This document shows positions 1 through 64,000 of a stretch of DNA of 64,000 nt, one piece after another. The stretch comes from Gemmatimonadota bacterium. GTDB taxonomy: Bacteria > Gemmatimonadota > Gemmatimonadetes > Longimicrobiales > Gaopeijiaceae. A program made the translations under genes and the position numbers. The stretch's first letter is position 1; each line of letters begins with the position of its first letter. The stretch spans positions 248,001-312,000 of the forward strand of contig JAJDUP010000012.1 of the NCBI GenBank assembly GCA_022826565.1. The letters run 5' to 3'. A model generated the notes under the pieces. It was given only the letters and a program-made list of their open reading frames with translations. It was not told the origin of the DNA and did not search any database.

Positions 1-1
1 T

Positions 2-1075
2 CACCCGGAGGTCTTCGCCTGCGCATTGTTAAACAGCCAGCCGATGGGCTTCTACGCCCCGGCCCAGATCGTGCGCGACGCGCGCGACCACGGCGTCGAG
101 GTGCGCCCGACCGACGTGAATCGCTCGGAGTGGGACTGCACGCTGGAGGCGGGTGGGGAGCCTGCGCACAATACCCCCCCCAGGGGGGTCAACTCCGCCT
201 CGCCCGGGCGTTCCGCCGACCGCCCCCTCGCCCTCCGCCTCGGCCTCCGCCAGATCCGCGGCCTCAAGGAGGACGCCGCCGAGCGGCTCATCGCGGCGCG
301 GTCATGCGGCTTCCGCTCGCCCCTCGACCTCTGGGAACGAACAGGAATCTCTACCGCCGTGCTGACGCGCATGGCCAGCGCCGACGCCTTCACCTCGATG
401 GGTCTGGACCGCCGCCAGGCCGCCTGGGCGGTGCGCGCGATCAGCGAAGCCGGGCCGCTTCCGCTCTTCGAGTCGGCGGAGGGCAATCCGCACGGCAACG
501 GTCGGGCCGCGGGCGACCTCCCGGCCCGCGACCATGGTCGCATCCGTCCCGAACCGGCCCTCCCCACCATGTCCGTCGGCGAGCAGGTAGCCGCCGACTA
601 CCGCACCACGGGCCTGTCGCTCAAGCAGCACCCCGTCGCCCTGCTGCGCGATCGCCTTGACGAGCACGGTGTGCTGCCCGCGAAGGACCTCGAAGGCCTG
701 TCCGACGGCGACCGGGCCGCCGTCGCCGGGATCGTCCTCACCCGCCAGCGCCCCGGCAAGGGCATCGTCATGTTCATCACCCTCGAGGACGAGACCGGCA
801 CCGCCAACCTCGTCGTCTTCCCTTCCGTCTACGAGAACCAGCGCCGCGACACCCTCACCGCGCGGCTGATGATGTGCCGCGGCAAGATCCAGAAGGTGGA
901 CGGCGTGATCCACGTGATCGCCGAGCGGGTGACGTCGCTGAATGATTGGCTGGTGGGGCTGGGGACGCCGGGTGGGGGTGGGGGCGCACCGGGCCTGCCC
1001 GGTAGCGAGAGCGACGCCGCGCAAAGTGATGGCCGCGACGCGTCGTTCGTGGCCCGGGGACGGTTTTTTCACTGA
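2..1075 (+). CDS. dnaE2: Error-prone DNA polymerase DnaE2, C-terminal part (5' end outside window)
   Basis: DnaE2 (ImuC) is the translesion alpha-type polymerase of the SOS mutagenesis cassette. The reading frame is already open at base 2 (HPEVFACALLNSQPMGFYAP), a stretch characteristic of DnaE-type polymerases, so the gene starts upstream of the window. Visible parts are the end of the finger region, a helix-hairpin-helix stretch (LGLRQIRGLKEDAAERLI) and a C-terminal OB-fold (GIVMFITLEDETGTANLVVF through VDGVIHVIAERVTSL). The DnaE2 rather than DnaE1 call rests on the end coming directly after the OB-fold, with no long tail. Its usual partners imuA/imuB are not in this window. The protein ends in a glycine-rich, low-complexity tail. 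Confidence 0.93.
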   Translation, partial: HPEVFACALLNSQPMGFYAPAQIVRDARDHGVEVRPTDVNRSEWDCTLEAGGEPAHNTPPRGVNSASPGRSADRPLALRLGLRQIRGLKEDAAERLIAARSCGFRSPLDLWERTGISTAVLTRMASADAFTSMGLDRRQAAWAVRAISEAGPLPLFESAEGNPHGNGRAAGDLPARDHGRIRPEPALPTMSVGEQVAADYRTTGLSLKQHPVALLRDRLDEHGVLPAKDLEGLSDGDRAAVAGIVLTRQRPGKGIVMFITLEDETGTANLVVFPSVYENQRRDTLTARLMMCRGKIQKVDGVIHVIAERVTSLNDWLVGLGTPGGGGGAPGLPGSESDAAQSDGRDASFVARGRFFH

Positions 1076-1119
1076 GCTGCTCCTCTAGTGCTTGGTGGTG
1101 GCTATCCCTGGTCGCCTTC

Positions 1120-2457
1120 CTATTGCCAAAATAGATCAATGTGTTGGCCAATGCCTGGCAGTATGCGTGACAAGTTGTATCGTATCGGGGATGCCATTTC
1201 GGTGTCGGCGGTGAGCAAGCGTTCCCAAACTGCCATTCTCGCCTCGGCATTGCTGTTGTCCTCCCAAGCATCAAACTTGAAGAACTTACAGGCTTCGTCA
1301 AACGTGATTTGACCACGGACTGCTTTGCGATACAGGTCCCTGCTGCAAATCCGCAGGACACATACCTCTGCGACTAGGGCGGCCGATTCATGATCTCTTA
1401 GCACCCGCATCGCCTCGTGGCGTTGCTCGTTCTTGATGGACACTGCTGCCTGCTCACCGATCCGTTGTGTGACTGCATTGTCGTACAGGCCCAAATAGAG
1501 TGCCATTCGTTCAATCGACCGGAAACTCAGTCCGTGTGTTTCACATAGTTCTCTGATTACTTCGTGCGCTTTGTAGTCATTAAAGAGTGCCGGCGCGCTC
1601 ATGTTGTCGACCAAAAACTCTAGGTATCGTTTGACATTCTCCACTCTGCCGTGGCCTAGCAACGTATTGATGTCGACCTGAAGATGATAGAACTTGTCTA
1701 GGTATCTGCGGGGATTCTGGAGCCCATAGGCGTGCTCGACCATAGCCGACAGCTCCTCCAGGTGCGTAACTAATACGAAACAAACATCATCTGCAGAGAA
1801 GATGTGCTTCATTCGTTCCAGCACGTTGAGGACAAAGGACGGTTTGCAGCGATCCAGTTCGTCGACAATAAAGACAAGCGGGCTCTGCTCTCCTGGTGAT
1901 TGTCTAATGACGTCGGAGAGTGTCTGCCTGAACTCCATTATAGACCCCGCTTCATTCTGCGCGGCCTGGATGCGTTCCTTGAACCATTGGTCGGTGGGGT
2001 CGTGGGCGGGATCAGTGATGACTGCTAGTATTTTGCATAAGGCTTCGTGGGAGATCGAACCGCCTGTTAGGAGTGGGACAGCCCATTCCATCACGACCCT
2101 AGGGATTGAGCCCACGACTTGCTTAGCAGCATCTCGAATGGTATCGACCGAGCTGGCTCGGGGTTGAAAGTGGTCGAGCACTTGCGCCAACAGTGCAAAG
2201 AAGGCGTCACTATGGTGGTCACTCTGGAATGCATCGAAGTAGATGACAGGATGGCTTCGAGAGCGCATTAGGCCTGCCCACTGCTTGATAAACGTAGTCT
2301 TCCCTGCGCCCCAGTCTCCGTCCAACACAATGACTGAGTGTCCTTCGAGCACGCTCACCGCATTGGCAAGTCGTTCCCCTGCTTCCTTTGCGTTGAAAAT
2401 GTCACGTTTGAATCCCTCATCGGGAGCAATGTCGAGAGTGGGTGGAGCGAGTCGCAT
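1120..2457 (-). CDS. KAP-family P-loop NTPase
   Basis: 445-residue predicted NTPase. Walker A is GDWGAGKTT, about 50 residues from the chosen ATG, and Walker B is LVFIVDELDRCKP about 150 residues later. This acidic DELDR signature and the F-x-R-x-x-F-N entry helix are typical of the KAP family. Many KAP proteins carry membrane helices between the Walker motifs; none is visible here, so it looks soluble. A TTG start at 2544 would add 29 residues with no family similarity; ATG 2457 places the NTPase domain about 11 residues in. Base composition is clearly lower in GC than the flanking dnaE2 and apt genes, a sign of transfer. KAP NTPases occur in phage-defence and signalling contexts, but no recognisable partner adjoins it. 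The family call is good; the role is unknown. Confidence 0.8.
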   Translation of the reverse strand: MRLAPPTLDIAPDEGFKRDIFNAKEAGERLANAVSVLEGHSVIVLDGDWGAGKTTFIKQWAGLMRSRSHPVIYFDAFQSDHHSDAFFALLAQVLDHFQPRASSVDTIRDAAKQVVGSIPRVVMEWAVPLLTGGSISHEALCKILAVITDPAHDPTDQWFKERIQAAQNEAGSIMEFRQTLSDVIRQSPGEQSPLVFIVDELDRCKPSFVLNVLERMKHIFSADDVCFVLVTHLEELSAMVEHAYGLQNPRRYLDKFYHLQVDINTLLGHGRVENVKRYLEFLVDNMSAPALFNDYKAHEVIRELCETHGLSFRSIERMALYLGLYDNAVTQRIGEQAAVSIKNEQRHEAMRVLRDHESAALVAEVCVLRICSRDLYRKAVRGQITFDEACKFFKFDAWEDNSNAEARMAVWERLLTADTEMASPIRYNLSRILPGIGQHIDLFWQ

Positions 2458-2652
2458 AGATCGATGTTGGTGTAGGTCTCTGTCAGTGTCATGAGCGCAA
2501 TCGGCGCGTGCTACTAAGGTTAGCTGATTGGGCGTCTGGTTCAAGGTGAGCGCTGAAAGCTACGATAGTGAATTGACACGAGGCATTCGCTGGATCTGGG
2601 CCACGCTCCCCGTCTTGAGTGTCCATTCCCGTACCTTCTTGCAAGCAGGTAG

Positions 2653-2680
2653 TTGCCGAGACGTTTCGTGACGTTATACT
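2653..2680 (+). promoter_or_regulatory. Candidate sigma70-type promoter
   Basis: TTGCCG (2653-2658) and TATACT (2675-2680) are separated by 16 bases in the 480-base stretch between the KAP gene and the HicB-like remnant, pointing towards the latter. It is one of the few good -35/-10 pairs in this GC-rich window. The rest of 2458-2937 shows no convincing gene beyond the doubtful small ORF at 2763. Confidence 0.4.
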
Positions 2681-2762
2681 ATGCCGACCCAAAACTCCGG
2701 GGATCGTTGGTACGCTAACACATCATTTCAGCCAGACTCCCCCCGTCACAACAGCGGAACCC

Positions 2763-2933
2763 ATGAGATACCAAGAGATGCAGCAACAGTACCTGCGGAA
2801 GCGGCAGGACGAGATCTGGAAGACCGTCCGGCGAATGACCAGACGAATCAGGCCACGAATGGGTTACCCTCCTCGCATTGACCCAACGGAGCGATTCGAC
2901 CCGCGGGATGTCCGCATTGAACCCGGAAGGTAG
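2763..2933 (+). CDS. Doubtful small basic protein upstream of HicB-like remnant
   Basis: A 56-residue open frame from ATG 2763, very rich in Arg, Gln and Pro (MRYQEMQQQYLRKRQDEIWK...). It lies 4 bases upstream of the HicB-like start and downstream of the promoter at 2653-2680, which is where a HicA toxin could sit. It has none of the HicA hallmarks: no GSH-type loop and no double-stranded-RNA-binding-like fold signature. There is no clear ribosome binding site. It may be a leader or non-coding; kept only because of its position. Confidence 0.22.
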   Translation: MRYQEMQQQYLRKRQDEIWKTVRRMTRRIRPRMGYPPRIDPTERFDPRDVRIEPGR

Positions 2934-2937
2934 CGCC

Positions 2938-3137
2938 ATGTACCGTGTCGTGATCGAGAAAGGGCCGACCAGCTACGGAGCCCACGTCCCGGACCTCCCC
3001 GGCTGTGTCGCTGCAGCGGAACGCGTGAGGAGGTTTCCGCCCTCATTCGCGAGGCTATCCAGCTCTACATCGAAGAACTGAAGAGGGATGGTCTCCCTGT
3101 TCCGGACCCTGGCACGTCCGAATTGATCGGCCTGTAG
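2938..3137 (+). pseudogene. HicB-family antitoxin, broken by a single-base frameshift
   Basis: The first 28 residues (MYRVVIEKGPTSYGAHVPDL...PGCVAAAE) are the N-terminal strand-rich part of a HicB-type antitoxin. At about base 3021 the frame changes. Reading on from ACG at 3021 gives TREEVSALIREAIQLYIEEL...KRDGLPVPDP, the expected helix and proline-rich end, closing at TAG 3135-3137. One missing base inside GAACG (GAAACG expected) explains the break; the conserved sequence resumes at once. As written, the first frame ends in an unrelated tail at 3081. It is either a recent pseudogene or a sequencing/assembly error. No HicA toxin is recognisable next to it. Confidence 0.72.
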
Positions 3138-3149
3138 ACCGCAACTCCC

Positions 3150-3779
3150 TCACTCCTCATCCCCCAGGAACCCACACACCGCGAACACCTCCACTCCGAG
3201 CTCGCGCATCCGTTCAGCCCCCGGCAACTCCGGCAGGTCCACCACGAACCCCGCCCCCACCACCTCCCCACCCATCCCGCGCACCAGCTCGATCGCCGCG
3301 GCCGCACTGCCCCCCGTCGCCAGCAGGTCGTCGATCACCAGCACGCGCGTCCCGGCGCGGATCGGCGCAACGGCCTGTATCTCCAGCCGGGCGCTCCCAT
3401 ACTCCAGGTCGTAGTCCACCCCGCGCACCTCGCCCGGCAGCTTCCCCGCCTTCCTCACCGCCACGAATCCCACACCCAATTCCTGCGCCACCGGCACCCC
3501 GAAGATGAAGCCGCGCGCTTCGATCCCGACCACGACCTCCGGCTCCGCCTCCCGGAACCGGTCAGCCAGCGCCACAGTCGCCTCCTGAAAGCCATCGGCG
3601 TCCTCCACCAACCCCATCACATCGCGGAAGCGAATCCCGGGGATTGGAAAGTCCGGCACCGCGCGAATCAGGGACTTGATGCGGGCCTCCAGCCGGCCGT
3701 CGCGCTGCGTGCGCTCCGGCCCCGGAGGCGTCGGTGCTGTCGGGGCTGTGTGGTGAGTCGATGCGGTCATGTTGCGCAT
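3150..3779 (-). CDS. apt: Adenine phosphoribosyltransferase
   Basis: Converts adenine plus PRPP to AMP and pyrophosphate in cytosolic purine salvage. It is 209 residues, with a roughly 25-residue Thr/Pro-rich N-terminal extension before the usual Apt start (IKSLIRAVPDFPIPGIRFRD). The PRPP-binding motif VLVIDDLLATGGSA is at about 146-159, the substrate hood IPGIRFRDV at 46-54, and EARGFIFG at 87-94. A second ATG three codons in (3770) is an alternative start. It stands alone, convergent with the HicB-like remnant and divergent from the glycosyltransferase. Confidence 0.95.
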   Translation of the reverse strand: MRNMTASTHHTAPTAPTPPGPERTQRDGRLEARIKSLIRAVPDFPIPGIRFRDVMGLVEDADGFQEATVALADRFREAEPEVVVGIEARGFIFGVPVAQELGVGFVAVRKAGKLPGEVRGVDYDLEYGSARLEIQAVAPIRAGTRVLVIDDLLATGGSAAAAIELVRGMGGEVVGAGFVVDLPELPGAERMRELGVEVFAVCGFLGDEE

Positions 3780-3933
3780 TCCGGGAGTTGACCTTCGGGA
3801 ACATCAAGCGATAATGCTGGAAACAAAACGCCGCTGACCAGCCACATCAAGCAGTCCGTAGAACAAGTCCCCTCTGCATTCGGACGGCGATGAATCCGCG
3901 CTGGTCGCTGCGCTCACGCAATCTTGCACTGTC

Positions 3934-5121
3934 ATGAATCCTGTCGCTCCCCTGGTCCTCGCTCTCGCTGCCCTCACCCTCGCTGCCTGGGCAGCTCTCG
4001 CGATCGCCGCCGCATGCGACCGCTACAAGATCCCGCGGCTCGACGATGTCGCCCCACCCGGCCCCGACGATCCCCCGCTCCCGCGCCTCTCGATCATCGT
4101 CACCGCTCACAACGAGGAGCGCTCGGCCGAACGGGCCCTGCGGTCGCTCCTCGGCCTGCGCTACGCGGACTACGAGGTGATCTACGTCGACGACCGGTCC
4201 ACCGACCGCACCGGCGAGATCGCCGAACGCCTCCGCGAACGGGACGCGCGGCTCAGGGTGCTGCACATCGACGAACTGCCGCCGGGGTGGTTCGGCAAGC
4301 CCCATGCGGCGCAGCGCGGCGCGGACCTGGCCTCCGGCGAAGTCCTGCTCTTCACCGACGCCGACGTGACCTTCGCCCCCGATGCCGCGTCCTGCGGCGT
4401 CCGCCACCTTGTCCGGAAGGGACTCGACCACCTCGCCGCCACGCCCCGCCTCACCCTCACCGGCATCATGCTCCAGGCCTGCACGATAGCATCCCACCTC
4501 TTTGTCAGCGCCAAGCACCGGCTCTGGAAGGTGCAGGATCCGCGGAGTTCCGCCTTCTTCGGCGTCGGCTCCTACACGATCATGCGCGCGGATTCCTACC
4601 GCGCCGTCGGCGGACACGCGCGGGTCGCGCTCAGGCCCGACGAGGACCTCCGGCTGGGCCAGGCCGTGAAGCTGTCCGGGATGCGATCGGCTTTTTTGAA
4701 GGGCGAGGCGCTCCTCGCGTGCCCTTGGTACGATTCCCTCGGGGATTTCATCCGCGGGCTCGAGAAGAACTTCTTCGCCGCACTGGACTACAGCGTATTC
4801 GTGGTGACGGGCGCCACCGCCACTCTCGCCTGGCTGTCCGTGGGCCCGCTCGTGATGGCGCCGCTGCTCCTGTCGACCGGCCACGTCCTGGCCGGAGCCA
4901 TCTTCGCGGCTTGCCCGATCATCTACTGGACCGCCGCCACGACCCTCTCACGGGACTCCTACCCCTGGTGGAGCGCGATTCCCCTCCCGGCGGCCATCCT
5001 CGTCATCGCGTATGCGATCTGGCGTTCCGCGCTCCTCACCATCTTCCGCGGCGTCGTATGGGGCGGACCGCCGATCCCGCTCTCCAGGCTGCGCCGGGCG
5101 CGGATTCGGGCGCGGGGCTGA
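3934..5121 (+). CDS. Membrane-bound family 2 glycosyltransferase
   Basis: 395 residues. A hydrophobic N-terminal helix (about 5-27) is followed by a GT-A fold: RLSIIVTAHNEE at about 51-62, the nucleotide-binding DDRSTD at 86-91, the metal-binding TDADV at about 141-145 and a catalytic-site acidic pair PDEDLRLG near 225-232. No QxxRW motif follows. Three or so hydrophobic helices (about 285-375) close the protein. The pattern matches inner-membrane transferases that glycosylate lipids or carotenoids/hopanoids; the acceptor cannot be read from sequence. It is monocistronic, convergent with the Omp85 fusion gene at 5147. Confidence 0.86.
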   Translation: MNPVAPLVLALAALTLAAWAALAIAAACDRYKIPRLDDVAPPGPDDPPLPRLSIIVTAHNEERSAERALRSLLGLRYADYEVIYVDDRSTDRTGEIAERLRERDARLRVLHIDELPPGWFGKPHAAQRGADLASGEVLLFTDADVTFAPDAASCGVRHLVRKGLDHLAATPRLTLTGIMLQACTIASHLFVSAKHRLWKVQDPRSSAFFGVGSYTIMRADSYRAVGGHARVALRPDEDLRLGQAVKLSGMRSAFLKGEALLACPWYDSLGDFIRGLEKNFFAALDYSVFVVTGATATLAWLSVGPLVMAPLLLSTGHVLAGAIFAACPIIYWTAATTLSRDSYPWWSAIPLPAAILVIAYAIWRSALLTIFRGVVWGGPPIPLSRLRRARIRARG

Positions 5122-5146
5122 CCAAGTAGTCGCCCCCTGCCGCAAG

Positions 5147-7855
5147 TTAGAACATGTAGCCGCGAAGATAGACGCTTGTCATGTCACGGCCATTCATGAG
5201 GGCAAGACTGAAAGCCGTGCGGCGTTCCAGGAACGACAGCCAGAATCCCCCTCCCGTGCCCCTGTGCCAGCGATCGGCCCGGTCCTGATCGCCACCATAG
5301 TACACCCTACCGACATCCGCGGCCGCAAACAGGCCGAACTCTCCGGGTACCACCACGTTGACGCTTGCCAGCTTCAATCGCAGTTCGGCGGTGCCATGCA
5401 GCGATGCGTCTCCCGCAAAGCGGTTCTGGCGGAATCCGCGCAGAGGGCCCTGCTCCTGGCTGAAACCGATCCGGTCGGGCCCGCCCACGAACGCGCTCTC
5501 GAGGAAAGGGTACTTCCCCCAGACCTTCTTCCCTCCAATGCCGAGGGCCAGCGTCGGGTTGGTCGGGATCGGCGCCGTCAGGTACGTGCGCAGCTCTCCG
5601 TCCACGCTTCCGAAGGCCGATTCCACGTCCCATGCCCCCAGGTATCCGGAGGCGGTGATCCTGGCAAGGAAGCCGCGGGTGGGAAACGCCGGACTGTCGC
5701 GTCCGTCGTACCGGATCGCACTCCGCGCCCCCATCTGGCCGAAGGATCCCGTGCCGTAAAGCGCTTGATCTTGAGAACCGATGAAGCTGTCGCTGTTGTC
5801 GTCAATGGGCGTGTTCGACCACTTGATGACCGGACCCAGGCTGACGGCAAGCTCCGAGCGATGGTGGTCCGTCCCGTCCGCGGACGCATCCGAATCCTGC
5901 GCTCCGCTTCGGAACTCGAGTGCCGGCGCGAAGAGGAAGGTGCCCTGCCGCACCTTGTAGAACGAGGACGGATGCTCGAGCCGGGTGTCGTTGCCGAAAC
6001 CCGCAAACCGGGTCACCACCAATCCCGAGTACTCGAGGGCCAGCCTCAGGTCAACGTTGCTCCAAAGGTGCCGAAAGACGCCGTCATAGGATGCGAACGG
6101 CTTCAGGTCCCGGCTGGCCAGCCCGATGTCAAAGGCATGCCGCGAAGCGAACGGATCCTTCCGGAATCCGTGGTATGTCCGATTATGGAGCATCCGCGCG
6201 AACACACCCAGATCGGGGTCCGCCTGAACGATCGGGTGGGTCCTGCTCAGCATGCCCCAGTCGAGTGCGTATCTGAGATTGGTCGGGGTCCCCAGACCCC
6301 CCGTGCCCGGGGGACGCCGGTAGGGCCGCTCATCGATGCGAGCGCCGTTGCCCCGCGTGAACACATTGTCGCCGCGATAGTCATGGAAGCGGGTCCTTGA
6401 GGCGCCGGCTTCGGACGAGTTGGTGAATGTGTCGCTGCCGCCGCCGCCATCGACACGGACGGTGATCGATCCCTCCCCGCCCAGCACCTCCGCGCGATCG
6501 GCCCCTCCCCGCAGGTAGAGGCGGACTTCGCCGGTTTCCCGATGCCGGAAGGTGCGTTCGAAATAGGGTGGCTCCGGTCTGTCGCCGGAATCTCCCAGCA
6601 GACCGATGCTGACCGCGAGATCCCCGTTCGCCAGATGCTCGAGCCGGGCGTATTCGTCCTCGTCCGTTGCCTGGATTTCGGCCTGGCGGGTAATCAGTTC
6701 GTAGTATCGACCGACGAATTCCGGCAGAGCGTCGCGCCGGGCCTTGAGTTTCTCCTCGAGATCCTCGCCGACCATGTCGTAGTAGGGATCCGGAAGCCGC
6801 CGGACGGCGTCTTGGATCACGGAATCGGTGAGTGCCTCGCGAAACGACTGAACCACCTCATCCCACGCGGGCCTGTCGAGTTCGACCAGGAACTGGCGAT
6901 CCAGCTCCCAACCGGTGCCTGTGAGACCGATCAGACTCGGATAGGTGCGCTCAAAATCAATTGCCGCGGGGACGAACCTGCGGACCAGTGCCATGGCGAA
7001 ACCGCCGTAGTGGATGAAGGCCTGATCGCGGTCTTCCGGGATCGGGAGCCAGGTGTCGCAGTCGCCGTCGGGGAACCGCGCCCATCGCCATTGACCGATA
7101 TGGCGGTCCTTGTCGTTGATGAGAAAGTCCATCAATCGCGCCTTGAGAAAGGCCCCTGCATCGACGCGCTCGCAGGCGCTGTCTTCGATGTCCTCCAACA
7201 CCGTTTCCGTCCCGCTGACCTTCCGGGAACCAGCGAACCCGGGAGTGTCGTCCGGCCCCTCGGAAGGATGGATCTGCAGCGATCCGATCAGGCCTGCGTA
7301 GTCCGCGCGGTACTCGCCGAGCCCTGGATCGTCGGGAATCACCGCCAGCGTGTGCTTCGAATGGAGGATTCCGGTGGCTTCCATGAGCGGATCGACGACC
7401 AGCGCCGCGGCAGGCAGCAGCGTGCTGATGAGGTCATGGAGGACCTCGCTGACGAGCGAGTTCCTCAGTTCGTCGGCCAGCCTCCGGGTTGGGTCCTTGT
7501 CCAGGGAGCGAACCGTGTACCGGAGACCGTCCCGGCCGGTGAAGTGGAGAGAGATGGATTGCCCGAATCCCCCGGTTCGAAGCGGTGTCAAACCGCCTCC
7601 GACCGTAGCGAGATCGAGCACCGGGAACTCGATGGCGGTGGTCCAGAGATCCCGGTAGTTGTCCCCGTAGAACCAGCGCCAGAACGCGCCGGCCTGAAAC
7701 CGGTCGCCGGGGACGGCCAGGTGCCTGCTGGCGCCCGGCGGCGGTGCCGACCGGTGGATCCGCGAGCCCGGTGGCGGTGGGTCCTCTTGGGGCGCGGCTC
7801 CGGACGGCGCTGCGAACGCGAGGAGCAGCGCCGGCAAGGCTGCTCGCGACACCAT
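5147..7855 (-). CDS. Exported kinase-like domain fused to Omp85/BamA-type beta-barrel
   Basis: 902 residues. A Sec signal peptide (1-20) is followed by a Pro-rich linker. Residues about 80-390 look like a distant protein-kinase fold of the HipA/FAM20-like kind: a Gly loop TGGFGQSISL (94-103), a possible ATP-contacting Lys at SLDK (120), DFLINDKDRHIGQW (243-256) resembling the catalytic NDRHxGNW loop, and PEDRDQAF (273-280) in the place of the metal-binding Asp. Residues about 430-510 form a strand-rich linker. Residues about 520-902 are a barrel of the bacterial surface antigen (Omp85) type, with GGPDRIGFSQEQGPLRGF as the conserved L6-like loop region and a terminal Phe. The upstream serine hydrolase ends one base before the start codon, so the two are probably cotranscribed. 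The barrel call is solid; kinase activity is inference. Confidence 0.75.
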   Translation of the reverse strand: MVSRAALPALLLAFAAPSGAAPQEDPPPPGSRIHRSAPPPGASRHLAVPGDRFQAGAFWRWFYGDNYRDLWTTAIEFPVLDLATVGGGLTPLRTGGFGQSISLHFTGRDGLRYTVRSLDKDPTRRLADELRNSLVSEVLHDLISTLLPAAALVVDPLMEATGILHSKHTLAVIPDDPGLGEYRADYAGLIGSLQIHPSEGPDDTPGFAGSRKVSGTETVLEDIEDSACERVDAGAFLKARLMDFLINDKDRHIGQWRWARFPDGDCDTWLPIPEDRDQAFIHYGGFAMALVRRFVPAAIDFERTYPSLIGLTGTGWELDRQFLVELDRPAWDEVVQSFREALTDSVIQDAVRRLPDPYYDMVGEDLEEKLKARRDALPEFVGRYYELITRQAEIQATDEDEYARLEHLANGDLAVSIGLLGDSGDRPEPPYFERTFRHRETGEVRLYLRGGADRAEVLGGEGSITVRVDGGGGSDTFTNSSEAGASRTRFHDYRGDNVFTRGNGARIDERPYRRPPGTGGLGTPTNLRYALDWGMLSRTHPIVQADPDLGVFARMLHNRTYHGFRKDPFASRHAFDIGLASRDLKPFASYDGVFRHLWSNVDLRLALEYSGLVVTRFAGFGNDTRLEHPSSFYKVRQGTFLFAPALEFRSGAQDSDASADGTDHHRSELAVSLGPVIKWSNTPIDDNSDSFIGSQDQALYGTGSFGQMGARSAIRYDGRDSPAFPTRGFLARITASGYLGAWDVESAFGSVDGELRTYLTAPIPTNPTLALGIGGKKVWGKYPFLESAFVGGPDRIGFSQEQGPLRGFRQNRFAGDASLHGTAELRLKLASVNVVVPGEFGLFAAADVGRVYYGGDQDRADRWHRGTGGGFWLSFLERRTAFSLALMNGRDMTSVYLRGYMF

Positions 7856-7856
7856 A

Positions 7857-9113
7857 CTACCCGCCGTCCGCCACCGCCCCGATCACCAGATCCGCCAGCT
7901 TCGGCAGGTGGTCGCCCATCCGTGAATCGTCCGAGTTGATCTGGATCGCGACCGCGACGCCGTGGTCGGGGTAGTACGTGACCAGCGAATTGTAACCGGG
8001 GAAGAACCCGCCGTGGCCGTAGGTCACCCCATGCTCGCTCTCTGCCACGTACACTCCGAGCCCGTATCCCAGATGCGGCGTTGCGGTGTCCACGGGGAAG
8101 CCGATCTCGAACAGCTGGGGAAGCTCGTCCCCCTCGATCGCGTCGCCCTCGTACAGCAACTTCGCCCACCGCACCAGTGCCTTCGGATTGTTCACGAGCC
8201 CGCCACCCGTCCACTCCTGCAGCGGATGGACCACCATCTGGCCGTCGGCCACGATCTCGAGCGGCGTGTCGAAGAGCCGGGAACTCGCGTGCGCATACCC
8301 CTGCGCCAGCCCGGGCAGGTCGCGCCGGTCGGCCGGCAGGGTCAGGTCGAACCCGAATGGATCCAGGAAGAACTCGTCGAGCAGCTCGTAGTACTCGCGG
8401 CCCGTCGCTTCCTCCATCGCCAGGCCCGCGAGGGTGTAGTGGACATCGCTGTAGTGATACCCCTCGCCGGCGGGGAAGAGCGGCTCCGCGTCCAGCACGG
8501 ACGCCGCGATGAACTCCTCCGGGGTCATGTAGGCGTCCGGGTCGCTGAACACCTCGCCCAGCCGCGACGCGAAATCGGGGTCCTCGAAGTACGGCTGGAT
8601 CATGCCCGCGGTGTGATTCAGCAGGTTCCGCACGGTCAGGTCCGCGTGATTGGGGACCCGCGAGAACCATTCCTCGTCGCCGAGCCAGGTCGAGACCGGC
8701 GCATCGAGGTCGAGCTGTCCGTTCATCGCCAGCTGCAGGGCGACCGCCGCGACGTACGTCTTCCCGATGCTGCCCGAGCCCATGAGCAGGTCGGGGGTCA
8801 TCGGAATGCCGTCGTCCACGTCCGACTCGCCGGTGGCGAAGCCGAAGACGCTTCCGTCGGGGAGGATGAACGCCGCGGTGGCTCCGGGGAAGTTCTCGTC
8901 GGTGTCCTGGGCCTGCGCCCACGCCGCGTCGAGTTCGGCCTGAAAGCGCTCGACGAGGGTCTCGGCCGCTTCCGGGGACAGGGAGGACCGAGACTCGGCA
9001 TCCGGGTTCGAATCCGGCGCCGGGCCGCAGGCCATGGCGGCAAGAAGGCTCAGGCCCGCGAGGCTCGACCCCACCGGGCGGAGGAAGAGTTTGCCTGGCT
9101 GGTCATCAAACAT
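7857..9113 (-). CDS. Beta-lactamase-fold serine hydrolase, lipoprotein
   Basis: 418 residues of the class C beta-lactamase/D-aminopeptidase-like family. The hydrophobic segment ends in a lipobox-like AAMAC (Cys29), so it is probably anchored in the periplasm or outer membrane. The catalytic S-x-x-K is SIGK (Ser115, Lys118). The second motif is YSD (221-223) instead of the usual Y-x-N. The third is HGG in YGHGGFFPGY. It sits immediately upstream of the kinase-like/Omp85 gene and downstream of another serine hydrolase, all on one strand. Substrate is unknown; D-amino-acid peptides or esters are typical for the family. Confidence 0.87.
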   Translation of the reverse strand: MFDDQPGKLFLRPVGSSLAGLSLLAAMACGPAPDSNPDAESRSSLSPEAAETLVERFQAELDAAWAQAQDTDENFPGATAAFILPDGSVFGFATGESDVDDGIPMTPDLLMGSGSIGKTYVAAVALQLAMNGQLDLDAPVSTWLGDEEWFSRVPNHADLTVRNLLNHTAGMIQPYFEDPDFASRLGEVFSDPDAYMTPEEFIAASVLDAEPLFPAGEGYHYSDVHYTLAGLAMEEATGREYYELLDEFFLDPFGFDLTLPADRRDLPGLAQGYAHASSRLFDTPLEIVADGQMVVHPLQEWTGGGLVNNPKALVRWAKLLYEGDAIEGDELPQLFEIGFPVDTATPHLGYGLGVYVAESEHGVTYGHGGFFPGYNSLVTYYPDHGVAVAIQINSDDSRMGDHLPKLADLVIGAVADGG

Positions 9114-9151
9114 CTTGCTGTCCTTTCGTCATGACAGGTGCTTCGGCTTGC

Positions 9152-10624
9152 TCACCGCGAATCCGATAGTCGTTCGAGGAATCCGTAATCCAGGAAGAAC
9201 TGGCGCATGCTGAAGCCCACGATCTCCCCGGCGGCGTCCTCTCTGAATTCCAACTCCAGGTCGAGCGACTTCCTCTGGAAGAACCGGGTGCCGGACTCCG
9301 GATGGAACACCAGTTGCGAGCCCGGGTTGAGGTCGAGGTATTCGAGCAGAAGCATGCCGTCCTCGGCCGTGATTTCGACCCGGGAATCGAAATCGTCGTA
9401 CCAGTACATGCCGGTCAGGCGATCCCATTGGGCCGGCTCGAGGGACACGGCGACGCGCTCGGCCGGTCCGGCGTACTCCTCGCCCCGCAGCAGCTTCACC
9501 GCGGCGTCGGCAACCCGGTAGTTGGCCTGCGTCGACGCATTCGCCATGGCATACACACCCACGCGAGCGTCCTTGTCGCCGATCATGGTGACGCTGTAGC
9601 CGTACCCCATGCCGCCGTGCAGGATGAGCCTGTGGCCCTTCTCGTCCACCCTCGTCCACCAGCCCAGCCCGTAGTCCTCCATGTTCGCCCGATGCGCCTC
9701 CTCCACGAGCTCTTCCGAGAGGATCCGCTCGCCCTCGAAAACCCCTTCATTCAGGTGCGCACCGAGGAAACGGATCATGTCCTGCGGCCTCACCCAGGCG
9801 TCGCCGGCAGGGTAGAGGTCGGTCCGGGTTCCGGCCGCCGGCCTGAACGAACCATCGGGGTCTTCGAGGTACGGGAACGCCATCATCTCCGCCATCGCGG
9901 CGTCAGGGTTCACCGGACGGGTCGCGGCGACGCCCAGCGGGGCCAGGACATGGGCCACGATGTACTCCTCGTACGACATCCCGGAGAGCTTCTCGATGAG
10001 CAGCCCCGCGACCGCGTACGCCGAGTTGTTGTAGCGCCACATTTCGCCGACGGGCCACCGGGTCTTCATCGTCGCGGGGATTTCCTGCAGACCGACCGGT
10101 TGCGGCCTCCGGCGGTCCAGGACGCTCGTCATCGTCTGGCCCAGCTCGTCGCTGAGCCCGGAGGTGTGGTCGAGGAGACTCCGTACCGTCACGCTGTTTG
10201 GCGGGTCATCGATGACCGGATGTTCCCCGAGATATCGGTTGACCGGATCGTCCAGCCCGAGCCTGCCCTGCTCCACGAGGGTCAGCACAGCGGTCGAAGT
10301 AACGGGTTTGAGCGTCGAGGCCGTGTTGTAGAGCGACTCGGTCGTGGCCGGCGCCTTCAGTCCCACGTTCGCGTATCCGTAGGCCCCCGACCAGACGACC
10401 TCGTCACCCACCAGCAGGGCAAGGGAGATGGACGGAACGCCCGCATCGAGTTCCTCCTGAATCAGCCCTTCCAGCACGGAGATCGTGTGGGCCAGGGTCG
10501 CATCTGCCGAAGTATCTCCGTTCTGGCCGCACGCGAGACCCGCCAGCGCGATCAGAGCTGCGGTCGGGGCCAACGCGTACCGCGTCTTTCGCCCGCTCCG
10601 ACGACACCAGCGACGGTTGCTCAC
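9152..10624 (-). CDS. Beta-lactamase-fold serine hydrolase, lipoprotein
   Basis: 490 residues. An Arg-rich N-terminus and hydrophobic segment end in LAGLAC (Cys32), a lipoprotein signal. The S-x-x-K motif is STLK (Ser103, Lys106), the Y-x-N motif is YNN in RYNNSAYAVAG, and HGG occurs in LHGGMGYGYS. The C-terminal 100 or so residues form a strand-rich accessory domain as in many penicillin-binding-protein-like hydrolases. Unlike its neighbour at 7857 it keeps all three canonical motifs. Its start is about 10 bases downstream of the stop of the CocE-type hydrolase, so the 12.6-5.1 kb minus-strand genes could form one long operon. Confidence 0.88.
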   Translation of the reverse strand: MSNRRWCRRSGRKTRYALAPTAALIALAGLACGQNGDTSADATLAHTISVLEGLIQEELDAGVPSISLALLVGDEVVWSGAYGYANVGLKAPATTESLYNTASTLKPVTSTAVLTLVEQGRLGLDDPVNRYLGEHPVIDDPPNSVTVRSLLDHTSGLSDELGQTMTSVLDRRRPQPVGLQEIPATMKTRWPVGEMWRYNNSAYAVAGLLIEKLSGMSYEEYIVAHVLAPLGVAATRPVNPDAAMAEMMAFPYLEDPDGSFRPAAGTRTDLYPAGDAWVRPQDMIRFLGAHLNEGVFEGERILSEELVEEAHRANMEDYGLGWWTRVDEKGHRLILHGGMGYGYSVTMIGDKDARVGVYAMANASTQANYRVADAAVKLLRGEEYAGPAERVAVSLEPAQWDRLTGMYWYDDFDSRVEITAEDGMLLLEYLDLNPGSQLVFHPESGTRFFQRKSLDLELEFREDAAGEIVGFSMRQFFLDYGFLERLSDSR

Positions 10625-10634
10625 ACGGAGATCC

Positions 10635-12566
10635 TCAATTCAGCTCCAGCAGCCGGCTCGCCCCCACCGGCACGATCGGCAGCAGCACATGCGACGGATA
10701 CTCCGGCGAATGATGCACCGCGTTGTGGGCCACGAACCATTCCGTCTCGTCGTAGTTGTTGCCGCCCGTATTGAGGTTGCGGTCGAAGCGCGGGAAGCTC
10801 GCCGAGGCCACCTCCAGGCGGATGCGGTGGCCCGCCGGAAAGTAGTTGCTCGTGGCGTCGAGGACGACGGTGATCTCGTAGACCTCGCCCTCTTCCATGA
10901 ACACCTTGCGGTCGAAGCCTTCACGGTAGCGCGCGCGGAGGACGCCTTCCTGCAGGAAGAACGCCGTGCCATCGGGGTGGACGTCGACCAGCTTGGCGGT
11001 GAAGTCGGTGTCGCGGGCATCGGAGGATACGTAGAGCGTGGCCGTGATGGGGCCTGTCATCTCGACGCCGGCGTCGAGGGGTGGGGTCGTGTAGACGAGC
11101 ACGTCATCTCGCTCCTCGACCGAACGCTGATCATAAAACCCCTCCTCCATCCCATAGGAACCGGACAGGGAGGGGGTCGGTGAACCGGGGTCGTAGGTGT
11201 ATCGGTCGACTGACCCGGTCTGCGGCGCCTCCGTGGTAAGCACCCCGTCGCCGTTCAGGCTGTTCGCCGCGCCGCCGCTCGTCAGGTAGTACCGGGTAAA
11301 CTCGGTGCCCGCGATCGGCCACTCGTCGGCGGCCCGCCACTCGTTCCTGCCCATCAGGTAGTACTGGACGGGCGGCATGTCGGTGACCCCGTTGTCCTCG
11401 CCCTTGAGCCAGTGGCCGTACCAGCGGACGTACAGGGTCCAGAAGTCGTAGCGGGCGTCACCCACGTCGCGCTCGCCGATCACCGTGGGGGCGCTGATGC
11501 GCTCGGAGTCGCAGTGGGACACGGGCGAGATGACGACGAACTGGTTGTCGCGCGCGGTGCTCGAGACGGCGTTCTCCTGGAAGTAGTTGAACTGCCAGAG
11601 CGTCTCGTTCACGCCGAAGTCGTGCCACGAATTGATGAAGAGGGTGGGGACGTCGATCTGCTCGTGGCCCTTGTAGTACGGGAACTGGTCCCACCACGGG
11701 TCGGCCAGGCCGTAGGTGAGGATGGATTCCCAGTCGGTGTGCGGGCGGTTCGCCTTCTGCATCATGTCTATCAGGGGAAGCGAATTGATGATCGCGTCCA
11801 GGTCGACCTCGGGCGCGTTGACCGGGCCCGGCGAGTACTGGTGCGCGATCCGCTGGAATTCCTCGTCGGAAATGTGGGAAGGCGGACGCAGGTAGACCTT
11901 CGACCCGGCGAAGACCATCCACCCCGCGGCGGCCGCCAGATTGAACGCGCCACCGTTGTACGTCCCGAAGTATCGGTAGATGTTGTCGGCCGGGCCGTTG
12001 ATGCTGCCCGACGCCTGCGGAATCATCGCGGCCAGGCTCGGCGGCTGGGCCGGCGCCATCCACACCTGCGCGTCCCCCAGGTCGGAGCAGCCGTAGGTGC
12101 CGACCTTCCCGTTCGACCATGGCCGGCCGCCGAGCCACTCGACCGCATCGTACCCGTCGACATCCTCCCTGACGGCGAGCGAGTACACGCCCTCGGACTC
12201 GAAGCGGCCCCGCTTGTCCTGCACGGCCACGACGTACCCCTGCCCGACGAACATGGCGACGACTTCTCCCGCGTAGCCGGCGCGGAAGGCGGACTTGTCG
12301 TACGGCGTGCGGATCAGAATGACCGGGAGCGGTTCCGGCGCGCCGTCGGGGAAGTAGAGATCGGTGGACAGACGGACCCCATCGCGCATCGGCACCCGCA
12401 CCGCCTGCTCGACACGCATGTCGTACCGGGCCTCTAGCATGGGGTAGGCGGCACCGTCGCCGGGCTGGGCGGCGGCGGTCGCGCTCCCGTCATCGGTGGC
12501 CGGCGGCGCACAGTTCGACAGCGCGAGACAGCCGATGCAGACGAGGAGTACATTGGTGCGGATCAT
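10635..12566 (-). CDS. CocE/NonD-family hydrolase (S15 X-Pro dipeptidyl-peptidase-like), lipoprotein
   Basis: 643 residues from ATG 12566 (MIRTNVLLVCIGCLALSNC). A start at 12620 would place 18 extra residues before the signal. Lipobox LSNC, Cys19. An alpha/beta-hydrolase core follows: RVPMRDGVRLSTDLYFP, the oxyanion-region motif RTPYDKS, and the nucleophile elbow GCSDLG (Ser161). The C-terminal half is the jelly-roll domain typical of the family, with the conserved HRIRLEVASASFPRFDRN. Family members remove X-Pro dipeptides or cleave esters and acylated antibiotics. A paralogue lies at 36843-39026. Confidence 0.9.
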   Translation of the reverse strand: MIRTNVLLVCIGCLALSNCAPPATDDGSATAAAQPGDGAAYPMLEARYDMRVEQAVRVPMRDGVRLSTDLYFPDGAPEPLPVILIRTPYDKSAFRAGYAGEVVAMFVGQGYVVAVQDKRGRFESEGVYSLAVREDVDGYDAVEWLGGRPWSNGKVGTYGCSDLGDAQVWMAPAQPPSLAAMIPQASGSINGPADNIYRYFGTYNGGAFNLAAAAGWMVFAGSKVYLRPPSHISDEEFQRIAHQYSPGPVNAPEVDLDAIINSLPLIDMMQKANRPHTDWESILTYGLADPWWDQFPYYKGHEQIDVPTLFINSWHDFGVNETLWQFNYFQENAVSSTARDNQFVVISPVSHCDSERISAPTVIGERDVGDARYDFWTLYVRWYGHWLKGEDNGVTDMPPVQYYLMGRNEWRAADEWPIAGTEFTRYYLTSGGAANSLNGDGVLTTEAPQTGSVDRYTYDPGSPTPSLSGSYGMEEGFYDQRSVEERDDVLVYTTPPLDAGVEMTGPITATLYVSSDARDTDFTAKLVDVHPDGTAFFLQEGVLRARYREGFDRKVFMEEGEVYEITVVLDATSNYFPAGHRIRLEVASASFPRFDRNLNTGGNNYDETEWFVAHNAVHHSPEYPSHVLLPIVPVGASRLLELN

Positions 12567-12710
12567 GGTGCAGCTTCCCGTGCCGAGTTGTAGTGTCCGG
12601 TACTCACATCCATTAGGCAACGGAGCGGACGGACGCGCCAGATGGTCGCGCCGGTGGTGTCTGATCGTCCGAGCAACAGAACGCCAACGACGTAGGAAGG
12701 AAGTTCTGCC

Positions 12711-13847
12711 ATGAGCCAGCCAGGAGCCATCAGATCCGGGCCTTTGCCCTTCGCCTTGCTAGCACTCGTGCTCCTGGGCGCCGCCTGCGACGCCGCGGCC
12801 CGGAACGCCGCGGCCATTCCCAGGGATTCGATCATCGCCCGCCTGGCCGACCTGCGAGCGATCCACACGCCGGAAGGAATCGAAGTCCCGGAGCCGATCG
12901 AGGTCAACGGGTCGACCCAGTGGCTCTCGATCCGCGGACTCAACCGCGCCAACCCGATCCTTCTCGTGCTCCACGGCGGACCCGGCAGCCCGGTCATGGG
13001 GATGGCCTGGGCGTACCAGAAGCCGTGGGAGGACTTTTTCACGGTCGTCAACTGGGACCGGCGCGGCGTGGGCAAGAGCTTCGCCGCGGCTGACTCCGCC
13101 AGACTCGCACCGACGCTGAGCCTTCAGCAGCACGTGGATGACGCCGTCGTCGTCGTCGAACATCTGCTGACCCGGTTCGGCCAGCAGAAGCTGGTCGTGC
13201 TCGGATACTCCTACGGCAGCTCGATCGGACCCCGCCTCGTCGAGCAGAACCCGCAACTTTTTCACGCTTACGTGGGGCTCGGCCAGTCGGGCGGCCCGGG
13301 CAGCGAGGCGCAGCTCTATGCCACGCTCAAGGAGCGCGTCCGAGCGGCCAACGACACAGCCGCGATTCGCGAACTGGAGGCCCTACAGCCCTACCCGCCC
13401 CCGCCGGGACCCGGCACCGTGGCCAAGCTGCTCGCCGCCCGCAAGTGGGCCCGGGAGTACGACGGCGGCTGGTACGGCAAGCCCACCTTCGACCTGTACT
13501 TCGCACTCCCCGAATGGGGACCCGAGTACACGGCGGAGAACGTTGCGAACCTGCTACCGGCGATGGCGTGGGCGGAGCGCCACCTGATCGACGGTGCGCC
13601 GGAGCCGCGCCGAAGCGGGATGGTCGAACGCTTCGAGGTCCCCGTCGTCATGCTCCACGGACGTTTTGACCTGCACACGCCGTATGAAAGCGCCCTCGCC
13701 TACTTCAACCGAATCGAGGCACCGCACAAACGGTTCGTGACCTTCGAACGCAGCTCGCACATGATCATGTTCGAAGAGCCGGGCCGCTTTCTGCTGACTC
13801 TGGTGAACGAGGTGCTGCCGCTGGCGGGGGGTGCGGCTTCGTTCTGA
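12711..13847 (+). CDS. Proline-iminopeptidase-like alpha/beta hydrolase (S33), lipoprotein
   Basis: 378 residues. Signal ends at LLGAAC (Cys26). The core has HGGPGSP (88-94) in the oxyanion region, NWDRRGVGKS (114-123), nucleophile elbow GYSYGS (Ser167), then HGRFDLHTPY supplying the acid and ERSSHMIMFE the histidine. HGGPG plus DRRGxGKS is the signature of prolyl aminopeptidases. Ribosome binding sequence GGAAG precedes ATG 12711. It diverges from the CocE-type gene across a 144-base gap that must hold both promoters; no clear -35/-10 pair is visible there. Confidence 0.88.
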   Translation: MSQPGAIRSGPLPFALLALVLLGAACDAAARNAAAIPRDSIIARLADLRAIHTPEGIEVPEPIEVNGSTQWLSIRGLNRANPILLVLHGGPGSPVMGMAWAYQKPWEDFFTVVNWDRRGVGKSFAAADSARLAPTLSLQQHVDDAVVVVEHLLTRFGQQKLVVLGYSYGSSIGPRLVEQNPQLFHAYVGLGQSGGPGSEAQLYATLKERVRAANDTAAIRELEALQPYPPPPGPGTVAKLLAARKWAREYDGGWYGKPTFDLYFALPEWGPEYTAENVANLLPAMAWAERHLIDGAPEPRRSGMVERFEVPVVMLHGRFDLHTPYESALAYFNRIEAPHKRFVTFERSSHMIMFEEPGRFLLTLVNEVLPLAGGAASF

Positions 13848-13947
13848 GCAGCCGCACGAGCGCGATGCGCGGGCGGGCAGTCAAAACTGCGGATTCCCGA
13901 CCTGTCAACCGCCTCGCCGCCGACCGGGGCCGAAGGTATGTTTCGGC

Positions 13948-14679
13948 ATGCTTCTGAACTGCGATATGGGCGAAAGCTACGGACCCTGGGAAAAGGGCGC
14001 CGACGCCGCGGTGATGCCGCTGATCGACCTGGCCAACATCGGATGCGGGGGCCACGCCGGGGATCCCGACACGATGGCCCGGACGCTCGAGCTGGCGGCG
14101 CTGCACGGTGTGAGGCCGGGCGCCCACCCCGGCTATCCCGACCGGCGCAACTTCGGGCGTCTGCGGCTGGACTGGCCGATCGACTCGCTCGTTCTTGAGA
14201 TCCAGGCGCAGATCGGCGCGCTACAGGCCGTTGCCACCGCGCTGGGCGTGCCGTTGTACCACGTGAAGCCGCACGGGGCGCTGTACCTGGCCATGATGGC
14301 GGACGACCGGCTGCTGACGCGGCTGGCCGAAGGCGTCGCGGCCGTGGACGACTCGCTCGCATTCGTGCTCCAGGCGACGCCCGACCGCGACCGGCATGAG
14401 GAGTTGCTCGAGCACACGCAATTGCCGCTGGTGTTCGAGGCGTTCGCGGACCGGGGCTACGGCGGGGACGGACGCCTGCGCCCGCGGTCGGTCGAGGGCG
14501 CCGTGCTGAAGGACGCCGATTCCGTCGCGGCTCACGTCGGGCGGCTCCTGCAGGGGTTCGTGGAAACCCCGGCGGGTCCGCTTGCCGTTGCAGCCGAGAC
14601 CCTGTGCGTACACGGCGACAATCCCTCGGCCTTCGAATCGCTGCGCCGAATCCGGGAGCTGATTCCGGGCCCGGCATGA
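13948..14679 (+). CDS. pxpA: 5-oxoprolinase subunit PxpA (LamB/YcsF family)
   Basis: With PxpB and PxpC forms the ATP-dependent cytosolic 5-oxoprolinase that opens pyroglutamate to glutamate. It is 243 residues from ATG 13948, starting MLLNCDMGESYGPW, the family's diagnostic N-terminus; an in-frame upstream extension is not conserved. Other hallmarks are IGCGGHAGDP, GAHPGYPDRRNFGR, YHVKPHGALY and FADRGYGGDGRLRPR, ending ETLCVHGDNP. The next gene starts within its stop codon (ATGA), so the three subunits are translationally coupled. Confidence 0.96.
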   Translation: MLLNCDMGESYGPWEKGADAAVMPLIDLANIGCGGHAGDPDTMARTLELAALHGVRPGAHPGYPDRRNFGRLRLDWPIDSLVLEIQAQIGALQAVATALGVPLYHVKPHGALYLAMMADDRLLTRLAEGVAAVDDSLAFVLQATPDRDRHEELLEHTQLPLVFEAFADRGYGGDGRLRPRSVEGAVLKDADSVAAHVGRLLQGFVETPAGPLAVAAETLCVHGDNPSAFESLRRIRELIPGPA

Positions 14680-15356
14680 TTACCTTCCCCGGGCCCGTCA
14701 GTGCCCTGGTTACCCTGCCGGTGGCGCCCGACCGCGACGGCATTGCCCGGGTGCTGAGCCTGGAAGGGTTCACGCAAGAGAGTCTGCCCGGTGTGCGAGC
14801 CACAATCCCGGCCTTCAACCGCCTCCTGGTCGAGGGTTCGCCGAGCGACTGGGATCCCGGCGAGGTCGAGAGCGTTCTCGAAGCCGGGGCGCGGGCCGCG
14901 CTACGGGCTCCGCCGACCTCCCCGGAGACACCGACGACCGCGACAACAGTCTCGTTGCCCGTCTGCTACGATCCCGATCTGGCGCCCGATCTCGAAGAGC
15001 TGGCCGCCACTGCCGGACTGGCTACAGGCGAAGTCGCGCGTCTCCACAGCTCCCCGACCTACCTGGTGCTCGCTACGGGCTTCGCGCCCGGGTTCGCATA
15101 CCTCGGCGATGTCGACGCCCGTATCGCCACGCCGCGCCGTCCTTCGCCACGCGCCCGTGTGCCGCAGGGCGCGGTTGGAATCGCCGACCGGCGCACCGGG
15201 GTGTACCCGGCCGAGGGGCCGGGCGGCTGGCGTCTGATCGGCCGTGTCCCCGCGGCCCTTTTCGAGGACCCCACCGAGCGCATCGCGCGGTTCACACCCG
15301 GCGGCTCGGTGGAATTCCGTCCCATAGCGCGCACCGACTACGAGGCGGAGTGCTGA
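14676..15356 (+). CDS. pxpB: 5-oxoprolinase subunit PxpB
   Basis: Carboxyltransferase-domain subunit 1 (KipI family), 226 residues. The family signature GFAPGFAYLGDVDARIATPRR-type segment (about 138-158), VPQGAVGIADRRTGVYP and GGWRLIGR are intact. ATG 14676 overlaps the pxpA stop by 4 bases; a longer open frame from 14604 would run deep into pxpA and is not used. It overlaps pxpC by 7 bases. Confidence 0.95.
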   Translation: MITFPGPVSALVTLPVAPDRDGIARVLSLEGFTQESLPGVRATIPAFNRLLVEGSPSDWDPGEVESVLEAGARAALRAPPTSPETPTTATTVSLPVCYDPDLAPDLEELAATAGLATGEVARLHSSPTYLVLATGFAPGFAYLGDVDARIATPRRPSPRARVPQGAVGIADRRTGVYPAEGPGGWRLIGRVPAALFEDPTERIARFTPGGSVEFRPIARTDYEAEC

Positions 15357-16306
15357 GTCCGACCGACCGCGCCGGGCCACCCCACGCCGTGGTGGACCGT
15401 CCTGGTCCCTACTGCACGGTCCAGGATTTGGGAAGGCGCAGCGGCCGGCGCGCCGGACTGGCCCCCGGCGGCGCAATGGACCAGCGCGCGTACCTGTGGG
15501 CCAACCGGCTGCTCGACAACGACCCCGGGGACGCCGCGCTGGAGGTCACCCTGGGCGGGTTCGTCCTCCGCTTCAACGTCGAGACGATGGTAGCTCTCAC
15601 GGGCGCGGACTGCCGCACCACCCTGGACGGCGTCGAGACAGGCGCCTGGCGGACCATCCGCACCCGGCCCGGACAGGTATTGCGCCTCTCCTACAGCGCC
15701 ACGGGCATGCGCGCCTACCTCGCTTGCCCGGGCGGCCTCGACACCGACCGCGCTTTCAACTCGGCCTCGTCCGTCGCCCGCGACGGATTGCCCGGGCTCC
15801 TCGGCCGACCGCTCCTGGAAGGCGAACCGCTGCGATGGCTCGCCCCGGACCGCACCCTGCCAAATCGCCAACTGCCCGCCCATCTCATCCCACCGGCAAG
15901 CCCCGATGCGGCCCTGGAAGTGCCCCTGATCCCAGGCTACGAGTGGCCCGAATTCTCCGACGCGGACCGTGACCGCGTGTTCGCCGCAGAGTGGACGGTT
16001 GACCCGACAAGCGACCGCACCGCGATCCGCCTGACCGGACCCGCGTTGACATCGGGCCCACGCATCCTCGACTCCACGCCCCTTGTCGACGGCACGATCC
16101 AAGTCACCGGCGACAACCGTCCCCTCGTATTCATGCGCGACCGGCCCACCATCGGCGGCTATCCGAAGCTCGGCGGGACCGACCCGATAGCCCTCGACGC
16201 ACTCGCCCAGGCCCGGCCCGGCACTCCCGTTCGCTTCGTCCCAGCCGAACCCGAAGCAGCCCGGCTGGCCATGGCGCGCCGCGAGTCCTTCTTCGAGATC
16301 CGTTGA
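15350..16306 (+). CDS. pxpC: 5-oxoprolinase subunit PxpC
   Basis: Carboxyltransferase-domain subunit 2 (biotin-dependent carboxyltransferase, KipA family), 318 residues. It begins at GTG 15350 inside the end of pxpB. Conserved pieces: VQDLGRRSGRRAGLAPGGAMDQ-type entry (about 24-44), NPGDAALEVTLGG-like segment, RAYLACPGGLD and a C-terminal TIGGYPKLGGTDPIALDALAQ. It completes a pxpABC operon of ordinary order. Oxoproline arises from N-terminal glutamine of degraded proteins, which fits the peptidase-rich neighbourhood. The downstream gene is convergent. Confidence 0.95.
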   Translation: MLSPTDRAGPPHAVVDRPGPYCTVQDLGRRSGRRAGLAPGGAMDQRAYLWANRLLDNDPGDAALEVTLGGFVLRFNVETMVALTGADCRTTLDGVETGAWRTIRTRPGQVLRLSYSATGMRAYLACPGGLDTDRAFNSASSVARDGLPGLLGRPLLEGEPLRWLAPDRTLPNRQLPAHLIPPASPDAALEVPLIPGYEWPEFSDADRDRVFAAEWTVDPTSDRTAIRLTGPALTSGPRILDSTPLVDGTIQVTGDNRPLVFMRDRPTIGGYPKLGGTDPIALDALAQARPGTPVRFVPAEPEAARLAMARRESFFEIR

Positions 16307-16369
16307 CTGAACGGACGACCGGCCACAACCAGGGGCGGTAGGAGTACAGTTGTCTGTAGCTCCACTTTC

Positions 16370-16402
16370 GTGAAAATCCGCAATCTGTTTGCGCATTTTC
16401 AC
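16370..16402. repeat. Inverted repeat between pxpC and the D-amino-acid dehydrogenase gene
   Basis: Left arm GTGAAAATCCGCAA (16370-16383) pairs with right arm TTGCGCATTTTCAC (16389-16402), 13 of 14 positions, around a 5-base loop TCTGT. It lies between convergent genes and could be a bidirectional terminator, but there is no T-run. Its outer arm shares GGATTTTCA (reverse complement) with the inverted repeat at 63853-63887. Confidence 0.6.
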
Positions 16403-16461
16403 AAGAGATTGCGCGCACACCCACCCCGACACACCCACCCCGACGCGCTCGACGCCCGTGG

Positions 16462-17697
16462 TCAAAACCTCCCCGCCGAAAACGCGTCCAACCCCACCCC
16501 CGGCCTCCCCTCCAGGATCAGCCCGGCGAGCGCCCATCCGCTGCTCGGACCCAGCGTGATCCCCAGCATCTGGTGGCCGGTATTCACGTACACATTCTCG
16601 CGCGAAGGCAGCTTGCCCATCACGGGGAGCGAATCCGGCACGATCGGGCGCATCCCCACCCAGGCGCGGCCCCCCTCCTTCGCCTCGGGGATGTCCACCT
16701 CTCGGCTCACGATGCGGCGCAGCGACCGGATCCGCGCCGTGTCCATGCGGCGGTTGATCCCCGACAGCTCCATCGTCCCCGAGAAGCGCAGCGCGCCCGT
16801 GAAGGGGCTCAGCCCGATCTTTGCGCCGCCCAGGTACAGGGGCTGGCGCAGCTGGTTGCGGGGCTGGTCGATCGTCACCGAGTAACCCTTCCCGGCGGTC
16901 AGCGGGATCGGCCACCCCAGCATCCGGGTCAGCGCCCCGGTGTGCGCGCCCGCCGCCAGCACCACCGCATCGACCGGCACGTCGTCCTTCGGAGTGACGA
17001 TGGCCTTCACGCGCCCGCCCTCGCTCCGGAAGCCGGTCGCCATGGTGTCTTCGTGGATCTCGACCCCGCTCGCGCGCAGCGAAGCCCCCAGTCCCGCGCT
17101 CAGTGAGTCCGGCCGCACATGACGGTCCGCCCCCACGAAGAGCCCGAACCTGAAGCCCGGGCGCAGCATGGGCTCGCGCTCATACACTTCGGACTCGGTC
17201 AGGTCGGTGCAGCTCGTCGCGCTGGACGCCGTCACCAGCTTGACCTCCTTCTCCGCCGCGGCCGCCTTGTCGGAGTCGCGGAACACCATCAGCACGCCGG
17301 ATTCGTGGCACTCGAACTCCACGCCGCTCGCCGCCAACTCGTCGTAGCGTTCCATCGTGAACCGGTTGAGCGCGGCGATGGCCGCGATGCCGCGCTTCTG
17401 ATCGGCGTGATTGCAGAATGACCGGAAGCGCAGCAGCCACGGGGTCAGCTTCAGCAGCGCCGAGGGCCTGATGTACAGGGGGCTGTCCCGCCGCATCATC
17501 CAGCTGAGCGACTTGAGGGTGAGGCCGGGCGCGGGGAGCGGGCTCGATATCGAGGGGCACACCCAGCCGGCGTTCCCGAACGAACAGCGGCTCCCCAGCG
17601 TCCACGATTCGACGACGACCGGGTCGGCGCCCATCTTCTTCAGGTACCAGGCCGTGGAAAGGCCGATCACCCCGCCGCCTACGACCCCGACGCGCAT
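16462..17697 (-). CDS. FAD-dependent D-amino-acid dehydrogenase-like oxidoreductase
   Basis: 411 residues from ATG 17697, which puts the dinucleotide-binding motif VGVVGGGVIGLSTAWYL right at the N-terminus; an upstream in-frame extension is not conserved. DadA features include the SFGNAGWVCPS segment soon after the FAD site, an ESGVLMVF strand, VDAVVLAAGAH, and a C-terminal VNTGHQMLGITLGPSSG motif near the flavin. DadA-type enzymes deaminate D-amino acids and pass electrons to the respiratory chain. It lies 32 bases downstream of the amidohydrolase pair and may be part of that operon. Confidence 0.9.
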   Translation of the reverse strand: MRVGVVGGGVIGLSTAWYLKKMGADPVVVESWTLGSRCSFGNAGWVCPSISSPLPAPGLTLKSLSWMMRRDSPLYIRPSALLKLTPWLLRFRSFCNHADQKRGIAAIAALNRFTMERYDELAASGVEFECHESGVLMVFRDSDKAAAAEKEVKLVTASSATSCTDLTESEVYEREPMLRPGFRFGLFVGADRHVRPDSLSAGLGASLRASGVEIHEDTMATGFRSEGGRVKAIVTPKDDVPVDAVVLAAGAHTGALTRMLGWPIPLTAGKGYSVTIDQPRNQLRQPLYLGGAKIGLSPFTGALRFSGTMELSGINRRMDTARIRSLRRIVSREVDIPEAKEGGRAWVGMRPIVPDSLPVMGKLPSRENVYVNTGHQMLGITLGPSSGWALAGLILEGRPGVGLDAFSAGRF

Positions 17698-17729
17698 CAG
17701 GACGGCCTGTACCCGGGCCCGCTCACGAT

Positions 17730-19076
17730 TCAGTTCGCCCGCTCGTGGACCAGTTGCCCTCCCACGTACACCCGCGTCGCCCACGTCCGGATGCTCAGCG
17801 GATCGCCGTCGAAGACGACCACATCCGCGTCCTTGCCCACCTCAAGGCTGCCCAGGCGCTCCGACACCCCCAGCACCTCTGCGGGGTTCAGCGTCACCGC
17901 CCGCAGCACGTCGGCCTCGCTCATGCCGTGGCCGCGCGCGATCGACGCGTCGATCAGCAGCCACTGACCCGCCACGCCGGGGCCGAACCGCCCAAAGCCC
18001 CGCGAGAAGCTGGCGAGCGAAACATGCACGCCGGCCTCGTTCAGCCACACCACGTTGCGCTCGTCGACGCCACCGTAGTCGCCGGGGTCCGGGATCTCCT
18101 CGCCCGAGATGTAGGGGTGCGAGACCGGGCCCAGGACGACCGGAATCCCACGGTCCGCCAACTCGTCGCGCATCTGGTGCGCGCCCGCGCCGGCATCGAT
18201 CACCAGCTCGAAGCCGAACTCCTCGGCCAGCTCGATCGCCACCCTGATGTCGCGCGTCGCATTGGCCTGCACCCGCGCCGGGATCTCGCCCCGCAGCATC
18301 CGCGCCAGCGCCTCCATGCCGAGGTTGCGCGGACCCGCGTCCGCTTCGACCGAAGCCGCCATCCACTCCTGCGTCCTCACCAGCAGGTCGCGCAGCTGCG
18401 CCACGACCGCCATCCGCGTCGAGGGCGACCGCGACTGCTCGCGATAGGTCGCCGCCGGCCTCCCGCCCAGCGTGATGTCGATGGCCGCGGGCTCGCGCAC
18501 GATCAGATCGTCGAAACGCGCACCCGCCGTCTTCACCACGGCGCCCTGTCCGCCGACCACGGTCGCATCTCCCGGCCCGATGTACGTCGCCGTGACGCCC
18601 CCCGACAGCAGCTCGCGCACCCGGATCTCGCCGGCCTCGCCCGACCCGAAGGTCCCGAACGGAGCAAACGCCTCGATGATCCGCAGCTCGGGCGTCAGCG
18701 GGGTCGGCACCTCGTTCATGTCCTCGCCCGCGATCCCGTAGTAGCTCATCGCGTCGATGATCCCCGGCATCACCACGCTCCCGGTCACGTCCACGACCTC
18801 CGCGCCCGCCGGAATGTCCACATCCACGCCGACAGCGGCGATCCGGCCATCCACGAACAGCACCGTCCCTCCTTCAACGGGTTCCGATGAGATGGGATAA
18901 ACCAGCCCCCCGGTGAGGGCGACGGCCTGTGCCTGGACATCGGCCCGCCCGCCATCGAGCGCGGCCATGGCCAACACGGCCACCCCGATCGCCCCTATCC
19001 TGGCGCGCCCGCCGGCCCATCCGGCCATGGCTTCGCCCGCCACCACGCATGCCGCCCGCTTCGCAGCCCTGATCAT
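17730..19076 (-). CDS. Amidohydrolase-family paralogue lacking metal ligands
   Basis: 448 residues with a signal-anchor-like N-terminus (hydrophobic about 28-50). The amidohydrolase scaffold is clear: beta-sandwich start GGLVYPISSEPVEGGTVLF, then MPGIIDAMSYYG, and a C-terminal LGSLEVGKDADVVVFDGDP. Against its upstream partner the metal sites are gone: HSH is replaced by MSY (110-112), AHVHQAH by VQANATR, IHHS by DAGA, and HTDDP by SLASFS. It starts at ATG 19076, overlapping the partner's stop by 4 bases, so the two are made together. It may be a structural subunit rather than an enzyme. Fold call is sound; role is inferred. Confidence 0.85.
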   Translation of the reverse strand: MIRAAKRAACVVAGEAMAGWAGGRARIGAIGVAVLAMAALDGGRADVQAQAVALTGGLVYPISSEPVEGGTVLFVDGRIAAVGVDVDIPAGAEVVDVTGSVVMPGIIDAMSYYGIAGEDMNEVPTPLTPELRIIEAFAPFGTFGSGEAGEIRVRELLSGGVTATYIGPGDATVVGGQGAVVKTAGARFDDLIVREPAAIDITLGGRPAATYREQSRSPSTRMAVVAQLRDLLVRTQEWMAASVEADAGPRNLGMEALARMLRGEIPARVQANATRDIRVAIELAEEFGFELVIDAGAGAHQMRDELADRGIPVVLGPVSHPYISGEEIPDPGDYGGVDERNVVWLNEAGVHVSLASFSRGFGRFGPGVAGQWLLIDASIARGHGMSEADVLRAVTLNPAEVLGVSERLGSLEVGKDADVVVFDGDPLSIRTWATRVYVGGQLVHERAN

Positions 19077-20332
19077 GGCCCCTCTCCTTCCCGGTCGTAC
19101 GCGACCCTTCCGTCCACGTACACCCGGGTCACCAGGGTGCTGACCTCGTACCACGTCCCGTTCAGCACGACGATGTCCGCGTCCTTGCCCACCTCCAGGC
19201 TCCCCACCTGGTCCTCCACCCCGGCGATCGCGGCCGGATTGATTGTCACCGCCTCGAGCGCGTCCTGCTCGGTCATCCCGTAGCGGATCCCGAGCCCGGC
19301 GTTGCCCCGCTGCCACTTGGAGCCCACCACCGGGTCGTCGGTGTGGAAGGTGAAGCGGACGCCCTTCTCGTTCATCAGCGTGCCCGTGGCCATGACCTCG
19401 TCGGACAGCGCGATGCGGGTGAAGAGCGGCATCCCCACCACGTCGATCCCGGCCTCGGCGATGTCGTCGGCGACCTTGTAGGCCTCGGTCGAGTGGTGGA
19501 TCGCGAGGGAGAAGTCGAACTCCTGCGACAGGCGGATGATCGCGAGGATGTCGTGCGCCTGGTGGACGTGGGCGCGGATGCGGTCCTCGCCCGTGAGCAC
19601 CCGGACCACGGCTTCCATGCCGAGGTCGCGCGGCGGGGCCGGGCCCTCCTGGCCGCCTTCCTCCCACGCGTCCCATTTCGCCTGGTACTCCTGCGCCTCG
19701 ATGAACTTGGCGCGCAGCATCGCGGTGACCGCCATGCTGGTGGTCGGCGACTGGTCCGGACGCTTCCGCCCCATCGCGATCTTGAGCCCGCCGCGCTCCT
19801 TCACGATGCGCCCCTCGATCGTAGGCCCCCACGTCTTGACCACGATCGCCTGCCCGCTCGACACCTCGCCGCTCCCGGGCCCGGTGATGACCGTGGTCAC
19901 GCCACCCTTGACCGCGCCGTACCAGAAGGCGTCGTCGGGCGAGAGCACGTCGCGGATGCGGTGCTGCGGCCCGAACCGCACGGGGAATTCGTTGAGGTCG
20001 CGCGAGTCGGCGCCGATGTGGGAGTGGTTGTCCAGCATGCCGGGCATGATGACCATGCCGCTCACGTCGACCACCTCGGCGCCTGCGGGCAGGGCGAGGC
20101 CCGCGCCCGCCGCCGTGATCACGCCGTCCGCGAACACGATCGTGCCGTTCTCGATGGCGGGCCCGGCGGCCGTGTGGATGCGCGCGCCGACCAGCGCGAC
20201 GGGTGCCTCCTGCGCCCTCGCCGCGGTTGCCACGACGGCCGGCGCGAGCCCGCCCACCAGCACGGCGAGCGCCCCATGCGTCGCGGCGACCACCCCACGT
20301 GTCAACTCTGCCTTACATAACGTAAACCGCAC
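19073..20332 (-). CDS. Exported metal-dependent amidohydrolase
   Basis: 419 residues from GTG 20332, chosen because GGGAGG lies 6 bases before it; a GTG at 20353 would add 7 residues and a TTG at 20305 would shorten it. Signal peptide about 1-41 (cleavage near ARAQ). Metal ligands expected of an imidazolonepropionase/dihydroorotase-like enzyme are present: HSH (His103, His105), AHVHQAH, AIHHSTEA, and the Asp in FHTDDP. LGSLEVGKDADIVVL closes the beta-sandwich. A 25-bp repeated element (20313-20337) overlaps its first codons. It leads a translationally coupled pair with the ligand-less paralogue, perhaps followed by the DadA-like gene. Substrate unknown. Confidence 0.88.
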   Translation of the reverse strand: MRFTLCKAELTRGVVAATHGALAVLVGGLAPAVVATAARAQEAPVALVGARIHTAAGPAIENGTIVFADGVITAAGAGLALPAGAEVVDVSGMVIMPGMLDNHSHIGADSRDLNEFPVRFGPQHRIRDVLSPDDAFWYGAVKGGVTTVITGPGSGEVSSGQAIVVKTWGPTIEGRIVKERGGLKIAMGRKRPDQSPTTSMAVTAMLRAKFIEAQEYQAKWDAWEEGGQEGPAPPRDLGMEAVVRVLTGEDRIRAHVHQAHDILAIIRLSQEFDFSLAIHHSTEAYKVADDIAEAGIDVVGMPLFTRIALSDEVMATGTLMNEKGVRFTFHTDDPVVGSKWQRGNAGLGIRYGMTEQDALEAVTINPAAIAGVEDQVGSLEVGKDADIVVLNGTWYEVSTLVTRVYVDGRVAYDREGEGP

Positions 20333-20337
20333 TTTAC
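20313..20337 (+). promoter_or_regulatory. Candidate operator, copy A of a 25-bp element
   Basis: On the minus strand it reads GTAAAGT, then GCGG, then TTTACGTTATGTAA. It matches copy D at 19 of 25 and copy C at 16 of 25 positions without gaps. The outer GTAA half-sites are 21 bp apart, two helical turns. It overlaps the last codon of the dipeptidase gene and the start of the amidohydrolase gene. Confidence 0.6.
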
Positions 20338-21551
20338 ACCTCCCAGATTTCACCCAGCACGCGCTGGAAGTTGCCGCCCAGAATCCCGCGTATGTGATCG
20401 TCCGTGTATCCCCGCCGGATCAGCGCCTCGGTCAGGTCGAACATCCGCTTGGGGTGGTCGACGCCCTCGATGTCGATCTTGTCGCGGAACGCGTACGAGT
20501 CCTTGTAGGCGCTCTTCAGCGCCTCGTACTCGTCGGTCGGCATGTCGTCGTAGCCGTGCAGGTCGACGTCGCTGCCAACGCCCAGGTGCTCGACGCCGAT
20601 CAGGTCGCGAACATGGTCGAAGTGGTCGATGTAATCCTCGATGGTCGTGGGCTCCCTGTCCTTCACGAACATGCGCACGCCCGTCATCCCCATCACGCCA
20701 CCGGTCGCCCCCATGGCCTGGATGGCCTCGTCGGTCTTGGTGCGCGGATGGCCGCCCGACAGCACCCGGCTGTTCGAGTGCGTGAAGAGGACGGGCCGCG
20801 AAGAGACCTCGCAGGCATCCAGCGTCGTGCGGTCGCCCGAGTGCGACACGTCGACCGCCATCCCGATCTCGTTCATGCGCTCGACGATCGCGACGCCGAA
20901 GTCCGAGATGCCACCGTCGACCCGCTCCGTGGCCCCGTTGCCGATCATGTTGCGCGAGTTGTAGGTGAGCTGCGATACCCGCTGTCCGAGCCAGTAGAAC
21001 TGGTTGACGTCGTCGAGGGTGTGGAAGTGGGCCGAGGTCTGCAACCCGATCAGGATCCCCGCGCGCCCCGACCCGTGCACGCTCGCCAGATCCTCCGCCG
21101 AATCGATCCGCACGAAGAGATCGGGCCGCGACGCGATGATCGCGTTGTAGCCGGCCACGAAGAGCAGCGTGTTCTGGTACTGGTCCTCGAAGTCGCGCCC
21201 GCCCACCCCGACCGCAATATGGAAGACGTCGATCTCGGAATCCCGGAACTCCTGCTCCTCCTCGGCTGTCATGCCGCTCAGGTCCGGGCCCCAGCGCTGC
21301 TGAATGGAGCGCGCGATCACCAGCGGCGACAGCATGTCGATCACGAGCGATCCGGTCACCAGGTCGATGCAGCGGGTGGAGTATTCCTGGGGGACGGCAG
21401 TCCGCCCGCGGCCGTGTGCCTGCACGACAGCGCGCCCCCGGTTGATGAACGGAGCGGCCAGCATCAGGCCGGCGGCTCCGGCGGCGGCCTTGAGGACGGT
21501 TCGGCGGGGGAGCGCCACCGCAGACCCCGGAGCTCTGTTTTCTCTAGTCAT
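20334..21551 (-). CDS. Membrane-dipeptidase-like protein (peptidase M19 family), Tat-exported
   Basis: 405 residues. Twin-arginine signal PRRTVLKAAAGAAGLMLAAP near the N-terminus. The M19 barrel is recognisable by VDVSHSGD (His237), LFTHSNSR (His258) and LGVGSDVD. Two usual zinc positions are changed: the N-terminal H-x-D becomes DMLS (72-75), and the bridging Glu of the usual EGG is Gln171 in IGLQTSAHF. So it may bind one metal or have a changed reaction. It is directly upstream of the amidohydrolase pair, separated only by the copy-A element. Confidence 0.82.
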   Translation of the reverse strand: MTRENRAPGSAVALPRRTVLKAAAGAAGLMLAAPFINRGRAVVQAHGRGRTAVPQEYSTRCIDLVTGSLVIDMLSPLVIARSIQQRWGPDLSGMTAEEEQEFRDSEIDVFHIAVGVGGRDFEDQYQNTLLFVAGYNAIIASRPDLFVRIDSAEDLASVHGSGRAGILIGLQTSAHFHTLDDVNQFYWLGQRVSQLTYNSRNMIGNGATERVDGGISDFGVAIVERMNEIGMAVDVSHSGDRTTLDACEVSSRPVLFTHSNSRVLSGGHPRTKTDEAIQAMGATGGVMGMTGVRMFVKDREPTTIEDYIDHFDHVRDLIGVEHLGVGSDVDLHGYDDMPTDEYEALKSAYKDSYAFRDKIDIEGVDHPKRMFDLTEALIRRGYTDDHIRGILGGNFQRVLGEIWEV

Positions 21552-21993
21552 GTGGCTTCTCGTGCACGCTGAGCGTCGTCTTCGGGACTGTCTCCACCTG
21601 CATGTATCTGGCGGAGCGAATCAGCGCACGATCCAGCGTCGCGAGCTGAACGCCGCGCCTCATCGCCAGCTCCAGGTATGCGGCATCGTATGTGCTGAGG
21701 CCGCATTCCCGGGCCAGCAACAGTGTTTCTCGCAGCGCGCGTTCATCGGTCTCGTTGTCGGTAACGATGGCCAGTCTCTTCAGGAGATGGAGATAGGCCG
21801 CCACCTTCGACTTGGCAATCCGCTTCATTCGTTCCGCTCGCACCAGCACGTTGCCGATCTCCAGGTGCCAGATGCCGGGAACCAGGGCCCCCTCCGTGCG
21901 TAGCCGGTCGAGGAGCGCCTCCGTCTCGGGCGTTCCCTGATCCGGGAACAGCCATGTGGCCGCAACCGAGCAGTCGAGTACGAACCCCTTCAT
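21544..21993 (-). CDS. vapC: PIN-domain toxin, VapC family
   Basis: 149 residues, a predicted Mg-dependent ribonuclease. The four acidic positions are visible: Asp7 (FVLDCSV), Glu45 (WHLEIGNVL), Asp103 (STYDAAYLELA) and Asp121 (LATLDRAL). It starts at ATG 21993, overlapping the antitoxin stop by 4 bases, the usual arrangement for antitoxin-first pairs. A longer open frame up to 22257 is only read-through of the antitoxin region. It overlaps the start of the dipeptidase gene by 8 bases. Confidence 0.92.
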   Translation of the reverse strand: MKGFVLDCSVAATWLFPDQGTPETEALLDRLRTEGALVPGIWHLEIGNVLVRAERMKRIAKSKVAAYLHLLKRLAIVTDNETDERALRETLLLARECGLSTYDAAYLELAMRRGVQLATLDRALIRSARYMQVETVPKTTLSVHEKPHD

Positions 21994-22229
21994 GGCCGAC
22001 CTTCGTCCCGCAGATCCTTCCAATCCAGATCGCCAAGCGTGACGCCCTCGCGGATCGACCGAAGCTCCTGGATCGCGTCGGCGACATCCCGTCGATCCTC
22101 CGCTTCGGCCGGGACGAGTCGGGCGACTGGAACGCCACGCCTGGTGATCAGAACTTCCTCGCCCTGAGCTACCTTGTTGAGCAGCGAAGAAAGGTGTGTC
22201 TTCGCTTCGAATGCGCCCACCGTCATCAT
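21990..22229 (-). CDS. Phd/YefM-type antitoxin of the VapC pair
   Basis: 79 residues. The N-terminal MMTVGAFEAKTHLSSLLNKV followed by GEEVLITRRGVPVARLVP is the classic Phd/YefM DNA-binding fold; the C-terminal acidic tail (DVADAIQELRSIREG) would neutralise the toxin. Two adjacent ATGs (22229, 22226) are possible starts. An inverted repeat at 22257-22275, 28 bases upstream, is a good autoregulatory operator. Confidence 0.92.
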   Translation of the reverse strand: MMTVGAFEAKTHLSSLLNKVAQGEEVLITRRGVPVARLVPAEAEDRRDVADAIQELRSIREGVTLGDLDWKDLRDEGRP

Positions 22230-22256
22230 ACTCTTGCTCCCGTTCCGACATGAACA

Positions 22257-22275
22257 ACTAGTTGTATAAACTAGT
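22257..22275. promoter_or_regulatory. Inverted-repeat operator of the toxin-antitoxin operon
   Basis: ACTAGTT (22257-22263) and AACTAGT (22269-22275) are perfect 7-base arms around GTATA. On the minus strand the spacer gives a TATAC that could belong to the -10 region, so antitoxin binding would block transcription. Location and symmetry fit Phd/YefM autoregulation; this is inference. Confidence 0.65.
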
Positions 22276-22368
22276 CTAACTCATGATTGGCGGAATTGGT
22301 AGTCGAGAGAGCGGACAAGGAGGCGGATGTCGATCGGGCTCAAGTGGTGATTCCGGCCCGTAAGCCGA

Positions 22369-24432
22369 CTAGCTCGCCATCCCCCGATACCGGTCGAACC
22401 ACCCCACGATGTATTTGATCTTCTGCATGAAGTGGCTCGGCCGGTCGCGCAGTCCGTGCGACTCGCCCGGCACCTTCACCAGCACCGCCTCGACGCCCTT
22501 CAGTTTCAGCGCCTGGAAGTACTGATCCGATTCGGACATCGGCGTGCGGTAGTCCTCGATGCCGGTCAGGACCATCGTCGGCGTGGTCACGTTGCCCACG
22601 AGCGAGATCGACGAGCGCTCCATGTAGTGCTCGGGGTCCTCCCACGGCATCGCCCGAAACCAGTACTTGGCCACCGTGACCGGGATGTCCGAGCTGACCG
22701 CGAAGCTGTACCAGTTGATCACCGGGTACAGCACCGCCGCCGCGTTGTAGCGGTCCGTCTTCCCGATCGACCACGACGATAGCACGCCCCCGCCGCTCCC
22801 GCCGGTTATGTAAAGCTGCTCCGGATCCACGTACCCCAGTTCGATCACCGCGTCCACGCCCGAGTCCAGGTCGAAGTAGTCGTTGCCGGGGTATGAGTGG
22901 TGGATGAGGTTGCCGAATTCCTCGCCGTAGGATGTGCTCCCCCTCGGGTTGGTATAGAGCACGACGTAGCCTGCGGAAGCCATCGATTGCTTCTCGATGT
23001 CGAACCTGTCGCCATAGTTCGCGAACGGTCCGCCGTGGATTTCCAGGATGAGCGGATAGCGGCGCGCCGGGTCGAATCCCGGCGGCTTGATGATCCACCC
23101 ATGGATGTCCAGGCCATCGTGCGACGACGGCCACCACAACTCCTCGACCTCGCCGAGCGTCTTGTGCGCCAGGACATCCTCGTTCACGCTCGTGACGACG
23201 CGCACGCCCCGGTCGGCCCCGACCGCCACCTCGCTGAGCATGGTGGGCGTCGAGACCGTGTAGGCGAAGGTTCCGCCCGGCCCCACCGAAAAGCTCCCTC
23301 CACCGTAGGCCGACCCGCTGCCACCCATGTTCCCGGCCACGACATGCACCTCGTCGCTGCCGGGCTCCACGTAGGCGACCTTGGTGTTGCCCATGTCCGC
23401 GTACGAGAAATAGAGGCGATCCGAATCCGGCGACCACGCCAGCCCGCCCACCGTGCGGTCCAGCTGCGCCGCCACCTGCCGCGCGCCCGATCCGTCCCGG
23501 TTCGCCATGTACAGCCCCGTCACCTGGTAGCCCTGATAGCGGTCGTCGAACCCGGTGTAGGCAATCCAGCGTCCGTCGGGTGACACCGCCACGCCGCCGT
23601 CCGGTCCCTTCCGGTCGGTCAGCGCCCGGATTTCGCCGTCCAGGGACACTTCGTAGACCTCGGTGTTGCGGTTTTCCAGCTCCCAGTCCGGGTGCCGGTT
23701 CGCCTCGATCAGCACGGACTCGCCGTCGGGCGACCACACCGGCCGGCCCCGTCCCGACCGCCCCACGTATCCCCCGTGATGAAAGCTCCCGCTGGTGATC
23801 TGCCGCGGCGTTCCCCCCTCGGACGGCATCACGAAGAGGTGCGTGAAGCCGTGCTCGAGGTCGCCCGTGCCGTCGAAGCGGTGGACCAGTTCGTGGATCA
23901 CGCGCGCCGGTTCGGCCCACTCCGCGCCCTCGGGCGGCTCCGGCATGGAGATCAGCTGCATGCCCGCTTCCGGCACGAAGGACGAGAAGACGATCCGGCT
24001 GCCGTCGGGCGACCAGGCCGGCACCCGCGGCGCTTCCACCAGGTTCGTGATCTGATTGGTCGCCCCGGTGTCCATCCACCGCGTGTGCAGCTGCGCCGAC
24101 CCCGTCATGTCCGAGATGTAGAGGAGCCGGTTGCCGTCCGGCGACCACCGCGGCCAGCTGTCCGACTGCTTCCCCGAGGTCAGCGGGCGGAGGTCCGCAC
24201 CACCGCGATCCATGATCCACAGGTTCGAGTAGTTGCGATCGGTTTGCGCGTCCGACCACTGGCGCACGAAGACGATCTGCGAGCCGTCCGGCGAAATCTG
24301 TGGGTCGCTCACGAACTCGAGGTCGAAGACGTCCTCGGCGGTGAGCACGTCCATCCCCTGCTGGGCATTCAGGGCGAGGGGGGTCGTCAGCGCCAGCGCG
24401 GCCGACGCGAACAGGGAGAATCTCTTCATCAC
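22369..24432 (-). CDS. S9-family prolyl oligopeptidase-like peptidase, exported
   Basis: 687 residues. Sec signal peptide 1-23 (cleavage near LNAQQ). The first 400 or so residues are WD40-like PD40 repeats (SPDGSQIVFVRQ, WSPDGNRLLYIS, WSPDGSRIVFSS, SPDGRWIAYTG), the propeller that gates the active site. The C-terminal alpha/beta hydrolase carries Ser546 in GGSGGG, Asp627 in IEDYRTP and His659 in ESHGLR. HGGPFANYGD is the usual oxyanion-region element. This is the dipeptidyl/acylaminoacyl peptidase type that cleaves oligopeptides. The downstream side is the short gap to the antitoxin operator. Confidence 0.93.
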   Translation of the reverse strand: MMKRFSLFASAALALTTPLALNAQQGMDVLTAEDVFDLEFVSDPQISPDGSQIVFVRQWSDAQTDRNYSNLWIMDRGGADLRPLTSGKQSDSWPRWSPDGNRLLYISDMTGSAQLHTRWMDTGATNQITNLVEAPRVPAWSPDGSRIVFSSFVPEAGMQLISMPEPPEGAEWAEPARVIHELVHRFDGTGDLEHGFTHLFVMPSEGGTPRQITSGSFHHGGYVGRSGRGRPVWSPDGESVLIEANRHPDWELENRNTEVYEVSLDGEIRALTDRKGPDGGVAVSPDGRWIAYTGFDDRYQGYQVTGLYMANRDGSGARQVAAQLDRTVGGLAWSPDSDRLYFSYADMGNTKVAYVEPGSDEVHVVAGNMGGSGSAYGGGSFSVGPGGTFAYTVSTPTMLSEVAVGADRGVRVVTSVNEDVLAHKTLGEVEELWWPSSHDGLDIHGWIIKPPGFDPARRYPLILEIHGGPFANYGDRFDIEKQSMASAGYVVLYTNPRGSTSYGEEFGNLIHHSYPGNDYFDLDSGVDAVIELGYVDPEQLYITGGSGGGVLSSWSIGKTDRYNAAAVLYPVINWYSFAVSSDIPVTVAKYWFRAMPWEDPEHYMERSSISLVGNVTTPTMVLTGIEDYRTPMSESDQYFQALKLKGVEAVLVKVPGESHGLRDRPSHFMQKIKYIVGWFDRYRGMAS

Positions 24433-24433
24433 A

Positions 24434-25324
24434 CTATCCCGGTATGCGGGAGATCACGTACCTGCCGTGCTCCTCTCCCGTGATGAACTGGGTGACATCG
24501 TAGGGGCCGGTCAGCAGGCGGGAAAACGCGTGCCTGGTCGAATGGCGCCAGCGGACCGCCTCATCGAAGCAGCGGGCCTCGACGGTCTCGATGTCCTTCG
24601 GTATCAGTACTTCAACGACCTTCACGTCGTCTTTCAGCTTCGGCTCGCCCCCGCCCGGCCGCACGACCGCGCACGGCTCGCACCGCCCGGGCGCCGACCC
24701 CGGCGCGAAAGCCCTTCCCGCCTCGCCGGCGCCCCCTCGCAGGTCCCACCTCACGATGAACCTGTCAGTGCCCAGCTGGTGGAGTTCGCTGTCCGAGACT
24801 CCGTACATGTCCGGGACGAATTCGTCCACCGCCGCGCCCAGCAGGTTGAGGTTGAGATGCGCGTTGCGGGCGACGAGCGGGTCGAAGGTCCAGTACATGG
24901 TGACCACGCCCGCGGCCCGCAGTTCCTCCCGCTGCGCGAGCTTGAGCCGTTTGCCGATCCCCTGGTTGCGGGCCTCGGGACGCACGGCCAGCATGTGCGA
25001 CCAGTGGGCCAGCTCTCCCCGCCGGAACCCGGTCATGCCGTAGACCAGACCCAGGAGCTCTCCGGCCGGACCAAAGGCGCCGGTCGCCACCCCGCCCATC
25101 TTGGCGGTGATCTGCATCATGCTCACGGGCACGACCTCGGAGAAGGAGTGGCCCCAGGTGTCCCGCTGCAGGTCCACGCACGCATCGTACTCGCCGCGAG
25201 TCCTGACGGACCGGATCTCGATATCGGGCCGATCGTCGGTTGCCGGGCCGGCAGAGCGAGTTGGAGGAGTAGCCATGACACCCCGGGGGAAAGGACTGTT
25301 CATCGGCAACTTCTGTACGCTCAT
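24434..25324 (-). CDS. GNAT-family N-acetyltransferase-like protein
   Basis: 296 residues. A GNAT core is visible: WSHMLAVRPEARNQGIGKRLKLAQRE carries motif A with the acetyl-CoA loop (NQGIGKR), preceded by a beta strand GELLGLVYGMTGF. The C-terminal hundred residues (about 195-296) are an extension seen in the larger uncharacterised GNAT group rather than in simple acetyltransferases. Start at 25324 is supported by GGGGG about 4 bases upstream; ATGs at 25303 and 25276 are alternatives. The stop lies 1 base before the S9 peptidase start, so the two are cotranscribed. Substrate unknown. Confidence 0.83.
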   Translation of the reverse strand: MSVQKLPMNSPFPRGVMATPPTRSAGPATDDRPDIEIRSVRTRGEYDACVDLQRDTWGHSFSEVVPVSMMQITAKMGGVATGAFGPAGELLGLVYGMTGFRRGELAHWSHMLAVRPEARNQGIGKRLKLAQREELRAAGVVTMYWTFDPLVARNAHLNLNLLGAAVDEFVPDMYGVSDSELHQLGTDRFIVRWDLRGGAGEAGRAFAPGSAPGRCEPCAVVRPGGGEPKLKDDVKVVEVLIPKDIETVEARCFDEAVRWRHSTRHAFSRLLTGPYDVTQFITGEEHGRYVISRIPG

Positions 25325-25343
25325 GCTACCCCCTGAGGGCGGG

Positions 25344-25357
25344 ATACCGCAAGGTAT
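25344..25357. promoter_or_regulatory. Short inverted repeat between GNAT and GntR genes
   Basis: ATACC-GCAA-GGTAT, perfect 5-base arms, sits in the 197-base divergent intergenic region. GntR/FCD regulators often bind short palindromes containing GTATAC-like cores, and GGTATAC overlaps the right arm. It is a candidate site for the adjacent regulator; evidence is positional only. Confidence 0.35.
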
Positions 25358-25521
25358 ACAGACTTATCGACAGAAATGCGGTACATTCTGTGTTACATTT
25401 CAAGGTTAGGTTCGATCCTGTCTCGCCAACTGGCGGATCGCAAACGGAGCACAGAGGATCTACAGGCGGAGCGCGAAACGCAATGGTTCCGTCGCACTAG
25501 TCGCAATTGAATGGAGAATCA

Positions 25522-26220
25522 ATGGCAGCCGCAAAGACACTGAGCATCGACCGTGGCACGCAGGCCTACGAGCACCTGCGCGAACTGATCGTCCTCGGAC
25601 GCCTCGCCCCGGGCTCCCGCCTGATCGAGACCGAGATCGCCGACCGGCTCGGCCTCAGCCGCACGCCGATCCGCAGCGCTCTGCAGCGCCTGATGCAGGA
25701 AGGCTACATCGCGGATCCGGGAATCGGCCGCCAGAGCCGTCCGTACGTGTCGCCGCTCACCCAGGACGACGCTCGTGAACTTCTTCACATAGTCGCCGAG
25801 ATGGAGGGGCTGTCGGCGTGGCGGGCAGCCAGCATGCCCAACCGCACGCAGATGGTCAAGGAACTCAACGACCTCAACGTCGAGATCCTCACCGAGGCCG
25901 ATAAGCGGCGTCCTTCGCGCGACCGGATCCACCGCCTCGACAACCGGTTTCACCGCGCCTACGTGGAGGGCGGCGGCGGGGCGCGACTGCTTGCGCTGCA
26001 TGATTCGATCAAACCCCAGGCCGAGCGTTACACGCGGCTCTACATCGAGTCGCTCCTCGACCAGATCGCCGTTTCCGTCGCGGAACACCAGGAGATCGTG
26101 GACAGGATCGAGGCGGGCGACGCGGATGCCGCGCAGTTGGCGGTGCGCACGAACTGGCGCAACGCGGCCGAGCGGCTGGCGGAGGTGATCGCGCAGTACG
26201 GCGAACTGGGTAGCTGGTAG
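25522..26220 (+). CDS. GntR-family transcriptional regulator with FCD domain
   Basis: 232 residues from ATG 25522 (GGAGA 4 bases upstream; a TTG 15 bases earlier is less likely). The N-terminal winged helix has the GntR pattern: YEHLRELIVLGRLAPGSRLIETEIADRL and the recognition helix LSRTPIRSALQRLMQEGYI. The C-terminal all-helical FCD ligand domain has the metal-site positions DNRFHRAYVEGG and VAEHQEIVDRIEAGDA. FCD regulators usually sense small organic acids. It precedes a serine hydrolase and propeller gene on the same strand and diverges from the GNAT/S9 pair, either of which it could control. Confidence 0.92.
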   Translation: MAAAKTLSIDRGTQAYEHLRELIVLGRLAPGSRLIETEIADRLGLSRTPIRSALQRLMQEGYIADPGIGRQSRPYVSPLTQDDARELLHIVAEMEGLSAWRAASMPNRTQMVKELNDLNVEILTEADKRRPSRDRIHRLDNRFHRAYVEGGGGARLLALHDSIKPQAERYTRLYIESLLDQIAVSVAEHQEIVDRIEAGDADAAQLAVRTNWRNAAERLAEVIAQYGELGSW

Positions 26221-26242
26221 GGATCGTAGCCTGAGAGGACCA

Positions 26243-27781
26243 ATGATGACCCGCATGTACAGCAGACTGTTCGGACTCGCCGCGACGGCGGCGCTCGTCG
26301 CCGCGCTCTTCGTCTTCGCTACCGGCGCGGCCGCGCAGGAGGGGCTGGCCGGGCTGGAGGCCGAAATCGAGGAGATGGTTCGCGACTGGGGCATCCCGGG
26401 TGCCGCGGTGGTGGTGATCCAGGATGACGAGATCACCTTCGCGGAGGGCTTCGGGGTGAAGGAAATCGGGGGCTCGGACCCGGTCGACGAGAATACGATC
26501 TTCGCGGTGGGCTCCACCTCCAAGGCCTTTACCGCCGCCGCGATCGCCATGCTCGTGGACGAGGGGAAGGTCGGATGGGACGATCCCATGGTCGATCACG
26601 TGCCCATCTTCCAGCTCAGCGACCCCTACATCACCCGCGACCTGCGCGTGCGCGACCTCATGAGCCACAACTCCGGGCTGATGCGCGGCGACCGCCTCTG
26701 GTACGCGAGCGGCCGCACCCGCGAAGAGGTCCTGAAGCAGGTCAGGCACCAGCCGGTGACCTTTCCGCTGCGCTCCACCTTCCAGTACAACAACACGACC
26801 TGGATCGCGGCCGGCGAGGTCATCGAGAACGCCGCCGGGATGAGCTGGGACGACTTCCTGGCCTCGCGCATCTTCGCGCCGCTCGGCATGACCCGCAGCA
26901 CGACCTCGGTCGGCGCGCTCGATCGGCTCGACAACGTCGCCACGCCCCACAATCCGTCGCTGGACGGCGAAGTGACGGCCATACCCTACCGCGACATCGA
27001 CAACGCGGGGCCGGCCGGCTCGATCAACTCCAGCGCACTGCAGATGGCCCAGTGGATCCGGCTTCAGCTCGGCCGCGGGGAATTCGAGGGTGAGCGGCTC
27101 ATCTCCGAGGAGGCCATCGGGGAGACGCACACCGGCCAGATGCTCATCCGCAAGGAAGGCACCTGGGCCCTGGTCTGGCCCGAATCGGACTTTCTCACCT
27201 ACGGACTCGGCTGGTTCCTGAGCAGCTACCGCGACGTCACGATGATCTCCCACGGCGGCAACATCGACGGCATGACCGCCTACGTCGGATTCGTCCCCAG
27301 GCGAGGCTACGGGATGGTGATCCTGTCCAACCTGAGCGGCGCCAACGGCTTCAGTTCCGCCCTCGCGCACCGCATCATCGACCGCCTGGAGGGCGGCGAG
27401 GGCCTGCCCTGGAACGACATGATCCTCGAGAGGTGGAACGAACTCCTGGAGCAGCAGCGCAACGCGGCCGCGGAAGTCGAGGAGGGCCGTGCGGAAGGCA
27501 CCTCGCCCACGCTGCCCCTGGCCGACTACGCCGGCACCTACGCCAACGACATGTACGGCGAGATCACCGTGACCGAGGACGGCGGGGTGCTGAGCGCCAC
27601 CTTCGGCGCCGGCTTCGAGGGCACCCTGGAGCACTGGCACTACGACACCTTCCGGGCCAACTGGAGCGGTGGCGCCGACGAAGGGGAGTTTCTGCGCTTC
27701 GAAGTCGGGACGGACGGCAACGTCGCGGTGCTGCACGCGGAGATCGAGGGGAGCGTCGCGTTCACGAAGCGGGACAGGTAA
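26243..27781 (+). CDS. Beta-lactamase-fold serine hydrolase, exported
   Basis: 512 residues. Signal peptide about 1-31 (cleavage near AAAQE). Catalytic motifs: STSK (Ser91, Lys94), YNN (182-184) and HGG in MISHGGNIDG. A C-terminal strand-rich domain (about 410-512, ADYAGTYANDMYGEITV...) matches the accessory domain often found after this fold. It is 22 bases downstream of the GntR gene. One of three such hydrolases in the window; D-aminopeptidase or esterase activity is the family expectation. Confidence 0.9.
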   Translation: MMTRMYSRLFGLAATAALVAALFVFATGAAAQEGLAGLEAEIEEMVRDWGIPGAAVVVIQDDEITFAEGFGVKEIGGSDPVDENTIFAVGSTSKAFTAAAIAMLVDEGKVGWDDPMVDHVPIFQLSDPYITRDLRVRDLMSHNSGLMRGDRLWYASGRTREEVLKQVRHQPVTFPLRSTFQYNNTTWIAAGEVIENAAGMSWDDFLASRIFAPLGMTRSTTSVGALDRLDNVATPHNPSLDGEVTAIPYRDIDNAGPAGSINSSALQMAQWIRLQLGRGEFEGERLISEEAIGETHTGQMLIRKEGTWALVWPESDFLTYGLGWFLSSYRDVTMISHGGNIDGMTAYVGFVPRRGYGMVILSNLSGANGFSSALAHRIIDRLEGGEGLPWNDMILERWNELLEQQRNAAAEVEEGRAEGTSPTLPLADYAGTYANDMYGEITVTEDGGVLSATFGAGFEGTLEHWHYDTFRANWSGGADEGEFLRFEVGTDGNVAVLHAEIEGSVAFTKRDR

Positions 27782-27851
27782 GTTCCGGCCTGACCGCGAC
27801 GTAGCTGGCACGCAAGGGAGCCGCCGCATTCCACGCAGGAGGCGTTGTACC

Positions 27852-29102
27852 ATGATCCGGCCGAGACCCCTCTACACCGCGGCGCCTGGAGCCGCTTTGC
27901 TCGCCCTCATGTTGTCCGCGGTCTCCTCGTCCTGCGCGCCGGAGGATCAGGTCGGCGGTGCGGTGCGCCAGACGCTGCCGAACGGGGCGGTGCTCGTGCG
28001 CTACACCGACCTCCCGGCCATCGACCACGTCGGCCCGGAAGTCACCGAAGCCCAGGTGGATCTCAGGATCGGGACGCTCGACGGAGACGACCCCAACTAC
28101 ATGTTCGCCGACATCCGGGGCGTGCAGGCAGCCAGCGACGGCACCATCTACGTGCTCGACTACCAGGCGGTGGAGGTCCGGGCGTATTCCCCCGCCGGCG
28201 AATACCTCGGCACAATCACCCGCCACGGCGAGGGCCCGGGCGAGATCAGCCGAGCCAATGGAATCCTGCTCTCGGGCGACACCCTCCTCTGGATCAACGA
28301 TCACGGGAAGTGGCAGATCGTCGGCGTCGATCCCGCTGGCGAGGAGCTTGGCCGCTTCGATATGCCGGTTCCCGCCTACGGGTACCTCTGGGACGGAGCG
28401 TTCGACCGTGAGGGCCGCTACTGGCAGGGCGCCGTGCACTCGGACAGGGAGTTCAGCATGCCACCGCAGTTTGGGCACGGCACGATCCACTTCCGTCAGT
28501 ACTTCAAGTCCTACCACCCGACCACGGAAGTCGTCGACTCCATCTTCGTCGGCGAGGATCCCTACCAGGAGTATGTGGTCGAGACGAATACCGGGGGCTA
28601 CAGGCATTACCCGATTCCCTTCGTGGCCGCCAACGTCACGGTGATGGACCCGTCCGGCGGGTTCTGGCAGGCGAACACGGCTTCGTACCGCGTCACCCGC
28701 ACCACCGAGAGCGGGGACACGCTTGTGGTGATCGAAGCGGGACTGCCGACCCAGCCGGTGACGCCCGAAGACCGCTCCTCCTACGTCCAGCGCATGGTCG
28801 AGGGCCGTCCGGATCAGCGGCGTGCCGTGGAAGCAGTGGCGGACCTCATGCCGGAGTTCAAGCCGGTTCTGGAGGGTCTCTTCGTGGACGACGAAGGACG
28901 GCTCTGGGTGGAGCGGTCCACCCCGAACGAAGTGCCGCCCTTCTACGACCTGTTTGCGCGGGACGGCGACTACCTGGGCTCCGTGCGCCTCGCGTTCGAA
29001 CCGCGGCCGGGCAGCAAGGTCTGGGTCCAGCACGGGAACCTCTATACCTGGGTTGTGGACGAGCTCGATACGCCCTTCGTCGTGAGGGCGCCGGTGTCAT
29101 GA
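27852..29102 (+). CDS. Six-bladed beta-propeller lipoprotein
   Basis: 416 residues from ATG 27852. Signal ends at VSSSC (lipoprotein Cys). The body has repeating strand units of an NHL/6-bladed propeller: IRGVQAASDGTIYVLDYQAVEVRAYSPAGEYLGTI, followed by RHGEGPGEISR, the signature linker of this family, then PFYDLFARDGDYLGSV. No catalytic motif is visible; such proteins are probably binding or sensor lipoproteins. It overlaps the next gene's start by 4 bases. A distant relative is at 62427-63692. Confidence 0.83.
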   Translation: MIRPRPLYTAAPGAALLALMLSAVSSSCAPEDQVGGAVRQTLPNGAVLVRYTDLPAIDHVGPEVTEAQVDLRIGTLDGDDPNYMFADIRGVQAASDGTIYVLDYQAVEVRAYSPAGEYLGTITRHGEGPGEISRANGILLSGDTLLWINDHGKWQIVGVDPAGEELGRFDMPVPAYGYLWDGAFDREGRYWQGAVHSDREFSMPPQFGHGTIHFRQYFKSYHPTTEVVDSIFVGEDPYQEYVVETNTGGYRHYPIPFVAANVTVMDPSGGFWQANTASYRVTRTTESGDTLVVIEAGLPTQPVTPEDRSSYVQRMVEGRPDQRRAVEAVADLMPEFKPVLEGLFVDDEGRLWVERSTPNEVPPFYDLFARDGDYLGSVRLAFEPRPGSKVWVQHGNLYTWVVDELDTPFVVRAPVS

Positions 29103-30277
29103 GCTCGTCGCCGCGTCGCGCCCGCAGCGCTGACGGGGCCACCCACACCGCCGACGTCGTCGTCATCGGCGCGGGCATCGTGGGGGCTTCCAGCGCCTGG
29201 CAGCTGGCCCGGCGGGGCCTGTCGGTCATCGTCCTTGAACGCGAAGCCGCCCCCGCGCTCGGTTCCACCGGACGAAGCGCGGCGGGGGTGCGCGTGCAGT
29301 TCACCACGGCCCCGAACATCGCGCTGTCGATGTACTCGCTGCCCATCTACCGAACCTTCCGCGAACGGCACGGCCACGAGGTCGGGTACCGCGACATCGG
29401 CTACCTGCTGCTGGTCCCGCCCGAGCGCTGGGACGATCACCTCGCGTCGGTCGCGCTGCAGCAGAGCATGGGCGCACCCGTCGAGGTGTTCGCACCGGAA
29501 GACGCGCCGCGGTACGTCCCCATGGATCCCGGCGGCCTCGCCGGGGTGACCTACGGTCCCTGGGACGGGGTGATCGACCCCCACATGGCCACGCACGCCT
29601 GGGTTGCGATGGGGCGCGACGCGGGGGTGTCGTATCGTTTCAGGCACCCCGTCACCGCAGTGCAACCCGAGGCGGACGGCTGGCGAGTGCAGTGCGGCAA
29701 CCAAGCCTTCTCCTGCGGCCACGTCGTCAACGCCGCCGGCACCTGGTCCGGGCTGATCGGCCGCCTCGCCGGGCTCGCAGTCCCGGTCCGCCCCAAGCGC
29801 ATCCAGATCTTCCTCAGCGCCCCCATCGCCGACGAGCGCACCTACCCGCTCACCATCGACCTCGGCACGGGCGTCTACCTGCGCAGCGAGGGCGACCGCA
29901 TCCTCTTCGGCATGGACACGCACGCCGACGACGGCTTCACCGAAGGGGTCGATTGGAGGTGGCTGGAGCAGGTGCTGTTGGCCGGCGTCGACCGCTATCC
30001 CTGGTGGGTGGACCTCGGAGTGGACCGCCAGGGCAGCTGGTGGGGATACTACGGCGTCACTCCCGACAACAACCCGGTGATCGGTTTCAACCCCGGCGCC
30101 GCGTGCTGGGTCGACGCCTGCGGCTTTTCCGGACACGGCATCATGCATGCGCCGGCGACCGGACTCGCCGTGTCTGAGCTCATCGCCGACGGTCGCGCCC
30201 ACACCCTTGACGTAACCGCCTTCGCTCACGGAAGGTTCGAGGACGGCGGGGTGGCGGTGGAAGCCAACATTTTCTAG
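29099..30277 (+). CDS. FAD-dependent oxidase of the DAO/sarcosine-oxidase family
   Basis: 392 residues. Rossmann motif VVVIGAGIVGASSAWQLARRG (about 20-40) with ERE at the end of the second strand. GSTGRSAAGVRVQF is the conserved flavin-proximal segment. The C-terminal YYGVTPDNNPVIGF and ACGFSGHGIMHAPATG match the end of sarcosine/dimethylglycine-oxidase-like enzymes. No signal peptide, so cytosolic. ATG 29099 overlaps the propeller gene's stop. It probably oxidises a secondary or D-amino acid. Confidence 0.9.
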   Translation: MSSSPRRARSADGATHTADVVVIGAGIVGASSAWQLARRGLSVIVLEREAAPALGSTGRSAAGVRVQFTTAPNIALSMYSLPIYRTFRERHGHEVGYRDIGYLLLVPPERWDDHLASVALQQSMGAPVEVFAPEDAPRYVPMDPGGLAGVTYGPWDGVIDPHMATHAWVAMGRDAGVSYRFRHPVTAVQPEADGWRVQCGNQAFSCGHVVNAAGTWSGLIGRLAGLAVPVRPKRIQIFLSAPIADERTYPLTIDLGTGVYLRSEGDRILFGMDTHADDGFTEGVDWRWLEQVLLAGVDRYPWWVDLGVDRQGSWWGYYGVTPDNNPVIGFNPGAACWVDACGFSGHGIMHAPATGLAVSELIADGRAHTLDVTAFAHGRFEDGGVAVEANIF

Positions 30278-30289
30278 GACCCGAGAGAC

Positions 30290-30949
30290 ATGCAGCTGAG
30301 ATTCGCCGAAGAGGTCATGCTCCTTTTGCTGGATGACGAGGGCGAGAGGTTTTTGCGGGTACCCGACTGGTCGCTCAGGTACGCCCTGGGCGGTGGAGTG
30401 CTGATGGATCTGGCGTTCGAGGACCGGATCGACACCGATCTCGAGAAGCTCGTCCTCGTCGACTCGACGCCGCTGGGGGATGACCTCCTCGACCCCACGC
30501 TGGCCGAGATCGCCGACAGCGAGGGCACCCACAACGCGCGCTTCTGGGTGGAGCGCGCCGCCGCGCGTTCGGACGAAATCCGCGAGGCCGCCATCGACAG
30601 CCTGGTCGGGCGCGGTATCCTGGAGCGCAAGGAGGACCGCTTCCTGTGGGTCTTCCGCTCCCGCCGCTATCCCGTCCTCGACGACGGCACCGCCGAGCGC
30701 GAGGTGAAGTTGCGGCTGATGGAACTGCTCTTCAGCGACATGATCCCGACGCCGCGCGACGTGGTGATCATCTGCCTCGCCGACGCGTGCGGGATCTTTG
30801 CGGAGCTGCTCTCGCGGCGCGAACTGCAGCAGGTGCTGCCGCGCATCCAGTTCCTCCGCCAGATGGACCTTATCGGCCAGGCGGTGACCGCGGCCGTGTG
30901 GGACATCGAGGTTTCTCTCGCCCAAGCCATCCGGCCCCACTTCGGCTAG
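30290..30949 (+). CDS. GPP34-family protein (Golgi phosphoprotein 3-like)
   Basis: 219 residues. It starts MQLRFAEEVMLLLLDDEGERF, the first helix of the GPP34 fold, followed by YALGGGVLMDLAFEDRI, LVDSTPLGDDLLD, and IDSLVGRGILERKEDRFLWVF, the helix-loop that in eukaryotic GOLPH3 helps bind phosphatidylinositol 4-phosphate. Bacterial members occur in several phyla and their role is unknown. It follows the oxidase by 12 bases and ends just before the mod promoter. Confidence 0.87.
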   Translation: MQLRFAEEVMLLLLDDEGERFLRVPDWSLRYALGGGVLMDLAFEDRIDTDLEKLVLVDSTPLGDDLLDPTLAEIADSEGTHNARFWVERAAARSDEIREAAIDSLVGRGILERKEDRFLWVFRSRRYPVLDDGTAEREVKLRLMELLFSDMIPTPRDVVIICLADACGIFAELLSRRELQQVLPRIQFLRQMDLIGQAVTAAVWDIEVSLAQAIRPHFG

Positions 30950-30966
30950 CGGCAGCCCCCGCGCTC

Positions 30967-30994
30967 TTGTCAAGTAGGCTTTACATTATATAAT
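30967..30994 (+). promoter_or_regulatory. Strong sigma70-type promoter of the mod-like operon
   Basis: TTGTCA (30967-30972), 16-base spacer, TATAAT (30989-30994). The -10 box is inside the perfect palindrome at 30980-30999, so a protein bound there would exclude RNA polymerase. About 50 bases separate it from the regulator's ATG. Confidence 0.7.
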
Positions 30995-31005
30995 GTAAAC
31001 CTTAC
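30980..31005. promoter_or_regulatory. Operator: perfect 20-bp palindrome and copy C of the 25-bp element
   Basis: TTTACATTAT followed by ATAATGTAAA (30980-30999) is a perfect 20-bp palindrome. Bases 30981-31005 also make up a copy of the 25-bp element: its reverse complement agrees with copy D at 21 of 25 positions. It covers the -10 box, so repression of the XRE/PBP-mod operon, possibly by its own first product, is likely. Confidence 0.72.
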
Positions 31006-31044
31006 ACTTTTCCGCCCACGGATCAGGACAGGAGACCTGCACTC

Positions 31045-32154
31045 ATGACGGACAACCAGCTCAGGAACCGCGTCAGACAGCACCGCAAGGCCGAGGGGCT
31101 TTCCCAACACGCGCTCGCCGAAGCCATCGGCGTTTCACGACAGGCGATCCACGCCATCGAGAACGGCGCCCAGGTGCCGTCGACCAGCCTCGGCCTGCGC
31201 ATGGCACGCGTCTTCGGTTGCGACGTGGAGGACCTGTTCAGCCTCGCTTCGGATCCGGGGATTCGGGCCCGCCTCGCCCCCGCCCCCCCGGCGCTCGCCG
31301 CGGGTTCGCGGGTCGCGCTCGGCATGGTCGGCGAGCGCTGGGTGGCCCACCGCCTCCCCTCGCACGGGATGACCGCCGCCGACGGCATCCTGACCGGCGA
31401 GGCTGACGGCGCGGACGCCGAGGTCATGCCGCTGGCCGGTCTCAGCCAGCTGAAACGCAATGTCCTCGTCGCCGGGTGCGCACCCCTTCTCGGCGCGGTC
31501 TCGCACCGGGTGGGCCGGCGCTTCAACGACGCCCGCGTGACCTGGCTGCGCGCCGGGAGCGGCAGGGCGATGAAGATGCTCTCCGCGGGGCTCGTTCACG
31601 TCGCGGGGCTTCACCTGTCGTCGGGCGGGGGAGAGAACGGCACCGCCGCGGCGGCCCGGCGGGCGCTGCCGGGCCAGACCCTGCTCGTCGTCAACCTGAC
31701 ACGCTGGCGGCAGGGACTGGTGGTGGCGGCCGGGAACCCCAGGGGAATCGGCGGCGCCGAAGACCTGGCCGCACCCGGCCTGCGGATCGTGCGGCGCGAG
31801 GAGGGCTCCGCCGCGCAGGCCCTGGCCGCCAGAGTCACGGAGGCCGCGGGGAGCGTGCTGCCCGCCGACGGTCCCATGGCCCAGGGCCACGCCGAGGTCG
31901 CTCGCATGATTCGCTGGGGCGCGGCGGACGTCGGGGTCGCCATCGAGAGCGCGGCCCTGGCCGAAGGGCTCGATTTCGTACCGCTCACGGAGGAGAGCTT
32001 CGACCTCGTGGTGTCCGAGAAGCTCGCGAAGAAGGCGCCCGTCTCGCGCCTGCTCGACGCCCTGGACGACCCGGCGTTCCGGACCGAAGTCAGCCATCTG
32101 CCCGGTTACGACGGATCGATGAGCGGGCAGGTCACGACCGTCGAAGCCGCGTGA
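31045..32154 (+). CDS. XRE-type regulator with PBP-like substrate-binding domain
   Basis: 369 residues. The N-terminal HTH is of the Cro/C1 type (NRVRQHRKAEGLSQHALAEAIGVSRQAIHAIENG, about 7-40). From about residue 90 to 350 a periplasmic-binding-protein-like fold follows, without a signal peptide: LKRNVLVAGCAPLLG, VTWLRAGSGRAMKML, AEVARMIRWGAADVGVAIES. This architecture is used by oxyanion-responsive regulators next to molybdate/tungstate transporters. It is the first gene of the operon, overlaps modA by 4 bases, and its promoter carries the palindrome it may bind. Ligand identity (molybdate or tungstate) is inferred from neighbours. Confidence 0.88.
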   Translation: MTDNQLRNRVRQHRKAEGLSQHALAEAIGVSRQAIHAIENGAQVPSTSLGLRMARVFGCDVEDLFSLASDPGIRARLAPAPPALAAGSRVALGMVGERWVAHRLPSHGMTAADGILTGEADGADAEVMPLAGLSQLKRNVLVAGCAPLLGAVSHRVGRRFNDARVTWLRAGSGRAMKMLSAGLVHVAGLHLSSGGGENGTAAAARRALPGQTLLVVNLTRWRQGLVVAAGNPRGIGGAEDLAAPGLRIVRREEGSAAQALAARVTEAAGSVLPADGPMAQGHAEVARMIRWGAADVGVAIESAALAEGLDFVPLTEESFDLVVSEKLAKKAPVSRLLDALDDPAFRTEVSHLPGYDGSMSGQVTTVEAA

Positions 32155-32939
32155 CGACCCGGGCCCGCGCGGTCGCGGCAATTCTGGCGCTTGCCGTCGC
32201 CGGCTGCCATCCCGGCGGGCCCGAACGGCAGCCTCTGCGCATCTTCGCCGCGTCGTCGCTCACCGACGCGTTCCGGGAGATGGCGGGGGCCTTCGAGGGC
32301 GCCCACCCGGACACCGAGGTCGTCCTCGTCTTCGCGGGCAGCCAGATCCTGCGCCTGCAGATCGAGCAGGGCGCCCCGGCCGACGTCTTCGCCTCGGCCA
32401 ACCCGCAACACATGGACGCGCTGGTGGATGGCGGCCTGGTGAGCGGGGAGCGGGTGCTTGCGCGCAACGAACTGGTGGTGATCGTGCCGCCGGCCAACCC
32501 CGCCGGAATCGAGTCCTTCGCCGACCTGGTCCGCGCCGAGCGCATCGTGATCGGGACGCCGAACGTGCCGGTGGGGGCATATGCGCGGGAGGCGCTGAGG
32601 CGTGTGGGCGCGGAGGCCGGCGGCGGCGCGTTCGCGCAGGCCGTGCTGGGCCGGGTCGTCTCCGAGGAGAGCAGCGTGCGCCTGGTGCGCGCCAAGGTGG
32701 AGCTGGGCGAGGCCGACGCCGCGATCGTGTATCGGACCGACGCGGTGCCCGGGCGGGTGCTGACCGTGCAGGTGCCGCCCCGGGCCAACGTGCGGGCGCG
32801 CTACCTGCTCGGGATGGTGGAAGGCGCGGAGAACGCCGCCGGGGCGGAGCGATGGGCCGAATTCGCCGCTTCGCCGGAAGGGCGGCGCATCCTCTCCCGC
32901 CACGGCTTCCTCGCGGAAACGACTGCCACGGCGCAGTAG
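32151..32939 (+). CDS. modA: Molybdate ABC transporter, substrate-binding lipoprotein
   Basis: 262 residues from GTG 32151, overlapping the regulator's stop (GTGA). Signal with lipobox LAVAGC. The binding-protein core shows [16 protein letters not shown] (oxyanion-contacting Ser pair), [41 protein letters not shown] and [12 protein letters not shown], all standard ModA positions. It captures molybdate (or tungstate) outside the inner membrane. A much longer upstream open frame is only overlap with the regulator. Confidence 0.93.
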
Positions 32940-32946
32940 CGGCCCC

Positions 32947-33816
32947 GTGGAAGACGCCGGCAGGGCGGTGAAGCGCCGCCGTTCTCTCGCGGAGCGCGCC
33001 CCGTTCCTGGCCGCCATCCCCATGCTGGCCATCCTCGCGGTGCCCCTGATCGCGCTGGCGGGAGCCTCCTCACCCGGCGACATCGCCGCGGGCGCCCGCC
33101 ACCCCCTCTTCGCCCCCGCCCTCTGGCTGAGCACCCGCACCACCCTCGTCAGCCTGGCCGCCATGGTCGTGCTGGGCACCCCCCTGGCCTGGTGGATGGC
33201 GTCCCGCCCGGGGCGCGGTTCCCGCGTCGTCGAGACCCTGGTCGACCTCCCCATCGTGGTGCCGCCCGCGGTCATGGGCATCGCGCTGCTGGAGGCCTTC
33301 GGACGCAACGGCCTCTTCGGTCCCGCCCTTTCCGCACTGGGGCTCCAGATCCCCTTCACCACCACCGCTGTCGTCGCGGCGCAGGTCGTCGTCTCGGCTC
33401 CCTTCTACATCCAGGCCGCCGCCGCGGCCTTCCGGCGCGTTGACGAGGACCTCCTCATCGTGGCGCGCACCCTGGGCCATTCCCCGGCGAGCGCCTTCTT
33501 CCGGGTCGCGGTCCCCCTCGCGCTGCCCGGCATGGTCGCGGGCGCCGCCCTCGCCTGGGCCCGGGCGCTGGGGGAGTTCGGCGCCACCCTCCTCTTCGCG
33601 GGCAACTTCACGGGCTCGACCCAGACGATGCCGCTCGCCATCTACACCGCCCTCGAGTCCGATGCGCGGGTCGCGGTCGCGCTGGCCCTCGTCCTCGTCG
33701 CGGCGAGCGCCCTGCTGCTGGTGCCCCTGCGCGCCGTTCCCGCCCTGATCGCACGCCGCTTGGGCGGGGGGCGCGGCGGGGGGCGGCCGCCGCTCCAGGG
33801 CTTCGCGGGTTCCTGA
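32947..33816 (+). CDS. modB: Molybdate ABC transporter permease
   Basis: 289 residues from GTG 32947, 7 bases after modA. About six membrane helices. The coupling-helix EAA loop reads [29 protein letters not shown], and [17 protein letters not shown] is a ModB signature. The C-terminal tail is Gly/Arg-rich. It partners ModA and ModC. Confidence 0.94.
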
Positions 33817-33819
33817 GCC

Positions 33820-34545
33820 ATGCAGTGGAGCGTGGAGGTCAAAGCGCGCGCGGGCGGTTTCCACCTGGACGTGGGCATCGAGGGGGACCGCGCGCCGGTG
33901 GTCGTCATCGGGCCCAACGGATCCGGCAAGACGACCCTGCTGCGCATCATCGCGGGGGCCTATCGTCCTCGGGCGGGACGGATTCGCTTCGGGGACCGCA
34001 CGCTCTTCGACTCGGCAGCCGGGATCGACCTCGCGCCCGAAGAGCGCCGCGTCGGCTACGTGCCGCAGGGCTATGGGCTCTTCCCCCACCTCCCGGTCAT
34101 CGACAACGTGGCTTTCGGGCTCGCCGGCGGACCCCGGCGCGTGCCCGGTACGGAGCGCCGCGGCACCGCCGCGGAGATTCTCGCCGAGATGGAATGCGGC
34201 CACCTGGCCCGGCGCTACCCCGCGACGCTGTCGGGCGGCGAGAAGCAGCGGGTCGCCCTGGCTCGCGCCCTGCTGCCCGCACCCGAGATGCTCCTCCTGG
34301 ACGAACCGCTGGCGGCGATGGACGTCGCCGCGCGGCGGGGCCTTCGCGCCTGGCTGACCCGCCGGCTGGCCTGCCGCGGAGCGCCCGCGATCGTGGTCAC
34401 GCACGACGTGCGCGATGTGCACGCGCTCGGATCGCCGGTGGTGGTCGCGCTCGAGGGCGGCACGGTGGTGCAGAGCGGGCCGGCGGCGGCCCTGGCGGCC
34501 CGGCCGGAGACGGACTTCGTCGCGGAGTTCTTCGGGGCGGCGTAA
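33820..34545 (+). CDS. modC: Molybdate ABC transporter ATP-binding protein, short form
   Basis: 241 residues. Walker A GPNGSGKTT (about 31-39), Q-loop VPQGYGLFPHLPV, signature LSGGEKQRVALARALL, Walker B LLLDEPLAAMD, and H-loop VVTHD. It stops soon after the ATPase domain, so it lacks the C-terminal TOBE (molybdate-binding) domain of full-length ModC; sensing may be left to the PBP-like regulator. It ends 7 bases before the convergent barrel gene. Confidence 0.93.
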   Translation: MQWSVEVKARAGGFHLDVGIEGDRAPVVVIGPNGSGKTTLLRIIAGAYRPRAGRIRFGDRTLFDSAAGIDLAPEERRVGYVPQGYGLFPHLPVIDNVAFGLAGGPRRVPGTERRGTAAEILAEMECGHLARRYPATLSGGEKQRVALARALLPAPEMLLLDEPLAAMDVAARRGLRAWLTRRLACRGAPAIVVTHDVRDVHALGSPVVVALEGGTVVQSGPAAALAARPETDFVAEFFGAA

Positions 34546-34552
34546 CGCCCGC

Positions 34553-35275
34553 CTACCGGTCCTCCGCCGACCCCCGCCTGAAGATGTACCTCGCCGTAAA
34601 GGACAGAACACCGTTGTACAGCTCGTTGCCGAGCACCGAGGCCTCGACCGCGCGGATTCCCGCCTCGTAGCGCGCGCCGAACGCGAGGCCGCCCCATTCG
34701 AGCTCGCCCCCGACCAGCACCCCCAGGTCCACCGAACGGTGTCCGATTTCCTCGATGTCGTCGCACCCCTCCTCGGCCAGTTCGCAGCGCAGCAATGCCC
34801 CCACCGACATGCCGCCGAACAGGTGGGGCCGCAGATGGTCGCCCAGCGAGGTTCGCAGTTGCGCGAGCAGGGGGAGCTGGATGTACGGAACCCGGAAGAG
34901 CTTGGTGGGACCGGTGCGCGGGTCGCCCAGCAGGGTCTCGACCCGGGCGCCCTTCTCGGAGAAGTACAGTTCGGACCTCAGCGAGAACATCTCGCCGAAC
35001 GCGAGCTCGCCGACGCCGCCGAAGAGGAACGTGGTGCGCGCGACGGCGTCCCTGGAGCCCCCGCCGGTGAAGCTGGCCCGGCTGAAGCCGGTCATCACAC
35101 CCACGGCTGGCTGCGCCGACGCCGCCGAAAGGGGAGCCGCGAGCAGTATCGCGCCTACCAGAATCGGGCCGTGGAGCTGGCGGCGGGTGACCCGGCGGCG
35201 GTTCGTGCGCACCCGGCAGCCGCCTTCACCGTAGTCGGTGCGACGCGGGAGTTCGTCACGAACTGCTGTTGCCAT
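34553..35275 (-). CDS. Small outer-membrane beta-barrel protein (PorT-like)
   Basis: 240 residues. A basic N-terminus of about 35 residues precedes the hydrophobic signal (PILVGAILLAAPLSAASA), so the true start may be internal. The mature part alternates in the way of an 8-strand barrel: AVGVMTGFSRASF, FGGVGELAFGEMFSLRSELYFSEKGAR, VPYIQLPLLAQLR, PHLFGGMSVGALL, ELYNGVLSFTARYIF. It is closely similar to the protein at 36226, including the Cys pair region ending in DDIEEI. Function unknown. Confidence 0.82.
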   Translation of the reverse strand: MATAVRDELPRRTDYGEGGCRVRTNRRRVTRRQLHGPILVGAILLAAPLSAASAQPAVGVMTGFSRASFTGGGSRDAVARTTFLFGGVGELAFGEMFSLRSELYFSEKGARVETLLGDPRTGPTKLFRVPYIQLPLLAQLRTSLGDHLRPHLFGGMSVGALLRCELAEEGCDDIEEIGHRSVDLGVLVGGELEWGGLAFGARYEAGIRAVEASVLGNELYNGVLSFTARYIFRRGSAEDR

Positions 35276-35371
35276 CTCATCTCCGGTTGGGTGTCACCAA
35301 ATGTAGCCGCTCGGACTATTCTGTCGAAAAGACGCTTGCGCGGCGAACGGTGCGACCGGCATTCTCCCGCA

Positions 35372-36181
35372 ATGCAAACGAAACCGCACCGGAGCGCCCC
35401 GACGACGACGGGTGACGTGTCGACCTCGGCGAACGGACACACCCGGGATGAGGCGTTTGCCGAAGTGCTGCAACAGACTCGAGTCGATCTCGCCGCGGTT
35501 CATCGAATCACGGTGCTCGAAGGGCTGCACGAGGGAACCTGGAACCACTTCAGTGCCGCCGTTCCCGGGCGCCCCGGATCCCTGCTGCTGTCCCCCGGCC
35601 AGACGCACTTCTCCCGCGTCACCGCATCCAGCCTGCTTATGACCGACCCCGGGGGCGACGTCGTCGAGGGGACCGGCATCCCCAATATCAGCGCATGGGC
35701 CATACACGCCCCGCTGTACCGGGCACGCCCCGACATCGGCTGCGCGCTGCATGTGCACTCGCCGTACATGACGGCGCTTGCCTCGACGGAAGGATGGCGG
35801 CTCGACACTCGCGGCGGACAGCTCGCCGGGGTCTTTCACGGCAACGTGGCCTACTTCGACTACGAAGGAATCGTGACCGAGGACGAAGAGGGCGAGCGGA
35901 TGGCCGAGGCGCTGGGCGACAAGAGTACCCTGATCATGGCCAATCACGGAGCGCTGGTGGTCGCGGCGTCGATCGAGGTGGCCATGCTGCACCTTGTATC
36001 GCTGGAGCGCGCCTGCATGACCGAGTGGATGGTGAGGGCCGGCGGGGGCCGCATCCGGCAGGTGCCGCTCGAGGTGGCCGAGGCCGTGGCCGCGACCGCG
36101 CCCGACGGATTCGGCGAACGCGGGTATCTGGACGGAATGAAGGCGGTGCTGGACCACCAGGGGCAGGACTACGCCGCCTGA
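35372..36181 (+). CDS. Class II aldolase/adducin-family protein
   Basis: 269 residues from ATG 35372; a much longer open frame upstream overlaps modC and the barrel gene and is not used. The zinc site is visible: HVHSPY (His127, His129) and NHG (His192), with EGTWNHFSAAVPGRPGSLLLSPG in the phosphate-binding position. Members are fuculose-phosphate-type aldolases, epimerases or decarboxylases; without a clear phosphate-specific residue the reaction stays open. It is flanked by two paralogous barrel genes on the other strand. Confidence 0.87.
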   Translation: MQTKPHRSAPTTTGDVSTSANGHTRDEAFAEVLQQTRVDLAAVHRITVLEGLHEGTWNHFSAAVPGRPGSLLLSPGQTHFSRVTASSLLMTDPGGDVVEGTGIPNISAWAIHAPLYRARPDIGCALHVHSPYMTALASTEGWRLDTRGGQLAGVFHGNVAYFDYEGIVTEDEEGERMAEALGDKSTLIMANHGALVVAASIEVAMLHLVSLERACMTEWMVRAGGGRIRQVPLEVAEAVAATAPDGFGERGYLDGMKAVLDHQGQDYAA

Positions 36182-36225
36182 GCTGCACGGACAAGGTCGA
36201 TGGACGCGCGCCGAGCGCCGGTCCG

Positions 36226-36846
36226 TCAGCCGCGCAACATGTACCTGACCGTGAAGGACACCACCCCGTTGTAGATCTCGTTCCCGGTGGTTGAAGCCTC
36301 GACCGCACGCACGCCGGCTTCGTAGCGCGCGCCGACGCCAAGCCGCTGCCACGCGACTTCGACGCCCGCCACGGCGCCGAAGTCCAGGCCGCGCTGGTCG
36401 ATCTCCTCGATGTCGGTGCAATCCTGGCTTCCGAACGTGCACCCGAGCAGGGCACCGACCGACAGTCCACCGAACAGACGCGGGCGTGCCGAGCTGTCGC
36501 CGGACGTTTGCAGTTGGGCGAGAACCGGTATCTGGACGTACCGCAACCCGAAGGTCTTGATCGGTCCGTCCGCGGGATCGCCCGCCGGTGTATTGACCCG
36601 CGCGCCCTTGGCCGAGAAATGGAGTTCCGGCCGGATCGCAAGCCTCTCGTTGACCGGAATCTCGGCCACTGCCCCGACCAGGAACGCGGTGCGCCTCGCG
36701 ACGTCTACCGCTCCGCTTCCGGAAAAGGTGGACCGGCTGAGACCTCCGATGACCCCGACGGAGGGTTGGGCAGGGGCACCGTGGGGCGCGGCGGCCACAA
36801 GCAGAACGGCCACGAGCAGGCCGGGCGACAGCTTCCGGCGCCTCAC
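36226..36846 (-). CDS. Small outer-membrane beta-barrel protein (PorT-like)
   Basis: 206 residues from GTG 36846, which overlaps the stop of the CocE-type gene (GTGA on the minus strand); a longer frame to 37734 runs inside that gene. Signal peptide about 1-25 (cleavage near APAQP). Mature sequence parallels 34553-35275 from SVGVIGGLSRSTF to NGVVSFTVRYML, with the same EEI motif and Cys-containing loop (CTFGSQDCTDIEEI). Probably coupled to the CocE-type hydrolase. Confidence 0.84.
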   Translation of the reverse strand: MRRRKLSPGLLVAVLLVAAAPHGAPAQPSVGVIGGLSRSTFSGSGAVDVARRTAFLVGAVAEIPVNERLAIRPELHFSAKGARVNTPAGDPADGPIKTFGLRYVQIPVLAQLQTSGDSSARPRLFGGLSVGALLGCTFGSQDCTDIEEIDQRGLDFGAVAGVEVAWQRLGVGARYEAGVRAVEASTTGNEIYNGVVSFTVRYMLRG

Positions 36847-39026
36847 TTCGCCGCTCCCGGAATCACTGGCAACTGCAAATGCGATCCCCCTTCGCCGCCC
36901 CGGTGAACCGTGATCGTGGGCACGATGTTGTCGTCGGCGTCCGGCCGGTTTTGCGGTGACAGCTTCGGGTGCAGGTCGAAGACGGGCCAGTCGGCCGCCG
37001 CGACCGACAGGCGGATGCTGTGTCCGGCCCTGAAGAGCCACGACGTCGGGTACAGCGAGGTCGTGACGCGAACCACCGCGCCGTCGGCGAAGACGCGGTC
37101 GGCATAGTCGGCCTCGCGGAAGCCGTGCCAGGGCAGGTCGGGCTTCACGTCGATCCCCGTGTTGCCGGGGATCAGGAGGTCGTTGTCGACCAGGCGGTTG
37201 AAACCGGCGCGGTGCTGGTACTCCGTCACGAGGATCGCGTTGCCTGCCGGATCGACGTCTTCGAGGTAGAAATAGAGGTCGCCGTAGTCGGCGGTGGACG
37301 AGACCGAGACGCTGACAACGGGATGACCCGTCACCTCGGTGTCCGCCTCGAGCGGCGCGCTTGTATAGGTGAGGACCTGCCCGGCCTTGTCCGTGCGGTA
37401 GGGCAGGTCGTCGGGTACGCCGAACATCTGCTGGCGGGAATGGCCGAACGACGGCGCGTTGAAGGGCGGCTTTCCCTTCATCGCGTTCGCGACCGAGATC
37501 TGTGAGGCGTCGAGCGGCGGGCCGAACGAGGCGTCGTGCGTGAAGTCGGCGGTGTAGTCGTCGCTTCCGGGTCCGCCCGGTTCCCGCGCGAGCGCGCCCG
37601 CGCCGGCGAGGTAGAACCGTGTGGGGACCTCCCGTTCCAGCGGCCATGACTCTTCCGCCCGCCACCCCTCGTTCTGGACAAAGATGTGCACCGGGGGTTC
37701 GTGCTCGATGCCATTCCTGATCCCTTTCAACCAACGGTCATACCACCGCAGCGCCTCGCCCAGGTAGACCGGCGTGTAGACGTTTTCCCGTTCGGGGTCC
37801 GCACCGATCCCCGTCGATGCCGCAGGCGAAATCCCCTGGTGATACATCGGCCAGGCGATGACCCGCGACGCATTCGACTCCTCGAGGGTCGCGAACACCT
37901 CGAAGGAGCTGCGCGCAAACGCGTCCCACCAGCCGGCGAAGTTGTAGACCGCCACGCCCGATTCGATGATGTCGGGAACCAGCGACCAGTTGACGCCCGG
38001 TGCGGTGAGCCCGTCGGACTCGCGCGCGCTGTCGAAGAAGCGGACCGACCGGATGCTGGTCACCGCATCGAAGTTGCCGGGCGCGCCATCCGGATGCGCG
38101 ATGTGTTCCATCGTCGCGTTGAAGTACGCGTGCTCCGTGCGCTCGACACCATCGGGATACTGCGGCGGATTCGCGGGATCCACCGGCCAGGGATAGTCGT
38201 CGGTGAACCAGGTGTCGCCGTCCGCGTCCACGGGGATCTCGTCCAGCAGCTCGCCGTCGCCGTCCTCGTCGAGCACCGGGGTCACAGGGGGAATGGGGAA
38301 GGTCGGAAACGTGTTGTTGTGGTTGATGAAGTCGGTCATTGCCGTCCACATCTCGGTGAACGCGTAGCTGAAGATGCCACCGGGTTGCACGAGCATCCCG
38401 TCCCAGCCGGTGTGCACGGGCACGATCGCCTTGAGCGCCTCAGGTCCCGCCGCCGCCGTGGCAAACTGTGACCAGCCCTCGTAGGAGCCGCCGAACATGC
38501 CGACGTTGCCGTCGCTCCACAGCTGGGCCGCGATCCAGTCGACGATCGTGCCGGCGTCCTCGACCATCATGGGCGTCATCACGTCGTTCCAGCCGAACGA
38601 CGCGCCGCTGCCCCGCATGTCGGCCGCTACATAGGCGTACCCACGCGACAGGAAGAACTCGTACGGCGCGACCGGGACCTCGCCGGTTTCGGGGTTGATC
38701 GAGGTGCGGTGATACGGGGTGTAGCGGAAGATCACCGGAAACGCCGTCGCCGCCTCGCCCTCGCCGGTGTACCCGGTGGGCAGGACGACGTCGACGGCCA
38801 GCCGCACGCCGTCCGACGCGGTCACGAAATGAGACGACCGCTCATGGCCCGTCCATTCGACCGGGCTGGTGCCCTCGAGCGACAGCGGGCTCGTCTCGAC
38901 GTCGATCGTCGGCGCATCGCCGCCGCCGCAAGCGGTCACGCCCAGAAGCAACGCACACACGGCGGCCCGCCAGACCCCTTTGGTCCATTGCGTAAAGTTA
39001 ACTTTACATAATGTAATGTTCTCCAT
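36843..39026 (-). CDS. CocE/NonD-family hydrolase (S15-like), lipoprotein
   Basis: 727 residues from ATG 39026, supported by GGGGTGAG 4 bases upstream. The signal region is unusual: about 18 residues precede the hydrophobic stretch ending in LGVTAC (lipoprotein Cys), because codons 4-12 overlap the 25-bp copy-D element. The hydrolase core has TASDGVRLAVDVVLP, FRYTPYHRT, ADMRGSGASFG, nucleophile GGSYEGW and a C-terminal jelly-roll with HSIRLSVAAADWPVFD. An insertion with Asp-rich EDGDGELLDEIPVDADGDTW resembles a calcium-binding loop. Paralogue of the 10635 gene. Confidence 0.9.
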   Translation of the reverse strand: MENITLCKVNFTQWTKGVWRAAVCALLLGVTACGGGDAPTIDVETSPLSLEGTSPVEWTGHERSSHFVTASDGVRLAVDVVLPTGYTGEGEAATAFPVIFRYTPYHRTSINPETGEVPVAPYEFFLSRGYAYVAADMRGSGASFGWNDVMTPMMVEDAGTIVDWIAAQLWSDGNVGMFGGSYEGWSQFATAAAGPEALKAIVPVHTGWDGMLVQPGGIFSYAFTEMWTAMTDFINHNNTFPTFPIPPVTPVLDEDGDGELLDEIPVDADGDTWFTDDYPWPVDPANPPQYPDGVERTEHAYFNATMEHIAHPDGAPGNFDAVTSIRSVRFFDSARESDGLTAPGVNWSLVPDIIESGVAVYNFAGWWDAFARSSFEVFATLEESNASRVIAWPMYHQGISPAASTGIGADPERENVYTPVYLGEALRWYDRWLKGIRNGIEHEPPVHIFVQNEGWRAEESWPLEREVPTRFYLAGAGALAREPGGPGSDDYTADFTHDASFGPPLDASQISVANAMKGKPPFNAPSFGHSRQQMFGVPDDLPYRTDKAGQVLTYTSAPLEADTEVTGHPVVSVSVSSTADYGDLYFYLEDVDPAGNAILVTEYQHRAGFNRLVDNDLLIPGNTGIDVKPDLPWHGFREADYADRVFADGAVVRVTTSLYPTSWLFRAGHSIRLSVAAADWPVFDLHPKLSPQNRPDADDNIVPTITVHRGGEGGSHLQLPVIPGAAK
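38992..39016 (+). promoter_or_regulatory. Candidate operator, copy D of the 25-bp element
   Basis: Plus strand GTAAAGT, then TAAC, then TTTACATAATGTAA. It contains a perfect 16-bp palindrome GTAAAGTT/AACTTTAC (38992-39007) overlapping the half-palindrome TTACATAATGTAA. It lies inside codons 4-12 of the CocE-type gene, so control could be by blocking transcription just downstream of initiation or by an mRNA hairpin. Confidence 0.6.
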
Positions 39027-39031
39027 ACATC

Positions 39032-40666
39032 TCACCCCTTGGTCTCCGCAGGCGCACGCATGTGCCACTTCCTGAGCGTCGTCTTCTCGACTTTCTCGGT
39101 GGGCGTCTTCGGCAGCACATCGAGGAAGCGCACGAACAGAGGGACCATGTAGCGGGCCATGCGTCCACGGCAATAGTCCAGCAGTTCGTCCTCGGAGAGC
39201 TCGCGTCCGGGCCGGAGCGCCACCGACACCGCCACGTCCTCTTCCGTGTACTCGCTCGGCACCCCGTACGCCGCCGCCTCCAGCACCGCCGGATGCGCCT
39301 CGATCACCTGCTCGATCTCGTACGCCGAGATGTTCTCGCCGCGCCGCCGGATCGCGTCCTTGCTGCGCCCCTCGAAGTAGAGGTTGCCATGCTCGTCGAG
39401 TCGCCCCAGGTCGCCGGTGTGGAACCAGCCGCCACGGAAGACCTCGCGGTTGAGGTCGGGCATGCGGTAGTAGCCGGTCAGCATGAGGTGGCGGTCCTCG
39501 TCGCGCGCCGGCCGGACCACGATCTCGCCGATCTCGCCGGGCGGCAGCGGCCGGTCGTCCCTGTCAACGATCCGCAGGCGGAACTCGGAGACGACGCGGC
39601 CGCATGATCCCGTCGGGTAGGACTCGCCCGGGTCCTGCCATACCATAACGCCGCCCTCGGTGGAGCCGTAGCCCTCGATCAGCGTGAGGCCGAACCGCTC
39701 CTCGAAGTCGTCCTTGAAGGCGGGCATCGGGACGCCCCAGGCGAGCCGGGCGGGGTTGTCGGCGTCGTCCGGCCGCGGCTCCTGCTTGTAGATGAAGGTC
39801 AGCGTCGCGCCCATGAAGTCGAAGAGGGTGACGCCGTAGCGCCGCACGTCCGCCCAGAAGCGCGATACGCTGAAGCGCTCGGTCACGACGGCGGTGGCGC
39901 CGGCCCACAGCGCGGGTGCGATCGTGCCGATGGTCGCGTCCCAGTGGAAGACGGGGTAGGGGCAGAAGAGCACGTCGTCCCCGCGCACGCCGGCCGACCG
40001 CGCCATGATGCGGGCGTGGCCGAGCACGTAGCGGTGGGACAGCTCGCACGCCTTGGACACCCCGGTGGTGCCGGAGGTGTAGATCAGCAGCGAAGGGGCT
40101 GCGGTGGAGGGCTGCGGCGCGGGCGGCACACCGTCGTCGTCGACCTCCAGTGCTTCGAGCGGAAGAGTGGAGAAGCGCCCGCTCGCCGGGGCAGGTCCGC
40201 CGCGCACGATGAGGCGCTCGACGTTGTCCAGGTCGCCCGCGACCTCGAGCACCGCGTCAACCAGCGAGTGATCCACGACCAGGTCCCGCGACCCGGTCAG
40301 GTTGATGGCGTGCGCCAGTCCCGGGCCGCGGAATTCGGTATTCAAGGGCGCCCACACCGCGCCTGCCCGGTTGGCCGCGAACCAGAAGACGACCGCATCC
40401 GCGCAGTTGGGAAGGAGGGTCGGGACGATACGCGGGCCGCCTTCCGGGTCCGTGGCCCCCGCGCCGTCCGGGCCCCCCAGCCCGGCCACGCGGTGGCGCC
40501 GCAACCCCGCCGCCAGCGATCGGGTGCGCGCCTCGAAGGCCGCGTAGGTCAGGTCGGCCTCGCGGAAGCGGACGAAGTACCTGTCGGGGTCCTGCCTGGC
40601 ACGCTCGGCGAGCGTCGTGACGATCGTCGCCACGCCACCGGGCCGCGCCGGATCCGGGTGCGTCAC
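39032..40666 (-). CDS. AMP-dependent acyl-CoA synthetase/ligase
   Basis: 544 residues, adenylate-forming family. A-motifs: LLIYTSGTTGVSKACELSH (P-loop), YGSTEGGVM, HTGDLGRLD, SKDAIRRRGENISAYEIEQ, and the catalytic Lys region KTPTEKVEKTTLRKW at the C-terminus. The arrangement with the RRRGENIS hinge is close to carnitine/crotonobetaine-CoA ligases, but the acid substrate cannot be read. Third gene of a permease-MaoC-ligase operon (16 bases after MaoC). Confidence 0.92.
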   Translation of the reverse strand: MTHPDPARPGGVATIVTTLAERARQDPDRYFVRFREADLTYAAFEARTRSLAAGLRRHRVAGLGGPDGAGATDPEGGPRIVPTLLPNCADAVVFWFAANRAGAVWAPLNTEFRGPGLAHAINLTGSRDLVVDHSLVDAVLEVAGDLDNVERLIVRGGPAPASGRFSTLPLEALEVDDDGVPPAPQPSTAAPSLLIYTSGTTGVSKACELSHRYVLGHARIMARSAGVRGDDVLFCPYPVFHWDATIGTIAPALWAGATAVVTERFSVSRFWADVRRYGVTLFDFMGATLTFIYKQEPRPDDADNPARLAWGVPMPAFKDDFEERFGLTLIEGYGSTEGGVMVWQDPGESYPTGSCGRVVSEFRLRIVDRDDRPLPPGEIGEIVVRPARDEDRHLMLTGYYRMPDLNREVFRGGWFHTGDLGRLDEHGNLYFEGRSKDAIRRRGENISAYEIEQVIEAHPAVLEAAAYGVPSEYTEEDVAVSVALRPGRELSEDELLDYCRGRMARYMVPLFVRFLDVLPKTPTEKVEKTTLRKWHMRAPAETKG

Positions 40667-40682
40667 CCTTCCCCCCGTCCCG

Positions 40683-41168
40683 CTACGGTTTCTGCGGGGT
40701 CAGCCAGATCGACAGCCAGTCGCCCACCAGCGCCGGTCTCTCCTCCCCCTCGATCTCCACCCGGCAGCCCAGGGTCACCTGGCGCTGGCCCGGCTTGCGG
40801 TTGCGCACGTCCTTGACCGTGAAGTGCCCGCGGATGCGCGAACCGGAGAGGACCGGGGCGACCAGGCGGATGCCCTCGAAGCCGTAGCTGGCCGGATAGC
40901 CGTCGCCGATGCCGCCGTCCATGGGGTAGCGGTAGATCTGGTAGAGCATGGGCGTCATGAGCGACATGGTCAGGAAGCCGAACGAGATCGTGCGGCCCCA
41001 CGGGCTGTGCTCGGCCGCGTACTCGGGGTCGACGTGGTGCGGATCGGGGTCCTCGGTGATCTCGCCGAAGGCGCTTATGCGGTCCTGGTCGACGACGATC
41101 CAGTCCGAGACGAAGGTGCGGCCGACGGCCTGGTCGACGGTTTCGGGCGTGATGTAGTCGCGGGTCAT
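40683..41168 (-). CDS. MaoC-family (R)-specific enoyl-CoA hydratase-like protein
   Basis: 161 residues, single hot-dog fold. The hydratase-2 signature is present: FGEITEDPDPHHVDPEYAAEHSPWGRTISFGFLT, with the catalytic Asp and His positions. It overlaps the permease stop by 4 bases and is followed by the acyl-CoA ligase. Together they suggest import of an acid, CoA activation, then hydration of its enoyl-CoA. Confidence 0.9.
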   Translation of the reverse strand: MTRDYITPETVDQAVGRTFVSDWIVVDQDRISAFGEITEDPDPHHVDPEYAAEHSPWGRTISFGFLTMSLMTPMLYQIYRYPMDGGIGDGYPASYGFEGIRLVAPVLSGSRIRGHFTVKDVRNRKPGQRQVTLGCRVEIEGEERPALVGDWLSIWLTPQKP

Positions 41169-42622
41169 TCGAGCGGGGCCTCCTCCCCCAGAATGAGTTC
41201 ACGGCGCTGCGGTTCGGTGACGGACTTCCTGAGGCGCCCCGAGGAGAGCCAGAAGAGGACGCCCAGCAGGAAGCAGGCGATGATGACCATCCAGGCGACG
41301 GGGATGCCGGCGCCGGGCTCGTAGGGATCGCCGAGCGCAAGGACGACGAAGAGCAGCGCGGCCAGCGCCGAGCCGATCGCGGTGACGATGCCGCCGGGGA
41401 CGCGGTAGGGACGGGGCGCGGCCGGGCGGGTGACGCGCAGCTTGACGACGCCGATCGAGACCAGCGCGAAGATGATGCCGAAACAGATGGTCGCGGCGCT
41501 CACGATGGGTGCTATGGCACCCTCGCCGAGGACCACGCCCAGGGCCCCCAGCCCGCCGACGAAGAGTAGGGCGCCCGACGGGGTTCCGTGGCCCGGGTGG
41601 ATCGAACCCAGGAAGGTGGGGAGCATGCGCGCGCGGCTCATCGCGAAGTAGACGCGCGAGGCGGCGATGATCACCGCGTTCCAGGTGGTGAGGATGCCGA
41701 TGAAGCCGGCGGCGAGGACCGCGCGGCCAAGGAACGGCGACGAGAAGGTCTCCTGGAAGGCCGTCGCGGCCGGCAGCTGGTCGTACTCGAGGAGCTGCTG
41801 CCAGGGCACGATCATCGAGCCCGACATGATGATCAGCACGTAGAAGGCCCCCGCGCCCAGGACCGCCAGCACGATCATGAGCGCGGCGGCACGGCCGCTG
41901 GTGCCGGGGGCGCGTTCCTCCATGAGCTGCGGGACCACGTCGAAGCCGGCGAGAAAGAACGGCGCGGTGACGAACGCGGCGATGATCCCGGGCATGATCG
42001 ATCCGCTCTCGCCGCGCAGAACGGCCGGCTCGAGGTTGGCCACGTCGCCGAAGATGAACGCGGCACCGATGAAGACCGCGCACAGCGCCAGAAAACCGTA
42101 GGTCATCAGGTCCTGGAAACGGGTGGCCTTCGCGATGCCGCGGATGTTCATCCAGACCAGGACGGCCATGACGCCGAGCCCCAGCGCGAGCTTGCCGGGC
42201 CGCACGGGAACGTCGAAGAGCGTGTACCAGACCGGGCCGCCGAAGCCGGGGAAGAGGCTCTCGGCCAGCACCCCGATCGCGATGCCCTCCCAACCCGCGA
42301 CGGCCGTGTAGATGAACGCCAGCGTCCACGCGGTGATGAAGCTGGTGCCGGTGCCGAACGACTCGTAGGTGTAGGCCAGTTCGCCGCCCGAGACGGGAAA
42401 CATCGACGCCATCTCGGCATAGCAGATGCTGATCAGCGCGATGAGCAGGGTGCCCGCGGCAAAGCCGATGGATGCACCGACTGGACCGGCCGGCTCCAGC
42501 CAGTAGCCCAGGTAGACCATCCACCCGACCCCGATGATGGTCCCGAAGGCGACCGTGAAGAACTGGACTCGGCCGACCGCCTTCTTCAGGGTCGGGCGGG
42601 CTGGCTGGTTTCCTGGTTGCAT
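41165..42622 (-). CDS. APC-family amino acid/polyamine permease
   Basis: 485 residues from ATG 42622; an upstream extension to 43126 lacks membrane character. About twelve hydrophobic helices. The first helix has FGTIIGVGWMVYLG, the conserved substrate-site Gly-rich break of APC transporters; SGGELAYTYESFG follows helix 2. First gene of the operon with the MaoC hydratase and acyl-CoA ligase, so the cargo is probably the ligase's substrate (an amino acid, betaine or related acid). Confidence 0.9.
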   Translation of the reverse strand: MQPGNQPARPTLKKAVGRVQFFTVAFGTIIGVGWMVYLGYWLEPAGPVGASIGFAAGTLLIALISICYAEMASMFPVSGGELAYTYESFGTGTSFITAWTLAFIYTAVAGWEGIAIGVLAESLFPGFGGPVWYTLFDVPVRPGKLALGLGVMAVLVWMNIRGIAKATRFQDLMTYGFLALCAVFIGAAFIFGDVANLEPAVLRGESGSIMPGIIAAFVTAPFFLAGFDVVPQLMEERAPGTSGRAAALMIVLAVLGAGAFYVLIIMSGSMIVPWQQLLEYDQLPAATAFQETFSSPFLGRAVLAAGFIGILTTWNAVIIAASRVYFAMSRARMLPTFLGSIHPGHGTPSGALLFVGGLGALGVVLGEGAIAPIVSAATICFGIIFALVSIGVVKLRVTRPAAPRPYRVPGGIVTAIGSALAALLFVVLALGDPYEPGAGIPVAWMVIIACFLLGVLFWLSSGRLRKSVTEPQRRELILGEEAPLE

Positions 42623-42785
42623 CCGCGGCGTGGCTGGGGAAAGGACTGAGTGGATGACCGGCGGGGTGCCGAACACCACCGGACAGCTTTCTTCCCGCGC
42701 GCCACTCGCGCAAGTTGGACCGATGGATCGCGGGGCCGTCGGCGCGCCGCGTGACCAGATCCACTCGCAGCCCGGGAGGTCGCCG

Positions 42786-44309
42786 ATGAAGCCGTCCGTT
42801 CCGTTCCGCACCGCGGGAACCGCAACCGGGGCCCGCGGCCCGTTGTCCGTGGCGAGGACGCTCCGAAGTATCGGGACAGGGACCGCCGCGCTGCTGGTGG
42901 TGGTCACATCCTGCGCCCCGCCGCCCCGCGAATTCGCATCGGGAACCGCCATCGAGAACGTCTCCGTGGTCGACGTGGCGACCGGTGCCGTGGCCGACGG
43001 GCGCACCGTCGTCGTCGAGGGCAGCCGGATCGCCGCGGTGGCCCTGCCGGGCGACCTGCGCCTGGGCGAGGGCGTGGAGCGCATCGATGGCGGCGGCGGA
43101 TACCTGATCCCGGGGCTATGGGACATGCACGTCCACGAGTTCTCCGCGTTCTTCGCCCCGGCGTTGCCTCTCTACATCGCCAACGGAGTGACCGGCGTCC
43201 GCGACATGTGGGGCGAGCTGGACGTGGCCGCGGCAGCCCGCGAGACGGTCGCCGCCGGCCAGCGGGTGGGGCCGCGTGCGGTGGTCGCGGGCAACATCAC
43301 GGACGGCGCCAACCCGTGGTTCCCCGGTTCGGTGGTCGTCGACAGCCCCGAACGGGCGCGCGCGGCCGTCGATTCGCTGGTGAACGCGGGCGCGGGGTTC
43401 ATCAAGGTGTATTCCGCGCTCGAGGCGGATGCGTTCACCGGCATCGCCGAGCAGGCCGCGGCGCGCGGAGTCGATGTCGCCGGACACGTGCCCTTCTCCG
43501 TTCCGGCTCGGGAAGCGTCCGACGCGGGGATGCGAAGCATGACGCACATGTTCGGCGTCGTTGAGGGCTGCTCCTCCAACGACGCCGACGTCCGCTCGAT
43601 GCGGGCGGAAGCGCTGGCGCTACGGGCCGGGGGACGCGAGTTCGCCGATCCCTTCTTCGGAACCGGACTCTACCGGAGCATCCTCGATGCCGCCGACGAC
43701 GACCTCTGCGCCCAACTGCTCATCCACTTGGCGGCCAACGGCACCTGGCTGACGCCCACGCTCGCCGTTCTGAGGTCGATGGCTTCTCTGGCGCGCCTCC
43801 GTGAAGAGGACGATCCCCGCCTGCAATACATGCCGCAGGCCATCGTGGCCGGCTGGATGACGCCGTTCCCCGGCCAAGCATCCGACACGCCTGAAGACAC
43901 CGGGACCAGGGAAGCGTTTCTGGCCCGCCAGCTCGCCGTTACCGGGATGGCCGCCGCGGCCGGCGTCGGCATTCTGGCCGGCACCGACACCCCGAATCCC
44001 TTCGTCTACCCCGGCTTCAGCATCCACGACGAGTTGGAGTTGCTGGTGCAGGCGGGATTGTCGCCCCACGAAGCGCTGGCCGCGGCGACCACGGCCCCGG
44101 CGGAGTTTCTCGGCGCGACCGACTCGCTGGGCGCCGTCGCGGAAGGCAAGCTGGCCGATCTGGTTCTGCTGGAGGCCAATCCCCTGGACGAAATCGGCAA
44201 TACGCGCCGCATCTCGGCGGTTGTCGCGAACGGACGATTCTTCGGCAGGGAGGCGCTGGACGCCCTGCTCGACGAGGTCAGGACGGAGCGAGCGTCGGGC
44301 CAGCCTTGA
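42786..44309 (+). CDS. Exported amidohydrolase, lipoprotein
   Basis: 507 residues from ATG 42786, with GGGAGG 6 bases before it. Long N-terminus, then a hydrophobic stretch ending at VVTSC. Metal site MHVHEF, then a Lys in GAGFIKVYS (possible carbamylated bridge), AGHVPF, THMFG and the C-terminal Asp in LAGTDTP. LGAVAEGKLADLVLLEANP closes the fold. Unlike the 17730 protein it keeps its metal ligands. Divergent from the permease operon. Confidence 0.9.
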   Translation: MKPSVPFRTAGTATGARGPLSVARTLRSIGTGTAALLVVVTSCAPPPREFASGTAIENVSVVDVATGAVADGRTVVVEGSRIAAVALPGDLRLGEGVERIDGGGGYLIPGLWDMHVHEFSAFFAPALPLYIANGVTGVRDMWGELDVAAAARETVAAGQRVGPRAVVAGNITDGANPWFPGSVVVDSPERARAAVDSLVNAGAGFIKVYSALEADAFTGIAEQAAARGVDVAGHVPFSVPAREASDAGMRSMTHMFGVVEGCSSNDADVRSMRAEALALRAGGREFADPFFGTGLYRSILDAADDDLCAQLLIHLAANGTWLTPTLAVLRSMASLARLREEDDPRLQYMPQAIVAGWMTPFPGQASDTPEDTGTREAFLARQLAVTGMAAAAGVGILAGTDTPNPFVYPGFSIHDELELLVQAGLSPHEALAAATTAPAEFLGATDSLGAVAEGKLADLVLLEANPLDEIGNTRRISAVVANGRFFGREALDALLDEVRTERASGQP

Positions 44310-44431
44310 CAGCGGCCGGATCCGCAGGGGTATTGTTGAGCGTCAGGCCGTCCCCGGCTGGCCAAGCGCCCCGGAGAGGCCCGGCTCCCGGGATGAACAT
44401 GCCAGGCCCTCTAGAGATCAAGGAGTATGGA

Positions 44432-44839
44432 ATGCGCCTGAATCGTTGGATTACCAGACTGTCATTCGTTGCCGCCTTCGCGTTGGTGTCGAGCCTTGGC
44501 GCCTGTGCCAGCGGCGGCGGGGGTTCCAGCGGGCCGCGGCGGAACCCCAATCTGATCACCGCCGAGGAGTTGGCGGAGTATACGACGCTGACGGCGATCG
44601 ATGTCGTGCGCCGTCTGCGGCCGCGCTGGCTGACCGGCCGCGGCGCGGGAACGGGCGGTTCGAATATGCCGCAGCTGATCCTGGATGGGGCCCGCATGGG
44701 GGACGCTGCAAACGGCTTGCGCTCCATTTCCGTCTCCACCATTTCGGAGATGCAGTACCTGAACGCCTCCGATGCCACGATGCGCTACGGGACGAACTAC
44801 CCCGGAGGGGCGATCGTCGTTACGAGTCGGACCCGGTAG
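44432..44839 (+). CDS. Small lipoprotein resembling a TonB-receptor plug domain
   Basis: 135 residues from ATG 44432, AAGGAG 6 bases upstream. Signal ends at SSLGAC (Cys25), followed by a Gly/Ser linker. The end, LDGARMGDAANGLRSISVST then MRYGTNYPGGAIVVTSR, follows the pattern of the TonB-dependent receptor plug (VDGV...YG...GVIIITT), but no barrel follows. It may interact with outer-membrane receptors. Similarity is by pattern only. Confidence 0.75.
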   Translation: MRLNRWITRLSFVAAFALVSSLGACASGGGGSSGPRRNPNLITAEELAEYTTLTAIDVVRRLRPRWLTGRGAGTGGSNMPQLILDGARMGDAANGLRSISVSTISEMQYLNASDATMRYGTNYPGGAIVVTSRTR

Positions 44840-46025
44840 GCCCGAGTCGCAGGAACCGCCGGGCGAAATCGGCGAGGACCCGGGCGCAGCTCCGGATCTC
44901 CCTCACGCTCACCCACTCCTCGTCGGCGTGCGCCTGTGCGATCGATCCGGGGCCGAAGCAGACCGCGGGCGTTCCGGTCTCGTTGAGGAAGCAGGCGTCG
45001 ACCCAGGCCGACATTCCCTTCACGGTGCCGGGAAGGCCCGCGTCCGCGCACGCCCGCTTGAGGCCTGACACCAGCACGGAGTCCTCCGGCACCTCGGTCG
45101 CTGCCCGGTAGAGCCCGGCCTCGATCCAGGCGTTGAGGGCGCGGCAATTGCCCTTCGCCCGCTCCAGCACCTCGGTGGCCTCGATCATCACGCTCTCGGC
45201 CGTCTCCCCCGGCAGCGTCCGCCGTTCGATCACGAGATGGCACCGGTCCGGGTAGACCGACGGCGCGCTTCCCCCGGTGATCGTGCCGGCGTGGAGCGAC
45301 GCGGGACCCAGCAGCGGGTGACCCGTCTGCCGCGCGAGCCGGCGCGCCTCTTCCTCGAACGCGACCAGTACATGCCCCATGTGCGCGATCGCGTCGATCC
45401 CGAGCTCGGGCCGCGACCCGTGCGCGGCACGCCCCCGCGCATGCGCGTCGATCCAGAGGAACCCCTTGTGGGCCGGCATGATCGCGAGGCTGGTGGGCTC
45501 GCACACGACGGCGGCATCCGCCTTGGTGCCGGCCGCGACCAGCGCCTCCATCCCCAGCGACGCGTGCTCCTCGTCGGCGGTCAGGGCGACGATCAGCTCG
45601 CCGGGGATCTCCGCGTCGGCCAACTCGGCGGCCGCGGCCAGCGCGCAGGCGACCCCCGACTTCATGTCGGCCGCGCCCCGCCCGTAAATGCGCCCCTCGC
45701 GAAGCGCACCGGAAAACGGCGCCGTCATTCCGGCGACCCCCACCGTGTCCAGATGCCCGTTCAGCAGCAGCGACGGACCCTCGCCCGCGCCGCGCCGCGC
45801 CACCACGTTCCAGCGTCCCGGGACGATTTCGCTGCGAACCGGCTTGTATCCCCATTCGCCGAGCCACCCGGCGACCAGTTCGGCGGCCGCCCCCTCGCCC
45901 GCCCCACCCGCTTCCAGCACCGGATTCACCGAAGGCGTCCGCACCAGCGCCTGGGTCATCGCCACCGGGTCGGCGCGCATCCCCGGGCGCTTCGCCCCGC
46001 CCGCACCTGATTCGTTTCCAGTCAC
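44820..46025 (-). CDS. M20-family metallopeptidase (ArgE/DapE-like)
   Basis: About 401 residues from GTG 46025; GTG 46067 and ATG 45980 are alternatives and no start has a good ribosome site. Zinc ligands: LLNGHLDTVG, YGRGAADMKSG, ADEEHA (catalytic Glu pair) and CEPTS. A dimerisation domain follows (GRAAHGSRPELGIDAI). Substrates of the family are N-acyl amino acids or succinyl-diaminopimelate. No signal peptide. Its 3' end overlaps the plug-like lipoprotein gene by 20 bases. Confidence 0.9.
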   Translation of the reverse strand: MTGNESGAGGAKRPGMRADPVAMTQALVRTPSVNPVLEAGGAGEGAAAELVAGWLGEWGYKPVRSEIVPGRWNVVARRGAGEGPSLLLNGHLDTVGVAGMTAPFSGALREGRIYGRGAADMKSGVACALAAAAELADAEIPGELIVALTADEEHASLGMEALVAAGTKADAAVVCEPTSLAIMPAHKGFLWIDAHARGRAAHGSRPELGIDAIAHMGHVLVAFEEEARRLARQTGHPLLGPASLHAGTITGGSAPSVYPDRCHLVIERRTLPGETAESVMIEATEVLERAKGNCRALNAWIEAGLYRAATEVPEDSVLVSGLKRACADAGLPGTVKGMSAWVDACFLNETGTPAVCFGPGSIAQAHADEEWVSVREIRSCARVLADFARRFLRLGPTGSDS

Positions 46026-46254
46026 CTTGTGTCCATTTTTCGGCTGAAAGTAGGGAAAACGGTACACCTTCCCGGACCGGCCGCCTGGCGCCGCCTGAAC
46101 GTCGCGATCGGCGATATGGTCAATCGAAATATGGCGATTCCCGGCTTGCGGGGCTCGGGCCGACGAGCCCGTCCAGCAAGTGGCACGGAACTTGCTCGCT
46201 GGCGGCGGTACGAGTCACGCGGATCTGCCGCGCACTCACGGACACTCAGACCAC

Positions 46255-46260
46255 AGGAGG
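46255..46260 (+). promoter_or_regulatory. Shine-Dalgarno AGGAGG that points to an ATT start
   Basis: A full AGGAGG, 5 bases before ATT at 46266. No ATG, GTG or TTG sits at the right distance; the next TTG (46275) is 14 bases away. Confidence 0.55.
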
Positions 46261-46265
46261 GAGCT

Positions 46266-46442
46266 ATTCGCAAGTTGACTGTCAATCTGCTGGGCGCCGC
46301 TGCGTTGTTCGCCGGCGTAGCTCTCCTCCGTCAGGGAACCCACCGGCCCGACCCGCCCCAGGCAAAGGTCGATGACGTTCCTCCGGGCGAGACGGTTCCT
46401 GGCAAGATCAGGCTCGAGAGGCTGAGGGAACTCGGCATCTAG
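46266..46442 (+). CDS. Small exported protein with probable ATT start
   Basis: 58 residues when read from ATT 46266: (I)RKLTVNLLGAAALFAGVALL, a basic-then-hydrophobic signal-like N-terminus, followed by a charged Pro-rich tail ending KIRLERLRELGI. The start is set by AGGAGG at 46255-46260. TTG 46275 would give a protein without the initial Arg-Lys. It is followed by a strong terminator at 46511. Function unknown; the peptide is not recognised as a known family. Confidence 0.5.
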   Translation: MRKLTVNLLGAAALFAGVALLRQGTHRPDPPQAKVDDVPPGETVPGKIRLERLRELGI

Positions 46443-46510
46443 GTTGGCCCGCGGCGCGCCCCCGCGCCCAGCGGCTGACCGCCCGTCGTCGGAGCGAGAC
46501 GACCCAGGAA

Positions 46511-46538
46511 GGGGGGCGACCCGAACAGGTCGCCCCCC
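46511..46538. terminator. Strong hairpin terminator between convergent genes
   Basis: GGGGGGCGACC (46511-46521) pairs perfectly with GGTCGCCCCCC (46528-46538), an 11-bp stem with loop CGAACA. A T-containing tail (TTCGCTGTTTTC) follows on the plus strand. It separates the small exported protein from the ferredoxin gene and could serve both. Confidence 0.8.
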
Positions 46539-46572
46539 TTCGCTGTTTTCGGGAACGTCCGGCGCCCGGCCG

Positions 46573-46806
46573 CTACTCGAAGTGCACCGCGTTCTTCTCG
46601 ATGTAGTCGGACCACTCCGGCGGCACATCGGTGTCGGGGAAGATGGCCTGCACGGGGCATTCCGGCTCGCACGCACCGCAGTCGATACACTCGTCCGGGT
46701 GAATGAGATACTGCTCGCCTGCCTCGTAGATGCAGTCCACCGGACACACCTCGACGCAACTGGCGTCCTTGGTGCCGATGCAGGGTTCGGTGATGATGTA
46801 TGTCAA
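46573..46806 (-). CDS. fdxA: Seven-iron ferredoxin (3Fe-4S/4Fe-4S)
   Basis: 77 residues from TTG 46806 (AGAGG 5 bases upstream). The N-terminal [22 protein letters not shown] and the second cluster set [12 protein letters not shown] match the 7Fe bacterial ferredoxin that carries electrons in the cytosol; Cys8/Cys16/Cys20 and the four Cys of the second set are in place. The C-terminal [13 protein letters not shown] is typical. Monocistronic. Confidence 0.94.
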
Positions 46807-46927
46807 TACGACCTCTTGGTTTCTGCCGTCATTGCAAACCGCTGTAGATGATTGCGCAACTTGCGGCGGGTGGCAACCCTTCCGGGCGCCAGGGAGTCCG
46901 TGAATGAACCCGCGCGTGCACCGACTC

Positions 46928-47788
46928 CTACCCCAACCGTCGAAAGTGGGACAGCGTGGCGGTCACGGCGGCGTCGAGCCCCGGCGTCACCCCGTCGAGC
47001 GGGTGCACCGCCTCGAAAGTGTGTCCCGAGCCCTCGACCACCTCCAGCGTCGTGCGCCGGCCCACCCGCGCGAGGTGCCGGGCTTCCACCACGGACACCG
47101 TCTCGTCCCTGGACCCGTGCACGATGAGCCACGGCGCCGCCACCCTGCCCGCCGCGGCGATCACGTCGAACCGCTCGCGATTCGTCTCGAGGTCCTCCCA
47201 CACCGACCTGTCCAGCGGCATGTCCTGGCCAGTGCGCGCGTTCGCGACATAGACGACGCCGCTGCGCCGCCACTCCTCGATCCACTCCGCCGGCCAGCGC
47301 TGGAAGGTCGACACGGCCGCCCACGTCACCAGTGATGCGACAGCATCATGATGTTCCGATGCGGTGATGATGCTCGTGCCGCCTCCGCGGCTGTGCCCCA
47401 GCACCCCAACCGCCGCCGGGCGCGTGCCGCCGCTCCACTCCCCCGCCGCCAGCCGCTCCAGCATCCAGCGCACGTCGTCCACCTCGTGGCTGAGCGTGTT
47501 GCGGCCGAAGGCGTCCAGGTCGGTGAAGTCGAGGAGGTTCGGGCCGATCCCGTTGCGCGAGCCGTTGAAGGAGACGACGAGGTGGCCGTCGGCGGCGAGT
47601 CGCTCGCAGAGGTGGGGGAAGAAGCCCCAGTCCTTGAAGCCCTTGAAGCCATGCACGACCAGCACCGCCGTGCGGGGTTCGCTCCCGGCGACGCGGCGGA
47701 CATCGAAACGGATGACTTCGCCGTGCGGGGGCGTCGTTTCGCCGCGGGTGAGGACCACGGAGCCGGTGTTCACTGGTCTCCTCGCCAT
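46928..47788 (-). CDS. Alpha/beta hydrolase (dienelactone-hydrolase-like)
   Basis: 286 residues from ATG 47788; it overlaps the upstream adenosyltransferase by 19 bases. Core motifs: [17 protein letters not shown] (oxyanion), nucleophile GHSRGGG, acid in [10 protein letters not shown], and His in [12 protein letters not shown]. No signal peptide. The Gly-rich elbow and HGFKG(F/W)KDWGFF motif fit the group of prolyl-oligopeptidase-like esterases; substrate unknown. Confidence 0.88.
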
Positions 47789-48327
47789 TCCACGTCTCCC
47801 TTGCCCGCGCGGTGGTTTTCGAGGCGCGCCGCGGCGAAGAGGTAGTCCGAGAGGCGGTTCAAGTAGCGGACCACATCGGGGTCGACGGCCGACCGCCGCG
47901 CCAGCGTCACGACCCGCCGCTCGGCCCGCCTGCAGACGGCGCGCGCGTGGTGGAGGTGGCTGGCCCCCGCCGTGCCCGCGGGGAGGATGAAGTGCCGCAC
48001 GCTCCCCGTAACCTCCTCGGCGGCGTCGATCCACGCCTCCATCTCGCCGATGCGCCCGAGGGGCAGATCGGGGAGCGACGGCGCCGGGCGGCCCTCGCGG
48101 GGCGGTGGGGTCGCGAGGCGCGCGCCCAGGGCGAACAGGTCGCTCTGCAGCAGGCTCAACCGGGTGAGGGTGCCGCCGTCCCGCACATGGGCGCGGGCTG
48201 TGCCGAGGACGGCGCACATCTCATCCACAGTCCCGTAGGCCTCGACGCGCGCGTCGTCCTTGGGCACCCTTCCGCCGCCGAAGAGACCCGTGTCCCCGCC
48301 GTCGCCGCGCCTGGTGTAGATCTTCAT
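47770..48327 (-). CDS. Cob(I)yrinic acid a,c-diamide adenosyltransferase, PduO type
   Basis: 185 residues. It makes adenosylcobalamin from cob(I)alamin and ATP. N-terminal ATP loop KIYTRRGDGGDTGLFGGGRVPK, then VEAYGTVDEMCAVLG, FILPAGTAGASHLHHARAVCRRAERR and RYLNRLSDYLFAAAR are the PduO signature blocks. ATG 48327 shares one base with the stop of the preceding small gene (TGATG), so they are coupled. Confidence 0.95.
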   Translation of the reverse strand: MKIYTRRGDGGDTGLFGGGRVPKDDARVEAYGTVDEMCAVLGTARAHVRDGGTLTRLSLLQSDLFALGARLATPPPREGRPAPSLPDLPLGRIGEMEAWIDAAEEVTGSVRHFILPAGTAGASHLHHARAVCRRAERRVVTLARRSAVDPDVVRYLNRLSDYLFAAARLENHRAGKGDVEWRGDQ

Positions 48328-48581
48328 CAGGGGCGGAGCTTCGTGAACCTGCGGATGGCCATCGCCTTGTCGAGCAGGCTCGATTCGGGCGCTTCCTCCT
48401 CCCCGCCCAGGCTGGCGAGGGCGTCGCGCACGTCCAGCATGACCTCGAGCATGACCTGGTCGCGCTGAAAGCCGAAGTCCAGCGCCTCCATGCGCGACCG
48501 GTCGCCCGACCTGTCCGCCTTCTGGAACGCCTCCGTGTAGACGCCCTCGAGGCTCCCGATGATTTTCGATCTCGTTCGCAT
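48327..48581 (-). CDS. Small helical protein of unknown function
   Basis: 84 residues, MRTRSKIIGSLEGVYTEAFQ then a mostly helical, charged sequence with EVMLDVRDALASLGGEEEAP. No family recognised. Coupled to the adenosyltransferase gene by a TGATG overlap, and on the same strand as the hydrolase downstream, so it may belong to that operon. Confidence 0.65.
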   Translation of the reverse strand: MRTRSKIIGSLEGVYTEAFQKADRSGDRSRMEALDFGFQRDQVMLEVMLDVRDALASLGGEEEAPESSLLDKAMAIRRFTKLRP

Positions 48582-48736
48582 TCCGATCTGCCTGCCGGTC
48601 GTGGGCCGTGGTGGGGAGCCGGCGGCGTGTGCAGCCGCCCGCCCGCCCGTATATCTTGAAGGGTAGCGGCATCCGAGCGCACCTGGCGAACGCCGCCACG
48701 GAAGCGCCCCACCCCGCGATCCCGGGACCGAAGGAA

Positions 48737-49222
48737 ATGGTGAATCTCAAGGAGCCGGAGGCCTTCGGAGGCGAGCCCTCCGCCGAAGTCGTCGCCAGGG
48801 CGAACGAACTGTACTGGCACTCCGACGAGAGTGTCAACGCGCTGGCGCGGGAGCTCGATCTCTCCAAGGGCGCGCTCTACGAGGCCATCGTTCCGCTCCC
48901 CGCCGGGCTGCGCTGCCCCGCAAGGGACTGCGAGCTGTCGTACCCGAACCGGACGGCCCGCGACCGCGGCTTCGTCTCGTGCACGATCTGCGGGTTCGAA
49001 GACGAGGAGGACCGGGTGCGCATCCACCTGGAGATCGAGGCCGAAGGCGACGCCACCGAGCCCGCGGCGCCCCAGGTCGCCCCCAATCCCGCGCCGCACG
49101 GTGCGGTCCCGCAGCTCCCCGATCCGCCTCCGTCCCGCAAGCTCGAGACGCTCCTGGCCACATCGGCGCTGCTGGGCCTGGCGGCCGGACTGATCCTGGG
49201 CGGCCTCATCCGGCGGCGGTAA
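48737..49222 (+). CDS. HTH/zinc-ribbon protein with C-terminal membrane helix
   Basis: 161 residues. An HTH-like segment (SVNALARELDLSKGALYEAIVPLP, about 32-56) precedes a four-Cys zinc ribbon (CPARDC ... CTICG, about 61-95). After an acidic and Pro-rich linker comes a C-terminal helix LLATSALLGLAAGLILGGLI. This looks like a membrane-tethered transcription or sensor protein. ATG 48737 or the next codon GTG could start it. It overlaps the RDD gene by one base (TAATG). Confidence 0.75.
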   Translation: MVNLKEPEAFGGEPSAEVVARANELYWHSDESVNALARELDLSKGALYEAIVPLPAGLRCPARDCELSYPNRTARDRGFVSCTICGFEDEEDRVRIHLEIEAEGDATEPAAPQVAPNPAPHGAVPQLPDPPPSRKLETLLATSALLGLAAGLILGGLIRRR

Positions 49223-50265
49223 TGCGGCCGGAGGCCGTTTCCGGCGACCCGCGCTCGATCGTCACGCCGGACGCGTTCTCGGTCACGCCCGAGCTCCTCG
49301 GCACCCCGCTCGCCGAACCCTGGCGGCGCTTCGCCGCGCTCATGGTGGACCTCGTCCTGATCGGGTTCCTCCAGCTGCTCGGCTGGCGCGTGCTGGGCGG
49401 GCTCGTCGGGCTGACGCTCTTCCGCATGGCCACGAAACGCCCGGACGGCACGGCGGGCGGCCCGGTGCGCAAGATCGCGTTGGGCTGCTCGGGCGCCTTC
49501 GTGCTGATGCTGGCGATCGGCGTCACCTTCATCCCGTCGCTGGTGAGGATGGCGGCACCCGGCGGCGACCTCCCGATCGCGGTGCAGCTCGGCGGAGACA
49601 GCATCGTGGGCGGGGCCGCCGCCGATACGATGGATCTGGACGAGCTCGCCGAGACCCTGCTGCAGGGCGTGGTGGCGGGGGCAGGCGCCGACACGGCCGG
49701 CGAGGGCGCGGCCGCCGCGAACATCGCCGGTCTCGTGGAGGAAATCGTGGAGGCGGCGGACGACATCCAGACCCGCGACGAAAGGATCGAGGAGCTCGAG
49801 GCACAGCTGGCGGAGGCCGAGCGGCCGTCGACGCTCTTCACGTGGATCCGCGACGCGGCCGACGAAGCCGGGCTGATCTTCGGCTGGGGCACCATCTATC
49901 TCACCCTGTTCCTGGCGCTGTGGGGCGGCCGCACGCCGGGCAAGAAGCTGTTTGGGCTGCGCGTGGTGCGCCTGAACGGGCAGCCGCTCGGGCTGTACAT
50001 GTCGCTGGAGCGGGCCGGCGGCTACGCGGCGGGGCTGGCCACCGGGCTGCTCGGCTTCGCGCAGGTGTGGTGGGACCCGAACCGCCAGGCGATTCACGAC
50101 AAGGTCGCCGAGACGGTGGTCGTGCGCGAGGGGCTGCCGAGAAGGGTGTACGGGGGGCGGGGCGGCGGCGCGGGGGTGGCGGAAGCCGTGGGGACAGGGC
50201 AGGATTCGGGTGGCGGACGCGGCGGCTCGGAGGGTGGCGCGGCCGGACATAATGCAGACAGATGA
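49222..50265 (+). CDS. RDD-family membrane protein with coiled-coil insert
   Basis: 347 residues from ATG 49222. RDD halves: LAEPWRRFAALMVDLVLIGFLQLLGW at about 30-56, and GWGTIYLTLFLALWGGRTPGKKLFGLRVV plus FAQVWWDPNRQAIHDKVAETVVV further on. Between them is a helical, Glu-rich stretch (TRDERIEELEAQLAEAE) that could form a coiled coil. A Gly-rich tail ends the protein. RDD proteins are of uncertain function, some linked to ion transport. Coupled to the zinc-ribbon protein. Confidence 0.85.
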   Translation: MRPEAVSGDPRSIVTPDAFSVTPELLGTPLAEPWRRFAALMVDLVLIGFLQLLGWRVLGGLVGLTLFRMATKRPDGTAGGPVRKIALGCSGAFVLMLAIGVTFIPSLVRMAAPGGDLPIAVQLGGDSIVGGAAADTMDLDELAETLLQGVVAGAGADTAGEGAAAANIAGLVEEIVEAADDIQTRDERIEELEAQLAEAERPSTLFTWIRDAADEAGLIFGWGTIYLTLFLALWGGRTPGKKLFGLRVVRLNGQPLGLYMSLERAGGYAAGLATGLLGFAQVWWDPNRQAIHDKVAETVVVREGLPRRVYGGRGGGAGVAEAVGTGQDSGGGRGGSEGGAAGHNADR

Positions 50266-50281
50266 CAGGGAGCGGAATACG

Positions 50282-51064
50282 GTGACAGGCAAGGACGAAC
50301 GCAGATGGTGGGGCCGCGCCGCGGTGGCGGGGCTTGCGGTGGTGGTCGTGACGGGGTGCGGCGGTGGCGGTGGTGAGGGGGGCGGCGGGGCGGATGGGGG
50401 GGCGGGGGACGCGCCGGGCGGCGCGCGATCCCAGTCCATCCCGACCTCGATGCTCTCCGAGGGCGCAACGAGCGCGCTTCCCCCCGCGCAGGAGGTCCAG
50501 CTCGAGGATCTCGGGTTCGACATGGGCTCCGAAGACGCCCCGATCAAGGTCGTCGAGTTCAGCGACTACGGCTGCGGCTACTGCCGGCGCTTCCACACCG
50601 ACATCTTCCCCACCCTCAAGAAGGACTACGTCGACACGGGCCGCGTACACTGGAAGTACGTCACCTACGTGAGCGGCATGTTCGCCAACGGCATGGTCGC
50701 GGCCTTCGCGGCCGAGTGCGCCGGCGAGCAGGACCTCTTCCCTCCCATGAGCAAGCTCCTCTACGAGCGCCAGTCCGACTGGAAGGGCGAGGGCGAGCCC
50801 TACGAGGTGTTCGAGTCGATCGCCGAAGAGGTGGGCGTGAACACCGACCAGTTCCGCGCCTGCATCACCGAGCAGCGCCCCAGGCCCCGGGTGCGCAGCG
50901 GCATCCTGTCGGGGGCCCGGCTGGGCGTGCGGGGCACCCCGTCCTTCCTGATCAACGGGATCCCGTTCGTCGGCGCTCAGCCCATCGAACTGTGGGCCGA
51001 CATCTTCCAGGTCATCGAGGCGGAGGCCGGCCGGGATACGGGGGACGGCGGGGTGGGGTCCTGA
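50282..51064 (+). CDS. DsbA-like thiol oxidoreductase, lipoprotein
   Basis: 260 residues from GTG 50282 (GGGAG about 9 bases upstream); ATG 50252 is an alternative that overlaps the RDD gene. Signal ends at VVVVTGC, then a long Gly linker. Thioredoxin fold of the DsbA/DSBA-like type: VVEFSDYGCGYCRRFH with the redox motif CGYC, and the cis-Pro loop RGTPSFLING. A helical insert with Cys (AAECAG, RACITEQ) sits between. It works in the periplasm on disulfides. Confidence 0.9.
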   Translation: MTGKDERRWWGRAAVAGLAVVVVTGCGGGGGEGGGGADGGAGDAPGGARSQSIPTSMLSEGATSALPPAQEVQLEDLGFDMGSEDAPIKVVEFSDYGCGYCRRFHTDIFPTLKKDYVDTGRVHWKYVTYVSGMFANGMVAAFAAECAGEQDLFPPMSKLLYERQSDWKGEGEPYEVFESIAEEVGVNTDQFRACITEQRPRPRVRSGILSGARLGVRGTPSFLINGIPFVGAQPIELWADIFQVIEAEAGRDTGDGGVGS

Positions 51065-51353
51065 GCGACGCCGCCGCCCAGGACATGTACGTGGGCTGGC
51101 CGCTAGCCGCCCGGCTTGCTCGATGCCTATTGAATCCCTTTGAGTGCTCGATCATCCCGGGCATCTGTTGCGGGAATCTGCCCCTGGAGGACGCAGGGCA
51201 GGTTTCGCTTTGCCCCCGCCCCTCGGGCAACCCGGTACTGGCTTGCCCCATCTTCACGAACTCACCGTGTCCTCGTACTCGACGCGTCCCGACTCATCTC
51301 GCTCATCTTGATTATCGCTGGGTCCCTGGACGCACAAACCGAAGGATCATGAC

Positions 51354-52277
51354 ATGACAGAATTGCTATCCAGCCAGACCGTAGATTTCCTCAGCGGTGT
51401 TGTACTACCGGCGCTGTCCATTCTGGTCGCCCTTGCGACGCTAGTGTTCACCCTTCGGTGGGCGGCCCGGACGCTGACACGCAGTGTCACTCCACAAATC
51501 GAGTGCTACCTGCGCGTTCGCGAGTCCAGCCAAGTGTTCGATTTAGTGATTGCCAACTTCGGGCTGGGTAGCGCGTACCGTGTCGGTTTCCAACTTGAAG
51601 TTGATGAAGAAGATTTTGACGCCCACAACGTCGCCATGAAACAACGTGCTACGGACATTCCGTTTTCCGTAGTTGAACCCAGTGGACGGATCACCAATAT
51701 GTTCGGGTTCGGGCCGGCATTGCTGGGAAAAGACCCCCCCTTGAAACCGTTCAAGGCCACCGTAAAGTACGAATGGCAGCCATTTTGGTCTAGGCGGCGA
51801 CGGGTCGAAACGCGACGTTACGACATAGATGTGCGCCCCTTTTTGGGGCTGGTACCAGAGTGGAAGACGGATGAGGTCGCCGAGGCGCTGAAGGTGGAGC
51901 TGCCAAAAATCGCTAGAGCTATCGGGGCTACACAAAGACCTCCCGTACCGGCCGGCAGGAGGAGTAGTGGCCTCGCATTCTTTAGACGCATTGAGGGTTT
52001 GATGCCAGAGCTCTTCGCAGAGATGCGAGCCGATCTGACGTCCTTTCCAATGAAGCGTGAATTCATCGTGATGCCTAAGTTTGCAGTGTACAATGCAGGG
52101 CGAAAGAAGCCTCTCTCATACCACTACGAGGACCACGAGGATCTCGCGGACAAAGTTGGACTGCTGGTGAACGAGGGGGTTGTAACCGACATCACCTATA
52201 ACAACGTTGACCGATATGTGATGTCGGAGACTCTGGTCGAGTACTTGGAGGGGCGTGAATCGGGGAACTCGGAGTGA
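51354..52277 (+). CDS. Membrane-anchored protein of unknown function in low-GC island
   Basis: 307 residues. A single hydrophobic helix near the N-terminus (about 14-36, VVLPALSILVALATLVFTL), then a soluble body beginning TPQIECYLRVRES with strand-rich character and an acidic C-terminal part (YHYEDHEDLADKV). No known family recognised. GC is lower than in the flanking genes. The next gene starts inside its stop (GTGA), so the two form an operon. Position next to a TIR gene suggests a defence or accessory function. Confidence 0.7.
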   Translation: MTELLSSQTVDFLSGVVLPALSILVALATLVFTLRWAARTLTRSVTPQIECYLRVRESSQVFDLVIANFGLGSAYRVGFQLEVDEEDFDAHNVAMKQRATDIPFSVVEPSGRITNMFGFGPALLGKDPPLKPFKATVKYEWQPFWSRRRRVETRRYDIDVRPFLGLVPEWKTDEVAEALKVELPKIARAIGATQRPPVPAGRRSSGLAFFRRIEGLMPELFAEMRADLTSFPMKREFIVMPKFAVYNAGRKKPLSYHYEDHEDLADKVGLLVNEGVVTDITYNNVDRYVMSETLVEYLEGRESGNSE

Positions 52278-52744
52278 CTGAGGTCATTGCCATCGGCGCA
52301 GCCATCGCGGCGGTCAAGCACTTCGTTGATCTCGCTGGAAAGCTGGGGGACGGCCTTTCCAAGGAGCAAGCTGCGGCTATGTCCCAACTTTACGACAGTG
52401 TCTTAGACATACAGCAGCAGCTGCTTACGGCACAGAACAGAGAATACGACTTGCTCGCACGGTGCCGCGCTCTTGAGGAAGAGATCGCACACGCAAGGGA
52501 CTGGCAGGCGGAGAGCACTCGCTACGTCCTGCGAAGCGTAGATGGCGGGGTTGTCCGTCAGCAGAAGGCGAACGACGCTTCCGGAAGTCCACCTCATTGG
52601 CTATGCGCGAATTGCTTCGAGGAGCAAAGAAAGTCATACCTACAGAAGGACCCGAAGATCGTGGATGGCAGGCACGTCTGGAAATGCCCACGTTGCACCA
52701 CTGCGGTCCTGGTTGACCAAGGTGCCGAGTTGGGGATTGTCTAA
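52274..52744 (+). CDS. Coiled-coil zinc-ribbon protein of unknown function
   Basis: 156 residues from GTG 52274. An Ala-rich amphipathic N-terminus (AIGAAIAAVKHFVDLAGKLG) is followed by a heptad-like helix (SVLDIQQQLLTAQNREYDLL) and a C-terminal four-Cys zinc ribbon (LCANCF ... KCPRCT). Together with the upstream membrane protein it forms a two-gene operon of unknown role. The TIR gene ends 27 bases further on, facing it. Confidence 0.7.
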   Translation: MTEVIAIGAAIAAVKHFVDLAGKLGDGLSKEQAAAMSQLYDSVLDIQQQLLTAQNREYDLLARCRALEEEIAHARDWQAESTRYVLRSVDGGVVRQQKANDASGSPPHWLCANCFEEQRKSYLQKDPKIVDGRHVWKCPRCTTAVLVDQGAELGIV

Positions 52745-52770
52745 ACTAGCAACCGAGGGCATGTGGGTTT

Positions 52771-53565
52771 TCAGACCAAGTTATTGTCGACTGCGTAAGC
52801 ACGACCCTTCTTCGTGACGACATAGGTGGTCGGGCCAGCGTTGTTATGCTTCTCGCGTAGAAAGCCTCGGTCGACCAACCCATCGACGTAGTGACGCGTT
52901 CGGACGTGGTTTTCGCCAATCTGTCCAGCAATATGGCTGAGTTCCAGGTGACGCCGCTCGGCTGAGGATATGCCGACACCCTCCCATGCAACGGCTTCGA
53001 GCACCTTTTCTTCGGTTTCCTCCAACCAATAGTCGACGGTCTCGTTCTCGAAATCATCCTGTTCTTCTGGCTCGTCAGCGTCGACTAGATCGATGCCTCC
53101 GATGTCATCGCGGAGACTCACCCACCACCGGCGAAACCGCTGCGCAATCTCCGACTCGGGAATAGGTTCTCCTGCCGAGATATTGATTGCCTTGAGAAGG
53201 CGCCCGATATCAATCTCGGTGAATTCCGTACACTGGAACTTCCCAAGCGGAAGGCCTCCCACAGCATTCGGAGGCATACCGAACAAGACAGGACTCACAT
53301 GAGATTCAACCCCGACCGCTCTGGCCACTACCCCCGCTTCAAAGTTGACCCATGGACTACGGACAGCATCGGGAGTCGCGCAGATGATAGCGTACGATGT
53401 CGCCTGCAAGCGACTCCAGAGCTCTTGGTCCCAGCGCGTTCCCTTTCGGATGTCTACCGTCGAGACCCACGGTTGCACGTAGGGTAGCACTCGCGGCAAC
53501 CGGTCGCGCAGAATCAAGGCGATGCTCTGACTCTCCCGCCCGGCCCAACTCACGAAGATATTCAT
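52771..53565 (-). CDS. TIR-domain protein with C-terminal winged helix
   Basis: 264 residues. The N-terminal TIR-like fold starts MNIFVSWAGRESQSIALILRD; the second conserved block has SPWVNFEAG, placing Glu76 where NADase TIRs keep the catalytic Glu. Residues about 190-264 are a winged helix (HIAGQIGENHVRTRHYVDGLVDRGFL). TIR-type NADases are common effectors in anti-phage systems, where a fused domain recognises the threat. Here the sensor would be a DNA- or ligand-binding winged helix. Lower GC than neighbours. Enzyme activity is inference. Confidence 0.8.
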   Translation of the reverse strand: MNIFVSWAGRESQSIALILRDRLPRVLPYVQPWVSTVDIRKGTRWDQELWSRLQATSYAIICATPDAVRSPWVNFEAGVVARAVGVESHVSPVLFGMPPNAVGGLPLGKFQCTEFTEIDIGRLLKAINISAGEPIPESEIAQRFRRWWVSLRDDIGGIDLVDADEPEEQDDFENETVDYWLEETEEKVLEAVAWEGVGISSAERRHLELSHIAGQIGENHVRTRHYVDGLVDRGFLREKHNNAGPTTYVVTKKGRAYAVDNNLV

Positions 53566-53597
53566 TCAATTGCGCGCTCTGGTTAGGGTTGTGATGC

Positions 53598-53616
53598 AAA
53601 CCGCTGGGCGCGGTTT
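53598..53616. other. Short perfect hairpin upstream of the TIR gene
   Basis: AAACCGC-TGGGC-GCGGTTT, 7-bp stem, between the TIR start and the end of the large winged-helix membrane gene. No T-run follows on either strand, so it is a weak terminator at best, or an operator. Confidence 0.35.
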
Positions 53617-53693
53617 CCAATCCAACACAAGACCCCGGTGAAGTTCATTACCACTTGATGCTGGGCATGTCAACGCAACTCCGCGCGTCCCCT

Positions 53694-55349
53694 TCACCGC
53701 CACCGAGGTGGAGGCCGCCGCTGCTGCGGACGACGCCGACCGGAAGTCCTCCCGGCCCGTACCGGCGCCCGCTCCATCACCACCTCGAAGTCCTCCTCGT
53801 ACCCCACGCGGTTGGGCGACGGCAGGTAGCGGGACAGGTCGATTTCGGCCCGCTTCAGCTCCCGGTCGAAGGCGTCCAGCTCCCTCTGCGACTCCTCGGC
53901 AGCAGTGTCGGCAGTCGCGTAGACGATCCGGCCCAGCTTCTGGTCCTGGAGCTTCAGCCGGCGCCGCATCAACTCCGCCTCGACGAAGGTCTCGCGGATC
54001 GCCGGGAAGCGGTAGCGGAATCCGTCGTCATCCGCTTCCACGTCGGCGTCGAACTCGGCCGCCAGGCGCTCCAGCTCCTTCAGGATCATCTTCGGGCTCA
54101 CCTGCTGATCCTTCAGTCCGGCCGTCACGTGACGGATCGCCTCGCCGACGGGGATCCAGCGCACGGTCCCCACGCTGCGTGTGTAGACCAGTCCCAGCAG
54201 CAGGCGCCGGATGTTGCGCCGCATGCGCGCCCGGTTCTCGCTGCCCAGTCCGAGCGAGCGCACGATCGGGATGCCGAAGAAGAGGCTGCTGAAGGTGAAT
54301 GGCACCACGCCGAGCCCGTAGAAGATGAGCGGGTCGAGCGGGGGGGCGCCCGGGGCCGCGACCACGAACGCCGGGGCCAGACCTAGCACGCTCGCCATCA
54401 TCAGGTTGAAGCCGTTCATGGCGCCGATGCCGAAGTTGGACCCGGCGCTGTTGCCCGTCAGCTTCTTCGGGTACTCCAGCCGCAACCACGCGGGCTTGGG
54501 CTCGCTGGCGCGGACCTTCCCGTGCGCGCTCTTCATCAGCTCGGGGAAGGCGTAGACCACCTCGCCGGCGTCGGAGACCTGCGGGTCGCCCCCATAGGCA
54601 CCGGTCAGGCGGCCCATCTCCTCGTCGGCGTCGTCGGCCGACAGCGCGGTGTGCTCGATCAGCTCCGATGACGTCAGCACGCCTTTTCGCGCCCGGATCA
54701 GCTGCACCACGCTCCGGTCCTTCTGCAGCTGCGTCGGCTTCGGCTCGTCGGGGCCGAAGATGAAGGCGAAGACCCGCTTGTAGAAGGGCGGACGGGCGTC
54801 CTTCGGCAGCCGTCTCGCGTGCGCGTGGCCGTAGTAGAGGCCCCCGCGGTGCCACCCGCGTCCCCCCAGCAGCCAGTGCATGATGAAGAAGTCCCCCAGG
54901 CTGAAGCCCCCGCGCCCGCCGAAGCCCCGGTCATCGGACCCGCGCAGCATGATCGCGACGAGGATCAGCACGAAGATGGCGAAGTAGACGACCAGCATCA
55001 CCGCCGTCCACACCTTGAAGCCGACCTTGAAGGCCGACCAGGCGGCCCGGCGGAATCGGGTCCAGAACGGCTCCGCGTCGCGCGAGATCAGCTTGGGGTC
55101 GAACTGGTAGAGGAGGTCGCCCGAATCCGAGACCTCAAGGTGGCCCCGGTGGGTCTCGAGGAGGGACTTCAGCGCGGTCTCGGCCTCGTGGTCGGGTATG
55201 CCGGTGGCGGAGACGACGTCGCCCAGGGTGGCGCGGCCGCGGAGGCCGCGCAGGGCGGACATGACGGTGGTGTCGGGAGGGGTGGGGATGGATGCGACAA
55301 TATCGGACACGATGCCACTCTCTGTGCTGGATGGTGTAGCGGGGACCAT
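53694..55349 (-). CDS. Membrane protein with repeated winged-helix-like segments
   Basis: 551 residues from ATG 55349; the long upstream extension is unsupported. Three similar winged-helix-like segments are visible: LRGLRGRATLGDVVSATGIP with SDSGDLLYQFDP; RARKGVLTSSELIEHTALSA with SDAGEVVYAFPEL; and VGEAIRHVTAGLKDQQVSPK with DDDGFRYRFP. Hydrophobic helices lie between them (VMLVVYFAIFVLILVAIML, and a Pro-rich pair near FSSLFFGIPIVRSL). A basic C-terminal tail ends it. No known family name can be given. It may be a membrane-bound regulator. Confidence 0.72.
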   Translation of the reverse strand: MVPATPSSTESGIVSDIVASIPTPPDTTVMSALRGLRGRATLGDVVSATGIPDHEAETALKSLLETHRGHLEVSDSGDLLYQFDPKLISRDAEPFWTRFRRAAWSAFKVGFKVWTAVMLVVYFAIFVLILVAIMLRGSDDRGFGGRGGFSLGDFFIMHWLLGGRGWHRGGLYYGHAHARRLPKDARPPFYKRVFAFIFGPDEPKPTQLQKDRSVVQLIRARKGVLTSSELIEHTALSADDADEEMGRLTGAYGGDPQVSDAGEVVYAFPELMKSAHGKVRASEPKPAWLRLEYPKKLTGNSAGSNFGIGAMNGFNLMMASVLGLAPAFVVAAPGAPPLDPLIFYGLGVVPFTFSSLFFGIPIVRSLGLGSENRARMRRNIRRLLLGLVYTRSVGTVRWIPVGEAIRHVTAGLKDQQVSPKMILKELERLAAEFDADVEADDDGFRYRFPAIRETFVEAELMRRRLKLQDQKLGRIVYATADTAAEESQRELDAFDRELKRAEIDLSRYLPSPNRVGYEEDFEVVMERAPVRAGRTSGRRRPQQRRPPPRWR

Positions 55350-55595
55350 GGGGACGACTGTGGCGGGCACGGCTTCGATGCTACGCGGCAGCCAGAAAGA
55401 TCCTTTCTCGTGGAGGTGGCGCGCAACTCCAGGGGGGTGTCGACGGTGATCGTATCGAGGAAAAGGCGCACAAGAACGGCGTCGCCCGCCAGTTGGGCGG
55501 AGTTCGGCTACCGGGTACGGCCCGGTGCTGATCAATCGCTGACGGGAAGTCCTAGGGTGTTCAAGGATCCACCGCCAGCTACAGGAGCAGTACCG

Positions 55596-56438
55596 ATGCC
55601 GAAAAGGAGCATGCTCGACGCGGTTTTTCTGCTTGGCCCACCCTACCGACAGTTGAGGGTCGTCGATCCTGACGAGCCGCCACGGCCGCGGGGAGGCGGC
55701 TGGGTGGCGATATGGCATTTGGGCAGTCCCGACTGGCATCGGGGTGCTGGGCTGATTGCCAACCGAGCGGCGGGGGTGTCACTGGCCATGATCCTGCCGG
55801 CTCGTGACGACCGTCTTTCCGTGCTGCGAGTGCTCCGCGCAATTGAACAGTCTCGCCCCCAGGTGGTGCTCCCCTACTACGAGGCGCCCACGGCGAGGGA
55901 CATCACAAGCGTGATTCGTCGTGAGCCGACATGCCTGGCAACCAGTGTTGCGGACTTCCTGGAGTGGCGGGGCTTCTCGTTGGATCCGGTTACCCGAAGC
56001 ATCATTCGCCGAACGGTGCAACTGAGTTCCGATGTTCAGACCGTGGGCGCACTGGCCAGCAGCCTGTACATGTCCAGGCGGGCTCTGGGGCGCAAGCTGA
56101 TGAAGAGCGGCCTGCCGGTGCCTTCCCACTGGCTGCACATGTCCAGAGTGCTGAGGGCGACTATCAAGCTGCAGAGCTCCGACGACAGCCTGTTCAGCAT
56201 CGCTTGTTCCCTCGGGTACTCCGACGGGTTTTCCCTGAGCAATCAGATGTATCGTCTTTGTGGTGTCAGGCCGATGGAGGCCCGTGAGAGGTTGGGCTGG
56301 GAATGGGTTTTCGAAACCTGGCTCGCCAGGGAAGCGGAGATCGGCAACATCAGTTCCAGGGTCGTTGACCAACGCCCTTCGATAGCCGTCACCCCTGAGC
56401 GGGGAGACCGTCAGGCTGCGACCGCCGCGGCTCATTGA
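55596..56438 (+). CDS. AraC-type HTH regulator
   Basis: 280 residues from ATG 55596 (AGGAG 8 bases upstream). The C-terminal part has the AraC double HTH: ASSLYMSRRALGRKLMKSG and FSIACSLGYSDGFSLSNQMYRLCGVRPMEARE. The N-terminal 130 residues are not a cupin; they contain alternating strands (VSLAMILPARDDRLSVL, PQVVLPYYEAP) of a receiver-like fold without a clear phosphorylation Asp. The next gene starts 1 base after its stop. Confidence 0.83.
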   Translation: MPKRSMLDAVFLLGPPYRQLRVVDPDEPPRPRGGGWVAIWHLGSPDWHRGAGLIANRAAGVSLAMILPARDDRLSVLRVLRAIEQSRPQVVLPYYEAPTARDITSVIRREPTCLATSVADFLEWRGFSLDPVTRSIIRRTVQLSSDVQTVGALASSLYMSRRALGRKLMKSGLPVPSHWLHMSRVLRATIKLQSSDDSLFSIACSLGYSDGFSLSNQMYRLCGVRPMEARERLGWEWVFETWLAREAEIGNISSRVVDQRPSIAVTPERGDRQAATAAAH

Positions 56439-56439
56439 T

Positions 56440-59400
56440 ATGCCGGCCAAAACCGTCTCTACCGGCATGCCGCACGATCTTTCCCCGTTGCGATTGGAGC
56501 TCTTTGGCGGCCCCCTGCTCTGGCGGCAGGGTCGCACTGTCCGGATTTCGCCTCTTCAAACCGCATTGTTGGCCATCACTTTCGGAGACAGTGCGACGCG
56601 CATTCCCCGGGCGTCGGCGCAGCGGCTTCTTTGGGGGTCTCACGACGACAAGATCCTCAGGCATCGTCTGAGCCAGTTGGTCTATCAGACGAACCGAACC
56701 GTCGCGACAAAGCTGTTCGAGCCCGATGGTGAACACATCCGTTTCCACCGGCGAGTCGTGGCTTGTGACGTCGACGAGTACTCGAGGCTCATAGGCTCGG
56801 GGGACTTCGAGAAGGCTTGCGATCTCCTGGAGCGAGGGTATCTCGCCGCTTGCAATCACAAGAGGACCGCGGCTCTCGCCGACTGGATCGAGGAACAGCG
56901 GATTCACAAGCGCTTGAACCTCCGGCGTGCTGCACTCGCCGCGTGGGAGGACGCCGAGGCTGCACATGAATGGCTCCGGGCCCGACAAGCCTCCGAAGTG
57001 CTGCTGAGGCTCGACCCGCGTGAAGAGACGATCCTGCGGAGAGTCATGAGGGCACGAGTCATGGCAGGGCAGGTGCGGGAAGCGGAAGCGATCTACTGGT
57101 CGTTTGCCGAACGCGCCGATCCGTCGGGAGGATGGACTCCAGAGCCGGCGACGAGCAGGCTTCTGAAGAACGTCAGAGACGCGCACAGCCCCTCCTCAGT
57201 GCAAACCGATACGACACCCAGTGCCAGGCAGGAGCCCCCCCTGGTCGGCCGGTCATCCGAACTGGCCGCACTCACGCGCAGCATTTACCGCGATCGCGAC
57301 AGCGGGTGTTGGCGCACCATCGCTGTGTGCGGTGAAGCTGGTGTGGGCAAGACCAGACTGGTGCGGGAGGTGATCAGGAGCGCGCGTTTTCGCGGCTATC
57401 GGATCATCGAAACGGGCAGCTCTCTGCTGGAAAGGGAGATTGCCTTGGGTCCGATTCTGGAGCCTCTCGGTCACCCCTGGGTGCAGCCCTTTCTCAGGAT
57501 GGTAGCCGAGCCCTGGCGGTCTTCACTGCTGTTGTTGTTGCCGGAGCTGCAGGAAGGCAACAAGCGTTTGTATGAAGCGGCCCTTCACCCAACCGGTGGC
57601 GTGTCGCGACACCTTTGTGAAGCGTTTCTGCGACTGTTCACCGCGATCGCCGAATCAAGGCCCACGATCCTGTTCATGGACGGGTTCCAGTGGACGGACG
57701 ACGCGACGATCGCTGTGCTCCAGTTCCTTCGCAAGCGCTGGAACAACACCGCATTCACACTCCTTGTCGCCTATTGTGAAGAGGAGCTGGCGTCCGGGCA
57801 CCTGGTGACCCGCTTTGTTCAGAAAGAGGAACTGGACTCTCAGGCCATGGTAGTCCGCCTCGGCGAGCTGGACGACGCTGCAGCCGTCAAACTGGTCAGA
57901 TCCGTAAGCTCCATCGATACCGGCGAGTCGCAGCTTGCCAGGCTCACGCGGACCACTGGTGGCAATCCGAGATATCTCATTGATATGGCGGCAAGCACTC
58001 GTGACGGCAGTTCTTCTCGTGGTTCCGACGAGCGCGCGCCTGTCCCGTCTTCGGCGCGACAGGTTGTCTCTCGCCGTCTTTCGCTGCTTGATGACGCAGC
58101 GCGGGCCGTCCTGTACGGCCTGGCGGTTCTCGGTCAAGTCACATCGGTCGACCGACTCTCGCTGGTCGTCGAGCATACACGCGCCAAGTGTCTGGCCTCG
58201 CTCGACAAGCTCCACCGTCTCCGACTGGTCGATTGGACCCCCCGGGGTGTTCAGTTCCGGCACGATCTCTTCGGTTACGCGGTGTACGAGGGAATCCACC
58301 CTACCCGCCGGGCCGTTCTCCATGCCCGCGCAGCCGAGGTGCTCCATCGGGCCTCGACGAGTCTCTCTTCGCTGGACATCGCGAGACACTATGCTCTGGC
58401 CGGGAGACCAAGGCTGGCCTCGATGTGCGCGCTCGAAGCGATCCAGCACACCGATGAGCAGAATGCCGCGTCTCGCTTGCGCACACTCACGGAGGCGTAC
58501 CAATTGAGCGAAGGCGCCCGGCGGCGGATCGTTGCGGCTGCGCTTTCACGCACGTACTACAGCTTGCGCCGTCTGGAAAGCGCAATCCGCTTCGGAGTCG
58601 AGGCACTGGAGGGTGAAGCCTGTCTGCAACCATCGGAGTCGGTCGCCGCCCGCCTCACCGTTGCCCGGTCCCGGCATATGCTCGGTCTCGCCGGCACCAA
58701 AGCATCTCTGGCTGAACTGGACGAGCTCGAAGAGAATGCGCGTACGCTCGCTGACGAGGCTGTTCTGGCCGCCGTGTTGCAGACCAGGGTGGAGGTCGCA
58801 GATTGGTCTGGCGACCGGGACACGGTGATGAGAGAACTCGCGCGGCTCGGAGCGATGGACCTGTCCGGCGAGCGGGCGGCCCGAAGCCGAATTCTCGCCA
58901 CACTGGCGATCCAGGCGGCGTATGGCAATCCGGAGGCGGGGCTCCGAGCGGGACAGGAGGCGGTACGGCTGGCTCGCGCGCACGAAGCGTCCGACGAGAT
59001 TCTCCTGGCGCTTCGACGGCATGCCAAGGCCTTGATGACTTGCGGGCTCGTGGCAACCGCAAACGGCTGGAAGACGCTATCCGATGCCACGACCCTGGCC
59101 AAAACGACCGGACAACACGGTCATCACGCGCTCATCCTGCTTGCGCTGGCTGAGTGGCACACCGTGACCGGCAACTACGAGATCGCGGATCGGGTCTTCA
59201 CTGAGGCCCGAACACTGACTCGGGAGATGGACTGTCCGGGAATCCGTACTCGTGAACTCCTCGTACGTGGTGCCCTCGCTGTTTCGCGGCGAGATCTGGA
59301 CGAGGTCAAAGCCGTCCTCAAGGCACTGGCCGATGCCAGGGATCAGGGAAGCGGCCAGGACGCGCCCGCCATTCCAACGGGATTGACCGACGCACTCGCC

Positions 59401-59760
59401 GCCCTCGAAGGCACGTTGCTGCTCGAATCGGGCAAGTTGCGCGGAGTCACCCAGATCGCGGAACGGCATCCCCTTGGGGAATCCCTCGGCGAAACCCCGC
59501 TTGGCCTCATGCTATTCCACGCCCGTCTGCTGTCTCGAACCGGCAACCTCCCGGAAGCAATGGAAGTGCTGGCGAACGCCCTCGAGGCCAACGACCAGAG
59601 CCGCCCTCTCGTGTGGCTGAGGCTGGCGCTGGAGTTCGTGAGGCTCGCGCGCCGGCTCGGCAAACCGCAACCCCAACTCGCCGAGCGAGCACGCAAACGG
59701 AGCAAGGAACTAGGGCTGGGCGGCATGGCGCACGAGTTCCAGCCCTTCTGCGGTGATTGA
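56440..59760 (+). CDS. BTAD/STAND-type ATPase regulator
   Basis: 1106 residues. N-terminal OmpR-like wing (LRLELFGGPLLWRQGRTVRISPL, about 17-39) and BTAD-type TPR region (about 105-230), as in SARP regulators. Then PLVGRSSELAAL and Walker A GEAGVGKT (298-305), Walker B ILFMDGFQWTDD, and GNPRYL sensor of an AAA16/STAND module. The C-terminal half is TPR-like helices. No LuxR-type HTH is seen at the C-terminus, so the N-terminal wing must do the DNA binding. Coupled to the AraC-type gene. Confidence 0.85.
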   Translation: MPAKTVSTGMPHDLSPLRLELFGGPLLWRQGRTVRISPLQTALLAITFGDSATRIPRASAQRLLWGSHDDKILRHRLSQLVYQTNRTVATKLFEPDGEHIRFHRRVVACDVDEYSRLIGSGDFEKACDLLERGYLAACNHKRTAALADWIEEQRIHKRLNLRRAALAAWEDAEAAHEWLRARQASEVLLRLDPREETILRRVMRARVMAGQVREAEAIYWSFAERADPSGGWTPEPATSRLLKNVRDAHSPSSVQTDTTPSARQEPPLVGRSSELAALTRSIYRDRDSGCWRTIAVCGEAGVGKTRLVREVIRSARFRGYRIIETGSSLLEREIALGPILEPLGHPWVQPFLRMVAEPWRSSLLLLLPELQEGNKRLYEAALHPTGGVSRHLCEAFLRLFTAIAESRPTILFMDGFQWTDDATIAVLQFLRKRWNNTAFTLLVAYCEEELASGHLVTRFVQKEELDSQAMVVRLGELDDAAAVKLVRSVSSIDTGESQLARLTRTTGGNPRYLIDMAASTRDGSSSRGSDERAPVPSSARQVVSRRLSLLDDAARAVLYGLAVLGQVTSVDRLSLVVEHTRAKCLASLDKLHRLRLVDWTPRGVQFRHDLFGYAVYEGIHPTRRAVLHARAAEVLHRASTSLSSLDIARHYALAGRPRLASMCALEAIQHTDEQNAASRLRTLTEAYQLSEGARRRIVAAALSRTYYSLRRLESAIRFGVEALEGEACLQPSESVAARLTVARSRHMLGLAGTKASLAELDELEENARTLADEAVLAAVLQTRVEVADWSGDRDTVMRELARLGAMDLSGERAARSRILATLAIQAAYGNPEAGLRAGQEAVRLARAHEASDEILLALRRHAKALMTCGLVATANGWKTLSDATTLAKTTGQHGHHALILLALAEWHTVTGNYEIADRVFTEARTLTREMDCPGIRTRELLVRGALAVSRRDLDEVKAVLKALADARDQGSGQDAPAIPTGLTDALAALEGTLLLESGKLRGVTQIAERHPLGESLGETPLGLMLFHARLLSRTGNLPEAMEVLANALEANDQSRPLVWLRLALEFVRLARRLGKPQPQLAERARKRSKELGLGGMAHEFQPFCGD

Positions 59761-59771
59761 GAGCCCGCCCC

Positions 59772-61652
59772 CTACCCCTCCCCCCTCAACCACCCCACCA
59801 GCAACCCGACCTCCACCTCGCTGAGGATCTCATCGGGCCCGAAGGCCGGCATCCGGTCGTTGCGCTCCCCGTAGAACCGCGGGTGCGACGCGTCCCGGAT
59901 GAACGCCTCCAACCACTCCCTCGACCCGAACGCGGTCAGCACCGGCCCCAGGCTCCGCTCCACCGTCCCGTGCCACTCGTGGCACTCCGTGCATCCGATC
60001 CCGACCGCCGACAGCAATTCCGCCCCCTCCGCGATCTCCCCCCGCTCCGCCTCGTCCGCCTCCGCCTGATACGGCAGCGCCGCCTCCGCCGACAGCGCCT
60101 TCACCACCTTCGCCAGATCGGCGCGCCCGGCGTCGTCCAGCCCCGCGATGCGGCTCTGCACCATGCGCACCATGCGCCCGCGCGCGAAGGCCGTGCCGCC
60201 GAAGTACTCCGGCGTCGCCACGCGCTGGGGGTCGAGCAGACCGGTCAGCCACTCGCGGCTCGCGAACCCCGCCAGGTCGGCGGCGGTCGGCGCCTCGGCG
60301 AGCTCGCCGCCCAGGCCGTCGTGGCCGTCGTAGCTGTGACAGCTGGCGCACCGGTCGGCGAACAGGCGGGGGCCCTGGGTGAGCGGGTCGTTCCGCAGCA
60401 GCGTCAGCGCCCCCGACGGCGGGATCCCGTCCGGTCCCGCGGCAAGCTCCACCACCCGCGCCGCGTCCGCCTCCGCCGCCTCCTGCGCCGCGACGAAGTC
60501 CGGGTCCGCGCGGTCCTGGGCGTAGGCCTGCCAGGTCAGCAGGCCGATGCCGGCGAGCACCGCCCCCGTGAAGCCGACGTTGAAGCGGTGGCCGAGCCGC
60601 CACTTCCCGGCGAAGGGCATGAGCGCGACCAGCGTCACCACGACGCCCGGGATCACCAGCGCGCCGATGATCTCCGTGCCCGCCGGGAAGTACTTCAGCC
60701 ACTGGAAGAGGAACATGAAGTACCACTCGGGACGCGCCGCGGCGTAGGGTTCGGCGGCGTCGGCCGGGGCGCCGAGCGGAGCGCCGCCGCTGCGAATGAC
60801 CAGGTAGAGCACCGCGGCCATCACCGCGAGGCAGGCGACGGCATCACGCAGGGCCTGATCGGGCCAGAACTGCCCGGTCCTCACCCGGGCGGGAGCCGCG
60901 TCCGGATCGCCGCCCTCCTCCCCCTTCTCAGCATCCCCGTGCCCGCCACCGTCCATCTGCGCGCGCAGCCCCCCGGTCGTGACCCCGTGGCGGCGGAAGA
61001 GGAACACGTGCGCCGCGATCAGCGCGATCAGCGCGCCGGGAAGGACGCCCGCGTGCAGCGCGAAGAAGCGCGTCAGGGTGAGGTGGCCGTAGTCCGCGCC
61101 CCCGACCAGCACCTCCTGCAGCGCGGGACCGACCACCGGCGTGATCGTCGCGATGCTCGTCGCCACCTTGGTCGCCCAGTACCCCTTCTGGTCCCACGGC
61201 AGCAGGTAGCCCGTCAGCGACAGCCCCAGCACCAGGTGCAGCAGCGCGATGCCGAACCAGAAGTTGACCTCGCGGGGGGCCTTGTAGGCGCCGGCCACAA
61301 CCACCTGCATGAGGTGCAGCACGAGCAGCACCATGGTCGCGTGCGCCATGTAGTGATGGATGCCCCGCAGCATCGAGCCGCCCGCCATGACGTTCTCGAT
61401 GTAGTAGACGCTCTCCCAGGCGCCCTGCGCGTTCGGGCTGTACGCCGCCCACAGCGCGATCCCGGTGATGAACTGCACCACGATCGCAAACGTCAGCGTG
61501 CTCCCCCACACGTAGCGCCACTTCGCGCCCCCGGGGATGGATTCGACGAGCGCCAGGCGCAGGAGCCGTCGATAGCCGGTGCGATGGTCGAGCCAGTCGA
61601 GGAGTCTGGGGATGAAGAGGGCGCTGTCCCCGGGCGGCGGCTGCGGCGTCAC
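59772..61652 (-). CDS. Cytochrome b fused to diheme cytochrome c
   Basis: 626 residues from GTG 61652, which overlaps the Rieske stop (GTGA). Cytochrome b part: heme ligands His99/His113 (14 apart) and His200/His215 (15 apart), the spacing of cytochrome b6. The PEWY motif of the quinol site is at 308-311, in the subunit-IV-like half. Residues about 380-626 are an exported cytochrome c domain with two heme sites, CASCH (435-439) and CTECH (554-558), with MPAF giving a possible Met ligand. One polypeptide thus replaces cyt b6, subunit IV and cyt c. Confidence 0.93.
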   Translation of the reverse strand: MTPQPPPGDSALFIPRLLDWLDHRTGYRRLLRLALVESIPGGAKWRYVWGSTLTFAIVVQFITGIALWAAYSPNAQGAWESVYYIENVMAGGSMLRGIHHYMAHATMVLLVLHLMQVVVAGAYKAPREVNFWFGIALLHLVLGLSLTGYLLPWDQKGYWATKVATSIATITPVVGPALQEVLVGGADYGHLTLTRFFALHAGVLPGALIALIAAHVFLFRRHGVTTGGLRAQMDGGGHGDAEKGEEGGDPDAAPARVRTGQFWPDQALRDAVACLAVMAAVLYLVIRSGGAPLGAPADAAEPYAAARPEWYFMFLFQWLKYFPAGTEIIGALVIPGVVVTLVALMPFAGKWRLGHRFNVGFTGAVLAGIGLLTWQAYAQDRADPDFVAAQEAAEADAARVVELAAGPDGIPPSGALTLLRNDPLTQGPRLFADRCASCHSYDGHDGLGGELAEAPTAADLAGFASREWLTGLLDPQRVATPEYFGGTAFARGRMVRMVQSRIAGLDDAGRADLAKVVKALSAEAALPYQAEADEAERGEIAEGAELLSAVGIGCTECHEWHGTVERSLGPVLTAFGSREWLEAFIRDASHPRFYGERNDRMPAFGPDEILSEVEVGLLVGWLRGEG

Positions 61653-62233
61653 GCCACCGGCTCCTTCTCGGCCCGGCCCGGGAGGAAGTTCTGGAACCGG
61701 ACCCACACGTCGTCACCCCGGATCTCGACGTCGAGGGTGTCCATGTCGCGCGGGCTGGGGCTCGCCGGGTCGTTGACGGCTCCGCTCAGGTCGAAGCTGC
61801 TCTTGTGGCAGGGGCAGACGAAGCGCGACCGGTCGGCGGCGATGTTCACGAAGCAGCCGGCGTGCGGGCAGACCACGTTCAGCGCCTCGACGGAGTCGCC
61901 GCTGCGGCGCAGGTAGACGGCACCCACGGGGAGCTGGCGGTGCGTGTTCCACGCGTCGACGCGGTCGGTGACGACGCGGAATTTGTGGGGCACACCGTCG
62001 TCGGGGATCGCGGCCAGCTTGGCCACGGGGATCAGGTCGGCTTCGCCGCTCGAGCGCCCCAGCGGGTCCAGCGCGACGCGGACGCCCGACCACAGCGGCG
62101 CGACGAGGGCCAGCCCGGCGGCGGCGGCGGCTCCGATGCCCGCCAGGAAACCCCGGCGGGGTGCGGAGCCCGGCTCGCCGGACCCTTCCTCTACCACCAG
62201 CGGTTCATCGGCCACCTGTGGCTTCCGGTTCAT
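61649..62233 (-). CDS. Rieske iron-sulfur protein
   Basis: 194 residues from ATG 62233. Twin-arginine-like N-terminal PRRGFLAGIGAAAAAGLALVAP acts as membrane anchor. The [2Fe-2S] ligands are CPHAGC (122-127) and CPCHKSS (140-146). It is the electron acceptor from quinol in the bc-type complex whose b-c subunit follows. A longer open frame upstream to 62821 is not coding. Confidence 0.93.
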   Translation of the reverse strand: MNRKPQVADEPLVVEEGSGEPGSAPRRGFLAGIGAAAAAGLALVAPLWSGVRVALDPLGRSSGEADLIPVAKLAAIPDDGVPHKFRVVTDRVDAWNTHRQLPVGAVYLRRSGDSVEALNVVCPHAGCFVNIAADRSRFVCPCHKSSFDLSGAVNDPASPSPRDMDTLDVEIRGDDVWVRFQNFLPGRAEKEPVA

Positions 62234-62426
62234 GGCAAGTCGGTGCGGGTCGGGTGCGTTGGCACGGTGAAGTGGACAGCCGATCAAGAGTATTGCAGTC
62301 GGTGGAACTTTGCGAGATGGCCGCGGGTATACTAAAGTCTTAGGAGTTCGGCCAGATCGGTCCGGCGGCTCTGTCGCCCCCGGGACAGGCCGAGGCCCTG
62401 CGAATCCCCTGCCGGAGGACCAAGCG

Positions 62427-63692
62427 ATGAAGGACCGGATCAACCGATTGCAGCGGCCGCTCGCGGCCGCGACCCGCCCCCGCGGAGCCCTGTTGCCGAT
62501 GCTGGCCGCGTGCGTCGTGTGCGCCGCCTGCGGCGATGGAGGCCGGACCGCCACCGACCAGGACCCGTCCGTGTGGACGACCGAGGCGGAATACCAGCTG
62601 GGCGACCCCTTCGAGACGGGCGTGGCGTTCGAAGCGCCCCTCGTGCGGATCGACCCCGGCCGAAACCGTGTCCTCGTCGCCGACGCGAGCACCGCACAGA
62701 TCAGCGCCTGGACCCCCGACGGTGCGCTGCTCAGCCTGCGAGGCCGAATGGGAGAGGGCCTGGGGCGGTTCGGCGGGGCCGGAGGCCTCTTCGTCGAGGA
62801 AGACGGCACCATGTCCGTCATGGATTGGAGCGGATCGCGGTTCGCCTACTTCGCCGCCGACGGCGAACACACCCGAACGCAGCTCGGGCCGGGAACGAGT
62901 CTCAAGTACGAAGGACTGAGCATCGTGTTGGCGCCCCCCCGCGACGGGGTATACCTGGGCCGCGCGGTGGTCCCGCCGGCCATGGAAGCGGCCGCGGGCC
63001 CCTTCGCTACGGACGGCCCGGTGCAGCGTGAGCCGCTGCTGCGCGTCCGGCGCTCCGAAACGGGAGAGTGGCTCGATGCCGAGCCGCTGCTCTGGCTGGA
63101 CATCAGCAACCGGGTCATGGTCGCGGAGTTTCCGGACGGCAGCGGATCTTACGGTGGCCAGCGTTTCGCGGATCACGATCAGGTCCGGTTCGAGCCGGGT
63201 GCAGCTATCGTGATGCGAACCAAGGGAGGTCCCGGTTCCGTGGAGCTGATCGAGGTGAACTCAGCCGGAGACACGGTTTGGCACCGGCGCCTGCAGCTCG
63301 AGCCCCGCGAAGTGACCCCTCAAATGCTGGACGAAGTGCTGGAAGAACGGCTCGACGTCTTTGCGCCGTTCCGCGCCGAAGGGCTGACCCGGCAGGAGGT
63401 GCGCGACATCTACTACGAGGCCCTCTACAAGCCCGAATACTTGCCCGCGGCCGAAGGACGGCCCATCCCCACGTCATCCGGCGAAATCTGGTTCCGGACG
63501 CACGAGGTCGAAGGCGATCTCAGGGTGCACTACGCGGTGCGCCGGGGCGACATGGACGAGCCGCCGCGCCGCGTGCTCCTGCCCGAGTGGCTGCGCCTGA
63601 GCGACGCGACCGAAACGCACGTCTGGGGTGTCCGGCGGGACGAGGAGGAGGCTCCGCAGGTGGTTGGACGGAGGCTGGTGCCGGTTTCCTGA
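62427..63692 (+). CDS. Six-bladed beta-propeller-like lipoprotein
   Basis: 421 residues from ATG 62427 (GGAGG 8 bases upstream). Signal ends at VCAAC (lipoprotein Cys), after a long basic N-terminus. Propeller-like strands: PLVRIDPGRNRVLVADASTAQISAWTPDG, RGRMGEGLGRFGGAGGLFVEEDG, SRFAYFAADGEH. Related in layout to 27852-29102. Divergent from the Rieske gene across 193 bases without a clear promoter. Function unknown. Confidence 0.82.
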   Translation: MKDRINRLQRPLAAATRPRGALLPMLAACVVCAACGDGGRTATDQDPSVWTTEAEYQLGDPFETGVAFEAPLVRIDPGRNRVLVADASTAQISAWTPDGALLSLRGRMGEGLGRFGGAGGLFVEEDGTMSVMDWSGSRFAYFAADGEHTRTQLGPGTSLKYEGLSIVLAPPRDGVYLGRAVVPPAMEAAAGPFATDGPVQREPLLRVRRSETGEWLDAEPLLWLDISNRVMVAEFPDGSGSYGGQRFADHDQVRFEPGAAIVMRTKGGPGSVELIEVNSAGDTVWHRRLQLEPREVTPQMLDEVLEERLDVFAPFRAEGLTRQEVRDIYYEALYKPEYLPAAEGRPIPTSSGEIWFRTHEVEGDLRVHYAVRRGDMDEPPRRVLLPEWLRLSDATETHVWGVRRDEEEAPQVVGRRLVPVS

Positions 63693-63754
63693 CCTGGGCC
63701 GGGGCCTCGGATAGGGGCCGGTTTCCTGACTGCGGTCGGGGCCGGCACCCTGAC
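63680..63754 (+). repeat. Short imperfect direct repeat at the end of the propeller gene
   Basis: GCCGGTTTCCTGAC occurs at 63680-63693 (containing the stop codon) and exactly 37 bases later at 63717-63730; a decayed third copy (GCCGGCACCCTGAC) is at 63741-63754. GC-rich filler (GGGGCC runs) fills the gaps. The rest of 63693-63852 shows nothing recognisable. Confidence 0.5.
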
Positions 63755-63852
63755 TCGGCCGGGGCCGGGGCCTCGAATCGGGCCCGGCGGTGTTTACTCT
63801 GCCCGCCCCGTCCTCAGCGGGCTGAAGCGTAGCCGTCCCGCAACCCTACTTT

Positions 63853-63887
63853 CTTGAATATCCCTACTTGCACGGCGGATTTTCAAG
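63853..63887. repeat. Inverted repeat before the ATP-binding gene
   Basis: CTTGAATATCC (63853-63863) and GGATTTTCAAG (63877-63887) match at 10 of 11 positions across a 13-base spacer, ending 14 bases before the start codon. It is placed as an operator. Its GGATTTTCA core also occurs in the arms at 16370-16402. Confidence 0.55.
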
Positions 63888-63901
63888 GATTATCGTTGAT
63901 T

Positions 63902-64000
63902 ATGCTCATCGATCGTCCGACACCCGCCAGACGCATCCGCGAGGCTCTCGCCGTTCATCCCTGTGCCGCGCTTACCGGCCCTCGTCAGTGCGGCAAGACC
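63902..64000 (+). CDS. ATP-binding protein, DUF4143-type (3' end outside window)
   Basis: Only 33 codons are in the window, starting ATG 63902: MLIDRPTPARRIREALAVHP then AALTGPRQCGKT, a Walker A of the GPRQxGKT type. This is the start of the large AAA-like family often labelled DUF4143. Too short for the earlier minimum ORF size but clear from the motif. The inverted repeat at 63853-63887 precedes it. Confidence 0.75.
   Translation, partial: MLIDRPTPARRIREALAVHPCAALTGPRQCGKT

Follow-up and report, generated by a model that had tools for sequence, protein, structure and literature searches.

A short element that recurs at three gene clusters in the window, the 64,000-nucleotide stretch of Gemmatimonadota DNA analysed here, raises the question of what kind of site it is, which protein binds it and whether it unites its neighbours in one regulon. 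An earlier note, made from the sequence alone, had described it as gapless 25-mers (20313-20337, 30981-31005 and 38992-39016), and the three were recovered at these coordinates with the pairwise identities claimed (16, 19 and 21 of 25). The claim that they did not arise by chance was also borne out, as the pattern with up to three mismatches matched seven times in the window, with overlaps and always at one of the three places, whereas 100 shuffled versions of the window gave no match. The 25-mer captures, off centre, one part of a palindrome built from two dyads, the half-sites of which extend on its other side. The full site measures 39 bp and contains four half-sites, TGTMA-N8-TKACATWATGTMA-N8-TKACA, corresponding to two 18-bp dyads (TGTMA-N8-TKACA) with centres separated by 21 bp. 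This spacing is fixed, and lone dyads do not exceed a reversed control.

The three sites (no strand assigned) have different neighbours. Site A (20300..20338, 40 bits) lies between the abutting 3' end of a peptidase M19 (dipeptidase) gene (20334..21518, minus strand, profile match) and the start of an exported amidohydrolase gene downstream (19073..20293, minus strand, Pfam Amidohydro_1), and G006, a near relative, likewise has a site in this gap. Site C (38991..39029, 56 bits) overlaps the predicted start codon of an S15/CocE-type hydrolase gene (36843..39026, minus strand, Pfam Peptidase_S15 and PepX_C). Site B (30968..31006, 55 bits) is found at the promoter of xre-pbp, the gene for a 369-residue regulator with HTH_3 and PBP_like domains (XRE-PBP, 31045..32154, plus strand), where the HTH_3 domain (PF01381) scores 51.3 bits against a cut-off of 23 and no ModE-type domain was found among six Pfam families. 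The link to oxyanion transport suggested in the earlier note holds, since xre-pbp is the first gene of a modABC operon. On the plus strand it is followed by a modA-type molybdate-binding protein (32151..32939, TIGR01256, 149.6 bits, cut-off 62.5), a modB-type permease (32947..33816, TIGR02141, 211 bits, cut-off 182.6) and a modC-like ATPase (33820..34545), for which modC (TIGR02142) is the best model at 194.7 bits, below the cut-off of 285.05. A sigma-70-like promoter, TTGTCA-16-TATAAT (30967..30994, plus strand, 11/12, a consensus match only), covers half-sites 1 and 3 of site B. Autorepression is probable given that site B overlies this promoter, and site B is probably the autoregulatory operator of xre-pbp.

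The same arrangement is seen in relatives. A double dyad precedes xre-pbp in the genome under study and in all 21 genus relatives carrying the gene, with modA, modB and modC all downstream of xre-pbp in 14 of 20 genomes. Outside the genus, an operator-like site stands before the orthologous gene in 10 of the 14 genomes with readable upstream DNA, scoring 15.6-46.0 where the highest of 72 control scores was 8.9; it was not found in the other four readable upstream regions (G054, G058, G061 and G082). The whole genomes of these operator-bearing outside relatives contain 0 or 1 match. XRE-PBP had been named the natural candidate regulator, and that proposal is strengthened by the presence of the site at its gene in every one of the 22 genus genomes that bear sites and in 10 of the 14 outside genomes with readable upstream DNA. 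Very likely it is the protein encoded at 31045 that binds the sites. Searches of one open-access library turned up no description of XRE-PBP regulators of modABC, nor a paper on a regulator combining an HTH with PF12727.

The motif is far commoner than three sites. Scanning gave 99 matches per strand in the own genome and none in the control, and 22 of the 23 genus genomes are rich in sites (29-253 forward matches each), while the site is nearly absent from 75 genomes outside the genus. The highest count, 253, belongs to G010, in which XRE-PBP is shortened to an open frame of 261 residues. G009 is the sole genus member without sites, and XRE-PBP is absent there too; the genome nevertheless keeps modB (77% identity). 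G009 forms the sister lineage of the clade that bears sites, so its lack of both protein and sites counts as one event. Outside the genus the putative operator stands at xre-pbp and almost nowhere else; within one clade of a single Gemmatimonadota genus its copies number from tens to hundreds.

With so many copies, the idea of one regulon of three operons was not supported. The 89 own-genome places studied comprise 85 among the matches listed and four in fetched stretches, leaving out five copies of a mobile-type repeat (L467-L471). Genes were called with our own codon-usage script, so that start positions are uncertain, and by this calling seven of the 89 sites fall inside a gene. Among gaps of at least 45 bp, the 72 with a site were tandem in 41 cases, convergent in 19 and divergent in 12, compared with 113, 33 and 49 of the 195 gaps without a site drawn from the same stretches, and promoter-type gaps were not favoured. 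The 19 convergent gaps are not promoters. In tandem gaps the median distance from the site to the upstream stop codon is 49 bp. Conservation upstream of orthologues applies to xre-pbp and fails for gyrA, where only 2 of the 19 genus loci examined have the site, so that at least the gyrA position is not fixed. Eleven of 103 sites on other contigs share a gap with an own site. The proposed connection with exported hydrolases survives as a modest enrichment of exported proteins downstream of sites (30/52 versus 60/176 by our own signal-peptide heuristic). Amidohydrolases stand out among these proteins, an enrichment noticed after looking; the control for them drew on 55 of 75 genes listed among the 176, after modC had been substituted for one false ORF. 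No molybdenum enzymes were found among the targets in the first 25 of 80 families. The set of sites is not an ordinary regulon.

Selection on the copies was assessed against G006, where 66 site loci were examined and 37 used; 24 were without a fetched own stretch, four had a stretch and no own site, and one was dropped for want of homology on both sides or as a duplicate. At half-site A/T positions, 12 of 551 had changed versus 171 of 1380 in intergenic sequence, and in convergent gaps the corresponding numbers were 6/151 and 67/300. Half-site G/C positions were not better conserved than intergenic ones (15/189 versus 236/2721, the allowed A/C exchange included). The half-sites of the copies are better conserved than intergenic sequence matched for base, and this is so in convergent as well as promoter-type gaps. 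The N8 spacers differ at 126 of 592 positions versus 407 of 4101 intergenic positions. At fourfold A/T codon positions the difference is 41-43%, and no special mechanism is therefore claimed for the fast spacers. Spacer G/C positions are still high in change (62/245 versus 236/2721 intergenic). Inversion of the spacers was rejected as a cause of the divergence, as only 2 of 37 pairs fit better inverted, by one position each, and one ties.

The explanation that we favour, and hold to be probably correct on the comparative sequence evidence, is that the element is the XRE-PBP operator and that the operator of a local, molybdate-type autorepressor was amplified in one genus. It is unlikely that a different DNA-binding protein of the genus occupies the sites, with xre-pbp merely one of its targets, even though many further regulators are encoded in these genomes and G010 pairs a shortened XRE-PBP with the most sites. 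Genera outside have the site at xre-pbp and 0 or 1 match elsewhere, a pattern predicted for a self-regulator, and within the genus the protein is missing where the sites are missing. Some copies do sit in a repeat of mobile type: they lie within a ~249-bp unit for which the genome has 32 matches, full or partial, and all ten fetched copies of it carry a site. Two of its copies have terminal inverted repeats (arms of 46 nt at 72% complementarity and of 28 nt at 75%), and the repeat shows the MITE features of short length, terminal inverted repeats and many copies. Together with a copy number that differs widely among species and positions that turn over, this might mean that the sites are selfish, carried along by a mobile element and without regulatory or structural function. 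We regard this as rather improbable, since recognisably similar flanks accompany only 6 of 88 own sites and the half-site A/T positions are kept while the spacers diverge. In G021 flank clusters include 16 of 34, a value inflated by overlapping loci.

Noc, SlmA and MatP sites serve nucleoid occlusion or macrodomain organisation, and a chromosome-organising role of this kind would be in keeping with sites that are intergenic, genome-wide and also present, and conserved, in convergent gaps. Their density is uneven, being low at ~1.0-2.05 Mb on the closed G021 chromosome (by eye, among the matches listed). The dnaA gene was located in G000, G001, G006 and G021, and GC skew was sampled at 20 places of G021. 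In G021 dnaA lies in the sparse stretch, but in G001 the sites are dense near dnaA (again by eye, among the matches listed), and between these two genomes no consistent origin or terminus rule emerges. With a ~ninefold difference in count between congeners in addition, we give such a role little credence. Least plausible of all is an RNA or single-stranded DNA hairpin (terminator, attenuator or cruciform), a notion to which the nested palindromy and the closeness of tandem-gap sites to the upstream stop codon lend themselves. Complementarity of paired columns is about that expected from composition, whether the pairs are taken inside the 18-mers or over the full 39-mer (z at most 2.6 among the tested pairs), and Rfam gave no match in the window or at the tested element copy. 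A hairpin or attenuator was rejected by this covariation test, and the lack of base-pair covariation points to independent protein half-sites.

Under the favoured explanation, amplification of the XRE-PBP operator, two HTH dimers would bind one 18-bp dyad each, two helical turns (21 bp) apart and on the same face of the DNA. The ancestral role, as the anatomy of the locus suggests, would be autorepression: the operator covers both the -35 and the -10 hexamer of the promoter of xre-pbp-modABC, so that XRE-PBP would repress its own operon. Operon context and fold make an oxyanion (molybdate or tungstate) on the PBP-type domain the presumable signal. In the site-rich clade XRE-PBP may have turned into a lineage-specific global DNA-binding protein, probably repressing a subset of genes in which those for exported proteins are over-represented, and the copies in convergent gaps may have another role, structural or in blocking transcription. 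A bolder version is possible though doubtful: an autorepressor of molybdate uptake became a genome-wide organiser or global regulator in one genus, with copies selected even between convergent genes, where they could not affect transcription initiation of the flanking genes. The conversion would then have occurred because a small mobile element captured and scattered the operator.

These genomes provide a natural series of operator amplification, with essentially one site in other genera, none in the sister congener G009, where the regulator is missing, and ~30 to 250 in the rest. The series makes it possible to test how a local repressor becomes global, whether mobile repeats drive the process in bacteria and what purpose a conserved repressor site serves between convergent genes. 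In addition, the XRE-PBP regulators of modABC, as a family, gain a probable operator.

ModE is the known molybdate-responsive repressor of modABC. XRE-PBP is likewise associated with modABC, presumably with an oxyanion as ligand, but combines HTH_3 with PBP_like and has no ModE-type domain. Its sequence relatives are repressors of the XRE/Cro-cI type (434, P22 c2, SinR and CylR2), which usually act as dimers on dyad and paired operators. The HTH_3 domain is shared with these repressors, whereas the PBP-type sensor domain and a fixed dyad pair at ~100 chromosomal places set XRE-PBP apart. Many short extragenic palindromes per genome are also a property of REP/BIME sequences; the hairpin-forming, base-paired arms of REP are, however, not found in the 39-bp site, which shows no covariation and consists of four independent putative protein half-sites with a probable autoregulatory source copy. 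The Correia elements of Neisseria are mobile repeats with an IHF site (PMC10969869, PMC2229807). The likeness is that a small element with terminal inverted repeats spreads a protein-binding site genome-wide and can alter a neighbouring gene (PMC10969869, PMC2229807). In Neisseria the site is that of a general nucleoid protein, IHF, whereas here it is the putative site of an autorepressor that is probably specific to one pathway, and the majority of copies, judging by their flanks (similar in 6/88), stand outside any recognisable element.

The three 25-mers that the earlier note had aligned in the window (starting at 20313, 30981 and 38992) lie where it placed them and are not chance matches: allowing up to three mismatches, their pattern gave seven overlapping matches, and 100 shuffles gave none. 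Across the whole genome (G000; 4,393,182 bp in 61 contigs, with the window at 248001-312000 of contig 39), this pattern matched 54 times forward and 54 times in reverse, with none for the reversed control pattern, and the matches revealed the 25-mer to be one side of a 39-bp palindrome, TGTMA-N8-TKACATWATGTMA-N8-TKACA. Across the genome, the longer pattern (central A) returned 99 forward and 99 reverse matches, and the control again none. Over 72 stretches fetched around places among the matches listed, plus the window (652,969 bases in total), a weight matrix kept 89 places, all but one scoring more than 25 bits; the reversed sequence gave two scores above 8 and none above 10. The site consists of two dyads of 18 bp, 21 bp centre to centre, with 86 pairs so spaced; spacings of 5, 8, 13, 16 and 26 occur in lower numbers, and most of these we take for register echoes of the inner palindrome. 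Lone dyads were not commoner than in the control. No compensatory change keeping bases was seen, whether inside the dyads or across the 39-mer, and it is the two adjacent bases at each dyad's centre that depend most strongly on each other, an anatomy that fits four independent half-sites for a putative protein, most simply bound by two dimers on the same helix face.

Among 98 genomes scanned, the 39-bp pattern is abundant in 22 of the 23 genus members (29 to 253 forward matches), G009 alone having no match, and outside the genus eight of 75 genomes hold any match, never more than one per strand. When named contigs were scanned, the matches listed included many in Gemmatimonadota MAGs and single ones in assorted unrelated genomes, the latter read as chance. 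In a midpoint-rooted GyrA tree, G009 is sister to the 18 sampled site-bearing genus members, with support of 0.999 for these 18 and 0.62 for the node joining G009.

XRE-PBP, encoded at 31045-32154 (+) of the window, was found in the same 98 genomes in all site-bearing genus members (partial in G010) and not in G009. The latter, a sister congener devoid of both protein and site, has kept a modB permease (77% identity). G010 carries the most sites of all genomes (253 forward matches in 2.8 Mb), and its XRE-PBP frame is shortened to 261 aa, with much of the PBP domain missing. Outside the genus, matches spanning the greater part of the protein occur in 15 genomes (36-61% identity), the remaining matches being partial or chiefly to the HTH. 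DNA upstream of xre-pbp was obtained from 21 genomes of the genus and from 15 outside it, 14 of the latter readable (in G034 the contig stops at xre-pbp). The earlier note's candidate regulator gains from this comparison, as the site lies upstream of its gene in 21/21 genus relatives (43-68 bits) and, with dyad spacings of 19-24 bp allowed, in 10/14 readable outside genomes (G047, G033, G036, G037, G051, G038, G043, G053, G045 and G039), with sums of 15.6 to 46.0 and a control maximum of 8.9 over 72 scores. The same search found no operator upstream of xre-pbp in G054, G058, G061 and G082. The spacing is 22 bp in G033, and with the matrix fixed at 21 bp five of the 14 exceed 25 bits. In G053 the site at xre-pbp has three mismatches to the pattern, which fits the one reverse match in its whole genome. 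In contrast, among 19 genus gyrA loci examined, an upstream site was present in G000 and G006 alone. Of the two genes followed across the genus, xre-pbp is the constant site position, and XRE-PBP is a well-supported candidate binder of the sites.

The protein combines Pfam HTH_3 and PBP_like domains; PDB sequence relatives of its HTH include CylR2, SinR and the 434 and P22 repressors. Its AlphaFold model (mean pLDDT 89.7) matches PBP type 2 folds, among them phosphate, phosphonate and molybdenum-transporter binding proteins and LysR effector domains. Downstream in the operon, modA and modB exceed their NCBIfam cut-offs, and a modC-like ATPase falls under its own. All three genes follow xre-pbp in 14 of the 20 genomes with downstream DNA, five have one or two of them (two of those stretches being <1 kb), and in G058 the downstream DNA holds none. 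Immediately upstream of the operon (30290-30949) lies a gene for a protein with a GPP34 (Golgi phosphoprotein 3-like) domain. The window operator (30968-31006) overlies TTGTCA-16-TATAAT, and we naturally infer that XRE-PBP may autorepress xre-pbp-modABC.

By genes called with a simple codon-usage script, the 89 places comprise 53 tandem, 20 convergent and 13 divergent positions and three stretch ends, and seven lie within called genes. Of the site-bearing gaps measuring 45 bp or more, 41 are tandem, 19 convergent and 12 divergent; the numbers for such gaps without a site are 113, 33 and 49, respectively. By our own heuristic, with downstream genes counted at -45 to +200 bp, signal-peptide-like starts occur in 30/52 genes downstream of a site versus 60/176 site-less first genes (Fisher P 0.003). 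Pfam Amidohydro_3 occurs in 8/53 downstream proteins versus 1/55 control proteins. One site (38991-39029) lies over the predicted start codon of a hydrolase gene and, if that start is right, would be partly translated. Another, 42 bp upstream of gyrA (L109:3485 of a fetched stretch; C39:360085), is apparently a recent gain at an essential gene. Remnants of the mobile-type repeat described next adjoin it.

Similar flanks are common to six of 88 own sites, all in a ~249-bp repeat that is bounded by terminal inverted repeats and has the site near its centre (for example L112:3418-3665, own contig C40; others in stretches L075, L061, L101 and L106). A genome search with one copy gave 32 full or partial matches; ten of these were fetched, and each has a site, scoring 31 to 62 bits. 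Site-less copies also occur (two of three copies from random G021 stretches with site), and G021 has three tandem 249-bp units with identical sites (C1:207279, 207528 and 207777). Repeat matches are found in 23/23 genus genomes and five outside. As the match listed for G009 covers the part of the repeat (query 136-221) adjoining the operator at ~83-122, the element may have come first and acquired the operator later, an order suggested rather than proven.

Over 37 orthologous site pairs from our genome and its near relative G006, changes affected 27/740 half-site, 126/592 spacer and 407/4101 intergenic flank positions. At base-matched A/T positions, half-sites changed at 12/551 versus 171/1380 in intergenic flanks (P 1e-14): 6/151 versus 67/300 in convergent (P 1e-7), 6/341 versus 83/880 in tandem and 0/59 versus 21/200 in divergent gaps. 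At fourfold A/T codon positions the difference is 41-43%. G/C positions, with the allowed A/C exchange included, showed no difference (15/189 versus 236/2721). Spacer G/C positions changed faster than those of the flanks (62/245 versus 236/2721). Since half-site A/T positions in convergent gaps change less than intergenic ones, half-sites are conserved even in places unable to control initiation of the flanking genes. Between more distant genus members, site positions turn over, as 11/103 sites on other contigs share a gap with a fetched own site and the gyrA site is confined to two genomes.

The combined results describe a genus-wide conserved double-dyad site for a putative protein, with one constant copy, of those tested, at xre-pbp-modABC. 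In the model they suggest, XRE-PBP would repress its own operon, and amplification of its operator on a mobile-type repeat would have made XRE-PBP a DNA-binding protein of global reach. The closest precedent we have seen is the IHF site in Correia elements (PMC10969869, PMC2229807). The words 'transcription factor' and 'repressor' are absent from that review's text, and the IHF of Correia elements is a general nucleoid protein, unlike the operon-specific repressor proposed here.
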